Assembly (NCBI RefSeq): GCF_002803515.1
Contig: NZ_PHQX01000002.1
Coordinates: 1 to 64,000, forward strand
From: Stenotrophomonas lactitubi
GTDB taxonomy: Bacteria > Pseudomonadota > Gammaproteobacteria > Xanthomonadales > Xanthomonadaceae
Direction: 5' to 3'
DNA: 64,000 nt
A program made the position numbers and the translations under genes. Positions 1 to 64,000 of this stretch are shown here, piece by piece. Positions within the stretch are counted from its first letter, which is position 1. Every line of letters begins with the position of its first letter. A model generated the notes under the pieces. That model saw only the letters and a list, made by a program, of their open reading frames with translations, searched no databases and was not told the origin of the DNA.

Positions 1-168
1 CTTGCTTTAAAACAATTAATAGTTGCTTGATCAAACGTCTGCAAGATGGACAATCATCCTTCCTGCAGGCGCCTTCACAAGATACCTGCGCATACTTTCA
101 AAGATCCTGGGAAGTGGCCTCAGCGCCATTCCCGTGTGCTGCGAAGTTTCCTTCGTAGCGAGCCGCCC

Positions 169-196
169 ATTATAGCCGGCTTTTCCGCTTCGTCAA
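169..196 (-). promoter_or_regulatory. Tandem stable-RNA promoter, proximal copy
   Basis: Read on the minus strand this has a -35 box TTGACG (196 to 191), a 16-bp spacer and a perfect -10 box TATAAT (174 to 169). A G/C-rich discriminator (GGGCGGCTCGC) follows. A run of A lies just upstream of the -35 box, resembling an UP element. The G/C-rich discriminator is a known feature of stringently controlled rRNA promoters. Confidence 0.7.
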
Positions 197-290
197 CACC
201 TTTTTTCAAGGCCGTCTCACCGAAGTGGACGTTGTTGCCGATGCCGCTTCGTCGTTGGACCCGAGGGTCTTTCATCGTTGCGAGCCGCCT

Positions 291-318
291 ATTATGCCGG
301 ACTTTTCGAGTCCGTCAA
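291..318 (-). promoter_or_regulatory. Tandem stable-RNA promoter, middle copy
   Basis: Minus-strand -35 box TTGACG (318 to 313), 16-bp spacer and -10 box CATAAT (296 to 291), followed by AGGCGGCTCGC, almost the same discriminator as the proximal copy. It lies 122 bp upstream of the proximal copy, and the spacers share the motif CGAAAAG/CGGAAAAG. This looks like a duplicated promoter unit. Confidence 0.65.
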
Positions 319-411
319 CACCTTCGTTCGATCATCTCGTCCGGCGGTGGTGGCGTCGCTGTTCGCGTTGGTGGCTTCCGAAGAAGTCGCCGCGCTGCAG
401 CAAGGGAGCGA

Positions 412-439
412 ATTCTAGAGATCCTGCAGAATTCGTCAA
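412..439 (-). promoter_or_regulatory. Tandem stable-RNA promoter, distal copy
   Basis: Minus-strand -35 box TTGACG (439 to 434), 16-bp spacer and -10 box TAGAAT (417 to 412). Seven A residues lie just upstream of the -35 box on the transcribed orientation. It sits 121 bp from the middle copy, so the three promoters have a regular period of about 121 bp. Its discriminator is less like the other two. Confidence 0.55.
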
Positions 440-580
440 CTCTTTTTTTCAGGAAGATGACAGAACAGCGCCTGCACCCTGCATGGCGGCTGCTGATATG
501 TCACCGCGGCGTTGCCCGCGCGTTGCGCGGTCAACGCCGCAGGCGCTATCAATACACCGATGCATAGCGAAGAGAAGAGC

Positions 581-1768
581 ATGGACACGCAGAAACGACA
601 GGGATGGTGGCGCGATCTTTCGATGCCGGCGATCGTCGCCGGCTTCATCACCGTGCTGGTCGGCTTTGCCAGTTCGGCGGTGATCGTGTTCCAGGCCGCG
701 CAGGCCGTTGGTGCCGACCAGGCGCACATCGCCTCATGGATGTGGGCCCTGGGGCTGGGCATGGGCGTGACCTGCATCGGCCTGTCGCTGCGCTACCGCG
801 TCCCGGTGATCACCGCATGGTCGACGCCGGGTGCGGCGATGCTGGTCGTCGGTGCCGGTGGCGCGTCTCTGTCTGAAGCCACCGGTGCGTTCCTGCTGGC
901 GGCGGTGCTGGGCATGCTCGCGGGCTTCTCCGGGGTGTTCGCCCGGCTGATGAAGCGCGTGCCCATGGCCTTGGCCGCGGGCATGCTGGCCGGTGTGCTG
1001 CTGCGCTTCGGCCTGGACGTGTTCGTGGCAATGAACACCCAGCGCGTGCTGGCGTTGGCCATGTTCGCTACCTGGCTGCTGGGCCGCCGCCTGTTCCCCC
1101 GTTATGCGGTGATCGCCACTCTGCTGGTCGGCATCGCCATCGCCGCCAGCCAGGGTCTGCTGCATGCACAACAGGTGCACCTGCAGCTGGCCGTACCGCA
1201 ATGGGTCACTCCTTCGCTGTCGTGGACGGCGATGGTCGGTATCGCCCTACCCCTGTTCGTGGTCACCATGGCCTCGCAGAACATCCCCGGTGTGGCGGTG
1301 ATGCGCGCCTCCGGCTATGACGCACCGGTGTCGCCGGTGATCGGCTGGATCGGCGTGGTCAACACGCTGCTGGCACCCTTCGGCGCCTACGCACTGAACC
1401 TGGCAGCCATCACCGCGGCGATCTGCATGGGCCGTGATGCCCACGAGGATCCGGCACGGCGCTACACGGCGGCGATGGCGGCCGGCGCCTTCTATATCGT
1501 CATCGGCCTGTTCGGGGCCACCGTAGCGGCCCTGTTCGCTGCCTTCCCCAAGGAACTCGTGGCCTGCGTGGCCGGTATCGCCCTGTTCGGCACCATCGGC
1601 AACAGCCTGGCCAGTGCATTGGCAGTGGAGCGCGACCGCGAGGCCGCGCTGGTCACCTTCCTGGTGACCGCCTCGGGGATGACACTGGCCGGTATTGGTT
1701 CTGCGTTCTGGGGCCTGGTCGCCGGGACGCTCTGCCTGTGGGTGCTGCGGCCGCGGCAGGCCAGCTGA
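581..1768 (+). CDS. benE: BenE-family benzoate/proton symporter-like permease
   Basis: A 395-residue polytopic inner-membrane protein with about eleven or twelve hydrophobic segments and almost no soluble domains. The N-terminal part (SMPAIVAGFITVLVGFASS) and the loop with AWSTPGAAML are characteristic of BenE, the aromatic-acid:H+ symporter family. No benzoate catabolic genes lie nearby, so the natural substrate is uncertain. I chose the ATG at 581 because a purine-rich GAAGAGAAG lies just upstream; an in-frame ATG at 560 is the alternative. Confidence 0.85.
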   Translation: MDTQKRQGWWRDLSMPAIVAGFITVLVGFASSAVIVFQAAQAVGADQAHIASWMWALGLGMGVTCIGLSLRYRVPVITAWSTPGAAMLVVGAGGASLSEATGAFLLAAVLGMLAGFSGVFARLMKRVPMALAAGMLAGVLLRFGLDVFVAMNTQRVLALAMFATWLLGRRLFPRYAVIATLLVGIAIAASQGLLHAQQVHLQLAVPQWVTPSLSWTAMVGIALPLFVVTMASQNIPGVAVMRASGYDAPVSPVIGWIGVVNTLLAPFGAYALNLAAITAAICMGRDAHEDPARRYTAAMAAGAFYIVIGLFGATVAALFAAFPKELVACVAGIALFGTIGNSLASALAVERDREAALVTFLVTASGMTLAGIGSAFWGLVAGTLCLWVLRPRQAS

Positions 1769-1773
1769 AGGGA

Positions 1774-2559
1774 TCAGCCGGCCAACACGGCCCCGACGAT
1801 GCCCAGGGTGACGGACACGGCGATGGCGATCACAGCACCAATCACGCTGGTATCGCCACGTGCTGCCAGCGTGCTGCGCACCGCAGCCTCGTTGTCCGTA
1901 CTGAGCGACTGGGCGCGTGCGATCTCCCGCTGGCAATGCTGCAGGTACCAGCTGTTGGCGAAGACACCCACGGTAACGCTCAGGCCCAGGTTGATCACCA
2001 GCGACAGGGCATCCGGCACTTCGATGAAGGCCTCGATCGCGCTGGATGCCACCAGCACGCCGACCCAGATGGCGGCCATGCGGTACATCTTCCGGTACAT
2101 CATCCAGATCACGCCAAACAGGAACCCCGGCCAGTGCCAGGTGCCCGCCGCGTTCGCGGTGCCCTGGTCCAGGCGCCAACGCTTGCGATAGATCGGGAAG
2201 TTGCCGCCGACAATGGCTGCATACAGACCCAACTGGCCGGTCAGTCCGGCGCCCAGTGGAATGACATCGGACGTTGCCGCTGCGGTCGGTGCGCGGTATG
2301 GGTCATGGCTGGACGCTGCGGCGACGGCGATCTCACTGGCAGGCGGTGCTGCCGGGCCATCGGCGACGCCGTCGGCAGCCGACGCTGGCGCTGCAGTCGA
2401 CTGCAGCGACTGCAGCGGCTGCCAGCCAGCCATGCCCTCGCACCAGAGCAGGGTGTGGCCGGTGATGACGCCGTCCTGCTGCAACCTCTGCAGGCCAGCC
2501 AGGTCCACTGGCCCTTCACTCTTGCCGTTGCGGGCGTAGTACCACTGTGCTTCCTGCAT
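1774..2559 (-). CDS. GYF_2 and DUF2628 domain membrane protein
   Basis: A 261-residue protein. The first 50 residues (WYYARNGKSEGPVDLAGLQ, then TLLWCEGMAGWQPL) form a GYF_2-type domain, thought to bind peptides. An Ala-rich linker follows. Residues from about 120 match a DUF2628 membrane region (YRKRWRLDQG, then WPGFLFGVIWMMYRKMYRMA) with three or four transmembrane helices. The function is unknown. It lies 31 bp downstream of the transglycosylase-mutarotase gene on the same strand and may be co-transcribed with it; it converges with benE. Confidence 0.75.
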   Translation of the reverse strand: MQEAQWYYARNGKSEGPVDLAGLQRLQQDGVITGHTLLWCEGMAGWQPLQSLQSTAAPASAADGVADGPAAPPASEIAVAAASSHDPYRAPTAAATSDVIPLGAGLTGQLGLYAAIVGGNFPIYRKRWRLDQGTANAAGTWHWPGFLFGVIWMMYRKMYRMAAIWVGVLVASSAIEAFIEVPDALSLVINLGLSVTVGVFANSWYLQHCQREIARAQSLSTDNEAAVRSTLAARGDTSVIGAVIAIAVSVTLGIVGAVLAG

Positions 2560-2590
2560 TGAAAATCGTCCTGTGTGGGCGTTGCGCGGT

Positions 2591-3457
2591 TTACAGGGAT
2601 GCGCTGGACAGCGTCTGCACCAGCGTGTGGCGACCGCCGGGAGCGATGGTGATCACATCGGGCCCGGCGTTGGCGGCTTCCAGGCAGACGTAGTCGCGCC
2701 AACCGTCGCCGACATCGGCCATCTTCGCGGCAGCGTCGGCGCCAGGGTTCCATGCCACCAGCGAGCGGCTGCCTTCGGTGCGGATGTCGATGCGGCGCTT
2801 GAGCACCGGGTCGCGCAGCACATAGTGCCCGCCGGCCTGGGTATAGATGCGGTCGCTGCGGCCCGGATCACGCGGATCACGCAGCGACCAGGGGCCCTGC
2901 TGGCGGCGAGACTGGGCGTAGTTCTCGAACTTGTCGAGGTAGTCGAGGCCATCGACGCCGTCGACGTCCACCTTGCTGGCGTCACCGACACGGAAGTAGT
3001 TGTGCAGCGCCTGGGTGATGGTGGCCGGGGCCTTGCCGGTGTTCTCAGTAACCAGCTGCTGGCGCAGTTCACGGCCGACACGGACGGTCATGGTCAGACG
3101 CAGGCCGAGATTGTCCAACGCAGGCGGGGCCAGGGTCAGTTCGATGCTGCCATCGTCGAGGCGGCGCGCCTGCTGCAGTTCCCAGGGCAAGGTGCGCACG
3201 AAGCCATGGGCCGGCACGTCGTCGCCCTGCCCCTGGCGGCCGAAGTACGGCCAGCACACCGGGCTGCCGCCACGGATGGGCGTAGGCAGTGCCGCGCGCT
3301 TGGGCGAGAGCCACATCACATCGGGTTGGCCCTTGGGCACGAACGAGAGCAGTTGACCGCCGAACACGCTGATCGCGGCGGTTGCCTGCGGGGTTTCCAC
3401 CAGCCAGGCATCGAGTCCCTGGAACTGGCCACTGCTGACACCTTGGATCTGTTGCAC
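2591..3457 (-). CDS. Possible separate hexose-6-phosphate mutarotase start inside the fused frame
   Basis: Alternative gene model. The GTG at 3457 is in frame with the upstream transglycosylase, is preceded by GGAG at suitable spacing, and gives a 288-residue product of normal length for YeaD-type mutarotases, which interconvert anomers of hexose 6-phosphates in the cytoplasm. The long model would export this domain with the transglycosylase signal peptide, where phosphorylated sugars are not expected. Independent initiation is therefore biologically plausible. Confidence 0.45.
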   Translation of the reverse strand: MQQIQGVSSGQFQGLDAWLVETPQATAAISVFGGQLLSFVPKGQPDVMWLSPKRAALPTPIRGGSPVCWPYFGRQGQGDDVPAHGFVRTLPWELQQARRLDDGSIELTLAPPALDNLGLRLTMTVRVGRELRQQLVTENTGKAPATITQALHNYFRVGDASKVDVDGVDGLDYLDKFENYAQSRRQQGPWSLRDPRDPGRSDRIYTQAGGHYVLRDPVLKRRIDIRTEGSRSLVAWNPGADAAAKMADVGDGWRDYVCLEAANAGPDVITIAPGGRHTLVQTLSSASL

Positions 3458-4768
3458 GCTGGATCGACTCCGGATGGCCGGCGACTGCACGGCACTGTAG
3501 TTGGTGGGAAGGCTGAAGCGGGTGGGTGTGGCCGGAACCTTCGCCTGCGGTCCGCTCTGCAGCGCGCGCAGAATGCGCTGGCCAGCGCGACCATCGGCGT
3601 CGGCCCAACCGAGCCGGCGCTGCTCGACCTGGATGGCGCGACGACTGGCGGTACCGATCATGCCATCGGCGGCGCCGATGTCATGGCCGCGCGCCAGCAG
3701 CAGGGTCTGCAGCTGGCGGCGCTCGTCGCGGCCAAGACCGGGATCATCGGTGGGCCAGGCCGTCACCAGTCCATTACCCCCGCGCAGGCGATCGGCCAGG
3801 GTGGCGATGGCCAAGGCATAGCTCTCGGCCGCGTTGTAGCTGTAGATCGCGTCGTAGTTGCGGAACACCAGCAGCGCCGGGCCCTTGTTGCCGGCCGGCA
3901 GCAGCAGCGCGGCGCGTGCATCGGCGGGCAGGCCGGCCGGCGCCAGCGCGCTGCCGTCCAGGCCGGTCACGCCCAATGCGCGCCAGTCGGCCAGTGCCCG
4001 GCGCTGGGTGCGGCCGGCCTGGCCGGCGTTGAAGCCGGTGGGGACGCGGACTTCCATGCCCCAGGGTTCGCCGGTTCGCCAGCCGGCACGCTTCAGATAG
4101 TTGGCGGTGGAAGCCAATGCATCGGGAATGCTGCCGACCAGATCGCGGCGGCCATCGCCGTCACCATCAACGGCAATGCGTGCGTAGGTGCTGGGCATGA
4201 ACTGGGTGTGGCCGAAGGCACCGGCCCAGGAACCGGTCAGGCCCTGTGCCTGCAGGTCACCCTTGTCGATGAGCTTGACCAGCGCCAGCAGTTCGCCGCG
4301 GAAGAAAGGTTGCCTTCGGCCGGCACAGGACAGCGTGGCCAGCGACTGCAGCAGCGGACGCTTGCCGAACACGCGCCCGTAGTCGCTCTCCACACCCCAT
4401 ACGGCGACGATGGTGACTGGATCGACGCCGTACTGCGCCGATACGCGCTGAAGCAGATCGCGGTGCTGCTGCAGCATGGCGCGACCGTCGTCCACGCGCT
4501 GGCGATCGACCAGCGCGGCCAGGTAGTCCCAGATCGGTGTGGTGAACTCCGGCTGCGCGTCGAGCAGCGGCAGCACGGTGGGATCCGGCTGCAGTCCGGC
4601 GGTGATGGCCGTGAAACGGTCAGCGGCAATGCCCTGGCTGGCGGCAGTCGTCTGCAGTCCCGCCATGCAGCGGGCGAACGCGGGATCAGCGGTTGCCGCG
4701 GCTGTCGGCGGGGCCGCCGCTGGCACGGCAAGCGCGGCGGCGAGGCCGAGCGTGGTCAGAATGGGCAT
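2591..4768 (-). CDS. MltB-type lytic transglycosylase fused to D-hexose-6-phosphate mutarotase-like domain
   Basis: A 725-residue reading frame with two unrelated parts. Residues 1-25 look like a signal peptide. Residues 30-325 are an SLT_2/MltB murein transglycosylase, with candidate catalytic Glu127 in VESDYG and the motif AGAFGHTQFMPSTY. Residues about 345-405 form a peptidoglycan-binding domain. After a Ser/Pro/Gln-rich linker, residues 438-725 match a D-hexose-6-phosphate mutarotase (YeaD, aldose-1-epimerase fold), including AHGFVRTLPW. The families are normally separate proteins in different compartments. A GTG at 3457 (residue 438) would start a free-standing 288-residue mutarotase with GGAG 10 bases upstream, so two proteins may be made from one frame. 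Confidence 0.8.
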   Translation of the reverse strand: MPILTTLGLAAALAVPAAAPPTAAATADPAFARCMAGLQTTAASQGIAADRFTAITAGLQPDPTVLPLLDAQPEFTTPIWDYLAALVDRQRVDDGRAMLQQHRDLLQRVSAQYGVDPVTIVAVWGVESDYGRVFGKRPLLQSLATLSCAGRRQPFFRGELLALVKLIDKGDLQAQGLTGSWAGAFGHTQFMPSTYARIAVDGDGDGRRDLVGSIPDALASTANYLKRAGWRTGEPWGMEVRVPTGFNAGQAGRTQRRALADWRALGVTGLDGSALAPAGLPADARAALLLPAGNKGPALLVFRNYDAIYSYNAAESYALAIATLADRLRGGNGLVTAWPTDDPGLGRDERRQLQTLLLARGHDIGAADGMIGTASRRAIQVEQRRLGWADADGRAGQRILRALQSGPQAKVPATPTRFSLPTNYSAVQSPAIRSRSSVQQIQGVSSGQFQGLDAWLVETPQATAAISVFGGQLLSFVPKGQPDVMWLSPKRAALPTPIRGGSPVCWPYFGRQGQGDDVPAHGFVRTLPWELQQARRLDDGSIELTLAPPALDNLGLRLTMTVRVGRELRQQLVTENTGKAPATITQALHNYFRVGDASKVDVDGVDGLDYLDKFENYAQSRRQQGPWSLRDPRDPGRSDRIYTQAGGHYVLRDPVLKRRIDIRTEGSRSLVAWNPGADAAAKMADVGDGWRDYVCLEAANAGPDVITIAPGGRHTLVQTLSSASL

Positions 4769-4863
4769 GGCGTACTCCGTGTTGCCGGTGCTGGAGCCAT
4801 GGTAACGCGGAGGAGCGGCAAGGTTGGCCGTTGCTGCCGGCCAGCGGCCGGCACTACCGGTGG

Positions 4864-5841
4864 CTATGGTGCGGGGCGCAGCAGACGCAGGCCGTACGCA
4901 GGATGGTCAGCGTTCCAGTGCGCCACCACCTCCAGCCCTGCCTGCTGCAGCAGATGGCCGAAGCTGGCGTCGGTGTACTTGTGGCTGTACTCCACGCGGA
5001 TCGGTTCGCCCGCGCTGAAATGGAAGGTGCGGCCATCGAGATGGACGTCCTGCTCGCGCTGGCTGACCAGGTCGGTTTCGATGCGCAGGCGCGCAGTGCT
5101 GTAACGGGCCTGGTGACGGAAGCCGTCGAGATCGAAATCGCTGCCGACCTCGCGGTTGAGGCGCGCCAGCAGGTTCAGGGTGAAGGCGGCGGTGATGCCG
5201 TCGGCATCGTTGTAGGCGGCCTCGATCAGTGCCGGGTCCTTGTGCAGGTCGATACCGACCAGCGCCAGGCCGTCCTTGCCCATCGTCTGCCGCATCGCGC
5301 GCAGCAGCGCGATCGCGTCCTCATCAGCGAAGTTGCCCAGCGTGGAGCCCGGGAAGAACAGCAGCCGGCGCGCGGCAGGCCGGTCCGGCACGGGAACCTG
5401 CACCGGCCGGGTGAAGTCGGCACACACCGGCAGCATTTCCACGTCCGGCAGCGCCGGTGCCAGGTGGTCGATGCTGGACAACAGCGCCGTGCGCGAGATC
5501 TCGATGGGGGTATAGGCCACCGGATCCTGCAGAGCGGCCAGCAGGCGGGCGGTCTTGCGGCCGCTGCCACTACCCAGTTCCACCACATGTACGCGCGGCC
5601 CCACCGCCTGCGCGATCTGCGGCAGTACCCGATCCAGCAGGGCCAGCTCGGTGCGTGTGGGGTAGTACTCGCGGGTGTGGGTGATCTGCTCGAACAAGCG
5701 CGAGCCGCGCGCGTCGTAGAAATACTTGGAAGGCAACTGGCGTGAGGCGTGCGACAACCCCGCCACGGCGTCGGCAAGGATCTGCTGGCGGCCGGGGGTA
5801 AGGTCGGTCAGCGCCTGCAGCGCGTCCTGGACGGTGCTCAT
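4864..5841 (-). CDS. egtD: L-histidine N(alpha)-methyltransferase (ergothioneine biosynthesis)
   Basis: A 325-residue SAM-dependent methyltransferase that trimethylates histidine to hercynine, the first step to ergothioneine. Family signatures are LPSKYFYDARGSRLFEQIT near the N-terminus, the SAM-binding ELGSGSGRKT, LLFFPGSTLGNF and the C-terminal EPIRVEYSHKYT. The start at 5841 overlaps the egtB stop by 4 bp (ATGA), so the two are translationally coupled. A longer upstream reading frame runs inside egtB and is rejected. Confidence 0.93.
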   Translation of the reverse strand: MSTVQDALQALTDLTPGRQQILADAVAGLSHASRQLPSKYFYDARGSRLFEQITHTREYYPTRTELALLDRVLPQIAQAVGPRVHVVELGSGSGRKTARLLAALQDPVAYTPIEISRTALLSSIDHLAPALPDVEMLPVCADFTRPVQVPVPDRPAARRLLFFPGSTLGNFADEDAIALLRAMRQTMGKDGLALVGIDLHKDPALIEAAYNDADGITAAFTLNLLARLNREVGSDFDLDGFRHQARYSTARLRIETDLVSQREQDVHLDGRTFHFSAGEPIRVEYSHKYTDASFGHLLQQAGLEVVAHWNADHPAYGLRLLRPAP

Positions 5842-7148
5842 GAAAGATCCCTTGCCAGGCGCATGCCTGAGAACTGCCAACGCGCCGGTGGCATGAAGAA
5901 GTTGCGGTAGCTGGCCCGCACATGGCCGCGCGGGGTGGCACAGCTGCCACCGCGCAGCACCCATTGGCCGCACATGAATTTGCCGTTGTATTCGCCGAGG
6001 TTGCCGGCGAACGGACGGAAGCCGGGATAAGCACCATAGGCGCTGCTGGTCCATTCCCAGACATCGCCGAACAGCTGGCGGATGCCCCTGCCCTGCCCTG
6101 CATGCGGATGCAGCTGGTCGTCATCGGCGAAGTGGCCTTCGACCGGCTGCGTGGCGGCAGCCGCTTCCCATTCGAATTCGGTGGGCAGGCGGGCACCGGC
6201 CCAACGCGCGCAGGCATCGGCTTCGTAGTAGCTGAGATGACAGACCGGTGCGTGCGGATCGAGCTGGCGCCAGCCTCCCAGGGTGAACTCGCGCAGCAGG
6301 TCGTCATCCCAGTACAGCGGATGCTGCCACTGTTCGGCCTCACGCAGCGCCCACCCCTCGCTCAGCCACCAACGTGGATCGCGGTAGCCACCCGCGTCGA
6401 TGAAGGCGCGGTATTCGGCGTTGCTGAGCGGACGTTCGGCGAGTGCATGCGCGGGCAGCAGCACGCGATGCACGGGTGACTCATTGTCATAAGCGAATGC
6501 TGCGTGCTGCGGCCAGGCGGATGCACCGATACTGACGATGCGTTCGCCCTGTTCGACCCAGCCCTGTGCGCTGTGGCCACTTACGGCAATGGGCAGGTCA
6601 TCGCGATACGGCGGCTGCAGCGGATTGCACCAGAAGGCGTGCTTGATGTCGGTGAGCAGCAGCTCCTGGTGCTGCTGTTCGTGGTGCAGCCCCAGCTGCA
6701 GATGCTGCAGGGCGTCGCTGCCCAGGTCGCCGTCGCGCAGTTGTGCCAGCACCTGTTCATCCACGTGCCGGCGGTAAGCGTGGACCTGCTGCAGCGAGGG
6801 CCGCGACAGCAGACCGCGCTGTGGCCGTGCGTGGGCGGGGCCGAGACTCTTGTAATAACTGTTGAACAGATAGTCCCAGGCCGGATCCCAGGGTGTGTAG
6901 CCGGGCCGACTGGCGAGGACGAAGCGTTCGAAGAACCAGGTGGTATGGGCCAGGTGCCATTTGGCCGGGCTGGCATCGGCCATGCTCTGCAGCAGGGCGT
7001 CTTCGGGGCTGAGCGGTGCGGCCAGCTGCACGCTGCGCCCCCGCACATGGGTGAAGTGGCGGGCGAGGTCATGCTGCGGGGCAGCGACGGCGGCGGGTAC
7101 GCTGTCCATGCAACCAGCTTCGGCCGCGGCCGGTGAGCGCGATGTCAT
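5838..7148 (-). CDS. egtB: Hercynine oxygenase / ergothioneine sulfoxide synthase
   Basis: A 436-residue enzyme joining a sulfur donor to hercynine using non-heme iron and O2. The N-terminal DinB-like domain holds probable iron ligands: His in KWHLAHTTWF and the HX3HXE-type motif in HHEQQHQELLL (residues 155-164). The C-terminal half is an FGE-sulfatase domain (RLPTEFEWEAAA, VWEWTSSAY, VLRGGSCAT). It is the first gene of a two-gene operon with egtD. No egtA, egtC or egtE is adjacent, so the sulfur donor and lyase are unknown here. An in-frame ATG at 7109 could also be the start. Confidence 0.92.
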   Translation of the reverse strand: MTSRSPAAAEAGCMDSVPAAVAAPQHDLARHFTHVRGRSVQLAAPLSPEDALLQSMADASPAKWHLAHTTWFFERFVLASRPGYTPWDPAWDYLFNSYYKSLGPAHARPQRGLLSRPSLQQVHAYRRHVDEQVLAQLRDGDLGSDALQHLQLGLHHEQQHQELLLTDIKHAFWCNPLQPPYRDDLPIAVSGHSAQGWVEQGERIVSIGASAWPQHAAFAYDNESPVHRVLLPAHALAERPLSNAEYRAFIDAGGYRDPRWWLSEGWALREAEQWQHPLYWDDDLLREFTLGGWRQLDPHAPVCHLSYYEADACARWAGARLPTEFEWEAAAATQPVEGHFADDDQLHPHAGQGRGIRQLFGDVWEWTSSAYGAYPGFRPFAGNLGEYNGKFMCGQWVLRGGSCATPRGHVRASYRNFFMPPARWQFSGMRLARDLS

Positions 7149-7185
7149 GGCCCGGTGCCATGCTGTTCACATCGGCGCCCGCGGA

Positions 7186-7233
7186 TTCAAGAAGGGCACC
7201 GTTCAAGAAAGGCACCGTTCAAGAAGGGCACCG
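7186..7233. repeat. Three tandem 16-bp repeats
   Basis: The unit TTCAAGAAGGGCACCG occurs three times head to tail (7186-7201, 7202-7217, 7218-7233) with one substitution in the middle copy. It fills the space between divergent egtB and the diguanylate cyclase gene, so it could carry operator sites or be a simple slippage repeat. Confidence 0.85.
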
Positions 7234-7266
7234 TTGCGCCGCTAACGGCAGTGCTGCGGCCGCGTC

Positions 7267-8589
7267 GTGACCGCGCTGGAATTCCGTGTGGCCCATCATC
7301 CGCTCCGACAGCCTGTGCACTATCTGTTCGTGCTGCCCGCCGTGCTGGTCGCACTGGTGCTGTGGGTGAGCCTGGAAAGCGATGATGTCGGCCGCGCCGG
7401 GCAGCGCATCCTGCCGTGGTTGCTGGCCTGCCTGGGTGCAGGACTGGCGCTGATGTACAACCAGGTGCGCACGTTGTGCCTGTTGCTGTTGGTGGCGCTG
7501 GCCTTCGCGGTGCTGCACCAGGATCTGGGGCACTACCTGCGCGATGGGCGGGTAACGGCGCTGACCCCACTGCGCTTCCATGCGATCTCGACCTGGCTGC
7601 CGTTGTTGTTCGCCATCCATGCGTTGTGGCCCGAACGCGGGCGCCGCCGCCAGGACCTGCTGCTGAGGGCCACGATCAGCGGTGTTGCCGTGGCGGTTTT
7701 CATCCTGTTGGCCGCACAGCAGCCACAAGGCATGCACGACCTGCTGTCGAACCGGCACTTCCCCTGGATACCGAGCGACTGGAACGCGTTGGCGCAGCTG
7801 CCTGCCATGCTGTTCCTGCTGGCCACCGCTGCGCTGGGATGGCAGGCGTGGCGCCAGCCGCGGCCGCTGCATACGGCGATGCTGCTGGCCCTGCTGTGCC
7901 TGTGGTGGATGCTGCCGCGGATCTTCCTGCAGCCGGTGCTGCTGCCGGCGTTGAGCGTGGCGGCGCTGCTGCTGATGCTGGCCGCGACCCTGCAGGAGTC
8001 TTTCCACATGGCATTCGGCGACGAGCTGACCGGCCTGCCCGGCCGTCGTGCGTTCAACGAGACGCTCAAGCGTGCCACCGGCACCTACAGCATCGCGATG
8101 ATCGACGTCGATCATTTCAAGAAGTTCAACGACATCCACGGCCACGACACCGGCGATGACGTGCTGAAACTGGTGGCCTCCCGGTTGTCGCGGGTGGGCG
8201 ACGGCGGCCGCGCGTTCCGTTATGGCGGCGAAGAATTCGCCGTGGTTTTCCTCGACCGCCCGGCATCGGCCTGCGTGGACGCGGTGGAGGCGCTGCGGCA
8301 GGGCATCGAGCAGAGCCGGATGCAGCTGCGCGACCGCACTACCCGCAGCCGTGACGATACGCTCGGCCAACAGCAGCGCGGGCGCGGCGGTGGCGGTGCG
8401 GTGGTGCAGGTGACCGTCAGCATCGGCCTGGCCGACAGCCGGGTCGATCCGCGCCCTGCCGGGGTGGTCAAAGCGGCCGACCAGGCGCTGTATGCGGCCA
8501 AGGAGGAAGGCCGCAACCGCGTGTGCGCGCATGGCGGACAGCGGGTGCTGGCCGTGCGCGGCAGCCACGCTCAGACGGCGTCGAGGTAG
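7267..8589 (+). CDS. Membrane-bound GGDEF diguanylate cyclase
   Basis: A 440-residue protein that should make cyclic di-GMP from two GTP. The first 250 residues contain about six or seven hydrophobic helices with no recognised sensor fold. The GGDEF domain starts near [16 protein letters not shown], contains the metal-binding [12 protein letters not shown] and an intact GGEEF active site. An RxxD (RVGD) lies upstream but seven residues from GGEEF instead of the usual five, so the product-inhibition site may be absent. An insertion with Gly/Arg-rich sequence follows GGEEF. The start is GTG. Its 3' end overlaps the convergent ychJ by 19 bp. Confidence 0.9.
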
Positions 8590-8963
8590 TACCAGCGACC
8601 TTCGATCCGCAGGAAGCGGCTGTGCTCGGTCATTTTCACCGCGCTGCCGCCACCGACGCGGTAGCGAGCGGTGAAGCGGACCTCGGCACTGTCGATGCCG
8701 GTAACCTGGTGATCCTGCACGGTCAGGCCCAGCCACTGGGTGCGCTGGCCGGGGGCATCATCGAGCGACAGTTCTGCGGGGCGGGTGTCCGGATGCCAGG
8801 TGGCACGCAGGTAGTCCGGCAGATGGCGCACATAGGCGCTGTAACGCGAGCGCATCAGACGCTCGGCATCGGGCGCGGCGTCGCCGGCATGGAAGCGACC
8901 GCAGCAGGCGGCGTAGTCGGCGGCCAGGCCACAGGGACAGGGATCGGGGGCGGTTCGGCTCAT
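8571..8963 (-). CDS. ychJ: YchJ-family SEC-C motif protein
   Basis: A 130-residue UPF0225/YchJ protein. It begins with a cysteine cluster (CPCG at residues 9-12, then CC) that forms the zinc-binding SEC-C motif. The central [24 protein letters not shown] is highly typical of the family, and the C-terminus has an NTF2-like fold ([19 protein letters not shown]). Its role is not established. It converges on and overlaps the diguanylate cyclase gene. Confidence 0.9.
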
Positions 8964-9035
8964 GCGGGTATTGTCGCGTGGGCGGGGGCAATGTGACAGG
9001 CGTATGCTGTCGCGCCCTCACTTCGATCGATCGCC

Positions 9036-9815
9036 GTGCTGGAAATGATTCCTCCTGAGTTGTGGTGGCTGGTGGCGATCGCCTTCATTGCCGGCCTGGT
9101 TGATGCAGCCGTGGGTGGCGGCGGACTGGTGCAGTTGCCGGGCCTGTTCACGGTGCTGCCGCAGCAGACGCCGGCGATGCTGTTCGGCACCAACAAGTTC
9201 AGCTCGATGTTCGGCACCGGCGCGGCGGCGTGGCGTTATGCACGCAACGTGCGCTTCCCGTGGAAGCCGGTGTTGTTCGCCGCCGGTACGGCCTTCGTGT
9301 TCTCCTTCCTTGGCGCTACGGCGGTCAGCCTGTTGCCCAAGGACGCAGTGCGGCCACTGGTGCTGGTGCTGCTGGTGGCGATGCTTGCCTACACGTTGTG
9401 GAAGAAAGACTTCGGCGCACTGCACCGGCCCCGCGAGATCGGCCGCAACGAGTTGATGATCGCGCTGGCGATCGGTGCGGCAATCGGTTTCTACGATGGC
9501 TTCTTCGGGCCCGGCACCGGCAGCTTCCTGATCTTCCTGTTCGTGCGCTTCTTCGGACTGGACTTCCTGCGTGCGTCGGCAGCGTCGAAGGTGGTGAACC
9601 TGGCGACCAACGTGGCGGCGATCTCGTTCTTCGTGCCGACCGGCAACATCCTGTGGCTGTTCGCGCTGCCGATGGCGGCGGCCAACATCATCGGTTCGGT
9701 GGTGGGCACGCGGTTGGCGCTGAAGGGCGGCACGCCGTTCATCCGCAAGCTGTTCGTGGGCCTGGTGGTGGTGCTGATCGCGCGGATGGCATGGGATACG
9801 TTCCGTAGTTCGTGA
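9036..9815 (+). CDS. TSUP (TauE/SafE) family permease, YfcA-like
   Basis: A 259-residue integral membrane protein with about eight helices. The start (FIAGLVDAAVGGGGLVQLP) and the second half-repeat (GFYDGFFGPGTGSFL) are the duplicated signatures of the TSUP family, which exports sulfite, sulfoacetate or related organosulfur anions. Similarity is closest to the YfcA/TerC-unrelated branch, whose substrate is unknown. The start is GTG at 9036; ATG at 9045 is possible. It is monocistronic and followed by SMAG-type repeats. Confidence 0.88.
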   Translation: MLEMIPPELWWLVAIAFIAGLVDAAVGGGGLVQLPGLFTVLPQQTPAMLFGTNKFSSMFGTGAAAWRYARNVRFPWKPVLFAAGTAFVFSFLGATAVSLLPKDAVRPLVLVLLVAMLAYTLWKKDFGALHRPREIGRNELMIALAIGAAIGFYDGFFGPGTGSFLIFLFVRFFGLDFLRASAASKVVNLATNVAAISFFVPTGNILWLFALPMAAANIIGSVVGTRLALKGGTPFIRKLFVGLVVVLIARMAWDTFRSS

Positions 9816-9832
9816 ATGAGCGTCATGACCTG

Positions 9833-10022
9833 GTAGGTGCCAGCCTTGGTTGGCACGCTGTTTCCGGTCGCGAAGAGCAGCCGAGCATGGCTCGGCTCTA
9901 CAGGGGATTGCCGGCCAGCGGCCGGCACTACCACTATCGGGATTCATGACCCGGTAGGTGCCAACCTTGGTTGGCACGCTGTTTCCGGTCGCGAAGTGCA
10001 GCCGAGCATGGCTCGGCTCTAC
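9833..10022. repeat. Cluster of five SMAG-type GTAG palindromes (partly duplicated unit)
   Basis: Five short hairpins with GTAG (or CTAC) at one end: 9833-9859, 9880-9901, 9908-9931, 9954-9979 and 10001-10022. The first two (GTAGGTGCC... and ...GCTCTAC) recur together with their spacer, showing that about 70 bp were duplicated, with a third hairpin between the copies. These match the Stenotrophomonas GTAG (SMAG) family of REP-like elements. They fill the gap between the TSUP gene and jetC. Confidence 0.85.
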
Positions 10023-10044
10023 TGGGGATTGGCGGTCGAGGCGA

Positions 10045-13000
10045 TCAGGCTTCGGCTTCTTCCGGTTCGTCGGCCTGCTGGCGGCTGCGCTCCGGCAGCT
10101 TCAGGCGCTTGCCTTCTTCGTCGTACTCGATGAGCAGGACGCCCGAATCGTGGCGACCGCTGATCTCGACGAAGCAGGCGCCACCGATGAACGGCTCCAG
10201 CGTCATCACCGATTTCAGCGGGGTGGCGACCACCATCTGGAAACCGAAGTTGTCGAAGATGTTCATCGCCAGCGCGGTGAACTCGTTGTCGGCCTTGTCG
10301 AAGGCTTCGTCGAGCACGACCGCGGCATAGCTGGGCAGCTGGCTGTCGGCACCGCCGAGCTGGTAGCGCAGCGCCGCCGCCAGGCAGGTGGTGGCCAGCT
10401 TCTGCCGCTGACCGCCGGACTTGCCGGCGCCACTGCGGTAGATCTCGACCTGCTGGCGCGTTTCCACATCCAGTTCCACGCCGATGAACTCCACGTGCAG
10501 GCGCACGTCGAGCACAATCTCGCGCCAACGCTTGTCTTCGCCTTCCTGCGAGCCCAGGCGGTTGACCAGCTGGCGCAGGACGGTGAACTGCGTTTCGGCG
10601 ACGTCGCGCTGCTCGGTCTGCTGCTGCGACAACACCTCGCGCAGCTGCAGGTGGAACTCCTGCACTTCCGGCAGGCGCCGGTCGTTCAGCTCGATGGTCA
10701 GCAGGGTGCCGCGGTTGAAGGGCACCTGCTCGAGGCTGGCGTTGACTTCATCCAGGCGCTGGCCGATCGACTTGCGGGCCTCGGCACTGTGCCGCTGCAG
10801 CGCCAGCAGGTTGTTCTTGCTCTGGTTCTGCAGCAGGTCGAAGAAGCGTTCTTCGTGCTGCGGCAGGCCATCGCGTTCAAGACGTTCGAGGCGGGCGAGG
10901 AAATCCTCGGCCGAGGCCACCGACACGGTGAAGTCGCCCGATTCTTCCGGCCACTGCTGGATGAAGCGACGGAAGCAGCCCAGCAGCAGGTTCTCGACGC
11001 GGTTGACGTCCTGCTGCGAAGACGACAGCTGTTCGTTCAGCGCGTTGCTAACCTGGCGCATGTGCGCTTCCAGCGTTTCCAGGCTGAGCGGGCCCTGCTC
11101 CTGCAGGCGCTCGGCCAGGCCGGCTTCCTGGTCTTCGGCCAGTGCCGGCAATACCAGTGCACGGCTCTGCTGGCGGGCCCGGTCCAGGCGGTCGCGTTCG
11201 CGCACCAGCTGGCCGCGCTCGACGCGGGTGTCTTCGTAAGTGCGGCGGGCCTGCTCGATATCGGCGCGGGTGGCGTCGATCTGCTGGGCGATCCTGGCCA
11301 GGTCGGCATTGCCTTCGCGCAGCGCATGCAGGCTGGCCTCGATGTCGGCCAGGCGCTGCTGCGGCGCGGCGACGTCGATTTCATTCCAGCTGATACCAAC
11401 CAGCTGGTGGCAGGCCAGGCGACGTTCGTTGTCGCGGTCACGCTGGCTGCGCAGGCGCGCGATGTCGGTATCGCAACTGGCGATACGGGCGGCCAGCTCC
11501 TGGGCTTCCTTCTCGAAGACGGCGAGCTTGTCGCGGTTGCTGAAACCCAGCAGCCAGCGGCGGCGATCATTCACCGCACTGCGATCGTCCTTCTCGAAGC
11601 GGTCGCCCGGATGCTTGACCTGGCCTTCGCGGGTGATGCCGCGGTCGACGTTGCGCAGCTGCTTGGCATCCACGCATTCGTAGTCGAAGCGCTTGCCCAG
11701 CTCGCGGCGCAGCCAGCTTTCGAACACGTGGTCGCGCAGTTCCAGCTTGTGCAGCAGCGACTTCGCGGACGGTTCGCGGGCGAACGCATCATCATTGCGA
11801 CGCACGCGGTAGTAAGTGAAACGCATGCCCAGGTGGGTGCGGTTCACCCATTCGGCGACGTCGTTGTAGTGCTTGTCGTCGACCAGCAGCGATTGCGCGA
11901 AGCCACCGAGCACACGCTCGATCGCGCCCTGCCAGCTCTGCTCTTCCGAGCGGACCTGGATCAGTTCGCCGACGAACGGCAAGGCCGCTTCGGAGATACC
12001 GGTTTCTTCGGCCAGGCGCGCGCGCAGCTTCTGCATCGGCGCAGGAATGCTGGAGGGCGTGCGCTGCATCGCCTCCAGTTCGCCACGCACGTCGGAGAAG
12101 CGCCGCTCGTCGTCGCGCTTGCCGCCCAGCCGTTCGCTGATGGCGTCGTCCAGAGCGCTCGAAGCGCGCTGGCGGTCTTCCAGTTCGGACTGCGCCTGCT
12201 CGACCAGCTCGGCGAAGCCATGCGCGTCGTCGGGCAACGCGGCCTGCAGTTTCTGTGCGGCGTCGTGTGCCTGCGCCTGCTTGGCCAAGCGGCGGTCGCG
12301 TTCGGCTTCGGCGCGACCCTGCTCGCGTTCCAGTTCCTCGATGCGCTCACCGCCCTGCTGGCGGCGCTGCAGTTCCAGCTCGGCCAGGCGTTCGGTGTGG
12401 TTGTCCAGCGCCGCACGGCGCTGCGATTCTTCACCCAGCAGGCCACGATCGCGCGTGTCCATCTCGCGCAGGCGCGCTTCGATCAACAACTGGCGGCGGC
12501 TTTCGCGGAAGCTGTCGATACCGAGCTTGAGCGCTTCGTCGTCGCCACGCCGGCGGCTCATCGCCTGCAGGTCGCCGTAATGTTCGCGCGCCGGCTGCAG
12601 GGTTTCGACCTGACGCCGCGCCGTGACCACGGCCTGGTGCGCGCCATCGAGTTCGGCGAAATCGCTGACCAGTCGTTCGGCAGCGTCGAAGGTCTTCGGC
12701 GTGTCGAGCATGAAGTCGCGCAGGAAGACGTTCAGGTCTCCGAGGTTCTTCGCGGACTGCGTCTTGTGCAGCAGCCGCAGCGCCATCTCGTTGTCGATAC
12801 CGAGCAGGTGGCGGAAACGTTCGGCATAGCCGGAGAACGTATCGAAGTGATGGACGTCGGCCAGCTTCTGCTTGAGCTTGCGCAGATCCAGGTCGAAACC
12901 GCCGAGGTCCTTGGCGATGTCGAACGGGCGCTCGGCGATCATGTAGTGCTTGCGCACGTCACCGGCGGAGGTGCTGCTGCCGGCGATCCACAGCAGGCGC

Positions 13001-13425
13001 ACCAGGCTGACCACGCGGCCATCACCAGCGCGGTACTCCAGCACCAGCGCGGTCCAGGTTGCGCCCTTGCGTAGGTACTGGGTGGCGATTTCACCGGTGC
13101 CACTGTCCTGCTGATCGGCCCATGCGCCGCGCACGTAGGAGACAAGGTTGCGGTCGCGGCCGCTGCGTTCGGCTTCACGCGCAGCGGCGTTGAAGTCGAC
13201 GATGGCCGGCGGCGTCAGCAGTGCGGACATGGCATCGAGCAGGGTCGACTTGCCCGAGCCGGAGCGGCCGACGAACAGGAAGCCGCGCTCGGCGATCGGC
13301 ACTTCGGTCAGGCCGTTGAAGGTGCCCCAGTTGTGCACCTGCAGGCGGCGCATGCGGAACTGCTGCAGGCGCGGGTCGGGCAGGCCGTCATTGAACAGGG
13401 CGGGAGTGTGCTTGGAAATGGCCAT
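10045..13425 (-). CDS. SMC-like ATPase, JetC/MksB type
   Basis: A 1126-residue MukB-like SMC ATPase. Walker A is VGRSGSGKST (residues 52-61); the middle is a long Gln/Arg/Glu-rich coiled coil with a hinge around residues 430-570. The C-terminal head has the ABC signature SGGQRQK and Walker B VVLDEAFDKAD. Such proteins form the motor of MksBEF condensins and of the Wadjet (JetABCD) anti-plasmid system. It is the last gene of a three-gene set, 16 bp after jetB. No JetD/MksG nuclease follows: SMAG repeats and a TSUP gene come next. Confidence 0.88.
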   Translation of the reverse strand: MAISKHTPALFNDGLPDPRLQQFRMRRLQVHNWGTFNGLTEVPIAERGFLFVGRSGSGKSTLLDAMSALLTPPAIVDFNAAAREAERSGRDRNLVSYVRGAWADQQDSGTGEIATQYLRKGATWTALVLEYRAGDGRVVSLVRLLWIAGSSTSAGDVRKHYMIAERPFDIAKDLGGFDLDLRKLKQKLADVHHFDTFSGYAERFRHLLGIDNEMALRLLHKTQSAKNLGDLNVFLRDFMLDTPKTFDAAERLVSDFAELDGAHQAVVTARRQVETLQPAREHYGDLQAMSRRRGDDEALKLGIDSFRESRRQLLIEARLREMDTRDRGLLGEESQRRAALDNHTERLAELELQRRQQGGERIEELEREQGRAEAERDRRLAKQAQAHDAAQKLQAALPDDAHGFAELVEQAQSELEDRQRASSALDDAISERLGGKRDDERRFSDVRGELEAMQRTPSSIPAPMQKLRARLAEETGISEAALPFVGELIQVRSEEQSWQGAIERVLGGFAQSLLVDDKHYNDVAEWVNRTHLGMRFTYYRVRRNDDAFAREPSAKSLLHKLELRDHVFESWLRRELGKRFDYECVDAKQLRNVDRGITREGQVKHPGDRFEKDDRSAVNDRRRWLLGFSNRDKLAVFEKEAQELAARIASCDTDIARLRSQRDRDNERRLACHQLVGISWNEIDVAAPQQRLADIEASLHALREGNADLARIAQQIDATRADIEQARRTYEDTRVERGQLVRERDRLDRARQQSRALVLPALAEDQEAGLAERLQEQGPLSLETLEAHMRQVSNALNEQLSSSQQDVNRVENLLLGCFRRFIQQWPEESGDFTVSVASAEDFLARLERLERDGLPQHEERFFDLLQNQSKNNLLALQRHSAEARKSIGQRLDEVNASLEQVPFNRGTLLTIELNDRRLPEVQEFHLQLREVLSQQQTEQRDVAETQFTVLRQLVNRLGSQEGEDKRWREIVLDVRLHVEFIGVELDVETRQQVEIYRSGAGKSGGQRQKLATTCLAAALRYQLGGADSQLPSYAAVVLDEAFDKADNEFTALAMNIFDNFGFQMVVATPLKSVMTLEPFIGGACFVEISGRHDSGVLLIEYDEEGKRLKLPERSRQQADEPEEAEA

Positions 13426-13441
13426 GCGGTGCTCGGGTCTC

Positions 13442-16320
<2,879 letters not shown>

Positions 16321-16430
16321 TGCATACAGCGCCCGAACGGGGGGCGAGCATCGTACCCGACCGGGGGGTGGGTCGTCCTCTGGGGACGGTTCATCGGGGG
16401 TCTATTGCAGCGCCTCGTTGCTGCTGAGCG

Positions 16431-16538
16431 AGAGGCGGAAGGGCAGGCAGGGCAGGACACGCCGTGAACCCATCCATGGGGGCTCGGCCACGGCATCCAT
16501 GCCGTGGACGGTCCTGCCCTGCCTGCCCCTCCGCCTCT
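16431..16538 (-). repeat. Long-hairpin element A (covarying arms, 52-nt core)
   Basis: Arms of 28 bp (16431-16458 and 16511-16538) are complementary except for one A.C pair on the plus strand. They enclose a 52-nt core (16459-16510) starting ACGCCGTGAACCC. The core has an inner 9-bp hairpin, CCACGGCAT with ATGCCGTGG (16488-16496 and 16499-16507), and a small CCCATCCATGGG palindrome. Assigned to the minus strand because the mismatch is a G.U wobble there. Confidence 0.85.
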
Positions 16539-16702
16539 CCGACGGTTTCCTGCGGGCGCGGCCGGACCGCCCGAAAGCGGGGGTCAAAAGCTGGGTTCAT
16601 GGCTGCGGAGACTGCGCGGGTTGCAGCTTTGGTGGGTGCGGACCTTGGTCCGCACTGCTTCTGCCTTTAGAGCCAACCCTCCGCGCTCGCGGGGTGATGG
16701 GT

Positions 16703-16812
16703 GGGCGGCGGAGGGCCGGGCGGGGCAGGGCCGTGAGGCGCATGGATGCGCCGATCGAGCTTACAGGGACGTACTTGCGGCGTGCCCTGCCCCGCCCGGC
16801 CCTCCGCCGCCC
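16703..16812 (+). repeat. Long-hairpin element B, inverted orientation
   Basis: Arms of 29 bp (16703-16731 and 16784-16812) are perfectly complementary and rich in G/C. The 52-nt core (16732-16783) is related to the reverse complement of the cores in A, C and D: ACGCCG at one end, GCTCG in the middle, and an inner hairpin GGCGCAT with ATGCGCC (16737-16743 and 16746-16752). The arm sequence is unrelated to that of the other copies except in base composition. Confidence 0.85.
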
Positions 16813-16874
16813 GAGCCGACACCCAGCAGGCGCAACGCTTTCCTCACTACACCCCACCCATTCAGCAAAACCTG

Positions 16875-16902
16875 TTGATAGGAATGAAATTAGTAGTATC
16901 CT
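16875..16902 (+). promoter_or_regulatory. Candidate marR promoter with overlapping imperfect palindrome
   Basis: TTGATA (16875-16880), 16-bp spacer and TATCCT (16897-16902) in an A/T-rich island. An imperfect inverted repeat (ATTAGTAG/CTATCTATTA) overlaps the -10 region and could be a MarR-type autoregulatory operator. Transcription would begin around 16909, leaving almost no leader before the ATG at 16914. Confidence 0.45.
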
Positions 16903-16913
16903 ATCTATTACTT

Positions 16914-17369
16914 ATGGACCGACCCCTCGACGAGCGCACCGTGCTGCAGATGCAGCTCAGCTCCGGCCTGCTGTACGCAGGGCGGCAGTGGCAGCGCCTG
17001 GCCGACAGCCGGTTGGGCAGCTACGGCATCTCCACCGCCTGCACCATGCCGCTGTTGATGATCGGCCGCTCCGGCGGTGGCATCCGCCAGGTCGCGCTGG
17101 CCCAGCAGCTGGGCATGGAAGGCCCGTCGCTGGTGCGCCTGCTGGACAAGCTCTGCGCCAGTGGACTGGTCCGCCGCGAATGCGATGCCAGCGACCGCCG
17201 CGCCAACCTGCTGTGGCTGACCGAGGAAGGCCAGGCGTTGGTTCGCGAACTGGAAGATCAGTTGATCGGCCTGCGCCAGGACGTGTTCGGCGAGCTTTCC
17301 ACGGATGAACTGCACGCCGTATTGAAGGCGTGGCGCCTGCTCGCCGAGGCTGCCGACCGCATCACGTAA
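16914..17369 (+). CDS. MarR-family transcriptional regulator
   Basis: A 151-residue winged-helix repressor with the recognition region IRQVALAQQLGMEGPSLVRLLDKL followed by the wing ECDASDRRANLLWLTEEG. It is the first gene before an aromatic-acid efflux operon on the same strand and probably controls it in response to an aromatic ligand. ATG 16914 (MDRPLDERTV) is preferred; an in-frame ATG at 16884 would overlap the promoter. The gene may be nearly leaderless. Confidence 0.85.
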   Translation: MDRPLDERTVLQMQLSSGLLYAGRQWQRLADSRLGSYGISTACTMPLLMIGRSGGGIRQVALAQQLGMEGPSLVRLLDKLCASGLVRRECDASDRRANLLWLTEEGQALVRELEDQLIGLRQDVFGELSTDELHAVLKAWRLLAEAADRIT

Positions 17370-17477
17370 GCCCGCTGTCCGTGAAAACCGCCGCTGCCGT
17401 GCATGCGCCAGCGGCTTTTGCCCGTTGCCGTTGTTCTGTTCCGCCTCCCCTTCCCCATACCGCCCCTGCCCCTACCG

Positions 17478-17687
17478 ATGCCCGGTGAATTCAGTCTCCA
17501 CGGAGTGTTCGTCCCGACCCTGCTCGGGTTGATGGTGTTGGCCTATCTGGTCAACAGCGGCCTGCACGCGCTGCTGCAGCGTGCCGGCGCCTATCGCCAC
17601 GTATGGCACCCGGCGCTGTTCAACCTGGCCTTGTACGGGATCGTGCTGGGCCTGCTGTTCCACCTCCTGCGTTGGATGCAATCGTGA
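17478..17687 (+). CDS. DUF1656 small membrane protein (AaeX-like)
   Basis: A 69-residue protein with two hydrophobic helices, beginning MPGEFSLHGVFVPTLLGLMV, which is typical of DUF1656/AaeX. These accompany HlyD-type and FUSC-type subunits of p-hydroxybenzoate efflux pumps; the exact role is unknown. I start at 17478 because the family begins here; an upstream in-frame ATG (17403) adds a Pro-rich stretch not seen in the family. Its stop overlaps the next GTG start by 4 bp. Confidence 0.8.
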   Translation: MPGEFSLHGVFVPTLLGLMVLAYLVNSGLHALLQRAGAYRHVWHPALFNLALYGIVLGLLFHLLRWMQS

Positions 17688-18601
17688 ACAAGATCGTGAA
17701 GAAGACCCTGCCGGTGCTGCTCACCTGCGCAGCCGTGATCGTCGCCCTGCTGGTGCTGCGCCAGCTGTGGGTCTACTACATGGATGAGCCGTGGACGCGC
17801 GATGCGCACGTCGGCGCCGATGTGGTGCAGGTGGCGCCGGATGTGTCCGGCCTGGTCGAAACGGTGCAGGTGGCCGACAACCAGGCGGTGAAGAAGGGCG
17901 ACCTGCTGTTCGTGATCGATCGGGCGCGCTACCGCATCGCGCTGGAACAGAGCCGCGCCAGCCTGGCCGAACGGCAGGCATCGGTCGCGCAGCTGCGCCG
18001 CGAGATCGGCCGCGACCGCAGCCTGCAGGATCTGGTCGCCGCCGAGGATGCCGAAGTGCGCCGGGCCAAGCTGCAGGCTGCGCAGGCCGCACTGGCCACT
18101 GCGCAGGCCGCGGTTGACCTGGCCGAACTCAACCTGGCCCGCACCGAAGTGCGCGCGCCGGCTGATGGCCGGGTCAACGACCGCACCATGCGCGTGGGCG
18201 ATTACGTGGTGGCCGGCAAGCCGGTGCTGGCGCTGCTGGATACCGGTTCGTTCCGCATTGATGGCTACTTCGAGGAAACCCGCCTGCGCGGCGTGGCCCC
18301 GGGGCAGCGTGTGGACATCCGCCTGATGGGCGAGGACACCCCCCTGCACGGCCATGTCGAAAGCATCGCCGCCGGCATCGAAGATCGCTACCGCAGCAAC
18401 GGCAGCACCCTGCTGCCGAACGTGACCCCGGCCTTCGACTGGGTGCGGCTGGCGCAGCGCATTCCGGTGCGCATCGCCATCGACGAGGTGCCTGCCGGCG
18501 TGGAACTGATCGCCGGGCGCACCGCCACGGTGACCGTGGACACCGGCCGCCACGTGCAGAACAAGAAGGCCGGCGCTGCGCCGACACAGGCGGGCCTGTG
18601 A
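17684..18601 (+). CDS. HlyD-family periplasmic adaptor (AaeA/EmrA-like)
   Basis: A 305-residue membrane-fusion protein. One N-terminal transmembrane helix (LPVLLTCAAVIVALLVLRQLW) is followed by the lipoyl half-motif (DAHVGADVVQVAPDVSGLVETV), a helical hairpin rich in Ala/Gln/Glu, and the second half-motif (VRAPADGRVNDRTMRVGDYV). It would link the inner-membrane FUSC pump to the outer-membrane channel encoded next. The start is GTG overlapping aaeX, and its end overlaps the next gene by 4 bp. Confidence 0.9.
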   Translation: MNKIVKKTLPVLLTCAAVIVALLVLRQLWVYYMDEPWTRDAHVGADVVQVAPDVSGLVETVQVADNQAVKKGDLLFVIDRARYRIALEQSRASLAERQASVAQLRREIGRDRSLQDLVAAEDAEVRRAKLQAAQAALATAQAAVDLAELNLARTEVRAPADGRVNDRTMRVGDYVVAGKPVLALLDTGSFRIDGYFEETRLRGVAPGQRVDIRLMGEDTPLHGHVESIAAGIEDRYRSNGSTLLPNVTPAFDWVRLAQRIPVRIAIDEVPAGVELIAGRTATVTVDTGRHVQNKKAGAAPTQAGL

Positions 18602-20058
18602 ACGCCGCCCTGCCCCGCCTTGGCCTGATCGTCGCCCTGGCCAGCCTGGCCGCGTGCAGGACCGTCGGCCCGGATTACGCGCTGCCCGAGGGCTCGGCGT
18701 TCAAGCGGCCGCAGGCCAATGCGGCCTTCATCGACACGCAGAACCCGCAGGTGGCCGCCAACCAGGCGCTGCCGGCACGCTGGTGGTCGCTGTACAACGA
18801 CCCGGTGCTGGATGGGCTGATTACCCAGGCGCTGCGCGACAACGTCGAACTGAAGGCCGCCGATGCGCACCTGCGCCGCGCCGCTGCCGTGTACGAGCAG
18901 GCGATGGATGCCGGTGGCTTCGAGTACGAGGCCGAGGCCGGGGTCAGCCGCGCACAGTTGTCGGCCGAATCGTTCCTGCAGGAACACGAACTGCCAGTGA
19001 TCAACCTGGCCGACGGCAAGTTCGCGGTCAGCTACCAGTTCGACCTGTTCGGCAAGCTCAAGCGCGGTGCCGAAGCGGCGCGCGCCGACGAACAGTCGGT
19101 GGCCGCCGCACGTGACCTGGCCCAGGTGAGTGTGGTGGCCGAGGTGGCCGACAGCTACCTGGAGATCTGCCACGCCAACCATGAGCTGCATGTGGCCGAG
19201 CACTCGCTGCAGCTGCAGCAGCGCAGCCGCTCGGTCACCCAGCGGTTGATCAGCGCAGGCCGCGGCACGCCGCCGGAGCTGGCCCGCGCCAATGCCCAGG
19301 TCGCGCTGCTGGAAGCGGCATTGCCTCCGCTGCAGGCGCAGCGTTCGGCGGCCGCCTATTCGCTGGCCGCCCTGCTCGGGCAGACCCCCGGCCAGCTGCC
19401 GGCCGGGGTGATCGACTGCGCCGATGCGCCGACCCTGGCGCAGCCATTGCCGGTCGGTGATGGCCGTGCGCTGCTGCAGCGCCGCCCGGACGTGCGCCAG
19501 GCCGAACGCAAGCTGGCCTCGGCCACGGCACGGATTGGTGTGGCCACCGCCGAGCTGTATCCGGACATCCGCCTGGGTGCCTCGGTGGGCGCTGCGGGCC
19601 TGCTGGAGGACTTCGGCACGCCGATGACCCAGCAGTGGTCGATCGGCCCGCTGATTTCGTGGACGCTGCCGTCCTCGGGTACCCACGCCCGCATCCACGC
19701 CGCCGAAGCCGGTGCCGATGCGGCGCTGGCCGAGTTCGACCACACGGTGCTGCAGGCGCTGCGCGAAACCCAGACCGCGCTGGATCGTTATGCGCAGGAC
19801 CTACGCCGGCTGCAGGCGCTGCGCATTGCGCAGGAGCAGGCTGCGCTGGCCGCCGAGCAGAACCGCAGGCTGTACCAGGGCGGCCGCACGCCGTACCTGT
19901 CCAGCCTGGATGCCGACCGCAGCCTGGCCACCAGCGATGCCACCCTGGCCGCGGCCGAAGCGCAGGTCTCGCGTGACCAGATCCATCTGTTCCTGGTGCT
20001 GGGTGGTGGCTGGCAGGCAACCGTCGCCGCAGCCGGCACCCCGACCGCAGCGAAGTAA
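18598..20058 (+). CDS. NodT-family outer-membrane efflux lipoprotein
   Basis: A 486-residue TolC-like outer-membrane factor. A lipoprotein signal ends at LASLAAC, followed by TVGPDYALPE, a hallmark of NodT/OprM channels. The body has paired outer-membrane-efflux repeats (QFDLFGKLKRGAEAARAD and, in the second half, IRLGASVGAAGLLEDF). It provides the exit duct for the tripartite pump and starts with GTG overlapping the adaptor gene. Confidence 0.9.
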   Translation: MNAALPRLGLIVALASLAACRTVGPDYALPEGSAFKRPQANAAFIDTQNPQVAANQALPARWWSLYNDPVLDGLITQALRDNVELKAADAHLRRAAAVYEQAMDAGGFEYEAEAGVSRAQLSAESFLQEHELPVINLADGKFAVSYQFDLFGKLKRGAEAARADEQSVAAARDLAQVSVVAEVADSYLEICHANHELHVAEHSLQLQQRSRSVTQRLISAGRGTPPELARANAQVALLEAALPPLQAQRSAAAYSLAALLGQTPGQLPAGVIDCADAPTLAQPLPVGDGRALLQRRPDVRQAERKLASATARIGVATAELYPDIRLGASVGAAGLLEDFGTPMTQQWSIGPLISWTLPSSGTHARIHAAEAGADAALAEFDHTVLQALRETQTALDRYAQDLRRLQALRIAQEQAALAAEQNRRLYQGGRTPYLSSLDADRSLATSDATLAAAEAQVSRDQIHLFLVLGGGWQATVAAAGTPTAAK

Positions 20059-20061
20059 GCC

Positions 20062-22101
20062 ATGAACGCGCTGACCGACCGCCAGGCCTGGCTGTTTTCG
20101 ATCAAGACCTACCTGGCAGCGATCGTCGCGCTGTACATCGCCATGGCCGGCAACCTGTCGCGCCCGTACTGGGCGATGGGCACGGTGTACATCGTCAGCC
20201 AGCCGCTGCTGGGCCCGACCCGGGCCAAGGGCGTGTACCGCATCCTCGGCACCCTGGCCGCCGGCCTGGCCACCCTGCTGATGCTGCCCGCGCTGGTGGA
20301 AACACCCCTGGTGCTGAGTGCGGCGATGTCGATCTGGCTGGCCGGCTGCCTGTTCATGGCCCTGCTCAACCGTGGGCCGCGCGGCTACGCGTTCCTGCTG
20401 GCCGGCTACACCACCGCCTTCATCGGCTTCCCGGCGGTGACCTCGCCGGAAACCATCTTCGACACGGTGGTGGCACGCAGCGAGGAGATCATCCTCGGCA
20501 CGGTGGTGGCGGTGCTGTTTGCTTCGCTGCTGTTCCCGGCCTCGGTGCGGCCGATGCTGGGCGCGCGCATCGGCAACTGGATGGAGGACGCGGCGCAGTG
20601 GTGCCGGCAGATCCTCGAGCGCGGCCGTGCGCATGCGCCGCGCAACCGGTTGGCCGCCGACCTGGTGCAGTTCGAAGCGCTGATCGAGTTCCTGCGCCGC
20701 GATGATCCACGCCATGCCGGGTCGGCGGTGTCGATGGAGCGCCTGCGCGAGCGCATGCTGCTGCTGTTGCCGGTGCTGTCCTCGATCGCAGACCGCCTGA
20801 GCGCGCTGCGCAGCGATGGAGAGACACTGCCCGAGGGCCTGCCGACGCTGGTCGATGACATCCACGACTGGATCGACACGCCGTCCAGTGCCAGCGACTA
20901 CGCGCGCCTGCGCGCACGCATCAGTGCGCTGAAGCCACAGGTGGACCGCGACCTGCAGCACCTGCAGCTGGCCAGCCTGCTGCTGCGCCTGGAAGAGCTG
21001 GTGGACCTGTGGCAGGACTGCCGCACCCTGCAGCACGCGATCGACCAGGGCACCGCGCCACTGGACCGTGCGCACTACCGCATCCGCACCGAACGCACCG
21101 CCACCGACAAGCACGTCGACTACGGCATGGCGCTGTTCTCCGCGCTCAGTGCCGGCGTGGCGCTGATGAGCTACTGCGTGCTGTGGATCGGCCTGGGCTG
21201 GGAGGGCGGTGGCAACGGCGCGATGATGGCCGCGGTGACCGCCGCGTTCTTTGCTGCACAGGATGACCCGGCGCCGAGCATGGTCTCTTTCCTGGTGTGG
21301 GCGATGGTGGCGTCACTGGTGGCCGGTGTGTACCTGTTTGGTGTGTTCCCCGCCGTGCACGACTTCGGGCTGCTGGCGCTGGTGCTGGCGGTGGTGTTCC
21401 TGCCGTTGGGCCTGCTGCTGCACCACCCGAAGAGCGCGCTGTTCGCGCTGCCGCTGACGGTCAACCTGGCGGCACTGCTGAGCCTGCAGAACACCTACAG
21501 TGCCAACGTCCAGACCTTCGCCAACTCGTCGATCGCGATGTTCATCGGCATTGGTTTTGCCGTGGTGATGACGCGGTTGTTCCGCTCGGTGGGTGCCGAA
21601 TGGACCGCGCGCCGGCTGGTACGGCAGGGCTGGACCACCCTGGCCGAAGCCGCCGAAGGCCGCGGCCAGCAGGATCGCCAGCGCTTCGCCGCACGCATGC
21701 TGGATCTGCTCGGCCTGCTGGCACCGCGCCTGGCAGCGACCCCGGAAGGCAGCGACATCGCCTCGGTGGACATGCTCAACGAAGCCCGCATCGGCCTGAA
21801 CATCCTGCAGCTGCGCCGCGCACGACTGGAACTGCCCGAGCGCAGCCGCGAGGCCGTCGAGCACATCCTGGAGGAAGTGGCCGCGCACTACCGTCGGCAG
21901 ATCGCCGCGCGCAAACCGATCGCCGCTGCCGAGGCGCTGCGCGAGCGGCTGGACACGTCCTTGGGGCGGGTCGGCAGCGTGGCGGCGTGCAAGGCCCGCG
22001 ATGAGGCGCTGATGGGCCTGGTCGGCCTGCGGTTTGCACTGTTCCCGGAAGCGAAGGCGCTGGCGCTGGGGTTGGCGGACGCCGCAGCGCCGTCCGTCTG
22101 A
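20062..22101 (+). CDS. FUSC-family inner-membrane efflux transporter (AaeB-like)
   Basis: A 679-residue protein with two clusters of hydrophobic helices (residues about 15-165 and 360-510) separated and followed by long soluble helical regions. This duplicated layout is that of fusaric-acid-resistance/AaeB pumps, which expel aromatic carboxylic acids. Recognisable sequences are RPYWAMGTVYIVSQPLLGPTRAKG and its echo WEGGGNGAMMAAVTAAFFAAQDDP. It closes the operon marR-aaeX-HlyD-OMF-FUSC, three bases after the channel gene. The actual substrate is not shown by sequence. Confidence 0.9.
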   Translation: MNALTDRQAWLFSIKTYLAAIVALYIAMAGNLSRPYWAMGTVYIVSQPLLGPTRAKGVYRILGTLAAGLATLLMLPALVETPLVLSAAMSIWLAGCLFMALLNRGPRGYAFLLAGYTTAFIGFPAVTSPETIFDTVVARSEEIILGTVVAVLFASLLFPASVRPMLGARIGNWMEDAAQWCRQILERGRAHAPRNRLAADLVQFEALIEFLRRDDPRHAGSAVSMERLRERMLLLLPVLSSIADRLSALRSDGETLPEGLPTLVDDIHDWIDTPSSASDYARLRARISALKPQVDRDLQHLQLASLLLRLEELVDLWQDCRTLQHAIDQGTAPLDRAHYRIRTERTATDKHVDYGMALFSALSAGVALMSYCVLWIGLGWEGGGNGAMMAAVTAAFFAAQDDPAPSMVSFLVWAMVASLVAGVYLFGVFPAVHDFGLLALVLAVVFLPLGLLLHHPKSALFALPLTVNLAALLSLQNTYSANVQTFANSSIAMFIGIGFAVVMTRLFRSVGAEWTARRLVRQGWTTLAEAAEGRGQQDRQRFAARMLDLLGLLAPRLAATPEGSDIASVDMLNEARIGLNILQLRRARLELPERSREAVEHILEEVAAHYRRQIAARKPIAAAEALRERLDTSLGRVGSVAACKARDEALMGLVGLRFALFPEAKALALGLADAAAPSV

Positions 22102-22109
22102 TGCGATCC

Positions 22110-22210
22110 GCCGGGCATGGCCCGGCGCTACCCTGTCCGCCTGATACGAATCGCCGGGCATGCCCCGGCGCACCCCTTATCCTCCGGTAGCGCCGGGCCA
22201 TGCCCGGCGG
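22110..22210. repeat. Three SMAG-type palindromes in a row
   Basis: Hairpins at 22110-22131 (ends CTAC), 22153-22173 (same stem, degenerate CAC end) and 22187-22210 (begins GTAG, opposite orientation). All share the stem GCCGGGC/GCCCGGC. They separate the efflux operon from the next gene. Confidence 0.85.
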
Positions 22211-22238
22211 CTTTTCACCCAGACAACAGGACGCTCCA

Positions 22239-22637
22239 ATGAGTTACGACATGATGGTGTTCGAGGCCAGCGTGGCCCCGCGTGACGCGGCGGCCTTCAT
22301 CGCCTGGTTCGAGAAGCAGGCGCAGTGGGGCGAGCGCCACGAGTATGACGACCCGGCGGTCAGCAGCCCGGCGTTGCAGGCGTGGTTTGCGGAGATGGCA
22401 CAGGAATTTCCGCCGATGAACGGCCCGTTGAGCAACGACGATGATGATCGCGCCGAAGTGACCGAGTACAGCATCGGCCGCGACGTGATCTATGGCGCGT
22501 TCGCGTATTCGGTGGCCGAGCGCGCGCATGGGCTGGTGCAGGACCTGGCCGAGAAGCACGGCGTGGGGTTCTTCGATGTGAGTGCTGATGAAGCGGCGAT
22601 CGTGTATCCGGATGGGCTGGTGTTGATGCCGGAGTAG
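22239..22637 (+). CDS. Small acidic protein of unknown function
   Basis: A 132-residue acidic, soluble protein with no signal peptide or membrane segment. I do not recognise the family. It has a conserved-looking N-terminus (MSYDMMVFEASVAPRD), an acidic loop with four Asp in a row (NDDDDR) and an Ala-rich C-terminal half ending DGLVLMPE. The start at 22239 follows ACAGGACG at suitable spacing. Flanked by repeats on both sides; codon use is like the neighbouring genes. The compact acidic form resembles immunity proteins, but no toxin gene is present. Confidence 0.7.
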   Translation: MSYDMMVFEASVAPRDAAAFIAWFEKQAQWGERHEYDDPAVSSPALQAWFAEMAQEFPPMNGPLSNDDDDRAEVTEYSIGRDVIYGAFAYSVAERAHGLVQDLAEKHGVGFFDVSADEAAIVYPDGLVLMPE

Positions 22638-22644
22638 GTTTGGC

Positions 22645-22700
22645 GGCAGGTCTGCGCCCTGCACCTGCCGAATCAACGTCAACGTCAACGTCAACGTCAA
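22645..22700. repeat. Upstream module of element C: hairpin plus TCAACG tandem array
   Basis: A 25-nt hairpin (GGCAGGT with ACCTGCC around CTGCGCCCTGC) at 22645-22669, followed by four copies of the hexamer TCAACG (22673-22696). The same hairpin and a shortened, mutated array occur at the same place upstream of element D, so this is part of a larger composite repeat. Confidence 0.75.
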
Positions 22701-22720
22701 ATGCTGGGCTACTGGGGGAT

Positions 22721-22822
22721 GGCGGGGTGGGTCCGGTTGCGGGGGACGCCGTGAACCCATCCCTGGGGGCTTGGCCGCGGCATCCATGCCGCGGACACCC
22801 CCGCAACCGAACCCACCCCGCC
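22721..22822 (-). repeat. Long-hairpin element C
   Basis: Arms of 25 bp (22721-22745 and 22798-22822) complementary except for one C.A pair. The 52-nt core (22746-22797) is nearly the same as that of element A. Its inner hairpin is CCGCGGCAT with ATGCCGCGG, i.e. the A-to-G change relative to element A is matched by a T-to-C change in the partner strand. Confidence 0.85.
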
Positions 22823-22868
22823 TTCGACAGGTTCCCGCGATCTGTCGGAATTGCATGGCCTGCTTCTG

Positions 22869-22968
22869 GTGGATGTCGACCTTGGTCGACACGGTAGATC
22901 CACGCCATGCGTGGATGAACGCCAAAATGATCGAAGCGCGCTTTTGTAGAGTCGAGCCATGCTCGACT
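22869..22968. repeat. Three SMAG-type palindromes
   Basis: 22869-22892 (GTGGATGTCGACCTTGGTCG...), 22894-22917 (GTAGATCCACGCCATGCGTG...) and 22946-22968 (GTAGAGTCGAGCCATGCTCG...). The middle one is identical in its stem to the copy at 40541-40564 beside element D. Confidence 0.8.
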
Positions 22969-23016
22969 GACGCGAAAGGATCATGGAGGCAGTGTTCCCG
23001 CTCACCAGCGGAAGCG

Positions 23017-23559
23017 CTATTTGTCCCGTGTTACCTCTGCGAAGAAGATGTTGACTGCCTCGTCCATCTCGTCGGACATGATCTCGGTGTGCAGTCTGGC
23101 CATCGGGGTGTGGCCGTGCGCGATAGCGATGGCTGCAAAGAATGCTGAAGTTTTCCATGCTTCCTGCGGCGTCGCGACTAGCATTGCAGCATGTTTCCCC
23201 ATGCGCTGAATGGCCTGCGAATACTCCGGCTCCAATCCAGCAGGAAGCTCCATGCCTTGGTGGCATCGCAGCGTTTCGATGGATTGTGCGAGGGAAATGA
23301 ACTGCCAATCGTTTGAGTCAGCGTCCATTGGCAATGCGTTGACGATATGCGGCACAGCCGCAAACGAAGCGCTGTAGACGTCCCCTTGATGGCACAGGCT
23401 GCTCCACAGCTCGTGCCAGGTGTCCTCGATCGGATCGTCTTCGGATCTTTCGTTTTTCGGGATACTGAGATTGGCCAGCAGCTCCGGAATGTCATCCGCA
23501 GCACCATATGCGTGCTGCAGTTCGGCCCAGCGGGGATCATCCAAGGCGATTAGGGCCAT
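23017..23559 (-). CDS. Unknown protein, possibly HEAT-like/immunity-type
   Basis: A 180-residue soluble protein. The segment HELWSSLCHQGDVYSASFAAVPHIV resembles a motif (W...L.HQG..Y.AS.AAVP) common in small helical-repeat proteins of actinobacteria and in some polymorphic-toxin immunity proteins; this is a pattern match, not a family assignment. Base composition looks less G/C-rich than neighbouring genes, which suggests recent acquisition. I start at ATG 23559 (MALIALDDPRW); a longer frame to 23619 has no family-like sequence. No toxin gene is adjacent. Confidence 0.65.
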   Translation of the reverse strand: MALIALDDPRWAELQHAYGAADDIPELLANLSIPKNERSEDDPIEDTWHELWSSLCHQGDVYSASFAAVPHIVNALPMDADSNDWQFISLAQSIETLRCHQGMELPAGLEPEYSQAIQRMGKHAAMLVATPQEAWKTSAFFAAIAIAHGHTPMARLHTEIMSDEMDEAVNIFFAEVTRDK

Positions 23560-23656
23560 GTGCCGGTTCCTGTGTCGTTGGTAGCAACGCAGGATAGGTA
23601 GCGCCGACGGCGTCATCAAAGGGCATATGCGACAGAAGCGCCTCCGAGATCTGGAT

Positions 23657-23696
23657 GGGGTCAGAGCCCTTTCCCGTTGGGAAAGGGATCCGACCC
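23657..23696. repeat. GGGTC-type hairpin repeat, copy 1
   Basis: An imperfect palindrome GGGGTCAGAGCCCTTTCCC, short loop, GGGAAAGGGATCCGACCC. It belongs to a family with four further copies between 50.0 and 53.8 kb. It lies just past the 3' end of recD and upstream of the unknown minus-strand gene's promoter. Confidence 0.75.
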
Positions 23697-23700
23697 ATGA

Positions 23701-25581
23701 TCAGAACAATTGGCCCTGCACCGTGGGTTGTTCGATGCGCGTTGGTTCGTCGGGCACTTCTTCCGCGCCCAGCCTCCACGCCAATCCACCGAGACGACTG
23801 GCATGCCGCTTCAACGCGGCCTCCAGCACGTCGGCGCTGCCGGCTACCTGCAGGCGCTGGCGGGCGCGGGTCAGGCCGGTGTAGACCAGCTCGCGCGACA
23901 GTACGCGGCTGTCCTGCCGTGGCAGCTGCAGCCACACTTCATCGAACTCCGAGCCCTGCGCCTTGTGCACGGTCATCGCGAAGGCGCTCTCGTGTGCAGG
24001 CAATGCTGCCGGGTGGAAGGCGCGCGGCTGGTCGGCGGTCTCGCCGGGGAACCAGGCCGCCATCGCGCCGCTGCCATCGCGCAGGCAGATGCCGATATCG
24101 CCGTTAAACAGGCGATGGCGGTAGCTGTTCTCGGTGATCAGCAGCAGCCGGCCCTGGAAGTAGCCCGGGGTGTTGCCGGCCAGCAGCTGTTCGATGCGGC
24201 TGTTGAGGCCGCGCGCGCCCTGCGGGCCTTCGCGCAGTGCGGTCAGCACGCGCAGGCGACCGGCCTGCTGCAGCGCCTTCGCCGGATCCACCGCGTCGGC
24301 CAGCGCGCGCCAATGGTCGAGCAGATGCTCGCGCTGGCTGCGCAACGGATCGGCTTCGCCTTCATGGAAGCGGACGCCGGCCAGTTCACCGCTGCGCAGC
24401 AGGCGCAGGGCGGTGCCACTGTCGCCGCCGCGCACGGCCTGCGCCAGCGGTGCCAGGTCCAGCGCATCACTCTGCCGGTAGCCCCGTTGCAACTGCACGC
24501 GGCGACCAGCAAATGCACGCGGTGCTGCCTGCGGCTGCAGCGTGGCCGGTGCCAGCAGGCCATGCAGCGCCTGCGCGTCGTCGGCGCGGGTGCCGATGCC
24601 ATCGCCGCTGGCGCGCAGGATGGCGCTGAGCACATCGCCGGCTTCCACCGATGGCAGCTGGTCGGGATCGCCGAGCAGGATCAGGCGGGTGCCGCTGGCG
24701 ATCGCGTCGACCAGTTTGGCCATCAACGGCAGGTCGATCATCGAGGCTTCGTCGACCACCACCACGTCCACCGGCAACGGGTTGTCGGCGTGATGGAGGA
24801 AGCGCGGTGAATCGGGAATCACCCCGAGCAGGCGATGCAGGGTGGTGCCGGTGCTGGGCAGCGCAGTGCACAGTGCCGGGTCCAGCCCCTGCTCCTGCAG
24901 CCGCTGCACGGCCAGGCGCAGGCTTTCGGCCATGCGCTCAGCGGCGCGGCCGGTAGGTGCAGCCAGCGCTACCTTCGGTACGGGCAAGCCCTGGTGCACC
25001 GCCTGTGCGGCCAACAGCAGCAGCAGGCGGGCGATGGTGGTGGTCTTGCCGGTACCGGGGCCGCCGGTGACCAGAGCCAGCGGGTGGCGCAGGGTCACGC
25101 CGGCGGCGCGTGCCTGCTGGTCTTTGCTGGTGGCGGCCTGCGGGAACAGGCGCGCGAACAACGGCGCCACGGCAGCCATGTCCGGTGCAGGCAGCGGATG
25201 GCGGCCGATGCGCTGCAGGCCAACCGCCAGCTGCCGCTCGTACTCGCGGTAACGGCGCAGGTACAGCAGGCCGTTTTCCAACACCAGCGGTGCTTCCTCT
25301 GCGGCGGCGCTGGCGTCCTGCGGCGTCGCCACCCAGGGCGAGGCCCGCAACTGCGCCAGCCACTGCGCAGGCTCGGGCCATGCCGGGACGCCATCGATCA
25401 GGCGCTGTGGCTGGCGTGGATCGAATCCAGCGTGCCCCTGCGCCACGGCCAGCGAGGCCAGTGCGGCCGCCAGCGCCACGTTCTCCGGGGTGTCCTCGCG
25501 CAGGCGCTTGAGGCTGGTGGCCAGGGCGTGGTCCAGGGTGCGCAGCTGGCCACTGCGATGCAGGTCGCGCAGCAGGCTCAT
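23701..25581 (-). CDS. recD: RecBCD exonuclease V subunit alpha (RecD helicase)
   Basis: A 626-residue SF1B helicase, the 5'-to-3' motor of RecBCD. Walker A is GGPGTGKTTTIARL; motif II is VVVDEASMIDLPLMAKL; the C-terminus has the UvrD_C_2 signature AFAMTVHKAQGSEFDEVWLQLP and LVYTGLTRARQRL. It is the last gene of recC-recB-recD and overlaps recB by 4 bp. Confidence 0.95.
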   Translation of the reverse strand: MSLLRDLHRSGQLRTLDHALATSLKRLREDTPENVALAAALASLAVAQGHAGFDPRQPQRLIDGVPAWPEPAQWLAQLRASPWVATPQDASAAAEEAPLVLENGLLYLRRYREYERQLAVGLQRIGRHPLPAPDMAAVAPLFARLFPQAATSKDQQARAAGVTLRHPLALVTGGPGTGKTTTIARLLLLLAAQAVHQGLPVPKVALAAPTGRAAERMAESLRLAVQRLQEQGLDPALCTALPSTGTTLHRLLGVIPDSPRFLHHADNPLPVDVVVVDEASMIDLPLMAKLVDAIASGTRLILLGDPDQLPSVEAGDVLSAILRASGDGIGTRADDAQALHGLLAPATLQPQAAPRAFAGRRVQLQRGYRQSDALDLAPLAQAVRGGDSGTALRLLRSGELAGVRFHEGEADPLRSQREHLLDHWRALADAVDPAKALQQAGRLRVLTALREGPQGARGLNSRIEQLLAGNTPGYFQGRLLLITENSYRHRLFNGDIGICLRDGSGAMAAWFPGETADQPRAFHPAALPAHESAFAMTVHKAQGSEFDEVWLQLPRQDSRVLSRELVYTGLTRARQRLQVAGSADVLEAALKRHASRLGGLAWRLGAEEVPDEPTRIEQPTVQGQLF

Positions 25582-28500
25582 GCGGTTTCTCCGCGCGCGC
25601 GCGCCGCCATGTCTGCCTGGGCCGCTTCGCCGCCGGCAAACAAGGCATCCAGCGCATCCACCAGTTCCGGTGCGAAGCGCTGCACGTGCACGCCGTTGCC
25701 GGCAACGTCCAGACCCCGGCAGAACAGGTAACGGATACCGCCCATGTCGCGTGCGTAGTCGTAGGCCGCGCCCAGGCGGAAACGCAGCCAGCGATGCAGG
25801 GCGACGGTGTAGATCAGCGCCTGCAGGTCGTACTCGCTGTGGCGCATGGCGATCTGCAGCAGGTCCGGGCTGTAGCCCGGCAGCCGGTTGGATTTGTAGT
25901 CCAGCACATACCAGCGGCCGTCACGCACGTAGGTCAGATCGATCTTGCCGGTCATCAGGCCTTCCAGCCTTCTGCGCAGGCCAAAGCCACGCCGCGCGCT
26001 GGAGATGCCGTGGTCGTGCAGCAGCTGCAGCAGCACCGGTACTGCGGTCGGTTCGATGGCGAAGTGGAATTCGATCTCGGCCCGGCGTTCGGTCTCAGGC
26101 ACGCTGCACAGCGCGCCGCCTTCGGGCAGCGGCACGGTGAGGGTATGGCCCACCAGCGGCACCAGCACCGCCACGCCATCGTCCAGATCCTCGTCGGCAT
26201 AGCCTTCGTCGTGCAGCGAGCGGCGCAGCACGTCGGCCTGTCCCTCCGGTGCCGGTTGCTCAGGCTGCCAGCCGGTCCACAGTCCGAAGTCGACGTTCTC
26301 CAGCGCATCGTGCAGGACGTTGCCGAAACGGCTGCCCATGAAGCGTGGATCCGGCGGCGCCATGTCTTCTGCAGCGGCTTCCGGCAATGCCGGTTCCAGC
26401 GGCAGCTCGGCACCGGCGGGTTCGTCGGCGGCCGGTGCCGGCAGTTCGGTGGCCGCCGCTTCGATATCGTCGCTGTTGCCAGCGTCGGCATGCGCCAGCT
26501 GGGTGAAGCTGTAGACCCACCAGTCATGTGGCACACGGCGGGTCAATGCGCGCACCGCAGGCAGCTCACCTTCGGTTTCGGCCAGCAGCTGCGGTAGACG
26601 ACCCGGCAGTACGCTGTCATCCAGCTCCACGTCCGCGTGCGCGCGCAGCACCTGCAGATCGCCCAGCAACGGGGCCAGGCGGGTTTTCGCGTGGCCAGCC
26701 AGATCGCCGGTGGCGATCCACAGCGCATGCTCGGCGCGGGTCAGGCCGACGTAAAGCAAGCGCGCGTCTTCTGCACGCTGTTCGCGCTCGCGCTGGCTGC
26801 TGGCCGCTTCCCAGGCATCGTCCTTGTCCAGCTTCCAGTGCAGCTGACGCTCGCCCTGCAGGTGCACGGTGCAGTGGGAAGCGGTGTTCGGCGCGCCACC
26901 ATCGATCCCCACGAACGGCAGGAACACCAGCGGGTATTCCAGGCCCTTGCTCTTGTGCAGGGTGATGATCTGCACCCGCCGCGCGTCGGACTCCAAGCGC
27001 AGCAGCTGCTGCTCATCGTCCTGGTCGGCGTTGGCCATCTGCCCCTGCAGCCAGTCCAGCAGGCCGTGCATGCCCAGTGCCTGCGCCGAGGCTTCCTGCA
27101 GCAGTTCGCCCAGCTGCAGGTAATTGGTCAGGCGCCGCTCGCCGTCGATCAGCGCCAGCAGGCGCTCGCCCTGCGCCGCGCAGACATCGGCAACCACCGC
27201 GAACGGTCCGCCACGCTGCCAGCGCTCGCGCCAGTGCAGCAGTTGCGCCTGGAACCCGCGCTGCAGGTCGCCCTCGCGCTCCATGCTGGCAATCGCACTT
27301 GCGCGCTGGCCCAGCAGCACGGTTGCCAATGCGGTGCGCAGGCGCCCTTCGTCGGCCGGTTGCAGCAGGGCCAGCAGCAGCGCACGCAGGTCACGCGCCT
27401 CGCTGGTGGCGAACAGGCTCTGCTTGCCGGCCGCCACGGCGGGAATGCCGACCGCAGCCAGCGCGCGCTGCACCAGCGTCGCTTCGCGATGCGAGCGCAC
27501 CAGCACGGCGATATCGCCAGGCTGCAGCGCACGCCCGCGCAGCAGTGCGGTGCCGGCACGCGCCTCCAGCAGGATCTGGTGGATCGCGGCCACGCAGGCC
27601 TGGGTCGCCGCGTCACGCGAAGCATCGGCGCCGAAGGCTTTTTCACCCTCGCTGCGCAACAGGCGCAGGGTGAGGGCGGGTGCGGCCCGGCCATCGCGCA
27701 GGTAATCCTCATCGGCACGCACGCCACCCGGGCGCACCGGCTCGAACTGGATGTCGCGTTCGAGGAACGCGTCTTCGCCCGCGTTGTCGTACAGCGCCTG
27801 CAGCGCGCGCAGCACGGCCGGGCGCGAGCGGAAGTTCTGGTCCAGCGCCGGCGCCTGCTCGGCCACCTGTTTGGCTTTCAGGTAGGTATGGATGTCGCCG
27901 CCGCGGAAGCCATAGATCGCCTGCTTGGGGTCACCGATCAGGAACAGCGCCGGCTGCAGCCCCAGTTCGTCCACCTCCGGCGAGGCGCCGAATACGGTAT
28001 GGAAGATGCCCCACTGGCGGTCGTCGGTATCCTGGAATTCATCGACCAGGGCGATGCGGTACTGCGCACGCAGCTGCTTCACCAGGGCCAGCCGCTGCGG
28101 GCCTTCCAGTGCGCGGGCGACGCCGTCGATCAGATCGTCGTAGGTCTGCACGCGGCGCAGGCGCTTCAGGGCCGCCAGGCGCTGGCTGGCATCCTCGCGC
28201 AGCGCATGCAGGAAGTTCAGCGCACTGGCCCGCAGCCACTGCTCACGCTCGGCGAGCAATGCGACATAGCGCGCCAACGGGGCCTGCAGCGGCGAAGACG
28301 GTGTGCGCTCGGTGAACTTCTTGTTGGTCTTGGCTACGAGTGCATCGGGCAGCAGCGCAGGCAGGCGGTCGCTGGACAGCAGTTCGGCGGCGTCGCCGCG
28401 CTCGGCCCAACCCAACAGCTGGCGACCCAGCGGGTGCAACCAGCCCAGCTTGTAGGAGACGCCGTTGATCCACTTGTTGTCGACCGCTTCGCACAGGTCC

Positions 28501-29252
28501 AGAAAGAAGCGCTCACCATGCTCGCGCACGGCCATCGACAGCTCCACCGCCGCGTCCTGCAGGGCCGGGTGCGGGTCGTCCACCGCCAGCGGCTGCGGCC
28601 GCGGGTGCAGGGGGGGCGAAGCCAGCAGCGCGCGCAGGTCAGCCGCCAGCGCATCCGGGGTGGACCACAGCCAGGTCAAAGGTTCCAGCGTTGCCGGGTC
28701 GTTGGCATGCACGCGCCAGAGATCGGCGGCCAGTTCTTCCAGCAGTTCACGATCGCTGGCCAGCAGCTCCGGCGGGTCGAAGGTATGCCCGCTCTCCAGC
28801 GCATGTTCGCGCAGCACGCGGGTGCAGAAGCCGTGGATGGTGAAGATCGCCGCCAGATCGATTTCATCGGCAGCCACCTGCAGGCGCCGCTTCAACGCCT
28901 TGGCGCTTTCGGTGCCGTCCTGCAGATGGCGTTGCAGCACCTGCCGGGTCAGCGCCGCGTCGGGCGTTTCATCTTCGCCGGGCGGCAGATCGACCAGGCG
29001 TGCGGCCAAGGCCAGGCGTTCACGGATGCGCTTGCGCAGCTCCTGGGTGGCCGCGTCAGTGAACGTCACCGCCAGGATCTGGCCGATACGCAGGCCCTGC
29101 TCGACCACCAGCCGGGTGAACAGTGTCGCCAGGGTGAAGGTCTTGCCGGTGCCGGCACTGGCTTCGATCAGTCGCGTGCCGTGCAGCGGCAATGCCAGGT
29201 AAGGGTCGGGGAAACGCGTGTCGATGAAAGGGCCCTCGGCAACACTGCTCAT
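25578..29252 (-). CDS. recB: RecBCD exonuclease V subunit beta (RecB helicase-nuclease)
   Basis: A 1224-residue SF1A helicase with a C-terminal nuclease. Walker A is ASAGTGKT (residues 31-38), motif II LVDEFQDTDDRQW, motif III/IV YGFRGGDIHTYL, and ITLHKSKGLEYPLVFLP in helicase domain 2B. The nuclease active site GKIDLTYVRDGRWYVLDYKSN is intact, so DNA degradation and RecA loading should be possible. Flanked by 4-bp overlaps with recC and recD. Confidence 0.96.
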   Translation of the reverse strand: MSSVAEGPFIDTRFPDPYLALPLHGTRLIEASAGTGKTFTLATLFTRLVVEQGLRIGQILAVTFTDAATQELRKRIRERLALAARLVDLPPGEDETPDAALTRQVLQRHLQDGTESAKALKRRLQVAADEIDLAAIFTIHGFCTRVLREHALESGHTFDPPELLASDRELLEELAADLWRVHANDPATLEPLTWLWSTPDALAADLRALLASPPLHPRPQPLAVDDPHPALQDAAVELSMAVREHGERFFLDLCEAVDNKWINGVSYKLGWLHPLGRQLLGWAERGDAAELLSSDRLPALLPDALVAKTNKKFTERTPSSPLQAPLARYVALLAEREQWLRASALNFLHALREDASQRLAALKRLRRVQTYDDLIDGVARALEGPQRLALVKQLRAQYRIALVDEFQDTDDRQWGIFHTVFGASPEVDELGLQPALFLIGDPKQAIYGFRGGDIHTYLKAKQVAEQAPALDQNFRSRPAVLRALQALYDNAGEDAFLERDIQFEPVRPGGVRADEDYLRDGRAAPALTLRLLRSEGEKAFGADASRDAATQACVAAIHQILLEARAGTALLRGRALQPGDIAVLVRSHREATLVQRALAAVGIPAVAAGKQSLFATSEARDLRALLLALLQPADEGRLRTALATVLLGQRASAIASMEREGDLQRGFQAQLLHWRERWQRGGPFAVVADVCAAQGERLLALIDGERRLTNYLQLGELLQEASAQALGMHGLLDWLQGQMANADQDDEQQLLRLESDARRVQIITLHKSKGLEYPLVFLPFVGIDGGAPNTASHCTVHLQGERQLHWKLDKDDAWEAASSQREREQRAEDARLLYVGLTRAEHALWIATGDLAGHAKTRLAPLLGDLQVLRAHADVELDDSVLPGRLPQLLAETEGELPAVRALTRRVPHDWWVYSFTQLAHADAGNSDDIEAAATELPAPAADEPAGAELPLEPALPEAAAEDMAPPDPRFMGSRFGNVLHDALENVDFGLWTGWQPEQPAPEGQADVLRRSLHDEGYADEDLDDGVAVLVPLVGHTLTVPLPEGGALCSVPETERRAEIEFHFAIEPTAVPVLLQLLHDHGISSARRGFGLRRRLEGLMTGKIDLTYVRDGRWYVLDYKSNRLPGYSPDLLQIAMRHSEYDLQALIYTVALHRWLRFRLGAAYDYARDMGGIRYLFCRGLDVAGNGVHVQRFAPELVDALDALFAGGEAAQADMAARARGETA

Positions 29253-32200
29253 GCGTGGCCTGCCTGTGGATCGTTGCCGAAGCTGCGGCCTTCGCGCACG
29301 GCGCTGAAAACCACCTGGCTGTTGCGCAGCAGATCGGCGTAGCTGGCGTCGTCGGCGAACGGGTCGGCGCCACGCAGCAGCAGCTGCCAGGCATCACTGT
29401 TGGCTTCACCCCAGCTGCGGTCGCTGCCATGCCATTGTTTCCAGCCTTCACTGCGCTGCTTTTCCACCGGCGCGTTGAACAGCACCCAGCCGGTGTAGGG
29501 CGCGAAGCGCAGCGGCTCGCGCAGACCACGCTGGCGCAGCTGCAGCAGCGCGCGCAATGCCACGCGGGCTGCGGTCACGGTCAGCGCAGGCAACACATGC
29601 GGACCGGGGCCGGCATCACCACCATCGTGGAACTGCACCAGCGGCAAGGCATCGCCGGCGGCGTTGGCCAACAGCCAGTCCAGCCCTTGGCGGATCACCG
29701 CGTTGCCGTTGAGGGCGCCGGCGCGCAGTCGCACCAGGCCCTCCGGATGGCGATCGCCGACCCGGCCATGCAGGCGCACCCCGTCGATCTCCACTTCATA
29801 GCGGCGGCTCTCCCGTGGCGTGCCCTGCAACCAGCCGAGCATGGCCGTTGCGTAGGGCCGTGTCTTGAGTTGCTCCACTTCGAACTGGCGCTCGCCGAGG
29901 ATGCCCGACGGCAACAGTCCGCGTGCGCGCAACCGCGGGTACAGCGGCTCGCTGTCGCCGGCCAGGGTGGCCTGCACCACGGCCAACTGCACGCTGCGCT
30001 TCTCCGGCCCGCGCGAAGACAGCACCAGCGGCTCCAGGTCGTCGACGTCCTCAACGTCGTCAGCCAGGCGCAGGCCCAGCGACTGCGCGAGGAACTGACC
30101 GGCCGGATCGCACAGGAAACGACGCAGGCTGTCCAGCGAGACCTCTTCTTCCACCGCGTCGTCCGCCGGTGGCGGCAGTGTGGTGTCGAACCACGGCAGC
30201 AGGCCGCCACGCTCCCCGCCCAGTCGCCCGGCGGCCGGATGCCACTGCCGGCGGTAGCTGAAGCGGCGCGGGTCGCCGTCACCGAAGGCGGCCGGCGAGA
30301 ACGGCTGCAGCGCATGGCGCACGGTGAAATCCCGCGTAGCGGCCGGCGGGTCAAGGTGATAGGCCGCGGCGGCATCGATCAGTTCGCTGACCAGCACTGA
30401 GGGTTCGCGCACGCTGCCATCGCGCGGGTCCGCGCCGAGATAGCTGAGGTAGAACACGTCCTGCGCCGCAGCGAACAGCTGCAGGAACAGGAAACGATCG
30501 TCTTCGCGGGTGGAGCGGTCGCCCGGGCGGCGGCGCGGCGTATCCAGTTCGGCGGTGAGCTGGTTGAGGCCGGCGGCAGGGTCACGACGCGGGAAATCAC
30601 CGTCGTTGAGGCCGAGCACGCAGATCACCCGGAACGGCAGCAGGCGCATCGGCACCATGCGGCCGAAGCTGATGCCACCGGTCAGCAGCGGCGCCCGCGT
30701 ATCGGCTTCGGCCAGGGCACCGGCGAAATGTGCACGCACCACTTCCGGCGGCACGCCGTCGGCGAACCCGGCCTTGTACGCATCCTCGGCGAACTGGTTG
30801 AGCAGCTTGCGCAGGCGCTCCAGCGCACGCTGGCTGTTGGGTGAGCTGGGCGGCGTCGGCAGCAGCGCATCGAGCAGCGACAGCAGGCGTTGCCGCCACT
30901 GTGCCGGGGTCAACAGCTCGCCGAGCCGACGCTGGTAGACGGCCAGCACGCGCAGCAGGCGCAGCAGCCGGTCCAGCGCATCCAGCGCCCCGCCTTCCAG
31001 CTCGATCCACGGCGCCACCCCGGCCAGGTCCACCTCGCTGCCGGTGGCGTGGCCCAGCAGCAGGCGATCCAGCGCGAACTGCCAGGTGTAGGCATCATCG
31101 CTGGGGGCCTGCAGCTGGTCGCGATGGTCGGCATCCAGGCCCCACCGTGCGCCGGCCTGCTGCAGCCAGCCATGCAGTCGATCGAAGTCGACCGCTTCCA
31201 GCCCCGCCGCCTCGGCCAGCGGCGCACTGGCCAGCAGGTCCAGCACCTCGTTCAGGCCGAAGCGCGAAATCGGCAGGCCGAGCAGGTGCACGAACACATC
31301 GGCCAGCGGCTCGCCGGCCAGTGGACTGCTGTCGGCCAGCGCGTAGGGAATGTGCTCGTCGTCGCCACCACGTCCGCCGAACACCGCTTCCAGATAGGGC
31401 ACATACGGATCGATGTCCGGCGCCAGCACGGCGATCTCGCGCGCCTGCAACGGCGGGTCGAAGCGCGGGTCCTGCAGCAGGCTGCGCAGCTGGTCGTGCA
31501 GCACCTGCAGCTCGCGCAGGCGGGTGTGGCAGGCATGCACCTGCAGGCTCGGGTCGTCGCTGCGCAGGCCGTCGCGCAGTTCGCCCGAGGGCAATGCGCG
31601 GCGGTGGAACAGGTCGCGCTGCAGGCGGTGCAGCAGGCTGTCGGACAGCCCGCCCTGGTCCATGGTCGCCCGCGTATCTTCCTCGGGGTCGGAATAGGCC
31701 GCGATCTCACCGGCCGGATGCACCACTTCGTAGCTGCCCAGCACCGCCATGAAATCGCGGCCGGCCGCACCCCACGCTTCCAGCAGGCGGTTCTCGCCGG
31801 CGGCCTCGCCGAACGGGTCCGGCGCGCCGCTGCGCAGGCGCTCTGCCAGGGTCTGCAGGTCGCCCCAGTAGGACTGCACCGGCGTGGGTAGATAGAAATG
31901 CAGTTCGCCCACCCGCGACTGGGTGGCCATCACCCGCAGTACGTCGGGTGAGATGTTGAGGGTGGCAAACGCCGACATCCGCGGCGGCAGGCCCTTCGGC
32001 AGCGGCTGGGCGGCGCCCTCGAAGCGGTCCAGGTAGGCCTGGATGCGGCGCGCGCGGTAACCATGACCAGCGGCGATGCTGCGCCAGAGGATGGCCTGCG
32101 GGTCGGCCGCATCGGCGCCGGCTTCCCAGCGCAGCAGCCAGTCGCGGCGCCAGGCCTGGTACTTCTCGAACACCGAGGCCAGTTCGCCGGCCAGGGCCCA

Positions 32201-32590
32201 GGGTTTGAGCGCGTCGCCACCGGCAAGATAGGACTGCAGCGCACGCATGGGGGGCTGCGCCAGCAGGTGCGGGTCGCGCAAGGCCTGGTACAGGCGCCAA
32301 TGCAGGGCGGCCGCGTCCAGGTCGTCGGCTTCGCCCTCGACATTGGCGTTCAATGCACGGGCGACGAACTCACCGGGGGTGAGGAATTGCAGATTGGCTG
32401 CCACGCCATACTCGGCAGCCAGGGTCGCCTGCAGCCAGCGCCGCATCGCCACCTGCGGGATCAGCACCACCTCCGGCGCCAGCAGCGGCTGTCCCGGCAC
32501 CGGCACACGCACATTGCGCGCCAGCAGGGCAGCCAGCACGTCCAGCGAATTGGAATGGTAGAGGCGGAAGTCGCTGCCCGGGTCACTCAT
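29249..32590 (-). CDS. recC: RecBCD exonuclease V subunit gamma (RecC)
   Basis: A 1113-residue Chi-recognition subunit. Family sequences include the N-terminal FRLYHSNSLDVLAALLA, VLIPQVAMRRWLQATLA, the inactive-helicase parts ISPDVLRVMATQSRVGELHFYLPTP and the C-terminal WVLFNAPVEKQRSEGW. I start at ATG 32590 (MSDPGSDFRLYH); the longer frame only adds a Cys-rich tail. First gene of the operon, divergent from mlaF with a 194-bp gap that must contain both promoters. Confidence 0.95.
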   Translation of the reverse strand: MSDPGSDFRLYHSNSLDVLAALLARNVRVPVPGQPLLAPEVVLIPQVAMRRWLQATLAAEYGVAANLQFLTPGEFVARALNANVEGEADDLDAAALHWRLYQALRDPHLLAQPPMRALQSYLAGGDALKPWALAGELASVFEKYQAWRRDWLLRWEAGADAADPQAILWRSIAAGHGYRARRIQAYLDRFEGAAQPLPKGLPPRMSAFATLNISPDVLRVMATQSRVGELHFYLPTPVQSYWGDLQTLAERLRSGAPDPFGEAAGENRLLEAWGAAGRDFMAVLGSYEVVHPAGEIAAYSDPEEDTRATMDQGGLSDSLLHRLQRDLFHRRALPSGELRDGLRSDDPSLQVHACHTRLRELQVLHDQLRSLLQDPRFDPPLQAREIAVLAPDIDPYVPYLEAVFGGRGGDDEHIPYALADSSPLAGEPLADVFVHLLGLPISRFGLNEVLDLLASAPLAEAAGLEAVDFDRLHGWLQQAGARWGLDADHRDQLQAPSDDAYTWQFALDRLLLGHATGSEVDLAGVAPWIELEGGALDALDRLLRLLRVLAVYQRRLGELLTPAQWRQRLLSLLDALLPTPPSSPNSQRALERLRKLLNQFAEDAYKAGFADGVPPEVVRAHFAGALAEADTRAPLLTGGISFGRMVPMRLLPFRVICVLGLNDGDFPRRDPAAGLNQLTAELDTPRRRPGDRSTREDDRFLFLQLFAAAQDVFYLSYLGADPRDGSVREPSVLVSELIDAAAAYHLDPPAATRDFTVRHALQPFSPAAFGDGDPRRFSYRRQWHPAAGRLGGERGGLLPWFDTTLPPPADDAVEEEVSLDSLRRFLCDPAGQFLAQSLGLRLADDVEDVDDLEPLVLSSRGPEKRSVQLAVVQATLAGDSEPLYPRLRARGLLPSGILGERQFEVEQLKTRPYATAMLGWLQGTPRESRRYEVEIDGVRLHGRVGDRHPEGLVRLRAGALNGNAVIRQGLDWLLANAAGDALPLVQFHDGGDAGPGPHVLPALTVTAARVALRALLQLRQRGLREPLRFAPYTGWVLFNAPVEKQRSEGWKQWHGSDRSWGEANSDAWQLLLRGADPFADDASYADLLRNSQVVFSAVREGRSFGNDPQAGHA

Positions 32591-32784
32591 CGTGCACAGT
32601 GTGCAGCACACCCGGCCGTATTCAATGCCGGGGGACGGTGATCGCGACGGATTGTTCCGGTCGTTTCAGGAATTGTCCCGGTCTGGCGGCGGTCCGGCCG
32701 TGCAACAATACTGGACCGTCCAGTCTGCTTATGTTCAGCAGTCTGACCCGATGCTTCAATGTCGAAAAAACGTTAAGGGTGCCC

Positions 32785-33573
32785 ATGTCGGCTTCCACCT
32801 CCAGTCTGGTGCAGTTGTCCAACGTCCGCATCGACCGGAGCGGGCGCACGATCCTGCGCGACGTTTCGCTGCAGGTGCCCAAAGGCAGCATCACTGCCGT
32901 GCTGGGGCCGTCCGGCAGCGGCAAGTCGACCCTGCTGGCGGCGCTGACCGGCGAACTTCGCCCGGTTGCAGGCGACATCACCCTGTTCGGCAAGCCGATC
33001 CCGCAGCGCACCTCCGAACTGCTGGAGATGCGCAAGAGCGTTGGTGTACTGCTGCAGGGCAATGGCCTGCTGACCGACCTGACCGTGGCCGAAAACGTCG
33101 CCCTGCCGTTGCGCACCCACACCCGCTTGCCGGCACCGGTGCTGCGCCGGCTGGTGCAGATGAAGCTGCATTCGGTCGGCCTGCTGGCCGCCGCCGATGC
33201 CTGGCCACGTGAACTGTCTGGTGGCATGGCCCGCCGCGTGGCACTGGCCCGCGCATTGGCCCTGGACCCGCCGCTGATGATCTACGACGAGCCGCTGACC
33301 GGGCTGGACCCGATCGCCTCGGGTGTGATCATGAGCCTGATCCAGCGCCTCAACCACAGCCTGGGCCTGACCAGCATCATCGTCAGCCACCATGTGCACG
33401 AGACCCTGCCGATCTGCGACCAGGTGATCGCGATCGCCAACGGCGGCATCGTGTTCCAGGGCACGCCCGAAGCGCTGCAGTCCAGCCAGGACCCGCTGCT
33501 GCGGCAGTTCCTGCACGGCCAGCCCGACGGTCCCATTCCGTTTGATGCCGCACCGCGCGCGAGGGTTGCCTGA
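32785..33573 (+). CDS. mlaF: Mla lipid transport ATPase MlaF
   Basis: A 262-residue ABC ATPase of the inner-membrane MlaFEDB complex that keeps outer-membrane lipid asymmetry. Walker A GPSGSGKSTLLAAL, signature LSGGMARRVALARAL, Walker B LMIYDEPLTGLDP and the switch His in IIVSHH are all present. ATG 32785 follows TTAAGGGTG. Its stop overlaps the mlaE start by one base. First gene of mlaFEDCB-mlaA. Confidence 0.94.
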   Translation: MSASTSSLVQLSNVRIDRSGRTILRDVSLQVPKGSITAVLGPSGSGKSTLLAALTGELRPVAGDITLFGKPIPQRTSELLEMRKSVGVLLQGNGLLTDLTVAENVALPLRTHTRLPAPVLRRLVQMKLHSVGLLAAADAWPRELSGGMARRVALARALALDPPLMIYDEPLTGLDPIASGVIMSLIQRLNHSLGLTSIIVSHHVHETLPICDQVIAIANGGIVFQGTPEALQSSQDPLLRQFLHGQPDGPIPFDAAPRARVA

Positions 33574-34322
33574 TGCCGTTCGTGCAAGCCACCCGTTCGC
33601 TGGGCCGTGCCGGTCTGTTCTCGCTGACCGTGCTGCGCGGTTCGCTGCCGACCCGTGATTTCCTGGCCGAGCTGACCCGCGAGATCTACAAGATCGGTGC
33701 GCGCTCGCTGCCGATCATCGCCGTGGGCGGCGCCTTCGTCGGCCTGGTGCTGACCCTGCAGGGCTACCGCACGCTGACCACCTTCGGTGCGGCCGACGCG
33801 CTGTCCACCCTGCTCGGTCTGTCTTTGTACCGCGAGCTGGCACCGGTGCTGACCGCGCTGTTGTTCATCGGCCGCGCCGGCAGCTCGATCGCCGCCGAAC
33901 TGGGCCTGATGCGCGCCACCGACCAGATCAAGGCGCTGGAACTGATGGCCATCGACCCGGTGGCCAAGGCCGTGGCGCCGCGCTTCTGGGCGGCGGTACT
34001 GACCGTGCCGCTGCTGACCGGCATCTTCTGTTCGCTGGCAATCAGCGCCAGCTATTTCGAAGCAGTGCACGTACTGGGCCTGGACAACGGCGTGTTCTGG
34101 TCGGCGCTGCGCAACAGCGTGGACTTCTGGGACGACTTCGGCGTGGCGATGCTGAAGTCGGCGATCTTCGGTGGCACCGCCGCACTGGTTGCCGCCTATG
34201 TCGGTTTCCACGCCGAACCGACCATCGAAGGCACCTCCGTCGCCACCACCCGTGCGGTGGTCAACGCTTCGCTGCTGGTGCTGATGTTCAACTTCGTGCT
34301 GTCGGCAATGTTGTTCACCTAA
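33573..34322 (+). CDS. mlaE: Mla lipid transport permease MlaE
   Basis: A 249-residue permease with five or six hydrophobic helices and the MlaE signatures VGGAFVGLVLTLQGYRTL, LYRELAPVLTALLFIGRAGSSIAAELG and the conserved MRATDQIKALELMAIDP. It pairs with MlaF and holds the MlaD ring in the inner membrane. Confidence 0.94.
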   Translation: MPFVQATRSLGRAGLFSLTVLRGSLPTRDFLAELTREIYKIGARSLPIIAVGGAFVGLVLTLQGYRTLTTFGAADALSTLLGLSLYRELAPVLTALLFIGRAGSSIAAELGLMRATDQIKALELMAIDPVAKAVAPRFWAAVLTVPLLTGIFCSLAISASYFEAVHVLGLDNGVFWSALRNSVDFWDDFGVAMLKSAIFGGTAALVAAYVGFHAEPTIEGTSVATTRAVVNASLLVLMFNFVLSAMLFT

Positions 34323-34380
34323 CCCCTCCATCGGCGGTGCGCATCGGCGCGCGGCCACCACGACTGATCAGGTAATCCAC

Positions 34381-34905
34381 ATGGCCATCCGCGGTCCCAG
34401 ACTCGAATTCTCCGTCGGCGCTTTCCTGCTGCTGGCCCTGGCCTCGCTGATGGTGCTGGCCGTCGCCTCGACCAACCAGCGCTGGAGCTGGGGTGGCGAA
34501 GGCTATGAACTCAAGGCCCGCTTCTCCCAGGTCGGCCAGCTGCGCAAGCAGGCGCCGGTGAAGATCGGCGGCGTCACCGTCGGCCAGGTCGCTTCCATCG
34601 AACTGGACCCGGTGAAGTTCGAATCGATCGTGACCCTGCGCATGGACAGCAAGGTCAAGGACCTGCCGGCCGACACCTCCGCCGGCATCTTCACCAGCGG
34701 TTTGCTTGGCGAGAGCTATATCGGTCTGCAGCCCGGCGGTGATCCGGACGTGCTCAAGCCCGGTGAGGAAATCGTGTTCACCCAGCCGGCCGTGGACCTG
34801 CTGCAGCTGGTCGGCAAGTACATGTTCAGTGGCGGCGCCGGTGGTGGCGCTGCTCAGAAACCCAACGATGGCGAGCAGTCGCCTGCAACGGAACCGCAAC
34901 CATGA
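34381..34905 (+). CDS. mlaD: MCE-domain protein MlaD
   Basis: A 174-residue protein with one N-terminal anchor (FSVGAFLLLALASLMVLAVAS) followed by a single MCE domain (YELKARFSQVGQLRKQAPVKIGGVTVGQV) and a short C-terminal helix with a Gly-rich tail. MlaD forms the hexameric periplasmic lipid channel above MlaE. It sits 58 bp after mlaE and overlaps mlaC by 4 bp. Confidence 0.93.
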   Translation: MAIRGPRLEFSVGAFLLLALASLMVLAVASTNQRWSWGGEGYELKARFSQVGQLRKQAPVKIGGVTVGQVASIELDPVKFESIVTLRMDSKVKDLPADTSAGIFTSGLLGESYIGLQPGGDPDVLKPGEEIVFTQPAVDLLQLVGKYMFSGGAGGGAAQKPNDGEQSPATEPQP

Positions 34906-35564
34906 AGATGAAACTGATCCCGGCCCTGCTCGCCTCGTCGCTGCTGCTGGCCACCCCGTTCCTGGCCCAGGCGCAGGCCGCCCCCGCCGCTGCCGCCGCC
35001 CCCCAGGGCCAGGCCGGCAAGGTGGTGATCGACGCCAGCAGCCGCATCATGTCGACCCTGCAGCAGCGCCGTGCTGAGTTCACCAGCAACCCGGCCAGCC
35101 TGCGCAGCTACATCGACAGCGAACTGACCCGTACCTTCGACCGCGACTATGCCGCGCGCCTGGTGCTGGGCCCGCACGCCCGCGGCGCTTCGGATGCCGA
35201 CATCAAACTGTTCGCCGATGCGATGGCCGACAGCCTGATGCAGCGTTATGGCTCGACCCTGCTCAACATCCAAGGCAAGCCGAGCTTCCGCCTGAAGGGC
35301 GAGAGCCCGCTGCCGGGCAACCGCGGCGTGCGCGTGGCCACCGAACTGGTGCGCGCCGCCAACGAGCCGACGCCGGTTGAATACTGGATGCGCAACGTCA
35401 ACGGCCAGTGGAAGATCTTCGACGTGAACATCGAAGGCATCTCCTACGTGCAGACCTTCCGCAACCAGTTCGATGCCCCGCTGCGACAGAAGGGCATCAA
35501 GCAGGTAGCCAACGATCTGCGCAGCGGCAGCATGCAGGCCGGACCGGCCGGCAATGGCAAATAA
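34902..35564 (+). CDS. mlaC: Periplasmic phospholipid shuttle MlaC
   Basis: A 220-residue secreted protein with signal peptide MKMKLIPALLASSLLLATPFLAQAQA-like region cleaved after AQA. The mature part contains RAEFTSNPASLRSYIDSELTRTFDRDYAARLVLG and the C-terminal VNGQWKIFDVNIEGISYVQTFRNQF, both typical of MlaC, which carries phospholipid between MlaA at the outer membrane and MlaFEDB. An Ala-rich stretch follows the signal. Confidence 0.93.
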   Translation: MKMKLIPALLASSLLLATPFLAQAQAAPAAAAAPQGQAGKVVIDASSRIMSTLQQRRAEFTSNPASLRSYIDSELTRTFDRDYAARLVLGPHARGASDADIKLFADAMADSLMQRYGSTLLNIQGKPSFRLKGESPLPGNRGVRVATELVRAANEPTPVEYWMRNVNGQWKIFDVNIEGISYVQTFRNQFDAPLRQKGIKQVANDLRSGSMQAGPAGNGK

Positions 35565-35865
35565 GGCGCTGGCGCTGCTGGAAGGTGACACCCTGCGCCT
35601 GCGCGGGGTGCTCGACCGTGCAGCGGTGATCGCGCTGTGGCCGCAGCTGCAGGCCCTGCCGGCGCAGCTGTCGCGGCTGGAACTGGCGGAGGTCGAGCGC
35701 GTGGACAGCGCCGGCCTGGCGTTGCTGGCCGAGCTGGCCGCGCGCGCGCGCCAGGGCGGTCATCCGCTGACGATCTCCGGCGCCCCCGCCGGCTACAACG
35801 AACTGAGCGCGGCCTACCGGCTGTCGCCCGACCTGGACTTCAACGCTACTTCTGCTGCGAGCTGA
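35554..35865 (+). CDS. mlaB: STAS-domain subunit MlaB
   Basis: A 103-residue cytoplasmic STAS protein with VERVDSAGLALLAELAARA around the conserved Ser. In the Mla complex it binds MlaF and stabilises it. It overlaps mlaC by 11 bp and is followed one base later by mlaA, so it is clearly inside the operon. Confidence 0.9.
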   Translation: MANKALALLEGDTLRLRGVLDRAAVIALWPQLQALPAQLSRLELAEVERVDSAGLALLAELAARARQGGHPLTISGAPAGYNELSAAYRLSPDLDFNATSAAS

Positions 35866-35866
35866 C

Positions 35867-36871
35867 ATGAACGTCGTGCGCGTTTTCCCTCTGATCCTCC
35901 TGGCCGCTGCGCTCAGCGCCTGCGCCGGCAAGCCGGCACGCAGCGACGCGCCGGTGGCCGATACCGTGGTTCCGCCGACTGCTGCAGCACCTGCCGCAGC
36001 CACTGCTGCTGACACCGAGCCGGCCAGCCAGCCGACGCAGGCCGACACGCCGCCCGCTGCGGCCGCCGTGGACACCGGCAGCCGTGCCCCGACAACCGAT
36101 GCCGCCACCGACGCGGCGGCGACCGCACCGGGCGGCGACAACGACTTCGATGCGCTGTACGGCACCAGTGACAACAGCCGCAGCGCTACCGCCTACGACC
36201 CGTGGGAACCGTTCAACCGCAAGGTGCACGGCTTCAACAACGCCGTCGACCGCGGTATCGCCCGCCCGTTGGCCACCGCCTATACCCACGTGGTGCCGCG
36301 CTTTGCACGTACCGGCGTAAGCAACTTCTTCAGCAACCTGCGTGCGCCGCTGACCATCACCAACCAGCTGCTGCAGGGCCGACCGGCCGATGCGTGGGAC
36401 AGCCTGGGCCGGTTCCTGATGAACAGCACGCTGGGCATTGGTGGCCTGTTCGACCCGGCCAGCAAGGCGATGGTGCCGCGTCGCAACGAGGACTTCGGGC
36501 AGACCCTGGGTGCGTGGGGCTGGCGTCGTTCGCGTTACGTGGAACTGCCGTTCTTCGGCCCGCGTACCGTGCGTGATGTGTTCGGCCTGGCCGGTGACAT
36601 CCCGTTGTCGCCGATCCGCCGCATCGAAAGCGACAAGTACCGCATCGGCCTGCAGGGCCTGCAGCTGGTCGACACCCGTGCACAGCTGCTGGCGATCGAC
36701 GACCTGCGCGATACCGCGGTGGACGAATACGCCCTGGTCCGCGATGCCTGGATGCAGCGCCGCAACTACCAGATCGAGAACGATCTGCGCAGCAAGCGCG
36801 AGCGTGGCAGCGACGATGCGAACTCGCCGATCCCGGTCGATGCGATGCCGATGCCGCAGTGGACCAACTGA
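35867..36871 (+). CDS. mlaA: Outer-membrane lipoprotein MlaA (VacJ)
   Basis: A 334-residue lipoprotein with lipobox LSACAG near residue 20. A low-complexity Ala/Thr/Pro linker (residues about 25-90) precedes the VacJ domain, which begins DPWEPFNRKVHGFNNAVDR and contains RAPLTITNQLLQGRP and the conserved DIPLSPIRRIES region. MlaA removes phospholipid from the outer leaflet. In E. coli this gene lies far from the other mla genes; here it closes the operon. Confidence 0.93.
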   Translation: MNVVRVFPLILLAAALSACAGKPARSDAPVADTVVPPTAAAPAAATAADTEPASQPTQADTPPAAAAVDTGSRAPTTDAATDAAATAPGGDNDFDALYGTSDNSRSATAYDPWEPFNRKVHGFNNAVDRGIARPLATAYTHVVPRFARTGVSNFFSNLRAPLTITNQLLQGRPADAWDSLGRFLMNSTLGIGGLFDPASKAMVPRRNEDFGQTLGAWGWRRSRYVELPFFGPRTVRDVFGLAGDIPLSPIRRIESDKYRIGLQGLQLVDTRAQLLAIDDLRDTAVDEYALVRDAWMQRRNYQIENDLRSKRERGSDDANSPIPVDAMPMPQWTN

Positions 36872-36893
36872 CCGCTGCCGGCACCGCATGAAA

Positions 36894-36917
36894 AACCCCG
36901 CCTCGGCGGGGTTTTTT
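36894..36917 (+). terminator. Rho-independent terminator of the mla operon
   Basis: Stem AACCCCGCC/GGCGGGGTT with a short loop, followed by TTTTTT, 20 bp after the mlaA stop. Confidence 0.9.
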
Positions 36918-36943
36918 GTTTACTGGCATCCACCTACCTTCCG

Positions 36944-36968
36944 GTAGGTGCCAACCTTGGTTGGCACG
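36944..36968. repeat. SMAG-type palindrome
   Basis: Begins GTAG, stem GTGCCAACC/GGTTGGCAC. Lies between the mla terminator and the 3' end of the convergent glutathione peroxidase gene. Confidence 0.85.
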
Positions 36969-36974
36969 TCGTCT

Positions 36975-37520
36975 TCAGGCCGCCAGCGCCGCCTCGACCG
37001 CTTCGCGCAGGCGCGCATCATCGGCGGCAACGTCCGGGGCGAAGCGGGCGATGACCTTGCCATCGCGGCCGACCAGGAACTTCTCGAAATTCCACAGCAC
37101 CGCCGGTGCCGGGTGGATCGGAATCTCCTTGCTGGCCAGGCGCTCGCGCAGCGGGCCTTCGCCGATCGCCTGCGGCTGTGCGGCGGTCAGCTGCTGGTAC
37201 AGCGGGTGGGTGTCTTCACCGGCCACGCTGATCTTGGCGAACACCGGGAAGCTCACGTCGTAGGTCAGCTGGCAGAACTGCTGGATCTCCGCCTCGCTGC
37301 CCGGTTCCTGGCCGAGGAAGTTGTTGGCCGGGAAGCCCAGCACTTCCAGGCCCTGCGCGTGCTTTTCCGCGTACAGCGCCTGCAGGCCTTCGTACTGCGG
37401 GGTCAGGCCGCACTTGGACGCCACGTTGACCAGCAGCAGTACCTTGCCCTGGTAGTCGGCAAGCGAGGACGACTGGCCGTCGATGGTGGTGAGGGAAACA
37501 TCCTGGATCGAGGTACTCAC
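36975..37520 (-). CDS. Glutathione peroxidase family protein
   Basis: A 181-residue thiol peroxidase of the GPx/BtuE family that reduces peroxides. The catalytic Cys is in LLLVNVASKCGLTPQYEGLQ, with the conserved GFPANNFLGQEPGS and WNFEKFLVGRDGKV motifs carrying Gln and Trp. The start is GTG at 37520 with GGAG seven bases upstream; longer frames enter a SMAG repeat. Confidence 0.93.
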   Translation of the reverse strand: MSTSIQDVSLTTIDGQSSSLADYQGKVLLLVNVASKCGLTPQYEGLQALYAEKHAQGLEVLGFPANNFLGQEPGSEAEIQQFCQLTYDVSFPVFAKISVAGEDTHPLYQQLTAAQPQAIGEGPLRERLASKEIPIHPAPAVLWNFEKFLVGRDGKVIARFAPDVAADDARLREAVEAALAA

Positions 37521-37578
37521 GCGGGGGCTCCGGCTACGGCTGGGAAAGGCCCACCAGCATACCGCCGCATGCGCTGTT

Positions 37579-37637
37579 GTAGAGCCGAGCCCATGCTCGG
37601 CTGATGCCACGGTAGCCGAGCATGGGCTCGGCTCTAC
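37579..37637. repeat. Mirror pair of SMAG palindromes
   Basis: Two copies in opposite orientation (37579-37602 and 37612-37637) with the stem GCCGAGC/GCTCGGC. Together they form one larger 59-bp palindrome with GTAG and CTAC at the two outer ends, i.e. a dimeric SMAG, between the peroxidase and a lipoprotein gene. Confidence 0.85.
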
Positions 37638-37646
37638 AGGACATCC

Positions 37647-38048
37647 TCAATCCACGCAGATCGTGCCCTGCGCCTTGCCACCGTCGATGCGCTGGCGGCA
37701 GCCGAAGTTCTGGCTGACATCACGCTGGCAGGTGCCGGTCGCCACAACGCCGGCAGCGACCTCTCCCGTGGCCAGGCACTGTCCGCTGCAGTCGCTCTTG
37801 TTGCCGCACGACCTGCCAGCGTCGGCATAGGGAATCACGCACTGCACCCGTTGCAGGCGGCCCAACGGCTGCAGCGTACCGCCCGCTGCGCGGCAGTCCA
37901 CATCGCGTGCTTCTTCATAGGCTGCAGCAGCTTCGGGGCTGTCGGCCGCCGTGGATGCCGTGCCTGCATCTTCGCTGGCCGGTGGCGCACTGCTGCAGGC
38001 GGCAAGCAGCGCGCCCAGGGCAAAGCTGGCAAGGAATCGGAGGCGCAT
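37647..38048 (-). CDS. Cys-rich lipoprotein of unknown function
   Basis: A 133-residue protein with a lipoprotein signal (LGALLAACSS) followed by a Ser/Ala/Glu-rich linker and a C-terminal domain with about eight Cys residues (CRAAGG, CVIPYADAGRSC, DCSGQC, TGTCQRD, FGCRQR, TICVD), which suggests disulfide-bonded folding in the periplasm. ATG 38048 gives the signal peptide directly. I do not recognise a named family. Confidence 0.8.
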   Translation of the reverse strand: MRLRFLASFALGALLAACSSAPPASEDAGTASTAADSPEAAAAYEEARDVDCRAAGGTLQPLGRLQRVQCVIPYADAGRSCGNKSDCSGQCLATGEVAAGVVATGTCQRDVSQNFGCRQRIDGGKAQGTICVD

Positions 38049-38108
38049 GGCGGTACCTGAAGGGTGTGGACGGCGCCAGCATACGCACCCGCCCATGCAG
38101 GTGGCGTG

Positions 38109-39677
38109 TCAGCCGGCGTTGCCGTCGTCCTCTCCGTCGGTGGAGGTCAACTGCTGCATCGGATCGGGGGTCAGCTCAGGGGGCAACGCGCGCTTTGACT
38201 TGCTGCCCAGTTCGGCAAGCCGGCGGGCACGGCTGATGGCCGACTGCGGCGAATCGATCAAGCGGTTGCGTGCGTCGGCGTAAGCCTTTCCTGCATCATC
38301 AAGCTTCTTGCCCATGGCATTGAAGTCCTGCAGGAATCCAGTCAGGGCGTCCAGCACCAGTCCACCGGCTTCACTGATCTTCAATGCCTGCTTCTGCACC
38401 TTGTCACGTGTCCACAGTCGCTCGGCCACCCTCAACAGGGCCATCAGCGTATTGGGCGAAGCGAACACCACGCGGTTGTCGAAGGCATACGCCTGCAGTG
38501 CACCATCCGCGCCCAGCGCCGCCGACAGCGCGCCTTCGATGGGAACGAAAGCGATGGTGATATCCAGGGTCTCGCTGCCAAGAGCCTTCGGATAGTTCTT
38601 TTCGCCCAGATCCTTGACGTGCTGGCGCAGCGCCACCGCATGGCGGCGCAATGCATCTTCGGACTGTTCCGGCGTGGCGGCATTCATCGCCTCCTGCCAG
38701 GCGATCAGGTTGACCTTGCTGTCGATCACCACGCTGCGCTCATCGGGGAACTGCACCACCACGTCCGGCCGCAGGCGCGCGCCCTCATCATCCACGGCGT
38801 GCTTCTGCCGCTGGTAGTGAACGCCCTCCTCCAGGCCTGAGCCACGCAGCACGTTGTCGAGCATCAGCTCGCCCCAGTCACCGCGCACCTTGGCGCTGCC
38901 TTTCAGCGCATTGGTCAGCGCCGAGGCCTGTGCAGCCATGTCCTGGTTGAGCGTCTTCAGTTCACCCACCGCGCCAAGCAGGCTGGCACGCTGCCTCGCC
39001 TCTTCCCCGTACAGCGTGTCGACCCGGTTGCGGAAATCCCCCAGCCTGTCGGCAAAGGGTTTGAGCAGCCCTTCGATATCCGCGCGCGACTGCACCGTTG
39101 CCTGGCGCACGTTCTTTTCGAACTGTTGTCCGCGTTCGTCGAACACCTTGCCCGCCAGTTCGGCGAAGGCGCCGGAGAGCTTTTCCTTGGCAGTATCCAG
39201 ATAGCTGCGCAGCTCGGCACTGGCGCGTTCGGAATGCTGCAGGTTGGCCAGCGCGCGAGCATGTTCGCCATGCAGCTGCTGGTAGCGCTGCTGCGCGTGT
39301 TGCAGCTCCTTGCTGGACTCGGCCAGACCGGCCCGTACCTGCGCCAGGGCAGCTTCGCGCTCGGCCAACATCGCTTCACGACTGGACGCCAACGCGGCCT
39401 CCCGCTCCACGCGTGCGGTCAGGGTAGTGACGAGCTGGGCGTGCTGCAGGCTTCGGCCACGCTCGCTTTCCAGCTCTGCCAGCAACGCTTCCAGCCGACC
39501 TCGCAGTTGACCGGCGTCAACCAGGGCCAGGCGATGCTGCTCGCGTTCGGTAACCAGCTGCTGCTGTGCTTCAGCAGCGGGGGCGCTGTTGGATGCCCGA
39601 CGCCACAGCAGTACCAGCACCAGCAACGTCGCCAGCAGCAGCACCACGGCGACAATCATGAGGACTTCGATGTTCAT
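38109..39677 (-). CDS. rmuC: DNA recombination protein RmuC
   Basis: A 522-residue protein with one N-terminal membrane helix (VLMIVAVVLLLATLLVLVLLW), a long coiled coil to about residue 220, then the RmuC domain with nuclease-like motifs (GDWGELMLDNVLRGSGLEEGVHY, RPDVVVQFPDERSVVIDSKVNL). RmuC limits DNA inversions and rearrangements. ATG 39677 is chosen because the transmembrane helix follows directly. Confidence 0.93.
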   Translation of the reverse strand: MNIEVLMIVAVVLLLATLLVLVLLWRRASNSAPAAEAQQQLVTEREQHRLALVDAGQLRGRLEALLAELESERGRSLQHAQLVTTLTARVEREAALASSREAMLAEREAALAQVRAGLAESSKELQHAQQRYQQLHGEHARALANLQHSERASAELRSYLDTAKEKLSGAFAELAGKVFDERGQQFEKNVRQATVQSRADIEGLLKPFADRLGDFRNRVDTLYGEEARQRASLLGAVGELKTLNQDMAAQASALTNALKGSAKVRGDWGELMLDNVLRGSGLEEGVHYQRQKHAVDDEGARLRPDVVVQFPDERSVVIDSKVNLIAWQEAMNAATPEQSEDALRRHAVALRQHVKDLGEKNYPKALGSETLDITIAFVPIEGALSAALGADGALQAYAFDNRVVFASPNTLMALLRVAERLWTRDKVQKQALKISEAGGLVLDALTGFLQDFNAMGKKLDDAGKAYADARNRLIDSPQSAISRARRLAELGSKSKRALPPELTPDPMQQLTSTDGEDDGNAG

Positions 39678-39732
39678 GCGACCAGTGTAGCCCCGCTGCG
39701 CTAGCCTTGGTCGGACCACATCGGACCCGCCC

Positions 39733-40338
39733 ATGCTTGTTCTCTACGGAAAGCCCACCTCGATCAACGTGCGCAAAGTGCTGTGGCTGTGCGCCGAACT
39801 CGATCTCCCGCTTACGCATGAACCAACCCCCGCGCCGGACCTGCTGGCCACGCTGAATCCGAGCCGGCAGGTGCCGGCGCTACGCGACGGCGACTTCGTG
39901 CTGTGGGAGTCCAACAGCATCTGCCGCTACCTGGCCGCACGCCAGGGCCGCGATGACCTGCTGCCCGCCACGGCACAGGGCCGCGCCAAGGTCGAGCAGT
40001 GGATGGACTGGCAGGCCACCGACCTCAACAGCGCCTGGCGCCACGTGTTCATGGCCCGCGTGCGCCAGCACCCCGACTTCGCGGACGACGCGCGCGCGGA
40101 GGCCAGCCTGACGCACTGGAATCATCTGATGACACTGCTCGATGCACAGCTGGCGACGACCGATGGCTACGTGGTGGGCAACACCTTCACCCTGGCCGAC
40201 ATCGTGCTCGGCCTGTCCACCCAGCGCTGGCGCAGCACACCGGGAAACAAACCGGCGCTGCCCCACGTGGAAGCCTGGTTCGAGCGCCTGCGCCCCCGCC
40301 CGGGCTTCGCTAAACATGTGGACAACGGCGTGGCGTAA
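39733..40338 (+). CDS. Glutathione S-transferase family protein
   Basis: A 201-residue GST. The thioredoxin-like N-terminal domain (LVLYGKPTSINVRKVLWLCAELDLP) has Ser in the usual catalytic position, and VPALRDGDFVLWESNSICRYLA holds the cis-Pro and glutathione-binding ES pair. The C-terminal helical domain contains FTLADIVLGLSTQRW. Divergent from rmuC with a 55-bp gap. Substrate unknown. Confidence 0.88.
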   Translation: MLVLYGKPTSINVRKVLWLCAELDLPLTHEPTPAPDLLATLNPSRQVPALRDGDFVLWESNSICRYLAARQGRDDLLPATAQGRAKVEQWMDWQATDLNSAWRHVFMARVRQHPDFADDARAEASLTHWNHLMTLLDAQLATTDGYVVGNTFTLADIVLGLSTQRWRSTPGNKPALPHVEAWFERLRPRPGFAKHVDNGVA

Positions 40339-40348
40339 GGGAGTTTCC

Positions 40349-40394
40349 GGCAGGGCTGCGCCCTGCACCTGCAGAGGCAACGTCAACATCGAAA
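40349..40394. repeat. Upstream module of element D
   Basis: Hairpin GGCAGGGCTGCGCCCTGCAC... (40349-40373) followed by a decayed array (AACGTCAACATCGAA). It matches the module upstream of element C in sequence and relative position. Confidence 0.7.
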
Positions 40395-40412
40395 GGCAGC
40401 ATTCGGTGGGAT

Positions 40413-40516
40413 GGCGGGGTGGCATGGATTTGCAGGACACGCCGTAAACCCATCCATGGGGGCTCGTAGGCGCCATCCATGGCGCCTGCGGTCCCGCAAA
40501 CCCATGCCACCCCGCC
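40413..40516 (-). repeat. Long-hairpin element D
   Basis: Arms of 26 bp (40413-40438 and 40491-40516) complementary except for two A.C pairs. The 52-nt core (40439-40490) matches elements A and C in ACGCCGTaAACCCATCCATG; its inner hairpin has a different but self-complementary stem, AGGCGCCAT with ATGGCGCCT (40468-40476 and 40479-40487). It sits between convergent GST and oxidoreductase genes, followed by a SMAG palindrome at 40541-40564. Confidence 0.85.
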
Positions 40517-40540
40517 TTTCACGGACTTCCGCGATCTGCA

Positions 40541-40564
40541 GTAGATCCACGCCATGCGTGGATG
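40541..40564. repeat. SMAG-type palindrome
   Basis: Begins GTAG, stem ATCCACGC/GCGTGGAT. Identical stem to the copy at 22894, also next to a long-hairpin element, so the two repeat types are physically linked at both sites. Confidence 0.8.
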
Positions 40565-40614
40565 AAGGTCAGAAGGATCGCTTCGGGTTTCTTGTCTCCG
40601 GTTGGCCCGAACAC

Positions 40615-41622
40615 TTACCAGCCTTCCAACACGATCTTTCCCTTCGCCCGATGGCTCTCCAGCAGCGCATGAGCACGCCGCAGGTTGGCCGCGTCGATGC
40701 GCCCGAAGTGCTCACCCAGCGTGGTCTGCAGCACACCGGCATCGACCAGTTCGGCCACCCGGTTCAGTAGTTCGTGCTGACGCTGCATGTCCGCGGTCTT
40801 GTACAGCGGCCGGGTGAACATCGATTCCCAGTGCAGCGACAGCGCCTTGCGCTTGAGCGCCATCACATCGATCTGGCCCGGATCATCGATCAGCCCCAGC
40901 TGCCCCTGCGGCGCCAGCAGCTCGACGATCTGCGCATAGTGCTGGTCGGTGTGGGTCAGGCTGGCCACGTGGTCCACCTCGGTGATGCCCAGCCGGGTCA
41001 GGCCCTCGGCCAGCGGCCGGGTGTGGTCGATCACATGGTGCGCGCCCATCGCCTGCACCCAGTCCTGGGTCTCCGGGCGCGAGGCGGTGCCGATCACCGT
41101 CAGCTTGGTCAGCCGACGCGCCAACTGCACAAGGATCGAACCCACGCCGCCCGCTGCCCCGATCACCAGCAGGGTCTGGCCGTCACCACCGCCTTCGGCG
41201 ATGCGCAGGCGGTCGAACAACAGTTCCCACGCGGTGATCGCGGTCAGCGGCAGCGCCGCCGCCGCGGCATCGTCCAGGCTGGTCGGCTTGCGGCCAACGC
41301 TGCGCTCGTCCACCAGCTGGTATTCGGCATTGCTGCCCGGGCGATCGATCACACCGGCGTAGTACACCGCGTCGCCGGGCTGGAACAGGGTCACCTCGCT
41401 ACCGATCGCATCGACCACACCAACCGCGTCCCACCCCAGCACGCGTGGGCCGTCGGTGGCAGCGCCGCGTCGCACCTTGGTGTCGACCGGGTTCACCGCC
41501 ACCGCGCGCACCGCCACCCGCAGGTCGCGTGGGCCCGGCTGCGGCAGGGGCAGGTCGAGGTCGATCAGGGCCTGCGGGTCGTCGATCGGCAGGCCGGCAT
41601 GGGTGTAGGCAATGGCGCGCAT
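40615..41622 (-). CDS. Zinc-type alcohol dehydrogenase family / quinone oxidoreductase
   Basis: A 335-residue medium-chain dehydrogenase of the bacterial quinone-oxidoreductase-like group. Family sequence: AVAVNPVDTKVRRG, LGWDAVGVVDAIGSEV, DDAAAAALPLTAITAWELLFDRL and the nucleotide-binding LLVIGAAGGVGSILVQLA. No zinc-ligand Cys cluster is seen, so it is probably NADPH-dependent and zinc-free. It is divergent from a LysR regulator 89 bp away, the usual arrangement for a regulated target. Confidence 0.88.
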   Translation of the reverse strand: MRAIAYTHAGLPIDDPQALIDLDLPLPQPGPRDLRVAVRAVAVNPVDTKVRRGAATDGPRVLGWDAVGVVDAIGSEVTLFQPGDAVYYAGVIDRPGSNAEYQLVDERSVGRKPTSLDDAAAAALPLTAITAWELLFDRLRIAEGGGDGQTLLVIGAAGGVGSILVQLARRLTKLTVIGTASRPETQDWVQAMGAHHVIDHTRPLAEGLTRLGITEVDHVASLTHTDQHYAQIVELLAPQGQLGLIDDPGQIDVMALKRKALSLHWESMFTRPLYKTADMQRQHELLNRVAELVDAGVLQTTLGEHFGRIDAANLRRAHALLESHRAKGKIVLEGW

Positions 41623-41711
41623 GGGGGAGATCCAATGAGGAGAGGCCACAGCGTGCGCCGTGCGCAGGGGGGCAGAAAGGCGCAGAATCGGTCAACACTT
41701 TCACTGCAGCA

Positions 41712-42686
41712 ATGAAAATGGTCCGTTTCGACGATCTGCAGCTGTTCGTCCGTACCGCTGCGCTGGGCAGCTTCTCGCAGGCCGCACGCGAGGCCGATCT
41801 GCTGCCGGGCCAGGTGGCCGCGGCGGTGGCGCGGCTGGAGCGCGAGCTGGACCTGCGCCTGTTCGTGCGTACCACCCGCAGCCTGCGGCTGACCGCCGAA
41901 GGCGCGCTGTACCTGCCCTACGCACAGGACGTTCTGACCACCCTGCGCGAAGGCCAGGCGCGGGTGCAGGGCGAGGATGCCGAACTGCATGGCACCCTGC
42001 AGTTGTCGGCGCCCTCGGACTTCGGCCGCAACCTGCTGCTGCCGTGGCTGACCGCGTTCCGTGCCGCACATCCACGGCTGCGCCTGCACCTGCGCCTGTC
42101 CGATGAAGTGGCCGACGTGTTCCGCGACCCGGTCGACGTGGCGATCCGCATTGGCCACTTCGACGATGCCAGCTACGTTGCCCTGCCGTTGCTGGAAGGC
42201 AACCGGCGCGTGCTGGCCGCATCGCCGGAGTACCTGCGGCGGCGTGGCACGCCGACCCGGCTGGACGATCTGCGTGAACACGATTGCCTTGTCTACCAGC
42301 TCGGAGGGCGTGCCTACGATCGCTGGTCATTCGAGCTGGAGGGGCGCCGCGTAGTGATCCCGGTGCGCGGGCCATTGGTCTGCGACGACGCTGACGTGGT
42401 GCGGCGTTGGGCGGTCGCCGGCGAGGGCATCACCTACAAATCCTGGCTGGACGTGCGCGACGACGTGCTGGGTGGACGCCTGCAGGTGCTGCTGGATGGC
42501 ATCGGCAGCCACATCCCCCTGCAGCTGGTGTGTCCGCACCGCAAGCAGTTCTCACCGGCGGTGCGGCAACTGCACGCGCAGCTGCGCCAGTACCTGCAAC
42601 CGCTGCTGTCCGCGATGCCCGGCCATGACGGCCTGCCCCTGTCGCCTGCAACGCCGCTGGCCGACAATGGTGCTCCCCCGTTGTAA
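41712..42686 (+). CDS. LysR-family transcriptional regulator
   Basis: A 324-residue LTTR. The N-terminal helix-turn-helix is LQLFVRTAALGSFSQAAREADLLPGQVAAAVARLERELDLRL-type, followed by a substrate-binding domain (DVAIRIGHFDDASYVALPLL). It is divergent from the oxidoreductase gene and likely controls it. ATG 41712 or 41718 both fit. Followed after 12 bp by a LysE-type exporter. Confidence 0.9.
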   Translation: MKMVRFDDLQLFVRTAALGSFSQAAREADLLPGQVAAAVARLERELDLRLFVRTTRSLRLTAEGALYLPYAQDVLTTLREGQARVQGEDAELHGTLQLSAPSDFGRNLLLPWLTAFRAAHPRLRLHLRLSDEVADVFRDPVDVAIRIGHFDDASYVALPLLEGNRRVLAASPEYLRRRGTPTRLDDLREHDCLVYQLGGRAYDRWSFELEGRRVVIPVRGPLVCDDADVVRRWAVAGEGITYKSWLDVRDDVLGGRLQVLLDGIGSHIPLQLVCPHRKQFSPAVRQLHAQLRQYLQPLLSAMPGHDGLPLSPATPLADNGAPPL

Positions 42687-42698
42687 GAGAATCGCGCC

Positions 42699-43328
42699 AT
42701 GCCGTGGATGGGCATCCAGGACCTGTGGACCTTCCTGCTCGCTGTGCTGGTGTTTCTGGCCCTGCCCGGGCCGGGCACCTTCACCCTGCTGACCGCCACT
42801 GGTCGTGGCGGTGTACGCGGCGGCTACACGGCGCTGGCCGGCCTGCTGGTCGGCGACCAGATCCTGATGTGGCTGGCATTGGCCGGCGTGGCCGCGCTGC
42901 TGAAGGCCAATCCGACGGTGTTCCATGCCGTGCAGTATCTCGGCGCGGCGTACCTGGTGTGGGTAGGCATCAGCCTGCTGCGCACGCCCAAGGGTGACGG
43001 TGCCGAGGTCGGCCCGGTGCGCATGCAGCCAGGCCGCTACTTCCACCAGGCGATCCTGGTCAGCCTGCTCAATCCGAAGGCGATCCTGTTCTACATGGCG
43101 TTCCTGCCGTTGTTCATCGACCCCAAAGCCCATCAGGGCATGGCCACCTTCGCGGCGCTGGCCGGAATCATCTTCGTGGTCAGCATCGCCTACTGCTCGC
43201 TGCTGATCTGGGTCGGCAACCTGGCCCGCCGTCGGTTGATCCAGCACCCGCGGGTCAGCGATGCGCTGCGGCGTGTGGCCGGCCTGTTCCTGGTCGGATT
43301 CGGCATCCGCCTGGGCCTGAACGGGTGA
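42699..43328 (+). CDS. LysE/RhtB-family amino-acid exporter
   Basis: A 209-residue membrane protein with about six helices. Signatures: FLALPGPGTFTLLTATGRGGVRGGY near the N-terminus and VSLLNPKAILFYMAFLPLFID in the middle, as in RhtB/LeuE exporters of homoserine, threonine or leucine. Probably co-transcribed with the upstream LysR gene; its stop overlaps the next GTG start by 4 bp. Confidence 0.9.
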   Translation: MPWMGIQDLWTFLLAVLVFLALPGPGTFTLLTATGRGGVRGGYTALAGLLVGDQILMWLALAGVAALLKANPTVFHAVQYLGAAYLVWVGISLLRTPKGDGAEVGPVRMQPGRYFHQAILVSLLNPKAILFYMAFLPLFIDPKAHQGMATFAALAGIIFVVSIAYCSLLIWVGNLARRRLIQHPRVSDALRRVAGLFLVGFGIRLGLNG

Positions 43329-43771
43329 TCCGGCGGCGGCTGGCGCTGGTGTTCATCGGGCTCATGGCCGGCACCGCAGCGGCCAGCGCACAGGACCATC
43401 GCTGCCTCACCGGGGGCCGCAACGACGGCATCCACCTGCTGTGGCGCTGGCTGGACGATGGCAGCGCCGAGGTGCAGTACGCCGGGCAACGCGGCCGCCT
43501 GCAGGTGCAACGGGCGTCGCAGGAAACGACGGTGCTGGACGAGGACCGCCCGTACCAGTTCGACAGCGTCTGGGAAGAACGCATCGGTGGCCGCCTCAAT
43601 GGGCGCTACTACCTGACCACGCAGGGCGCGCGCGTCTACGGTTTCAGCTACGAGCGCGCCCGCGACGGGCGACGCACCGAGTTCAATGAGGACGTCGAGG
43701 CGTGGCAGGAAGATGGCTGCCATTGGGCGGGCGTCGAGCCGCTGACCGTCGCGTCGAGTGGGCTCGACTGA
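43325..43771 (+). CDS. Secreted protein of unknown function
   Basis: A 148-residue protein with a cleavable signal peptide (LALVFIGLMAGTAAASAQ). The mature part has two Cys (HRCLTGG and DGCHWAG) that may form a disulfide, and a beta-rich body (QTTVL, PYQFDSVWEERIGGRLNGRYYLT). I do not recognise the family. The start is GTG overlapping the exporter's stop, so it is translationally coupled. Confidence 0.75.
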   Translation: MIRRRLALVFIGLMAGTAAASAQDHRCLTGGRNDGIHLLWRWLDDGSAEVQYAGQRGRLQVQRASQETTVLDEDRPYQFDSVWEERIGGRLNGRYYLTTQGARVYGFSYERARDGRRTEFNEDVEAWQEDGCHWAGVEPLTVASSGLD

Positions 43772-43786
43772 GCCGACGCGACGGCC

Positions 43787-43808
43787 GCCAACCAGGGTTG
43801 GCGCCTAC
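43787..43808. repeat. SMAG-type palindrome overlapping a stop codon
   Basis: Stem GCCAACC/GGTTGGC ending CTAC (43805-43808). The CTA is the complement of the TAG stop of the following minus-strand LysR gene, so the repeat terminus supplies the stop codon. Confidence 0.8.
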
Positions 43809-44716
43809 CAGGGCTGCGAATCATGCATTCCCTCGCGCAGGTGATCGATGAACACCCGCAGCTTGGGCGCCATCTGCTCGCGCGCGGGGTAGTACAGGTG
43901 GAAGCCGGGGAACGGCGGCTGCCAGTCCTGCAGCACACTCTGCAGTCGCCCAGCGGCGATGTCGTCGGCCATCAGCGAGGCGAAACCCTGGGCCATGCCC
44001 AGCCCCGCCAGCACGGCGTGATGGGCGACACCGGCATCGTTGAACGCCAGCCGCCCGCTCACTTCCACGTCCAGGTCGTGGCCTTCGCGGCTGAACTCCC
44101 AGGGCATCAGCCGGCCATTGGCCAGGCGGTGCACGATGCAGGCGTGGCCCTGCAGGTCATGCGGGGTCTGCGGCACGCCATGGCGTTCGAAATAGACCGG
44201 CGTAGCCACCACCACCTGCCGCTCGGGTGGCCCGACCGGCACCGCGATCATGCCCTGTGCGAGTGATTCGCCCAGGCGGATGCCGGCGTCGAAGCCCTCG
44301 GCCACCAGATCGGTCAGCGCTGGGTCGACGCACAGTTCCACCTGCACCTGCGGGTAACGCGCAAGGAAGTCGGGCAGCCGCGGCAGCACCATGCGATCGG
44401 CGACGATGCGCGGCAGGGTCACGCGCAGCCGCCCGGCAGGCACCGAGCGCGCGCTGTCCAGTTCGGCAAATGCCTGGTCGATCTGGTCCAGGCCTCCGCG
44501 CACGCGCTGCAGGAAACGCGCGCCGTGTTCGGTCAGGCTCACCCGCCGCGTGGTCCGCTGCAGCAGGCGCACGCCCATCCGCGCTTCCAGCGCACGCACG
44601 CTCTGCGACAGCGCCGAGGTCGACACGCCCAGCGCGTTGGCGGCGCGGGTGAAGCTGGCATGTTCGGCCACGCGGACAAAGGCGACCACGGCAGTGAGGG
44701 GCGCGGAGGCATCCAT
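43805..44716 (-). CDS. LysR-family transcriptional regulator
   Basis: A 303-residue LTTR. Helix-turn-helix: FVRVAEHASFTRAANALGVSTSALSQSVRALE. The effector domain has the usual LPRLPDFLARYPQVQVELCVDPALTDLVAEGFDAGIRLGE-type sequence of the CrgA/DsdC-like group. ATG 44716 is used; the longer frame adds unrelated residues. Divergent from the aldo/keto reductase gene (121-bp gap), which is its likely target. The stop codon lies in a SMAG repeat. Confidence 0.9.
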   Translation of the reverse strand: MDASAPLTAVVAFVRVAEHASFTRAANALGVSTSALSQSVRALEARMGVRLLQRTTRRVSLTEHGARFLQRVRGGLDQIDQAFAELDSARSVPAGRLRVTLPRIVADRMVLPRLPDFLARYPQVQVELCVDPALTDLVAEGFDAGIRLGESLAQGMIAVPVGPPERQVVVATPVYFERHGVPQTPHDLQGHACIVHRLANGRLMPWEFSREGHDLDVEVSGRLAFNDAGVAHHAVLAGLGMAQGFASLMADDIAAGRLQSVLQDWQPPFPGFHLYYPAREQMAPKLRVFIDHLREGMHDSQPW

Positions 44717-44837
44717 TGTGAAGCCAACCTTCAAGGTAAGTCCGTTGGCACGCAGTTTATCCACATGATGGCGTGGAGGATGCTGTGCCCCTCGCCACTG
44801 CCCATCCAGGCGTGGCGCCTTCCCCAAGGAGATCCGC

Positions 44838-45833
<996 letters not shown>

Positions 45834-46008
45834 GAGCAGCCGGGACGAACGCACACCGGTGGCTGCCGCCGGATTGTGCCGATTCCGGCAGCCTGGCCGG
45901 GGCGCAGCGCGCGCCACGCCATGCATGACCCCCGTCAGTGGCAATGCTGCGCTGCGTTCGGTCACACTCGGGAACTTGTCGTTCTCAGTCACCCCTTCCG
46001 AGGCCTGC

Positions 46009-47436
46009 ATGTCCCTGCTCCGGCGCAAGTCCCTAGATTCCGTCACCGTCCATGAAGCCGGCCGGCGCCTGGTCCCGACCCTCAGCTGGCCGCACCTGAT
46101 CGCGCTCGGCATCGGCGCCATCGTCGGCACCGGCATCTACACCCTGATCGGCGTCGGTGCCGACCGCGCCGGCCCCGCTGTGCTGATCTCCTTCGCCATC
46201 GCCGGCGCGGTGTGTGCCTGCGCTGCATTGGCCTACGCCGAACTGTCCACGATGATGCCGGCTGCCGGCAGCGCCTATACCTACAGCTACAGCGCGCTGG
46301 GCGAGGTCTTCGCCTGGGTGGTGGGCTGGAGCCTGATCCTGGAATACTCGCTGGTGGTGAGTACCGTGGCGGTCGGCTGGTCGGGCTATTTCGTCGGCTT
46401 CCTGGAATGGGTGCATACCCAGTTCGGCTGGGACCTGCGCCTGCCGGCCATGCTCGCGGCGGGCCCGCACGTCGATGGCGGCATGATCAACCTGCCCGCC
46501 ATCGTCATCACCTGGCTGGTGGCACTGATGCTGATGGCCGGTACCAAGGAGAGCGCCACCCTCAACGCGATCCTGGTCGTGTTCAAGCTGATCGCGCTGG
46601 CCATCTTCGTGGCGGTGGCCCTGCCGGCGTTCGATACCAACAACCTGCAGCCGTTCATGCCCTACGGCTTCGCCAAGACGCTGGGGCCGGATGGCGTCGA
46701 GCGCGGCGTGATGGCCGCAGCGGCAATCATCTTCTTCGCGTTCTACGGCTTCGATGCGATCTCCACCGCCGCCGAAGAAACCAAGAACCCGGCGCGCGAC
46801 CTGTCCATCGGCATCATCGGCTCGATGGTCGGCTGCACCATCGTGTACGTGCTGGTGGCGCTGGCCGCGATCGGTGCGATGAGCTACACCGTGTTCGGCC
46901 AGAGTGCCGAGCCGCTGGCACTGATCATGCGCCAGCTGGGCCAGCCAACCGCCGCGATGCTGATCGGCGTGATCGCCATCATCGCCCTGCCGACCGTGCT
47001 GCTGGCCTTCCTGTATGGCCAGAGCCGCATCTTCTTCGTGATGAGTCGCGATGGTCTGCTGCCGCGTGGCCTGTCCAAGGTCAACGCACGTACCGGCACG
47101 CCGGTGGCGACCACGCTGTTCACCGCCGTGGTGGTGTCGGCGCTGGCAGGTGTGGCGCGCCTGGACGAGATCGCCGCACTGGCCAATGCCGGCACCCTGG
47201 CTGCGTTCACCGCCGTTGGCATCTGCCTGGTGGTGCTGCGCGTGCGTGAGCCGAACCGCGAACGTACCTTCCGCACGCCGTTCGCCTTCATCGTCGGCCC
47301 GCTGGCGGCGCTGGGCTGCATCTATCTGTTCATCAGCCTGCCGCACACCACCCAGCTGTACTTCCTGGCGTGGAACGTGGTCGGCCTGGTGCTGTACTTC
47401 GCCTACAGCCGCCGCAATGCGCTGATCGGCCGGTAA
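46009..47436 (+). CDS. APC-family cationic/branched amino-acid permease (YfnA-like)
   Basis: A 475-residue transporter with twelve hydrophobic helices. The first helices contain SWPHLIALGIGAIVGTGIYTLIG and the family's FFAFYGFDAISTAAEETKNPARDLSIGI. This places it in the CAT group of the APC superfamily. ATG 46009 begins MSLLRRKSLDSV, typical for the family. GAGG lies upstream. Substrate not determined from sequence. Confidence 0.92.
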   Translation: MSLLRRKSLDSVTVHEAGRRLVPTLSWPHLIALGIGAIVGTGIYTLIGVGADRAGPAVLISFAIAGAVCACAALAYAELSTMMPAAGSAYTYSYSALGEVFAWVVGWSLILEYSLVVSTVAVGWSGYFVGFLEWVHTQFGWDLRLPAMLAAGPHVDGGMINLPAIVITWLVALMLMAGTKESATLNAILVVFKLIALAIFVAVALPAFDTNNLQPFMPYGFAKTLGPDGVERGVMAAAAIIFFAFYGFDAISTAAEETKNPARDLSIGIIGSMVGCTIVYVLVALAAIGAMSYTVFGQSAEPLALIMRQLGQPTAAMLIGVIAIIALPTVLLAFLYGQSRIFFVMSRDGLLPRGLSKVNARTGTPVATTLFTAVVVSALAGVARLDEIAALANAGTLAAFTAVGICLVVLRVREPNRERTFRTPFAFIVGPLAALGCIYLFISLPHTTQLYFLAWNVVGLVLYFAYSRRNALIGR

Positions 47437-47438
47437 AG

Positions 47439-47496
47439 GTAGCGCCGGGCCATGCCCGGCGGTCTTTGGGGATTGCCGGCCAGCGGCCGGCACTAC
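47439..47496. repeat. Two SMAG-type palindromes
   Basis: 47439-47462 begins GTAG with stem GCCGGGC/GCCCGGC; 47473-47496 ends CTAC with stem TGCCGGCC/GGCCGGCA. They lie between the convergent permease and dipeptidase genes. Confidence 0.85.
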
Positions 47497-47506
47497 CGCA
47501 GGGCGG

Positions 47507-48748
47507 CTAGCCGCCCTGCTTTGCCGCGTAGTCCTGCGCCTGGCGCATCACCCGCAGCAGGTTGCCGCCCCAGATGGCGGCGATCTGCTGCTCGGTGTAG
47601 CCCTTGCGCAACAGCCACGCGGTGATCTTCGGCAGCTGGCTGACATCGGGCAGGTCGCTCAGGCCACCGCCGCCATCCCAGTCCAGGCCAATGCCGACGT
47701 GCTCGGGACCGACGACCTTGAGGATGTGTTCGAAGTGGGCGAAGAAGTCGTCCAGGCTGGCGTGGCGCACCGGGTGTTCGTGGTCCAGTGCCTGTTCGGC
47801 CTTCTGCAGCGCCACGCCCTGTTCGATGGTCATGCCTTCCCAGCCCCCCAACTGCTTGCTCAGGGCTTCTTCGGCCTGCTTGCGCTCGGGCGACTTGGCG
47901 GTGTCGATCAGGTAGCCGCCATACGCGTTCACCTGGATCACGCCGCCCGCCTTGGCCAGCTTGCGCAGGCGTGCGTCGTCGAGGTTGCGTGGGTGGTCAT
48001 AGATCGCCTTGGCCGAGCTGTGCGACAGCACGAACGGCACCGGCATCATCGCCAGCAGATCGTCGAACACGGCATCGGAGGCGTGCGACTGGTCGATGAC
48101 GATGCCCAGCTTCACCGCGGAGCGCACCAGGTCCTTACCGGCCGGGCTCAGGCCTTTCCACTCCGCGCCCTTGGGATCGGTGGCCGAATCGGCGAACTCG
48201 TTGTTGGCGAAGTGCACGGTGCTGAGCAGGCGCAGGCCCGCACGGTGATAGAACGACAGCAGGCTGGGATCGGCCACCAACGGGCTGGCGTTCTCCATGC
48301 TGATGTAGACCACGCGCTTGCCAGCGGCCTTGATGCGCGCTGCGTCATCGGCCGTCAGCGCCAACGCGAAGCGCTCGGGGTTGGCGGCCAGCATCTGCCG
48401 GATCTCCAGCAAGCGCTGCAGGCCGTGATCGCGTTCGGCCGGATGCGCAGCGGCAGTGCGATCGCCCTGGTCGGTGTAGATCGCCCAGAACCCGCCATCA
48501 AGTGCGCCTTCGACCATGCGCGGGTAATCCACCTGCGAGAGCGCATTGCGGTCGTGCCGCTGCTCGATGTCGAAGCCGTCGCGGCCGAAGTTGGCCGGCG
48601 TATCCAGATGGCTGTCCAGGGTCAGCAGGCGCTGCTGCAGTGCCTTGGCCCGGGCCAGCTCCTGCGCGCTGAAGTCGACGGCATGGGCGGACAGCGGCGC
48701 ACTCAGCGCCAGGGCGAGCAGCAGGGACAGGCGACTCAACGAAGGCAT
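47507..48748 (-). CDS. Membrane dipeptidase (peptidase M19)
   Basis: A 413-residue secreted zinc dipeptidase. Signal peptide LSLLLALALSAPLSAHA is followed by the first metal motif LDSHLDTP (HxD). Further metal/active-site motifs are Glu/His in VYISMENASP, IDQSHASD, FVLSHSSAKAI and the C-terminal HVGIGLDWDGGG. Family members hydrolyse dipeptides, including those with D-residues. No partner gene adjacent. Confidence 0.93.
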   Translation of the reverse strand: MPSLSRLSLLLALALSAPLSAHAVDFSAQELARAKALQQRLLTLDSHLDTPANFGRDGFDIEQRHDRNALSQVDYPRMVEGALDGGFWAIYTDQGDRTAAAHPAERDHGLQRLLEIRQMLAANPERFALALTADDAARIKAAGKRVVYISMENASPLVADPSLLSFYHRAGLRLLSTVHFANNEFADSATDPKGAEWKGLSPAGKDLVRSAVKLGIVIDQSHASDAVFDDLLAMMPVPFVLSHSSAKAIYDHPRNLDDARLRKLAKAGGVIQVNAYGGYLIDTAKSPERKQAEEALSKQLGGWEGMTIEQGVALQKAEQALDHEHPVRHASLDDFFAHFEHILKVVGPEHVGIGLDWDGGGGLSDLPDVSQLPKITAWLLRKGYTEQQIAAIWGGNLLRVMRQAQDYAAKQGG

Positions 48749-48803
48749 GGGCTCTCACCAGCAGAGGGAAGAGCCCGACCATAGCGCTGCTGTCCACGCT
48801 TTT

Positions 48804-48831
48804 GTAGAGCCGAGCGTAGGCCCGGCGCTAC
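48804..48831. repeat. Degenerate SMAG-type palindrome
   Basis: Begins GTAG and ends CTAC with mismatched arms (AGAGCCGAGC and GCCCGGCGCT), apparently a hybrid of two SMAG stem types. Confidence 0.65.
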
Positions 48832-48870
48832 AGGTTGCCGGCCCGTGTCCGGCGTGACGTGTTCCGCAGC

Positions 48871-50040
48871 TCAGTCCACCACGCGGCAGAACACGGCCTT
48901 CAGGTAACGCGATTCCTGCACGTGGGCCATGAACGGATGGTCCGGACCGGCGCCGGCCACCTTCAGGATCTGGATGGTGCGGCCAGAGAAGTACGCTGCA
49001 CGACGCAACATGTCCAGGAACTGGTCCTCGGCCACCAAGCCGGTGCAGGAGAACGTGGCGAACAGGCCACCGGGCTTGACCACGCCAAGCGCCAGCTTGT
49101 TCATGTCCAGGTACTTCTTCAGCGCGGTGATCACCTGCTCACGGTCGCGGGTCATCTTCGCCGGGTCCAGGATCACCACGTCGTACTTCTCGCCGCGGTT
49201 GGCCGCATCACGCAGCCACGGGAAGATGTCGGACTGGACGAACTTCGGGCGCACGTTGTTCAGACGCGAATTGCCCTTGGCGATCTGGATGACGTCTTCA
49301 TCGATGTCGATGCCGACCACTTCCGATGCACCGCGCGCGGCCGCATACACGGCGAAACCGCCGGTGTTGCAGCACAGGTCGAGCACGCTCTTGCCTTCCA
49401 CCTGCTGGCTCAGCCACTCACGGTTCTCGCGCTGGTCAGCGAAGAAACCGGTCTTGTGCGCACCGGCCGGGTCGGCGCGGAACTTGATGCCGTACTCGGT
49501 GATCACCGACGCTTCGGTGGTGGTGTTGCCATGGAAATCGAAGCTTTCCTGCTTCTGCACGTGCTCGTCGGCGAAGCTGTGGAAGCGGCAGCCCGGGAAC
49601 TGTTCACGCAGGGCGTCGTAGATCCACTCGCGGTGGCGGAACATGCCGGCGGCGAAGAACTCCACCACCACCAGGTCGTTGTAACGGTCCACTACCAGGC
49701 CGGACAGGCCGTCGCCTTCACTGTGTACCACGCGCCAGGCGTCGGACACCGCATCAAGCTTCAGCACCTCACGACGCAGCGACACCGCCTGGGCGATCTT
49801 GCGCGAGAACCAGCCCGCGTCCACCGGGATCTGCGGGTCGGTTTCAAGGATGCGTACGGCAATACGCGAATGCCCGTTGTAGAAGCCACGGCCGATGAAC
49901 TCGCCATCCACGCCGACGACGTCGACGAGGGAGCCGGGCTTGGGCCGGACGGTCGGCTTCTCGACCAGTTTCTGGAAGATCCACGGGTGGCTGGAACGCC
50001 ACGCGTTCTTGAGGCGGACAACGGGAAGGGGGGTATTCAT
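48871..50040 (-). CDS. rlmI: 23S rRNA m5C1962 methyltransferase RlmI-like
   Basis: A 389-residue SAM methyltransferase with an N-terminal PUA domain (LKNAWRSSHPWIFQKLVEKP). The catalytic part has LDLCCNTGGFAVYAAARGA for SAM binding, VVILDPAKMTRDREQV, and the candidate catalytic Cys in FATFSCTGLV. The usual ILDPPK motif reads LDPAK here, a change in a normally well-conserved Pro. Likely modifies 23S rRNA in the cytoplasm. Confidence 0.88.
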   Translation of the reverse strand: MNTPLPVVRLKNAWRSSHPWIFQKLVEKPTVRPKPGSLVDVVGVDGEFIGRGFYNGHSRIAVRILETDPQIPVDAGWFSRKIAQAVSLRREVLKLDAVSDAWRVVHSEGDGLSGLVVDRYNDLVVVEFFAAGMFRHREWIYDALREQFPGCRFHSFADEHVQKQESFDFHGNTTTEASVITEYGIKFRADPAGAHKTGFFADQRENREWLSQQVEGKSVLDLCCNTGGFAVYAAARGASEVVGIDIDEDVIQIAKGNSRLNNVRPKFVQSDIFPWLRDAANRGEKYDVVILDPAKMTRDREQVITALKKYLDMNKLALGVVKPGGLFATFSCTGLVAEDQFLDMLRRAAYFSGRTIQILKVAGAGPDHPFMAHVQESRYLKAVFCRVVD

Positions 50041-50063
50041 CCACCTATTGTAAACCGGGCGCC

Positions 50064-50094
50064 GGGGTCAGATCCCCACAGGGGCGCTGACCCC
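50064..50094. repeat. GGGTC-type hairpin repeat, copy 2
   Basis: GGGGTCAGATCCCC, short loop, GGGGCGCTGACCCC. Same outer arms (GGGGTC/GACCCC) as four other copies in the window. Confidence 0.8.
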
Positions 50095-50102
50095 GGGCCG
50101 GT

Positions 50103-50126
50103 GTGCCAACCAAGGTTGGCACCTAC
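50103..50126. repeat. SMAG-type palindrome
   Basis: Stem GTGCCAACC/GGTTGGCAC ending CTAC, next to the GGGTC-type hairpin. Confidence 0.85.
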
Positions 50127-50179
50127 CAGAGCTGGTCCCGGCCCCAGGGCATTTGACGCCGGCCCGGCCAGGCCGCAGA

Positions 50180-50315
50180 ATCGGCGGCAGAAGGGGAGTA
50201 GCTCCCAGACGTTGTCGCCGTCAATTCGAGCCCGCAGGCTCCGGTGCAACGGCAGTTCCGGCCCATCGGAACTGCGAGCGAGACCTTCGCCGTACTGGCG
50301 AAGCTCTGTCCCTGG
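50180..50315 (+). ncRNA. yybP-ykoY manganese riboswitch
   Basis: The two conserved sequence blocks of this class are present and correctly ordered: AAGGGGAGTAGCTC (50191-50204) and GCGAGACCTTCGCC (50278-50291 region), about 75 nt apart. Between them lie pairing segments, including GCAGTTCCG/CGGAACTGC. This class binds Mn2+ and controls Mn exporters such as MntP and TerC/Alx proteins; the next gene is a TerC family member. Aptamer limits are approximate. Confidence 0.88.
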
Positions 50316-50342
50316 ATCCCCTCCCGATCCTCCGTTGCAGAT

Positions 50343-50369
50343 CCTCGCCGTCCGGCTTGAGGCATTTTT
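50343..50369 (+). terminator. Candidate riboswitch-controlled terminator
   Basis: CCTCGCCG/CGGCTTGAGG stem followed by CATTTTT, 22 bp before the terC ATG. It could act as the expression platform of the Mn2+ riboswitch, but the stem is imperfect and translation control is an alternative. Confidence 0.4.
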
Positions 50370-50391
50370 CATTTTCCCAACGGACAAACCC

Positions 50392-51348
50392 ATGCAGACG
50401 ATCGGTAATTTGTGGTTGTGGGGCGGCTTCGCAGCGGTGGTGGTCATCGCCCTGCTGGTCGACCTCGTATTGATGCGCCATGGTGGCCCGCACAAGGTCA
50501 CCTTCAAGGAGGCCCTGTGGTGGTCCATCGGCTGGGTCGCGCTGGCCCTGGCCTTCAACGGCGGCCTCTGGTTCTACCTGAACGAGACGGCCGGCCAGGT
50601 CGTGGCCAACAAGGTCGGCCTGGAGTTCCTGACCGGCTACCTGGTCGAGAAGGCGCTGGCGGTGGACAACATCTTCGTCTTCCTGATGATCATGAGCTAC
50701 TTCGCGGTGCCGGAGGAACAGCGCCAGAAGGTGCTGATCATCGGCATCCTGGGTGCGATCGTGCTGCGTACGATCATGATCTTCGCAGGCAGCGTGCTGA
50801 TCACCCAGTTCCATTGGCTGCTCTACGTGTTCGGCGCCTTCCTGCTCTTCACCGGCTGGAAGATGTGGTTCGCCGCGGGCCAGGAGCCTGACCTGGAAGC
50901 CAACCCGGCCCTGCGCTGGATGCGCAAGCACCTGCGCCTGCTGCCGGACTACGAAGGCAACGCGATGAGCGTCAAGCGCGACGGCGTGCGCTGGTTCACC
51001 CCGCTGTTCGCGGTGCTGATCCTGATCGCAGTGACCGACGTGATCTTCGCGGTGGACAGCATCCCGGCGATCTTCGCGATCACCACCGACCCATTCATCG
51101 TGCTGACCTCCAACGTGTTCGCGGTGCTCGGCCTGCGTGCGATGTTCTTCCTGCTGGCCGGCATGGCCGACCGCTTCCACCTGCTGCCGTACGGCCTGGC
51201 CCTGGTGCTGGCCTTCATCGGCATCAAGATGATGATCATCGACCTGTTCAAGATCCCGACCCCGATCTCGCTGGGCGTGGTCGCGGTGATCATCGCTGCC
51301 ACGGTGGTGCTGAGCCTGAAGAATCCGCCGAAGGAAGGCGGCGCCTGA
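50392..51348 (+). CDS. TerC/Alx-family membrane protein (probable Mn2+ exporter)
   Basis: A 318-residue inner-membrane protein with eight or nine helices. Family motifs: FLTGYLVEKALAVDNIFVFLMI and AVTDVIFAVDSIPAIFAITTDPF, whose acidic residues bind metal in TerC/Alx. An Mn2+ riboswitch upstream indicates a role in exporting excess manganese. ATG 50392 is the first Met after the riboswitch; the longer frame running through rlmI antisense is rejected. Confidence 0.93.
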   Translation: MQTIGNLWLWGGFAAVVVIALLVDLVLMRHGGPHKVTFKEALWWSIGWVALALAFNGGLWFYLNETAGQVVANKVGLEFLTGYLVEKALAVDNIFVFLMIMSYFAVPEEQRQKVLIIGILGAIVLRTIMIFAGSVLITQFHWLLYVFGAFLLFTGWKMWFAAGQEPDLEANPALRWMRKHLRLLPDYEGNAMSVKRDGVRWFTPLFAVLILIAVTDVIFAVDSIPAIFAITTDPFIVLTSNVFAVLGLRAMFFLLAGMADRFHLLPYGLALVLAFIGIKMMIIDLFKIPTPISLGVVAVIIAATVVLSLKNPPKEGGA

Positions 51349-51454
51349 TCCAGGCGGATTGAAGGATGCGGCCGGTGGATTGTCCCGCCGGCCGCACCCA
51401 CTCTCCCGCAGCGGTGGCCTTGGTTTCGCGCCGGCCACCGCCATTGCTGAGGGT

Positions 51455-52225
51455 ATGAACACGAACGCGCCCCTGCCCGCCGGCGACGCGCCGGCCGACC
51501 GCAACGACCGCACGCGCATCCTGCGCGCCTTCAATGCCAGCCTGGCCGCCGTGCTGGTGCTGGTGGCCGTGTTCGCCCTGCAGGACCATTTCGACTGGCG
51601 ACCCTGGGCCGTGGCACCGCTGGAAGCCAAGGGACTGCTCGGCCTGATCGGCGGACCGCTGCTGCATGCATCGATCGAACACATCGCCGCCAACAGCGCC
51701 GCGATCCTGATCCTCGGCACCCTCGCCGGCAGCGTCTATCCCAAGGCCACGCTACGTGCCCTGCCCCTGCTCTGGGTCGGTTCGGGCATCGGTGCGTGGA
51801 TGCTGGGCAACCCCGGCAGCTTCCATCTCGGCGCCAGTGGCGTCACCCACGGCCTGATGTTCCTGCTGGCCAGCCTCGGCCTGCTGCGCCGCGACCGCGC
51901 GGCCATCGCCACCGGGTTGATCGGCATGCTGTTCTACGGCGGCATGCTGATGACCGTGCTGCCGCACGCCGACGGCGTGTCCTGGCAGTCGCACATGGGC
52001 GGTGCCTTCGCCGGCATCATCGCTGCGCTGCTGTTCCGCAACGCCGATCCCTTGCCACCGCGCCCGCGTTACAGCTGGGAAGACGAGGAAGAAGAGATCG
52101 AGCCGCTGGCCGACGACGAACTCGAGCCGCCGTCGCCGCAGCGCGTGCCGGTACTGTGGCAGCCGCGCGAAGGGCAGGACTATGTGGTTGTCCCGTTCCG
52201 CCGGCCGGAAGACCCGCGCGTTTGA
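51455..52225 (+). CDS. Rhomboid-family intramembrane serine protease
   Basis: A 256-residue protein with about six hydrophobic helices. The catalytic Ser128 is in HLGASGVTHGL and the partner His is in WQSHMGGAFAGIIAALL; LLHASIEHIAANSAAIL supplies the helix-2 His/Asn. A C-terminal acidic cytoplasmic tail (EDEEEEIEPL) and a PxxR-rich end are not part of the catalytic fold. ATG 51455 follows TGAGGG. Confidence 0.9.
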   Translation: MNTNAPLPAGDAPADRNDRTRILRAFNASLAAVLVLVAVFALQDHFDWRPWAVAPLEAKGLLGLIGGPLLHASIEHIAANSAAILILGTLAGSVYPKATLRALPLLWVGSGIGAWMLGNPGSFHLGASGVTHGLMFLLASLGLLRRDRAAIATGLIGMLFYGGMLMTVLPHADGVSWQSHMGGAFAGIIAALLFRNADPLPPRPRYSWEDEEEEIEPLADDELEPPSPQRVPVLWQPREGQDYVVVPFRRPEDPRV

Positions 52226-52233
52226 GCTGTGAC

Positions 52234-52265
52234 GGGGTCGGATCCCCGAAGGGGCTCTGCCCCCG
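52234..52265. repeat. GGGTC-type hairpin repeat, copy 3
   Basis: GGGGTCGGATCCCC, short loop, GGGGCTCTGCCCCCG. It lies 9 bp after the rhomboid stop and may also end transcription. Confidence 0.75.
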
Positions 52266-52276
52266 ATCACCGATGA

Positions 52277-52364
52277 CCCGGTGGCCGCCGACCTTGGTCG
52301 GCGCTCCTGCCTCCGGCGTTCATGCCCCCGCAGCGACCGCGTGCCAACCAAGGTTGGCACCTAC
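52277..52364. repeat. Two SMAG-type palindromes
   Basis: 52277-52305 (stem GCCGACC/GGTCGGC, degenerate GTGG end) and 52341-52364 (stem GTGCCAACC/GGTTGGCAC, ends CTAC). Between the rhomboid and glpQ 3' ends. Confidence 0.75.
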
Positions 52365-52374
52365 CACCGGCGCA

Positions 52375-53490
52375 TCAATCCGCCGCGTTTCCCGCCGCGC
52401 CCATTCCATCCACCGCCTGCCGGCCGAGCGCCGGGTCATCGGTGAAGAACGCATCGATGCCGGTCGCCAGATAGGCGCGCATCTCGGCGATCGACCCTTC
52501 CGCATTGCGCGCGTTGTCGGCACCCTTGCGCAGGTTGCTGGCCTGGAAGTGGTTCTCCGGGCGGAACGTATACGGGATCACCATCAGACCCACCGCGTGC
52601 GCATCGCGCACCAGCGACGTCGGCGTGCCCAGCGCACCGTTGGCATCCAGCGGGATGATCGAGCGCAGCTCCGGGCCGATGCCATCGGCATAGGCCGCGA
52701 CGTCCTTCAGACCCGCCGGGGTCATCATCTGCGCATAGGTCAGCGCGCCGCCGGCCTTGGCGATGTCGGCCGGCTGGGTATCGCCCTTCCACAGCAGCTG
52801 CAGCAGGCGGATGTTGCTGCCACGCGGGATCTTGCCGCGCAGGTAACGCAGGTTGGCGGTCTCGAACGACTGGATGGTGACCGGGCCTACGTTGGTATAG
52901 GCGTTGCCACGCAGCGCAGCCAGCACCTTGTCTTCCATCGGCAGGCCGATCGACTGGAAATAGGTCGGGTGCTTGATCTCCGGCACCAGGCCGATGCCAC
53001 GGTTGGCACGACCTGCCTGCTGGACCAGGAACGCCAGGATCTCGTCCAGGCTGGCGATGCGGAACTGGCCGTCATAGGCGGTGCTGCGGAACTCCGGCAG
53101 GCGCTCGCGGGCGTACAGGGTCTTCAGCTCGGCCAGGGTGAAGTCTTCGGTGAACCAGCCTTCGACCGTCTGCCCATCGATGACCTTGCGGGTCTTCCGC
53201 TTGGCGAATTCCTTGTGCTCGGCCACATCGGTGGTGCCACCGATCTCGTTCTCGTGGCGGGCCACCATCACCCCGTCCTTGGTCATCACCAGGTCCGGTT
53301 CGATGTAATCGGCACCGTCGGCGATGGCCTGCGCATAGGCCGCCAAGGTGTGCTCGGGCAGCAGCGCGCTTGCGCCGCGATGACCGTAGACCGACACCTT
53401 GGGCGCGGCCGGAGGGGTGGATTCAGCACTCATGGCCACCGATGGTGCCACGGCCAGCGACAACAGCAACGCACGACCCCACGACTTCAC
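52375..53490 (-). CDS. glpQ: Periplasmic glycerophosphodiester phosphodiesterase
   Basis: A 371-residue secreted enzyme cleaving glycerophosphodiesters to glycerol 3-phosphate and an alcohol. Signal peptide RALLLSLAVAPSVAMSAE, then the catalytic HRGASALLPEHTLAAY with IEPDLVMTKDGVMVARHE (Glu/Asp metal ligands and second His) and IGLVPEIKHPTYF. GTG 53490, preceded by GGAAG, places the signal peptide at the N-terminus. Confidence 0.92.
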   Translation of the reverse strand: MKSWGRALLLSLAVAPSVAMSAESTPPAAPKVSVYGHRGASALLPEHTLAAYAQAIADGADYIEPDLVMTKDGVMVARHENEIGGTTDVAEHKEFAKRKTRKVIDGQTVEGWFTEDFTLAELKTLYARERLPEFRSTAYDGQFRIASLDEILAFLVQQAGRANRGIGLVPEIKHPTYFQSIGLPMEDKVLAALRGNAYTNVGPVTIQSFETANLRYLRGKIPRGSNIRLLQLLWKGDTQPADIAKAGGALTYAQMMTPAGLKDVAAYADGIGPELRSIIPLDANGALGTPTSLVRDAHAVGLMVIPYTFRPENHFQASNLRKGADNARNAEGSIAEMRAYLATGIDAFFTDDPALGRQAVDGMGAAGNAAD

Positions 53491-53558
53491 TGCGACTTCC
53501 CCAAGCGGTTTGTGATGGGCGTCAGTATGCGGCGGGAATGTGACAGGTTGGGGGAGCC

Positions 53559-53589
53559 GGGGTCGGATCCCTGAAGGGGCTCCGACCCC
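53559..53589. repeat. GGGTC-type hairpin repeat, copy 4
   Basis: GGGGTCGGATCCCTG, short loop, GGGGCTCCGACCCC. Upstream of glpQ. Confidence 0.8.
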
Positions 53590-53619
53590 AATCTGCCAGA
53601 TACGGATCTCCAAGATCCG

Positions 53620-53701
53620 GTAGTCGCCGACCTTGGTCGGCGCTCTGCTCTTGGGGTTCCATGGCCCCGGATGCCCGGTGCCAACCAAGGTTGGCATCTA
53701 C
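53620..53701. repeat. Two SMAG-type palindromes
   Basis: 53620-53644 begins GTAG (stem CGCCGACC/GGTCGGCG); 53679-53701 ends CTAC (stem TGCCAACC/GGTTGGCA). Confidence 0.8.
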
Positions 53702-53732
53702 CAGAGCGTGAGCCGTGCGATTGATCGATGTC

Positions 53733-53763
53733 GGGGATCAGAGCCCCTTCGGGGATCTGACCC
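53733..53763. repeat. GGGTC-type hairpin repeat, copy 5
   Basis: GGGGATCAGAGCCCC, TTC loop, GGGGATCTGACCC, ending 4 bp after the mnmE stop. Confidence 0.8.
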
Positions 53764-53767
53764 GGCC

Positions 53768-55117
53768 TTATTTGCCGATGCAGAAACTGGAGAAAATCCT
53801 TCCCAGCAGGTCATCGGCACTCATCTGCCCGGTGATTTCACCCAGCGCATCGTGCGCCAGCCGCAGCTCTTCCGCTGCCAGCTCCAGGTGCTCGTGCACC
53901 AGCTCTCCGTCCGCCCGCTGCGCATGTTCCTGCGCGCGCTCGATGGCATCCACGTGGCGGGTACGCGCGGAGAACTCACCGTCCACCTGCTCCCCCGCGC
54001 CGGCCGAGGCGATCGAACGCAGGCGTGCATGCAGGTCGTCCAGTCCCGCGCCGGTGGCAGCGGAGACAAACAAGCGATCCGCATCGTCCAGCACCGGCAT
54101 CGCATCCAGTAGATCCGACTTGTTGTGGATGTACACCTTGTGTGGCACCGCCTTCATCGCATCACCGATAGCTGCTTCGCCCGCAGCCGGGTCGCGCGCA
54201 TCCAGCACGATCAGGGCCAGGTCGGTGCGTTCGATCTCCGCGTGGGCGCGGCGCATGCCTTCGCGTTCGATGGCATCGCCGCCATCGCGCAGGCCGGCGG
54301 TGTCGACCAGGGTCAGTTCAAGTCCGTCCAGCCGGATGGTCTCGCGCAGCGTGTCGCGGGTGGTGCCGGCGATGTCGGTGACGATGGCACGCTCGCTGCC
54401 GGCCAGCGCGTTCAACAGTGAACTCTTGCCGGCATTCGGTGGGCCGATCAGCACGGCATGCAGGCCATCGCGCAGGCGACGGCCGCGCTCGGCATCACGA
54501 CGCAGCAAGGCCAGGTCGCTGCGGGCTTGCTCGAGCCCGCGCCGCACCTGTGCACCGCCCAGCGTGTCCAGCGGCTCATCGGCGAAATCGATGGCCGCTT
54601 CCACGTGGATGCGCAGCAGCACCAGCTGTTCAACCACTGCGTCGATACGACGCGAGAACACACCATCCAGCGAACGGCGTGCAGCACGTGCGGCGCGGTT
54701 GTCACCGGCGGCGATCAGATCGGCGATGGCTTCGGCCTGGGCCAGGTCGAGCTTGCCGTTGAGAAACGCGCGCTCGCTGAACTCGCCCGGCCGCGCCTGG
54801 CGCGCGCCCAGCGCGATGCAGCGTGCAACCAGTTGCTGCAGCAACACCGGGCTGCCATGGCCCTGCAGCTCCACCACTTCTTCGCCGGTGAAGCTGTTTG
54901 GTGCAGGGAACCACAGCACGATGCCATCGTCGATTACCTCACCGTCGGCATCGCGCAGGCGCGCGTAGTGCGCATGGCGCGGGCGCAGCGTCGGTGCGCC
55001 GAGCGCGTTGGCGATGGCTGCGGCGCGCGGGCCTGACAGGCGCAGCAGGCCGACGCCTCCCGCACCGGGTGCGCTGGCGATGGCTACGATGGTGTCGGTA
55101 CGGATCGCGTCGTTCAT
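53768..55117 (-). CDS. mnmE: tRNA modification GTPase MnmE
   Basis: A 449-residue GTPase that with MnmG adds carboxymethylaminomethyl to U34 of certain tRNAs. N-terminal folate-binding domain ([18 protein letters not shown]), central helices, G-domain ([33 protein letters not shown]) and the C-terminal catalytic Cys in FCIGK. It starts 3 bp after the stop of the upstream deacetylase-caspase gene. Confidence 0.97.
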
Positions 55118-55120
55118 TGC

Positions 55121-57790
55121 TCAGAGCTTCTCCAGCTGCGCGCGCGCCTGTGCCGCACCACTGCCTTGCGGCTGCAGCGCCAGGTAGGTGGTGTAGGCCT
55201 GCTTCGCCTTGGCCTTCTCGCCCGCGTGGAAGTAGGCATCGCCCAGGTTGAGATGGGCCACCGCGCGCGACGGATCGATCTTCAGTGTGTTCTCCAGCCA
55301 ACGCGCCGCTTCGGCGTAGCGTTGCTGGCGGTAGTAGACGAAGCCGAGGTTGTTGGCCGCCTGGGCGAAATCCGGGCGCAGCTTCAACGCCTCGGCGAAC
55401 TGCACGGCAGCTTCGTCGTAGCGCTTCTCGCGGTACAGCTGCAGGCCACGGTCGTTGGCCTGCTGCGAGCGCTGGCGGTCCGAGGCCGGTCCGGCCGTCG
55501 GCACCACCAGCTTGGCCTTGCCGCCCTGCAGGTCGGCCACGGTCACTGGCGCCTCACTGTTCTTGGCGTCCTGGGCGGCATCAACCTTGTTGTTCAGGGC
55601 GATCGCATCGGCAGTCAGCTGGCGCGTGTCGGCGTTGAGGTATTCCTGGCTGTCCGGCACCTGGAACACGAACTCGCCGCCCTGCGAGCCGGGCAGGCTG
55701 CCGAACGCAGGCGTCTGGTGCGAGACCGCCGACACCGCCGGCGCCACATAGGCGGCCAGCTCGGTACCGGTGATCAGGCCATCGCCATTGAGGTCGCCCT
55801 TACCGGCCAATGCCTGCAGCAGCACCCAGGTAAACACCGAGTGTCCGTTCGGGCCGGCATCGGCCACCTGCTGGTCGGCACCACCGGCGGTCAGCATCTG
55901 CCGCGCGCTGCGGCGCGCGTTCTCGCGCAGGAACGACGACGAGGACGGACCGCCGCGGGTCAGGCCGAGGCCGCTGTAGCAGGCATCCATCACGAACATC
56001 ACATGCTTGGCCTGCATGCTCTCGGCGATATTCTGGATGTCGGTCATCGCGATGGCATCGGTGGCGAATTCCTTCGGGTCCGAATCGACCGGGATGATGT
56101 AGCCCAGGTCACGACCGGAGGCGAGCTGGCGCGTCGCGCCATGGCCGGCGAAGAACACGAACACGCGATCATTCCTGCCGGTGCGGTCATCGGACAACCG
56201 GTCGTGGAAGGCGGCCAGGATGTTGTTGCGGGTGGCCTGTTCGTTCTTCAGCACGATCACCTGCGAGGACGGGAAGCCGAACTGCCCGGTCAGCGTATCG
56301 GCCACCGCCTGCGCGTCGTGGCTGGCGTACTCCAGCTTCGGCCACTTGGCATAGTTGTCGATGCCGACCACGATCGCCCACGATTTTTCATAGCCGGTGG
56401 TGACGGTGGCATCGCGGTCGCTGCCCTTGCGCGGGCGGGCGACGCTGAAGTCGCGGCCATTCCAGCCAGCGAACTGGTAGCCGTCGGCGATCAGCCGATC
56501 CAGGATCTGCGGCAGTGCCTTCACCGCGCGGTCGTGGATATCATGGAACAGGATGATGCCGCGCTGCTCCTTGTTCACCTGGTCGAGCACGCGCTGCACG
56601 ATCGACTCAGGCACCGGGTCGGCCCAGTCCATCGAATCGATGTTCCACATGATCGACTTCAGCCCCGCTTCGTTGAGCAGCTGCAGGCCTTCGGCGTTGC
56701 GCGCGCCATACGGGAAGCGGAACAGCGGCGCGCGCTTGCTGTCGACGTCCTTCAGCAGGGTGTCGGTGTCCAGCACCTGCTGGCGCAGCGCATCGCCGGT
56801 GGTGCGCGACAGCTGCGCATGGGTCAGGCTGTGGTTGCCGACGGCGTAGCCCTCTTCCATCAGGTTGCGGCTGATCTTCGCCATCGGCCCGAGGCTGACC
56901 TTGCCGTCGGTCTCGACCTTGCCGAGGTTGCGGCCGACTTCGAAGAACACGCCCGGTACGTCGTAGCGCTTGAGGATGGCCACCACTTCGTCGGTATAGG
57001 CCTTGTGCGGGCCATCGTCGAAGGTCAGCACCACCGTCTTCGGCGGCAGGTCGCGGCCGAAGATCTCACGATCGCTGTCCTTCATCGACATCGGGTACGG
57101 CTCGATCACGCCGTAGTCGCGCAGGATCGCTTCGCGGCTGTAGTCCTTGTGCAGGTGCGCGATGTAGTCGTCCCACTTCTCGCGCTTCAGTTCGATGGCA
57201 CGGGTGCGCTCGAAGCGGCTGAAGATGCGGGTCAGTTCCTGGTTGTAGTTGCGCTCGATCTCGTCCAGCGCCTCCAGGTCTTCGCCGATGCGCTGGTGCA
57301 GCTTCACCGCCGGCAACGAGGAATCAGCGCCGATGCGTTCGTGCAGATCACGCAGCACTTCGCGGAACGCCAGGCGATCGGCATCGAACAGTTCCGGCGC
57401 CGACTCGATGTAATCCAGCACCGTGCCCAGGGTAGCGAAGCGCTGCGGGCTGCTACCGCGCAGCAGCGTGTCGAACTGCGCGGCAATGGCGCTGCGCTGT
57501 TCCAGGCCATCGTGGAACAGCTGCTGGCCGATGCGGGTGGAGGTGGTGCGATCGGCCGCGGACTGCTGTTCCTCGTCGGCCAGCAGCACGATGATCCGGC
57601 GATAGCCGTCGAGCTGCTTCTGCAATGCGCCCAGCAGCGGTGCAGCGGCCGGATCGGCGGCGGCGGCAGCCTGTGCGCTCGGCTGGGTGACCGCCGCCGG
57701 TGCCTGCGCGTCCTTGTCGCCGCAGCCGGCCACGAGCAGGGTCAGCAGCAGGCTGGGCAGGAACAGGCGGAACGACGGCGCACGCGGCAT
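55121..57790 (-). CDS. Lipoprotein with polysaccharide-deacetylase, caspase and TPR domains
   Basis: An 889-residue protein with an unusual domain set. A lipoprotein signal has its Cys at residue 23 (LLVAGCGDK). Residues 40-245 are helical with no recognised fold. Residues about 250-450 are a NodB deacetylase: TFDDGP (256-261), NHSLTH (319-324), FRFPYGARN, ILFHDIHD. Residues about 470-700 are a caspase-like C14 peptidase with candidate His550 (FFAGHGA) and Cys604 (MDACYSG). An EF-hand-like DLNGDGLITGTEL occurs near 660, and residues about 770-880 form TPR repeats. Both active sites look intact. It lies between yidC and mnmE, which are often neighbours. Confidence 0.88.
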   Translation of the reverse strand: MPRAPSFRLFLPSLLLTLLVAGCGDKDAQAPAAVTQPSAQAAAAADPAAAPLLGALQKQLDGYRRIIVLLADEEQQSAADRTTSTRIGQQLFHDGLEQRSAIAAQFDTLLRGSSPQRFATLGTVLDYIESAPELFDADRLAFREVLRDLHERIGADSSLPAVKLHQRIGEDLEALDEIERNYNQELTRIFSRFERTRAIELKREKWDDYIAHLHKDYSREAILRDYGVIEPYPMSMKDSDREIFGRDLPPKTVVLTFDDGPHKAYTDEVVAILKRYDVPGVFFEVGRNLGKVETDGKVSLGPMAKISRNLMEEGYAVGNHSLTHAQLSRTTGDALRQQVLDTDTLLKDVDSKRAPLFRFPYGARNAEGLQLLNEAGLKSIMWNIDSMDWADPVPESIVQRVLDQVNKEQRGIILFHDIHDRAVKALPQILDRLIADGYQFAGWNGRDFSVARPRKGSDRDATVTTGYEKSWAIVVGIDNYAKWPKLEYASHDAQAVADTLTGQFGFPSSQVIVLKNEQATRNNILAAFHDRLSDDRTGRNDRVFVFFAGHGATRQLASGRDLGYIIPVDSDPKEFATDAIAMTDIQNIAESMQAKHVMFVMDACYSGLGLTRGGPSSSSFLRENARRSARQMLTAGGADQQVADAGPNGHSVFTWVLLQALAGKGDLNGDGLITGTELAAYVAPAVSAVSHQTPAFGSLPGSQGGEFVFQVPDSQEYLNADTRQLTADAIALNNKVDAAQDAKNSEAPVTVADLQGGKAKLVVPTAGPASDRQRSQQANDRGLQLYREKRYDEAAVQFAEALKLRPDFAQAANNLGFVYYRQQRYAEAARWLENTLKIDPSRAVAHLNLGDAYFHAGEKAKAKQAYTTYLALQPQGSGAAQARAQLEKL

Positions 57791-57842
57791 GGCGGACTCG
57801 AACAAAGGGGGATGGTGTGCCGGCGATTCTAACGCCGCATGC

Positions 57843-57870
57843 GAAAAGCCCGCCTTGCGGCGGGCCTTTG
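57843..57870 (-). terminator. Rho-independent terminator after yidC
   Basis: Minus-strand stem GCCCGCC/GGCGGGC followed by TTTTC. It separates yidC from the downstream deacetylase-caspase gene. Confidence 0.75.
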
Positions 57871-57895
57871 CTGGGTCGATCGACCCTGGGAAGCA

Positions 57896-57917
57896 GTCGA
57901 CCAAGGTCGACGTCTAC
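57896..57917. repeat. SMAG-type palindrome
   Basis: Stem GTCGACC/GGTCGAC ending CTAC, directly after the yidC stop. Confidence 0.75.
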
Positions 57918-57920
57918 CTC

Positions 57921-59636
57921 TTACTTTTTCTTGGCCGGGGCGGTGGCCGCCGTGGCCGGCATCGGATCGCTGCCGTGACGCTTGGTCATCCACCACTGCT
58001 GCAGCAGGCCCAGGCCACCGTTGACCACCCAGTACAGGACCAGGCCGGACGGCATGAAGGCCATCATGACGCCGAACACCAGCGGCATGAACTGCATCAT
58101 CTTCTGCTGCATCGGGTCCATGCCCGGTGCCGGCGTCAGCTTCTGGGTGAACCACATCACCGCCACGTTGATCACCGGCAGGATGAAGTACGGATCGCGT
58201 GCGGTCAGGTCCTGGATCCAGCCGAACCAGGGCGCCTGGCGCAGTTCGACCGATTCCACCAGCACCCAGTACAGGGCGAAGAAGATCGGCATCTGGATGA
58301 GGATCGGCAGACAGCCGCCCATCGGATTGATCTTTTCCTTCTTGTACAGCTCCATCATCGCGGTCTGGAACTTCTGGCGATCATCGCCATAGCGTTCCTT
58401 CAACTGCGCGATGCGCGGCTGGAAGCGACGCATCTTGGCGCCACTCTTGTACTGCGTCGCCGACAGCGGGTACAGCACGATCTTCAGCAGCACCACCAGG
58501 CCAACGATGGCCCAGCCCCAGTTGCCCACCAGCTTGTGCACCTGGTTGAGCACCCAGAACAGGCCCTGGCCGATCACCGCCATCATCGAGAAGCGGCTGT
58601 AGTCGACCACACGGTCCAGACCCGGCACGTCTTCCTTGGCGATCAGGTTGACCAGCTTCGGGCCGACCCACAGGCGGGCCTCGGTGCTGGTGGACTGGCC
58701 GGGGGCCACGGTGAAGGCCGGGCCGCGCGCTTCGATCAGGTCACGACCGGCCACCTGCGACAGCACGTAGTGTGCGGTCTGGTCCTTCTGCGGGATCCAG
58801 GCGGTGAAGAAGTGGTGCTGCAGCATCGCCAGCCAACCACCGGTGATGTTCTGGTTCAGCGCGCCATCGTCCAGGTAATCCTTGAACGCACGACGCTGGT
58901 ACTTCTTGTCGTTGTCGTACCAGGTGGCACCGTTGAAGCTGAACGAGTCCGGGTTGGTCATGCTCCGCGACAGGATGGTCGGGGTGCGGTCCAGGGTGCG
59001 GTAGACGTAGCCGTTCCACGGCGCGGCGCCAGCGTTGCTGACTTGGTCCTTGAAGCGGATCGCATACTCGTTGCGGCCCACGATCAGGGTGCGCTTGATG
59101 GTCACGCCGTTGTCGGCGGTCCACACGAACGGGACCTGCAGTTCGTTCTGGCCATTGGCCAGCACGAAGTCGCGGGTATCACCGACCAGCTTGAAGCCGT
59201 CGACGCCCGGCACCGGGGTGTTCTTGTCTTCGCTCGCCCAGCCGCTGATCGCGCTGTACGGATGTGCGGGATCTTCGGTCAGCAGGCGTACCGGCGGGCT
59301 GCCTTCGTCCTTGCTCTGCGGGAACTGCAGCAGTTCGGCATCGAGCACGCGGCCACCATCGAGCACCAGGCGCAGCACGTCGGTGGTGATGGTCACGCGC
59401 TGTGCGGACGGGGTGGCGCTGGCCTGGGCCTGTACAGCGGCCTGGCCCGGGGCACCGGGAACCTGTGCGCTGGGGATGCTGCCCGGGGTTGCACCCGGAA
59501 CGCTCTGTGCGGCGGCCGGGGCCGAGCTGGTCGTCGGCGCCGGGGTCGGGGCGGACTTCTCACGGCTCCACTCCATCCACAGCAGCACGGCCACCATCAG
59601 CCAGGCAAAGATCAGGAAAACACGGGTCTGGTTCAT
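57921..59636 (-). CDS. yidC: Membrane protein insertase YidC
   Basis: A 571-residue insertase. N-terminal signal-anchor ([19 protein letters not shown]), a Pro/Ala-rich linker, the large periplasmic beta-sandwich ([19 protein letters not shown]...), and the C-terminal five-helix core ([29 protein letters not shown] region, [20 protein letters not shown]). The basic C-terminal tail is typical. Its ATG overlaps the rnpA stop by one base (TGATG); no yidD lies between them. Confidence 0.97.
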
Positions 59637-60130
59637 CAGCAGGCAGGCTCAGCGGGGCCGGGACGCGGTGCCGGCTCGGTGACGGAGGAAATGGCAATGC
59701 CATCAGGCGGCGGCATTGTGCCGTCCACGCCCGGCGCGGGCAATGCGCGCAGGCGCCGCAACAGGCGCAGGAAGGCCTGGCGGATATCTTCGTTGCTGGC
59801 GTGACGCGCAGCAGTACGAGCCACGACGACGAAGTCGCCTGGCTGTATGTCGGTTCGTGTCTGACGCAAGGCGTCGCGCAGGACGCGCTTGATCCGGTTA
59901 CGCCCAACGGCGTGAGGATCGACCTTGCGGGAAACCGCCAGACCCAGCCTGGCCGGCCGGTCAGCCGGTAGCCAGTGCAGGGTCATCAGCGGATCGGACA
60001 CACGGCGGGCGCCGTTGAAGACCGTTGAATATTCGGCACGCGTGCGAACCCGCGCAGAGCGAGGGAATCGCTTGCGCGGGTCTGCAGTATTCACTGTCGA
60101 ATGGATTGCGTCTGCCGCTGGATGCGGCAT
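59636..60130 (-). CDS. rnpA: Ribonuclease P protein component
   Basis: Up to 164 residues. RnpA binds the RNase P RNA and helps mature tRNA 5' ends. The family motif is [27 protein letters not shown]. The N-terminus [15 protein letters not shown] is as expected. The ATG at 60130 is 5 bp after the rpmH stop; GTG at 60094 ([11 protein letters not shown]) fits the family N-terminus better and would give 152 residues. A Pro-rich C-terminal tail extends beyond the usual end. Confidence 0.93.
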
Positions 60131-60135
60131 GGCAA

Positions 60136-60276
60136 TCAGGCGCTCAGGACTTTGCGGCCCTTGGCGCGGCGACGCGACAGGATCTTGCGGCCGTCAGCGG
60201 TCTTCATACGGGCACGGAAGCCGTGGTCGCGCTTACGCTTGAGGTTGCTGGGCTGGAAGGTGCGCTTGGTGGCCAT
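60136..60276 (-). CDS. rpmH: 50S ribosomal protein L34
   Basis: A 46-residue, very basic protein beginning [20 protein letters not shown] and ending KGRKVLSA, the universal L34 sequence. First gene of rpmH-rnpA-yidC, transcribed away from dnaA. Confidence 0.97.
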
Positions 60277-60314
60277 GTGGGCCTCTCGTATGAATGGGAC
60301 GGAAAGAACCGGAA

Positions 60315-60344
60315 ATTTTAGAGAGGTATCCCCCCTCCCGTCAA
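60315..60344 (-). promoter_or_regulatory. Candidate rpmH promoter
   Basis: Minus strand: -35 TTGACG (60344 to 60339), 18-bp spacer, -10 TAAAAT (60320 to 60315), 38 bp before the rpmH ATG. Confidence 0.6.
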
Positions 60345-60384
60345 CCCCTGTCTGCTACGCCAATTCACCGGGCTGTGCAATAGC

Positions 60385-60405
60385 TGTGGATCTTTTTGTG
60401 AATAA
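60385..60405. promoter_or_regulatory. DnaA-box-like sites upstream of dnaA
   Basis: TGTGGATCT (60385-60393) and TGTGAATAA (60397-60405), each close to the DnaA box consensus TTATCCACA read on the other strand. They lie between divergent rpmH and dnaA and fit dnaA autoregulation. Confidence 0.5.
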
Positions 60406-60530
60406 GTAGGGGACAAGCATTCCGAAGGCGGGCGCTCGGTGGTAGGCTGAGCCATCCATTTCCCCCCTTTCAGGCCTGTGTTTGGGCGCCTTTTCGCGCC
60501 TATGCATCGGCCACCGGACAATTATTGCTG

Positions 60531-61862
60531 ATGGATGCCTGGTCACGTAGTCTCGAGCGACTCGAGGCGGAGTTCCCGCCCGAGGATGTTCACACCTGGT
60601 TGAAGCCGCTGCAGGCCGATCTGCGCGCTGACAGCCTGGTGCTGTATGCACCGAATGCCTTCATTGTCGATCAGGTGCGCGAGCTGTACCTGCCGCGGAT
60701 CCGCGAGCTGGTCACCCACTTTGCCGGTTTCGGCGACGTTTTTCTTGAAATCGGCTCGCGTCCGCGTCCCGTGGACGCGCAGATCGCGCCGGTTTCCAGC
60801 CATTCGGCGCAGGCGCCGGTGCAGCCGCAGGTCCCGTTCGCCGGCAACCTGGACAACCACTACACCTTCGCCAACTTCGTCGAAGGCCGCAGCAACCAGC
60901 TGGGTCTGGCCGCAGCATTCCAGGCGGCACAGAAGCCGGGCGACCGGGCGCACAATCCGCTGCTGTTGTACGGGGGCACCGGCCTGGGCAAGACCCACCT
61001 GATGTTCGCTGCCGGCAACGCGATGCGCCAGGCCAATCCGGGCGCCAAGGTGTTGTACCTGCGTTCGGAACAGTTCTTCAGCGCCATGATCCGGGCCTTG
61101 CAGGAAAAGACCATGGATCAGTTCAAGCGCCAGTTCCAGCAGGTCGACGCGCTGCTGATCGATGACATCCAGTTCTTCGCAGGCAAGGACCGCACCCAGG
61201 AAGAGTTCTTCCACACCTTCAACGCGTTGTTCGATGGCAAGCAGCAGATCATCCTGACCTGCGACCGCTATCCGCGCGAAGTCGAAGGCCTGGAAGCGCG
61301 CCTGAAGTCGCGGCTTGCCTGGGGCCTGTCGGTCGCGATCGAGCCGCCGGACTTCGAGACCCGCGCTGCGATCGTGCTGGCCAAAGCCCGCGAGCGTGGT
61401 GCCGAGATTCCCGATGACGTTGCGTTCCTGATTGCCAAGAAAATGCGCTCCAATGTGCGCGACCTCGAGGGCGCGCTGAATACCCTGACCGCCCGCGCCA
61501 ACTTCACTGGCCGTGCGATCACCACCGAATTCGCCCAGGAAACCCTGCGCGACCTGCTGCGCGCCCAGCAGCAGGCGATCAGCATTCCCAACATCCAGAA
61601 AACCGTTGCCGACTACTACGGGCTGCAGATCAAGGATCTGCTGTCCAAGCGTCGGACCCGGTCGCTGGCCCGTCCGCGTCAGGTTGCCATGGCGCTGACC
61701 AAGGAACTGACCGAACACAGCCTGCCCGAAATCGGCGACGCCTTTGCCGGTCGTGATCACACCACGGTGCTGCATGCCTGCCGGCAGATCCGCACCCTGA
61801 TGGAAGCCGACGGCAAGCTCCGCGAGGACTGGGACAAGCTGATCCGGAAGCTGAGCGAATGA
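60531..61862 (+). CDS. dnaA: Chromosomal replication initiator protein DnaA
   Basis: A 443-residue AAA+ initiator. N-terminal DnaB-interaction domain ([21 protein letters not shown]), variable linker, Walker A GGTGLGKT (residues 148-155), Walker [10 protein letters not shown], and the C-terminal DnaA-box-binding signature [15 protein letters not shown] start at ATG 60531; an in-frame TTG six bases upstream adds two residues. Confidence 0.97.
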
Positions 61863-61930
61863 TGCACGTACGCCGATGAGGCGTCACCGCATAAAACGGT
61901 GCAGAATCCGGTAGCAAGCGCGGGACAGGG

Positions 61931-61974
61931 TGTGGATAAAAATGCCGTTGGATTTCGCGGAAGATTTATCCACA
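61931..61974. promoter_or_regulatory. Two perfect DnaA boxes between dnaA and dnaN
   Basis: TGTGGATAA (61931-61939) and TTATCCACA (61966-61974) are exact consensus boxes in opposite orientation, centres 35 bp apart. The surrounding dnaA-dnaN gap is fairly A/T-rich, including a T-run near 62100. Confidence 0.8.
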
Positions 61975-62008
61975 GCTTTCCCCACCCCTTGGGGGCTGGT
62001 AATGCAGA

Positions 62009-62037
62009 GGGTTTCGAAGCCTGAAACCCTTTTGTTT
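62009..62037 (+). terminator. Terminator-like stem between dnaA and dnaN
   Basis: GGGTTTC/GAAACCC stem with a 7-nt loop followed by TTTTGTTT. It could end dnaA transcription or attenuate reading into dnaN. Confidence 0.6.
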
Positions 62038-62138
62038 ACAAAGACTTAGCTGTGTTTTCCAGCGATTCTGGCTCTACCAGCACCACCAAGCTTTTGATTT
62101 ATTCCACATTTTTTTAAAGCATAGGGGCACGGAACCAC

Positions 62139-63239
62139 ATGCGTTTCACACTGCAGCGCGAAGCCTTTCTCAAGCCGTTGGCACAGGTCGTCAACGTGGT
62201 CGAACGCCGCCAGACCCTTCCGGTTCTGGCCAATTTCCTGGTGCAGGTGCAGAACGGCCAGCTGTCGCTGACCGGTACCGACCTGGAAGTGGAGATGGTG
62301 TCGCGGATCGCGGTTGAAGATGCCCAGGACGGCGAAACCACCATTCCCGCCCGCAAGCTGTTCGAGATCATCCGCGCCCTGCCTGATGGCAGCCGGATCA
62401 CCGTCTCGCAGACCGGTGACAAGATCACCGTGCAGGCAGGACGCAGCCGCTTCACCCTGGCCACCCTGCCCTCCAACGACTTCCCGTCGGTGGACGAAGT
62501 GGAAGCCACCGAGCGCGTTGCGATCGGCGAAGCCACCCTGAAGGAGCTGATCGAGCGCACGGCGTTCGCGATGGCCCAGCAGGATGTGCGCTATTACCTC
62601 AACGGCCTGCTGTTCGACCTGCGCGGCGATGCCCTGCGCACCGTCGCTACCGATGGTCATCGCCTGGCCCTGTGCGAAACCGATCTGGCCAAGCCCAGCG
62701 GTTCCAAGCGCCAGATCATCGTGCCGCGCAAGGGCGTGACCGAACTGCAGCGCCTGCTGGAAAGCGGCGATCGCGAGATCGAGCTGGAAGTTGGCCGCAG
62801 CCACGTTCGTGTGAAGCGCGACGATGTCACCTTCACCTCCAAGCTGATCGATGGTCGCTTCCCGGATTACGAGGCAGTGATTCCGATCGGCGCCGACCGC
62901 GAAGTGAAGGTTGATCGCGAAGCACTCCGCGCCTCGCTGCAGCGTGCCGCGATCCTGTCCAACGAGAAGTACCGCGGCATCCGCGTCGAAGTCTCGCCGG
63001 GCAACCTGAAGATCAGCGCGCACAACCCGGAGCAGGAGGAGGCCCAGGAAGAAATCGAAGCCGACACCTCGGTCAGCGATCTGGCCATCGGCTTCAACGT
63101 GAACTACCTGCTGGATGCCCTCTCCGCCCTGCGCGACGAAGAAGTGATCATCCAGCTTCGCGACTCCAACTCCTCGGCGCTGGTGCGTGAATCGAGCAGT
63201 GAGAAGTCGCGTCATGTGGTGATGCCGCTGCGTCTCTGA
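62139..63239 (+). CDS. dnaN: DNA polymerase III beta sliding clamp
   Basis: A 366-residue clamp with the threefold repeated fold. Recognisable: MRFTLQREAFLKPLAQVVNVVERRQTLPVLANFL-type start, RTVATDGHRLAL in the middle, and the C-terminal YLLDALSALRDEEVIIQLRDSNSSALVRE ending in VMPLRL, which forms part of the peptide-binding pocket. Followed by a strong terminator; recF does not follow within the remaining 760 bp. Confidence 0.97.
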   Translation: MRFTLQREAFLKPLAQVVNVVERRQTLPVLANFLVQVQNGQLSLTGTDLEVEMVSRIAVEDAQDGETTIPARKLFEIIRALPDGSRITVSQTGDKITVQAGRSRFTLATLPSNDFPSVDEVEATERVAIGEATLKELIERTAFAMAQQDVRYYLNGLLFDLRGDALRTVATDGHRLALCETDLAKPSGSKRQIIVPRKGVTELQRLLESGDREIELEVGRSHVRVKRDDVTFTSKLIDGRFPDYEAVIPIGADREVKVDREALRASLQRAAILSNEKYRGIRVEVSPGNLKISAHNPEQEEAQEEIEADTSVSDLAIGFNVNYLLDALSALRDEEVIIQLRDSNSSALVRESSSEKSRHVVMPLRL

Positions 63240-63248
63240 CAGCTGCGC

Positions 63249-63264
63249 CGTTCCACGTGGAACA
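63249..63264. promoter_or_regulatory. parS-like ParB site 1
   Basis: CGTTCCACGTGGAACA differs in one base from TGTTCCACGTGGAACA, the parS form known from Pseudomonas. It is a 14-bp perfect palindrome 10 bp after the dnaN stop. Confidence 0.75.
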
Positions 63265-63270
63265 CATGGA

Positions 63271-63299
63271 CGCCCGGGAATTCCCGGGCGTTTTTTTTT
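63271..63299 (+). terminator. Strong Rho-independent terminator of dnaN
   Basis: Perfect palindrome CGCCCGGGAATTCCCGGGCG (63271-63290) followed by nine T. It sits exactly between the two parS-like sites. Confidence 0.92.
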
Positions 63300-63314
63300 G
63301 TTCCACGTGGAGCA
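63299..63314. promoter_or_regulatory. parS-like ParB site 2
   Basis: TGTTCCACGTGGAGCA, again one base from the parS form, 50 bp from site 1. Its first T is the last T of the dnaN terminator. Confidence 0.7.
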
Positions 63315-63689
63315 TCGGTACGGGTACCCGCCCCTGTTGCCTGTTGGGCGAACCTGATTTCAATCCTGGTTCTGACGAAGGTGCATCAGAACCGGGAGGC
63401 ATTGAACTCGCAAGCCGTCTCACGCACGACGTAGGTTGAAAATTCCTTGACGCCGTCAAACAGCGATCGCTCGTCCAGCTCTTTGCCTGGCCGTGCTGAC
63501 TGCACTGTCCACAGCTCCCGTTCGCGGAATTTCGGGCCCTCCCTAGCTTCTAAATCTGGGTATAAATCAAAAGCTTGGTGGTGATGGTAGGGCCAGATTT
63601 CATGTAGAAGTAGGCTATGTTTTTGATTTAAAACAATTTTATAGGGCTGAAACCCCCTGTATATAGGCCATCAAGCCTGGGGGGGAACC

Positions 63690-63781
63690 TGTGGATAGTT
63701 TTGCAGCCAAGGAAAAAGGCCTTTTTTATCCACAGTTCGCCCACACCTTGTGTATAAGTCATACAGGCCCCCTGTGGATGG
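63690..63781. promoter_or_regulatory. Cluster of four DnaA boxes downstream of dnaN
   Basis: TGTGGATAG (63690-63698, one mismatch), TTATCCACA (63726-63734, perfect), TGTGTATAA (63749-63757, the E. coli R2-type box) and TGTGGATGG (63773-63781, one mismatch). Four boxes in 92 bp next to an A/T-rich tract. Confidence 0.75.
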
Positions 63782-63799
63782 CGTGGAACGGATGCTTTG

Positions 63800-63856
63800 A
63801 ATTTCTTGAAATCTGTGGAACCTGGCAGGACCACCGCCCCCAGATTTCAAGAAATT
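63800..63856. repeat. 16-bp inverted repeat in the origin region
   Basis: AATTTCTTGAAATCTG (63800-63815) and its exact complement CAGATTTCAAGAAATT (63841-63856), separated by 25 nt. The inner 9-mer also occurs at 63594-63602 and 63925-63933. Confidence 0.9.
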
Positions 63857-64000
63857 TTTGGAGTATTGACTGCCAGCCCAGCGCACTCCCAGGCCTTGTG
63901 TGCGTGTAACAGTCTCCGGATTGTTGAAATCTGGGCTCCTCAAGCCTTGGCCAGCTGCTGGATTTGAACGATCTCGGCCGCTGTCCGGTCGCCTGTCGCC

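Follow-up and report, generated by a model that had tools for sequence, protein, structure and literature searches.

Elements A to D of the window, by which we mean the whole 64,000-nt stretch of DNA analysed here, belong to one family of structured repeats that is widespread in the gammaproteobacteria, often with more than 100 copies per genome. One strand of the element folds into a three-way junction, in which arms of about 28 bp enclose a 52-nt core with two hairpins, and the whole element covers about 100–110 bp. We propose a REP-like mobile extragenic family whose folded strand displays a putative double CsrA site, a reading that we regard as plausible while falling somewhat short of probable.

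Identification of four elements in the window

All four elements were re-found at the positions and with the arm lengths given in the first-pass annotation (Table 1). Missed there were the inverted orientation of B, which is the same element read from the strand opposite to that of A, C and D, the arrangement of A and B as a typical outward-facing pair, the presence of CANGGANG in both loops, and the breadth of the family. Folded as RNA, the strands concerned gave z values of −9.5 (A, minus), −9.1 (B, plus), −7.9 (C, minus) and −8.5 (D, minus), and none of the 200 dinucleotide shuffles made for each of them folded equally well. The bit scores in Table 1 come from covariance model R1, whose junction pairing CCG/CGG was replaced after an alignment of 117 copies showed the pairs 12–13/36–37 and 39–41/59–61; model R2 contains these revised junction pairs.

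Table 1 Positions of the elements, their loops and the A–B spacer in the window.
Feature	Position	Strand	Description
Element A	16431..16538	-	28-bp arms, 52-nt core, minus strand folds; model R1 98.4 bits at 16448–16521
A hairpin 1	16495..16500	-	hexaloop AUGGAU
A hairpin 2	16472..16477	-	hexaloop AUGGAU
Spacer A–B	16539..16702		lies within the outward-facing pair; contains SMAG/REP-like palindrome GGTGGGTGCGGACCTTGGTCCGCAC, presumably akin to a SMAG repeat
Element B	16703..16812	+	29-bp arms, inverted relative to A; 89.6 bits at 16721–16794
B hairpin 1	16742..16747	+	hexaloop AUGGAU
B hairpin 2	16765..16770	+	hexaloop AGGGAC, within UACAGGGACGUA
Element C	22721..22822	-	25-bp arms; 93.2 bits at 22735–22808
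C hairpin 1	22782..22787	-	hexaloop AUGGAU
C hairpin 2	22759..22764	-	hexaloop AGGGAU
Element D	40413..40516	-	26-bp arms; 92.9 bits at 40428–40501
D hairpin 1	40475..40480	-	hexaloop AUGGAU
D hairpin 2	40452..40457	-	hexaloop AUGGAU

Conserved core and covarying stems

In A, B, C and D alike, the last arm pair before the core, formed by model columns 11 and 64, encloses exactly 52 nt. Of 117 copies located in 862 kb of the genome that contains the window, three have lost a single base, in two cases from within the core. The fixed core length proposed in the first-pass annotation therefore holds for the four elements and has to be relaxed slightly for other genomes, where the core is mostly 52 nt, model matches of 73–76 nt occur beside the usual 74, and a variant whose stem 2 is longer (f160) is matched over 79 nt.

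Over 109 distinct copies, 97.0% of the cells assigned to pairs were paired, two-sided changes were present in 23 of the 26 pairs, and the covariation score reached 0.598, compared with 0.049–0.105 when the partners were slid by 1–3 columns. Both loop-closing C-G pairs and the pair 39/61 were invariant in this set. Conservation is far higher at the loop and junction bases than in the arms; the outer arms diverge far faster than the core, yet remain self-complementary, whether copies are compared with one another or the same site is compared across species. That self-complementary arms and inner stems covary between copies, as had been noticed from four copies, is thus firmly supported. On the folded strand, G-U pairs exceed A-C pairs by 101 to 24, and by 144 to 34 in the set of model matches A4, a count that is not fully independent because A4 repeats some elements through overlapping loci (e.g. 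L076 and L095) and that includes two weak matches (28 and 31 bits). The ratio is lower, 51 to 23, in a set of 41 copies drawn from five distant genomes; five of these copies are also in A4. A single-stranded DNA hairpin should likewise show such an excess, though a weaker one. The two-sided covariation, the G-U excess on one strand, the many copies and the near-constant core together argue for selection on a folded nucleic acid, which had been suggested before.

It is also conceivable, though we lean against it, that the arm complementarity is unselected and arises from template switching at imperfect palindromes or from conversion between copies, with only the core being functional. This would account for the rarity of intermediates (pair 12/37 is UA in 55 copies, CG in 53 and UG in one of the 109), for the surplus of two-sided over one-sided arm-pair differences at the A site (273 against 53 in ten genomes) and at the B site (70 against 29 in seven genomes), for the blockwise change of arm and core at the A site, and for outer arms that diverge far more than the cores. 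Correction, however, is strand-symmetric, so that the G-U excess in all three counts given above requires an extra strand-specific constraint. Unselected arms are compatible with either a CsrA or a single-stranded DNA reading of the loops. The complementarity may be kept by selection, palindrome correction or conversion, so that the arm-regenerating insertion mechanism considered in the first-pass annotation is likewise possible.

Copy number and taxonomic distribution

The covariance-model search, which had been proposed as a check, returned a large number of copies whose core is near-constant and whose stems covary strongly. At least 150 strong copies were found in the genome that contains the window (hereafter the own genome), and the positive genomes numbered 31 of 41 in the genus, 17 of 79 in the family and 47 of 274 in the class. 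In a phylum sample of 299 genomes, which includes class members and for which the number outside the class is not given, all 19 positives belonged to the same class. Because only the best candidates per genome were scored (150 in the own genome, 119 in the genus, 62 in the family, 17 in the class and 16 in the phylum), the copy numbers given are minimum values, and genomes with few copies may have escaped the search.

No Rfam 15 family, including those of the CsrB/RsmX kind, reached its gathering score in the window; at E ≤ 10 there were 59 sub-threshold matches around A and B, largely microRNA precursors, with Ysr224 at 35.3 bits (gathering score 70). Nor did searches of a library of open-access papers turn up a description of the hairpin family, which agrees with the earlier statement that no named family was known. 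R178 of Pseudomonas fluorescens is described in an excerpt of PMC2718517 as an intergenic element of 101 bp with internal inverted repeats that three strains carry in 18, 28 and 9 copies; compared by description only, it could equal the f160 variant, and the excerpt draws no link to CsrA. Phage or plasmid cargo was rejected as an explanation, with three stretches on viral contigs by exact pattern and no plasmid that matched the core of A in a search of BLAST sensitivity.

Genomic placement, pairing and turnover

In the own genome, 116 of the 117 copies lie outside predicted genes, the gene contexts here and below being taken from a simple codon-usage ORF caller and no annotation. All 48 local pairs face outward (minus-plus), as do 30 of the 42 neighbouring pairs in other genomes. 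Between genes of the same direction, 62 copies were sense and 70 antisense over three sets (27/31, 14/12 and 21/27), and this absence of a sense bias led us to reject a 3'-UTR signal with a fixed orientation to the gene.

The facing stop codon is typically 30–130 bp away in the own genome, and copies often lie in convergent gaps or in gaps within gene clusters. Such a strong hairpin near gene ends could serve as a bidirectional terminator or a 3'-end mRNA stabiliser like some REP elements, the loops having no role, but we consider this improbable: a T-run is absent, with T accounting for only 5% of the bases at the five positions directly after the 3' arm, and the conservation of loops and junction, far above that of the arms, is not needed by a plain terminator. 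An intrinsic terminator was discarded on the same T content. An own sigma-70 promoter was likewise rejected, given that the upstream score in the own genome exceeded the antisense score (p 0.001) and the downstream score but not that of shuffled upstream sequence, and in other gammaproteobacteria fell below the shuffled score.

Turnover is seen at orthologous sites. At the D site the element is present, absent or oppositely oriented in related genomes, and the A–B and C sites differ in presence and absence between genomes; the C- and D-site elements of other species were identified by eye. As to whether the arms may be copied from the target site, no distant genome offered a clean empty-site comparison.

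Comparison with REP repeats and transposase-associated hairpins

SMAG/REP repeats are palindromes of 20–40 bp, tagged by a terminal GTAG and accompanied by a RAYT gene. Like the REP, REPIN and SMAG repeats described in Di Nocera 2013 (PMC3733652), the element is high-copy, extragenic and palindromic, often occurs in inverted pairs or alternating arrays and shows turnover between species; unlike them, it has a length of about 100–110 bp and a 52-nt junction core, and neither a GTAG end nor an adjoining Y1 gene was noted. Inspection by eye of the arms and flanks of the 117 copies brought out no GTAG end, and SMAG repeats adjoin the elements while differing in structure, so the earlier distinction from SMAG is upheld.

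Even with model E values up to 10, no element match lay within 1.5 kb of any of the five Y1_Tnp genes of the own genome, each of which is flanked by another inverted repeat that differs from the element. GGGGTCAG palindromes lie on either side of the Y1 gene at L280 and agree with GGGGWSAS, the motif given in the K279a TIRYT paper. Given this absence near all five genes, we rejected the element as the TIR of a Y1 transposase (TIRYT). By not flanking Y1 genes in the own genome, it also differs in placement from the TIR repeats of the S. maltophilia K279a TIRYT genes (ORFs 1152 and 4509). A composite transposon with an internal gene was rejected because, at 13 loci with spaced copies, the intervening genes, judged by eye from their translations, look ordinary metabolic, or phage in viral contigs; no recurring transposase was seen among them.

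A serious rival, although on balance an unlikely one, is a single-stranded DNA hairpin recognised by some transposase (IS200/IS605-like or other), in which case the loops would be recognition marks and the likeness to CsrA sites coincidental. REPINs occur as inverted pairs, as do all 48 local pairs here, and the lack of orientation bias to genes, the turnover at orthologous sites and the low G-U fraction also fit this explanation. What it leaves unexplained is the distance from the five Y1_Tnp genes with their different flanking repeats, the lack of a recurring transposase at the 13 loci, and the presence of two identical CANGGANG loops, for which we know of no transposase reading.

Loop signature and the putative CsrA site

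In all 117 copies of the own genome, and in 26 of 30 distant copies, both hexaloops follow C-ANGGAN-G with any base at N. The signature CANGGANG is present in both loops in the same 117 copies, in 40 of 45 model matches at family loci and in 26 of 30 at class loci, none of these sets having been retrieved by loop pattern. Loci L128–L249 were retrieved with a loop-fixing pattern, and their biased loop statistics were left out of the evidence. The f160 variant retains both loops in all nine loci displayed. A CsrA/RsmA site consists of GGA in a hairpin loop, with the consensus (A/U)CANGGANG(U/A); the loops of the element fit this consensus, including the unconstrained base that precedes GGA. An excerpt of PMC9788540 gives ANGGA as a CsrA motif. 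G-U pairs account for only a few percent of all pairs, which is low for an RNA, and we count this against the CsrA reading. Also against it are the even split of sense and antisense copies, promoter scores no higher than in shuffled upstream sequence, the lower G-U ratio in the five distant genomes together with the weaker excess that a DNA hairpin would show, and the distribution of CsrA given next.

The own genome has one csrA match, of standard sequence including L4 and R44. CsrA matches (PF02599) were found in 43 of 47 element-positive and 192 of 227 element-negative genomes, which does not separate carriers from non-carriers, and one element-positive genome (G272, 98% complete) is without a CsrA match.

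On the CsrA reading, which draws on the loop signature, the invariant loop-closing pairs, the G-U excess on the folded strand and the csrA match of the own genome, read-through transcription would copy the folded strand, and the two loops would bind both RNA-binding faces of a CsrA/RsmA dimer, so that each transcribed copy would be a small two-site CsrA ligand, acting as a decoy or tether. Since the pairs face outward, a transcript across a pair in either direction would hold one copy oriented for binding. Presenting the loops would be the task of the arms, which may also resist nucleases; their sequence would then be free to change so long as they still pair, which selection would maintain, probably together with palindrome correction or conversion. 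That the family has brought two-site CsrA ligands to hundreds of sites per genome throughout the Gammaproteobacteria and works as a movable, distributed CsrA sponge, or exploits CsrA to propagate, with arms rewritten at each locus and complementarity kept, is a more speculative idea and in our view unlikely.

The decoy RNAs CsrB/CsrC and RsmX/Y/Z carry GGA in hairpin loops with several sites per RNA, and the element would be alike if CsrA binds it; they are, however, single genes with promoter and terminator, whereas the element is a dispersed repeat without either. RsmU of Xanthomonas campestris, according to an excerpt of PMC7694677, is an RNA from a 3'-UTR that binds RsmA; compared by description only, it is one locus with a terminator, whereas the element is dispersed.

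Should CsrA bind the loops, each of these genomes would hold hundreds of potential sites for it beyond the known decoy RNAs, the view of CsrA titration would change in Stenotrophomonas, Xanthomonas, Shewanella, Marinobacter and their relatives, and a protein-binding RNA motif would prove to be carried by a mobile repeat. Leaving CsrA aside, the family makes palindrome maintenance and repeat mobility directly testable: it is structured and class-wide, its core is nearly constant, its arms change freely while staying complementary, and no transposase is visible.

Repeat copies in S. lactitubi

The first-pass annotation had placed four hairpins, A-D, in the window and claimed a constant 52-nt core for them. 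The positions were borne out, and inside the innermost arm pair all four cores measured 52 nt. Read from the minus strand, A, C and D aligned with plus-strand B over 74 columns and without gaps; B is therefore an inverted copy of the element found at the other three sites. Two divergent predicted genes flank A and B, which face outward as a pair. In addition, element C is followed, 3' on its folded strand, by an (AACGTC)n array, and AACGTC/GCAACA-like runs occur 3' of many element copies.

Coordinates of the elements and neighbouring features
Feature	Position	Strand	Source
Element A	16431-16538	minus	
Element B	16703-16812	plus	
Element C	22721-22822	minus	
Element D	40413-40516	minus	
Predicted gene left of A-B pair	15709-16320	minus	ORF caller
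Predicted gene right of A-B pair	16914-17369	plus	ORF caller
(AACGTC)n array	22670-22705		

Using a covariance model of A-D, we found at least 150 copies in the 4.87-Mb genome, the weakest at E 7e-10. Neighbouring pairs within 1.5 kb accounted for 80 of the 150 copies, and all 40 pairs stood in minus-plus order, 35 of them with 177-235 bp between model ends. The local set, comprising the window and 40 stretches selected for richness in matches (862 kb in all), held 117 matches at E ≤0.01 with a lowest score of 66 bits; within 700 bp, 96 of these formed 48 pairs (minus-plus 48/48) and 21 were single. Among named genomes, minus-plus order was seen in 17/22 neighbouring pairs of Xanthomonadaceae and 13/20 of others. 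An exception to the inverted-pair rule is a direct tandem of four copies, about 180 bp apart (L151:3123-3734).

All but one of the local copies (116/117) lie outside genes predicted by the ORF caller, in convergent (39), sense tandem (27), antisense tandem (31) and divergent (19) contexts relative to the folded strand. Copies in other genera were also found between seemingly co-transcribed genes, e.g. trp and ure, identified by eye. At three loci from unrelated genera (L128, L161, L232), again read by eye, trp, rpe or urease genes border the gaps that hold copies.

A conserved, strand-specific fold

On the folded strand, the folding of A-D surpassed that of shuffles by 7.9 to 9.5 standard deviations. 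Going from arm to arm, hairpin 1 (whose base is two pairs, C-G alternating with U-A) comes first; an invariant A separates it from hairpin 2, which has a 5-nt bulge, and two further bases lead into the second arm. Across 109 distinct copies, standard pairs filled 97.0% of cells and 23 of the 26 pairs showed two-sided changes, the three invariant ones being both loop-closing C-G pairs and the pair at model columns 39/61. None of 500 shuffles reached any of the five measures, and sliding the partners by 1-3 columns destroyed the signal.

The arms vary more than the core. In five distant genomes (10, 10, 11, 7 and 3 copies), copies shared 83-92% identity in the core, 34-63% in the outer 20 nt of the arms (shuffled arms 26-34%) and 23-33% in the 3' flanks, and those outer arms were 93-100% self-paired. 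The 114 copies compared in S. lactitubi gave 79% for the core and 55% for the outer arms (shuffled 43%), with 96% self-pairing. At orthologous A sites, arm-pair differences over all pairwise comparisons of ten genomes were two-sided in 273 cases and one-sided in 53; at B sites (seven genomes) the counts were 70 and 29. Whole blocks of arm and core type are exchanged together.

Either G-U or A-C can arise from a Watson-Crick pair by one transition. Walking outward along the arms, G-U exceeded A-C by 101:24 in the 117 local copies and by 144:34 in a set of 75 matches outside this genome; the five distant genomes, whose 41 copies partly overlap that set, gave 51:23. The modelled pairs of alignment A3 gave 28:12, with six of the 12 A-C at one column pair. 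The excess therefore identifies the strand with the GGA loops as the one that folds; taken alone, it cannot tell RNA from single-stranded DNA, and the total G-U share is low.

Loop signature and possible CsrA binding

Of the 117 local copies, 115 have AUGGAU and 2 have AAGGAU as loop 1; loop 2 reads ANGGAY in 116 and AGGGAA in one. Both loops carry C-ANGGAN-G, which we take to be the RsmE/CsrA consensus, in 117/117 copies of the own genome, 40/45 copies in family loci and 26/30 copies in class loci, all found by the model without any loop pattern. According to PMC9788540, the CsrA motif is ANGGA. Two loops on one junction would suit the CsrA dimer, which has two RNA-binding faces. The S. lactitubi genome has one csrA match, of standard sequence including L4 and R44.

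We propose that the element RNA would arise by read-through transcription and that its loops may bind CsrA. Promoter-like scores upstream of the element were not above those of shuffled sequence, and no T-run was found 3' of the 3' arm. Against the proposed CsrA binding stand the lack of sense bias, in the local set as well as in named genomes (14 sense and 12 antisense tandem copies in Xanthomonadaceae, 21 and 27 in others), the presence of a CsrA match in 43/47 carriers vs 192/227 non-carriers among class genomes, which does not separate the two, and one nearly complete carrier genome of that set with no CsrA match.

Turnover and mobility

At the A-B site, 16 of 30 loci had at least one model match, and others had shorter spacers with no match. 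Low-scoring matches here (31-51 bits) were mostly copies broken by a second insert, with one cut at a contig end and one, the B copy of L252, full length but with a GGA lost. At the D site, 30 loci read by eye, our own among them, included fourteen without the element and eleven not aligning there. One related genome (flanks 92-93% identical) carried a different copy in the opposite orientation, two further loci had a single copy likewise opposite to D, and one had an outward-facing pair. The C site, too, varied between genomes, some having a copy there and some none. With such presence, absence and flipping, the element behaves as a mobile repeat.

By eye, a second structured insert (GGGTGAGGGCG...CCCCGGAGGGG) occupies the identical point of loop 2 in L256, L257, L262, L264 and L266 (A-B site), and a different insert with further GGA hairpins occupies loop 1 in L258, L360 and L368; both may reflect nested insertion or loop expansion. 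In L339 (D site), a G run then a C run takes the position of a potential partner hairpin, which may mark a strong hairpin that sequencing or assembly did not resolve.

The strongest rival reading is that the folded strand is a single-stranded DNA hairpin, the putative target of a transposase. All five Y1_Tnp genes of S. lactitubi (L280-L284) have other inverted repeats at their flanks, each gene its own (GGGGTCAG, GTGCCGACC, GTAGCGCC, GTAGAGCC and GTAGATCC types), and no element was found near any of them, so a mobilising enzyme, if present in this genome, is probably of another kind.

Distribution

The distribution is patchy. The refined covariance model R2 matched 31/41 genomes of the genus (none in ten, a single match in two), 17/79 of the family (13/53 genera), 47/274 of the class (41/221 genera) and 19/299 of the phylum, every one of these 19 from the class of S. 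lactitubi. A pattern scan of named genomes gave at least 119 stretches with the element, and the genera among those listed include Stenotrophomonas, Xanthomonas, Shewanella, Marinobacter, Alteromonas, Microbulbifer, Idiomarina, Moritella, Methylotuvimicrobium and Alcanivorax. Family f160 (genomes of 6.0-6.7 Mb) has a variant in which stem 2 is longer; three genomes of one genus held 9 to 42 matches and another genus 3, and both loops were kept in the nine loci read. The element was also seen on three viral contigs (L247, L248, L249), which resemble prophage ends and may include host DNA.

Rfam gave no family at its threshold in the window, and we found no description of this family in an open-access paper library. 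The P. fluorescens repeat R178, RsmU and a K279a TIR family are candidate overlaps. In sum, the element has a fold that is conserved and strand-specific, its two loops share one signature, and its copies, mostly in outward-facing pairs, appear and disappear between genomes.
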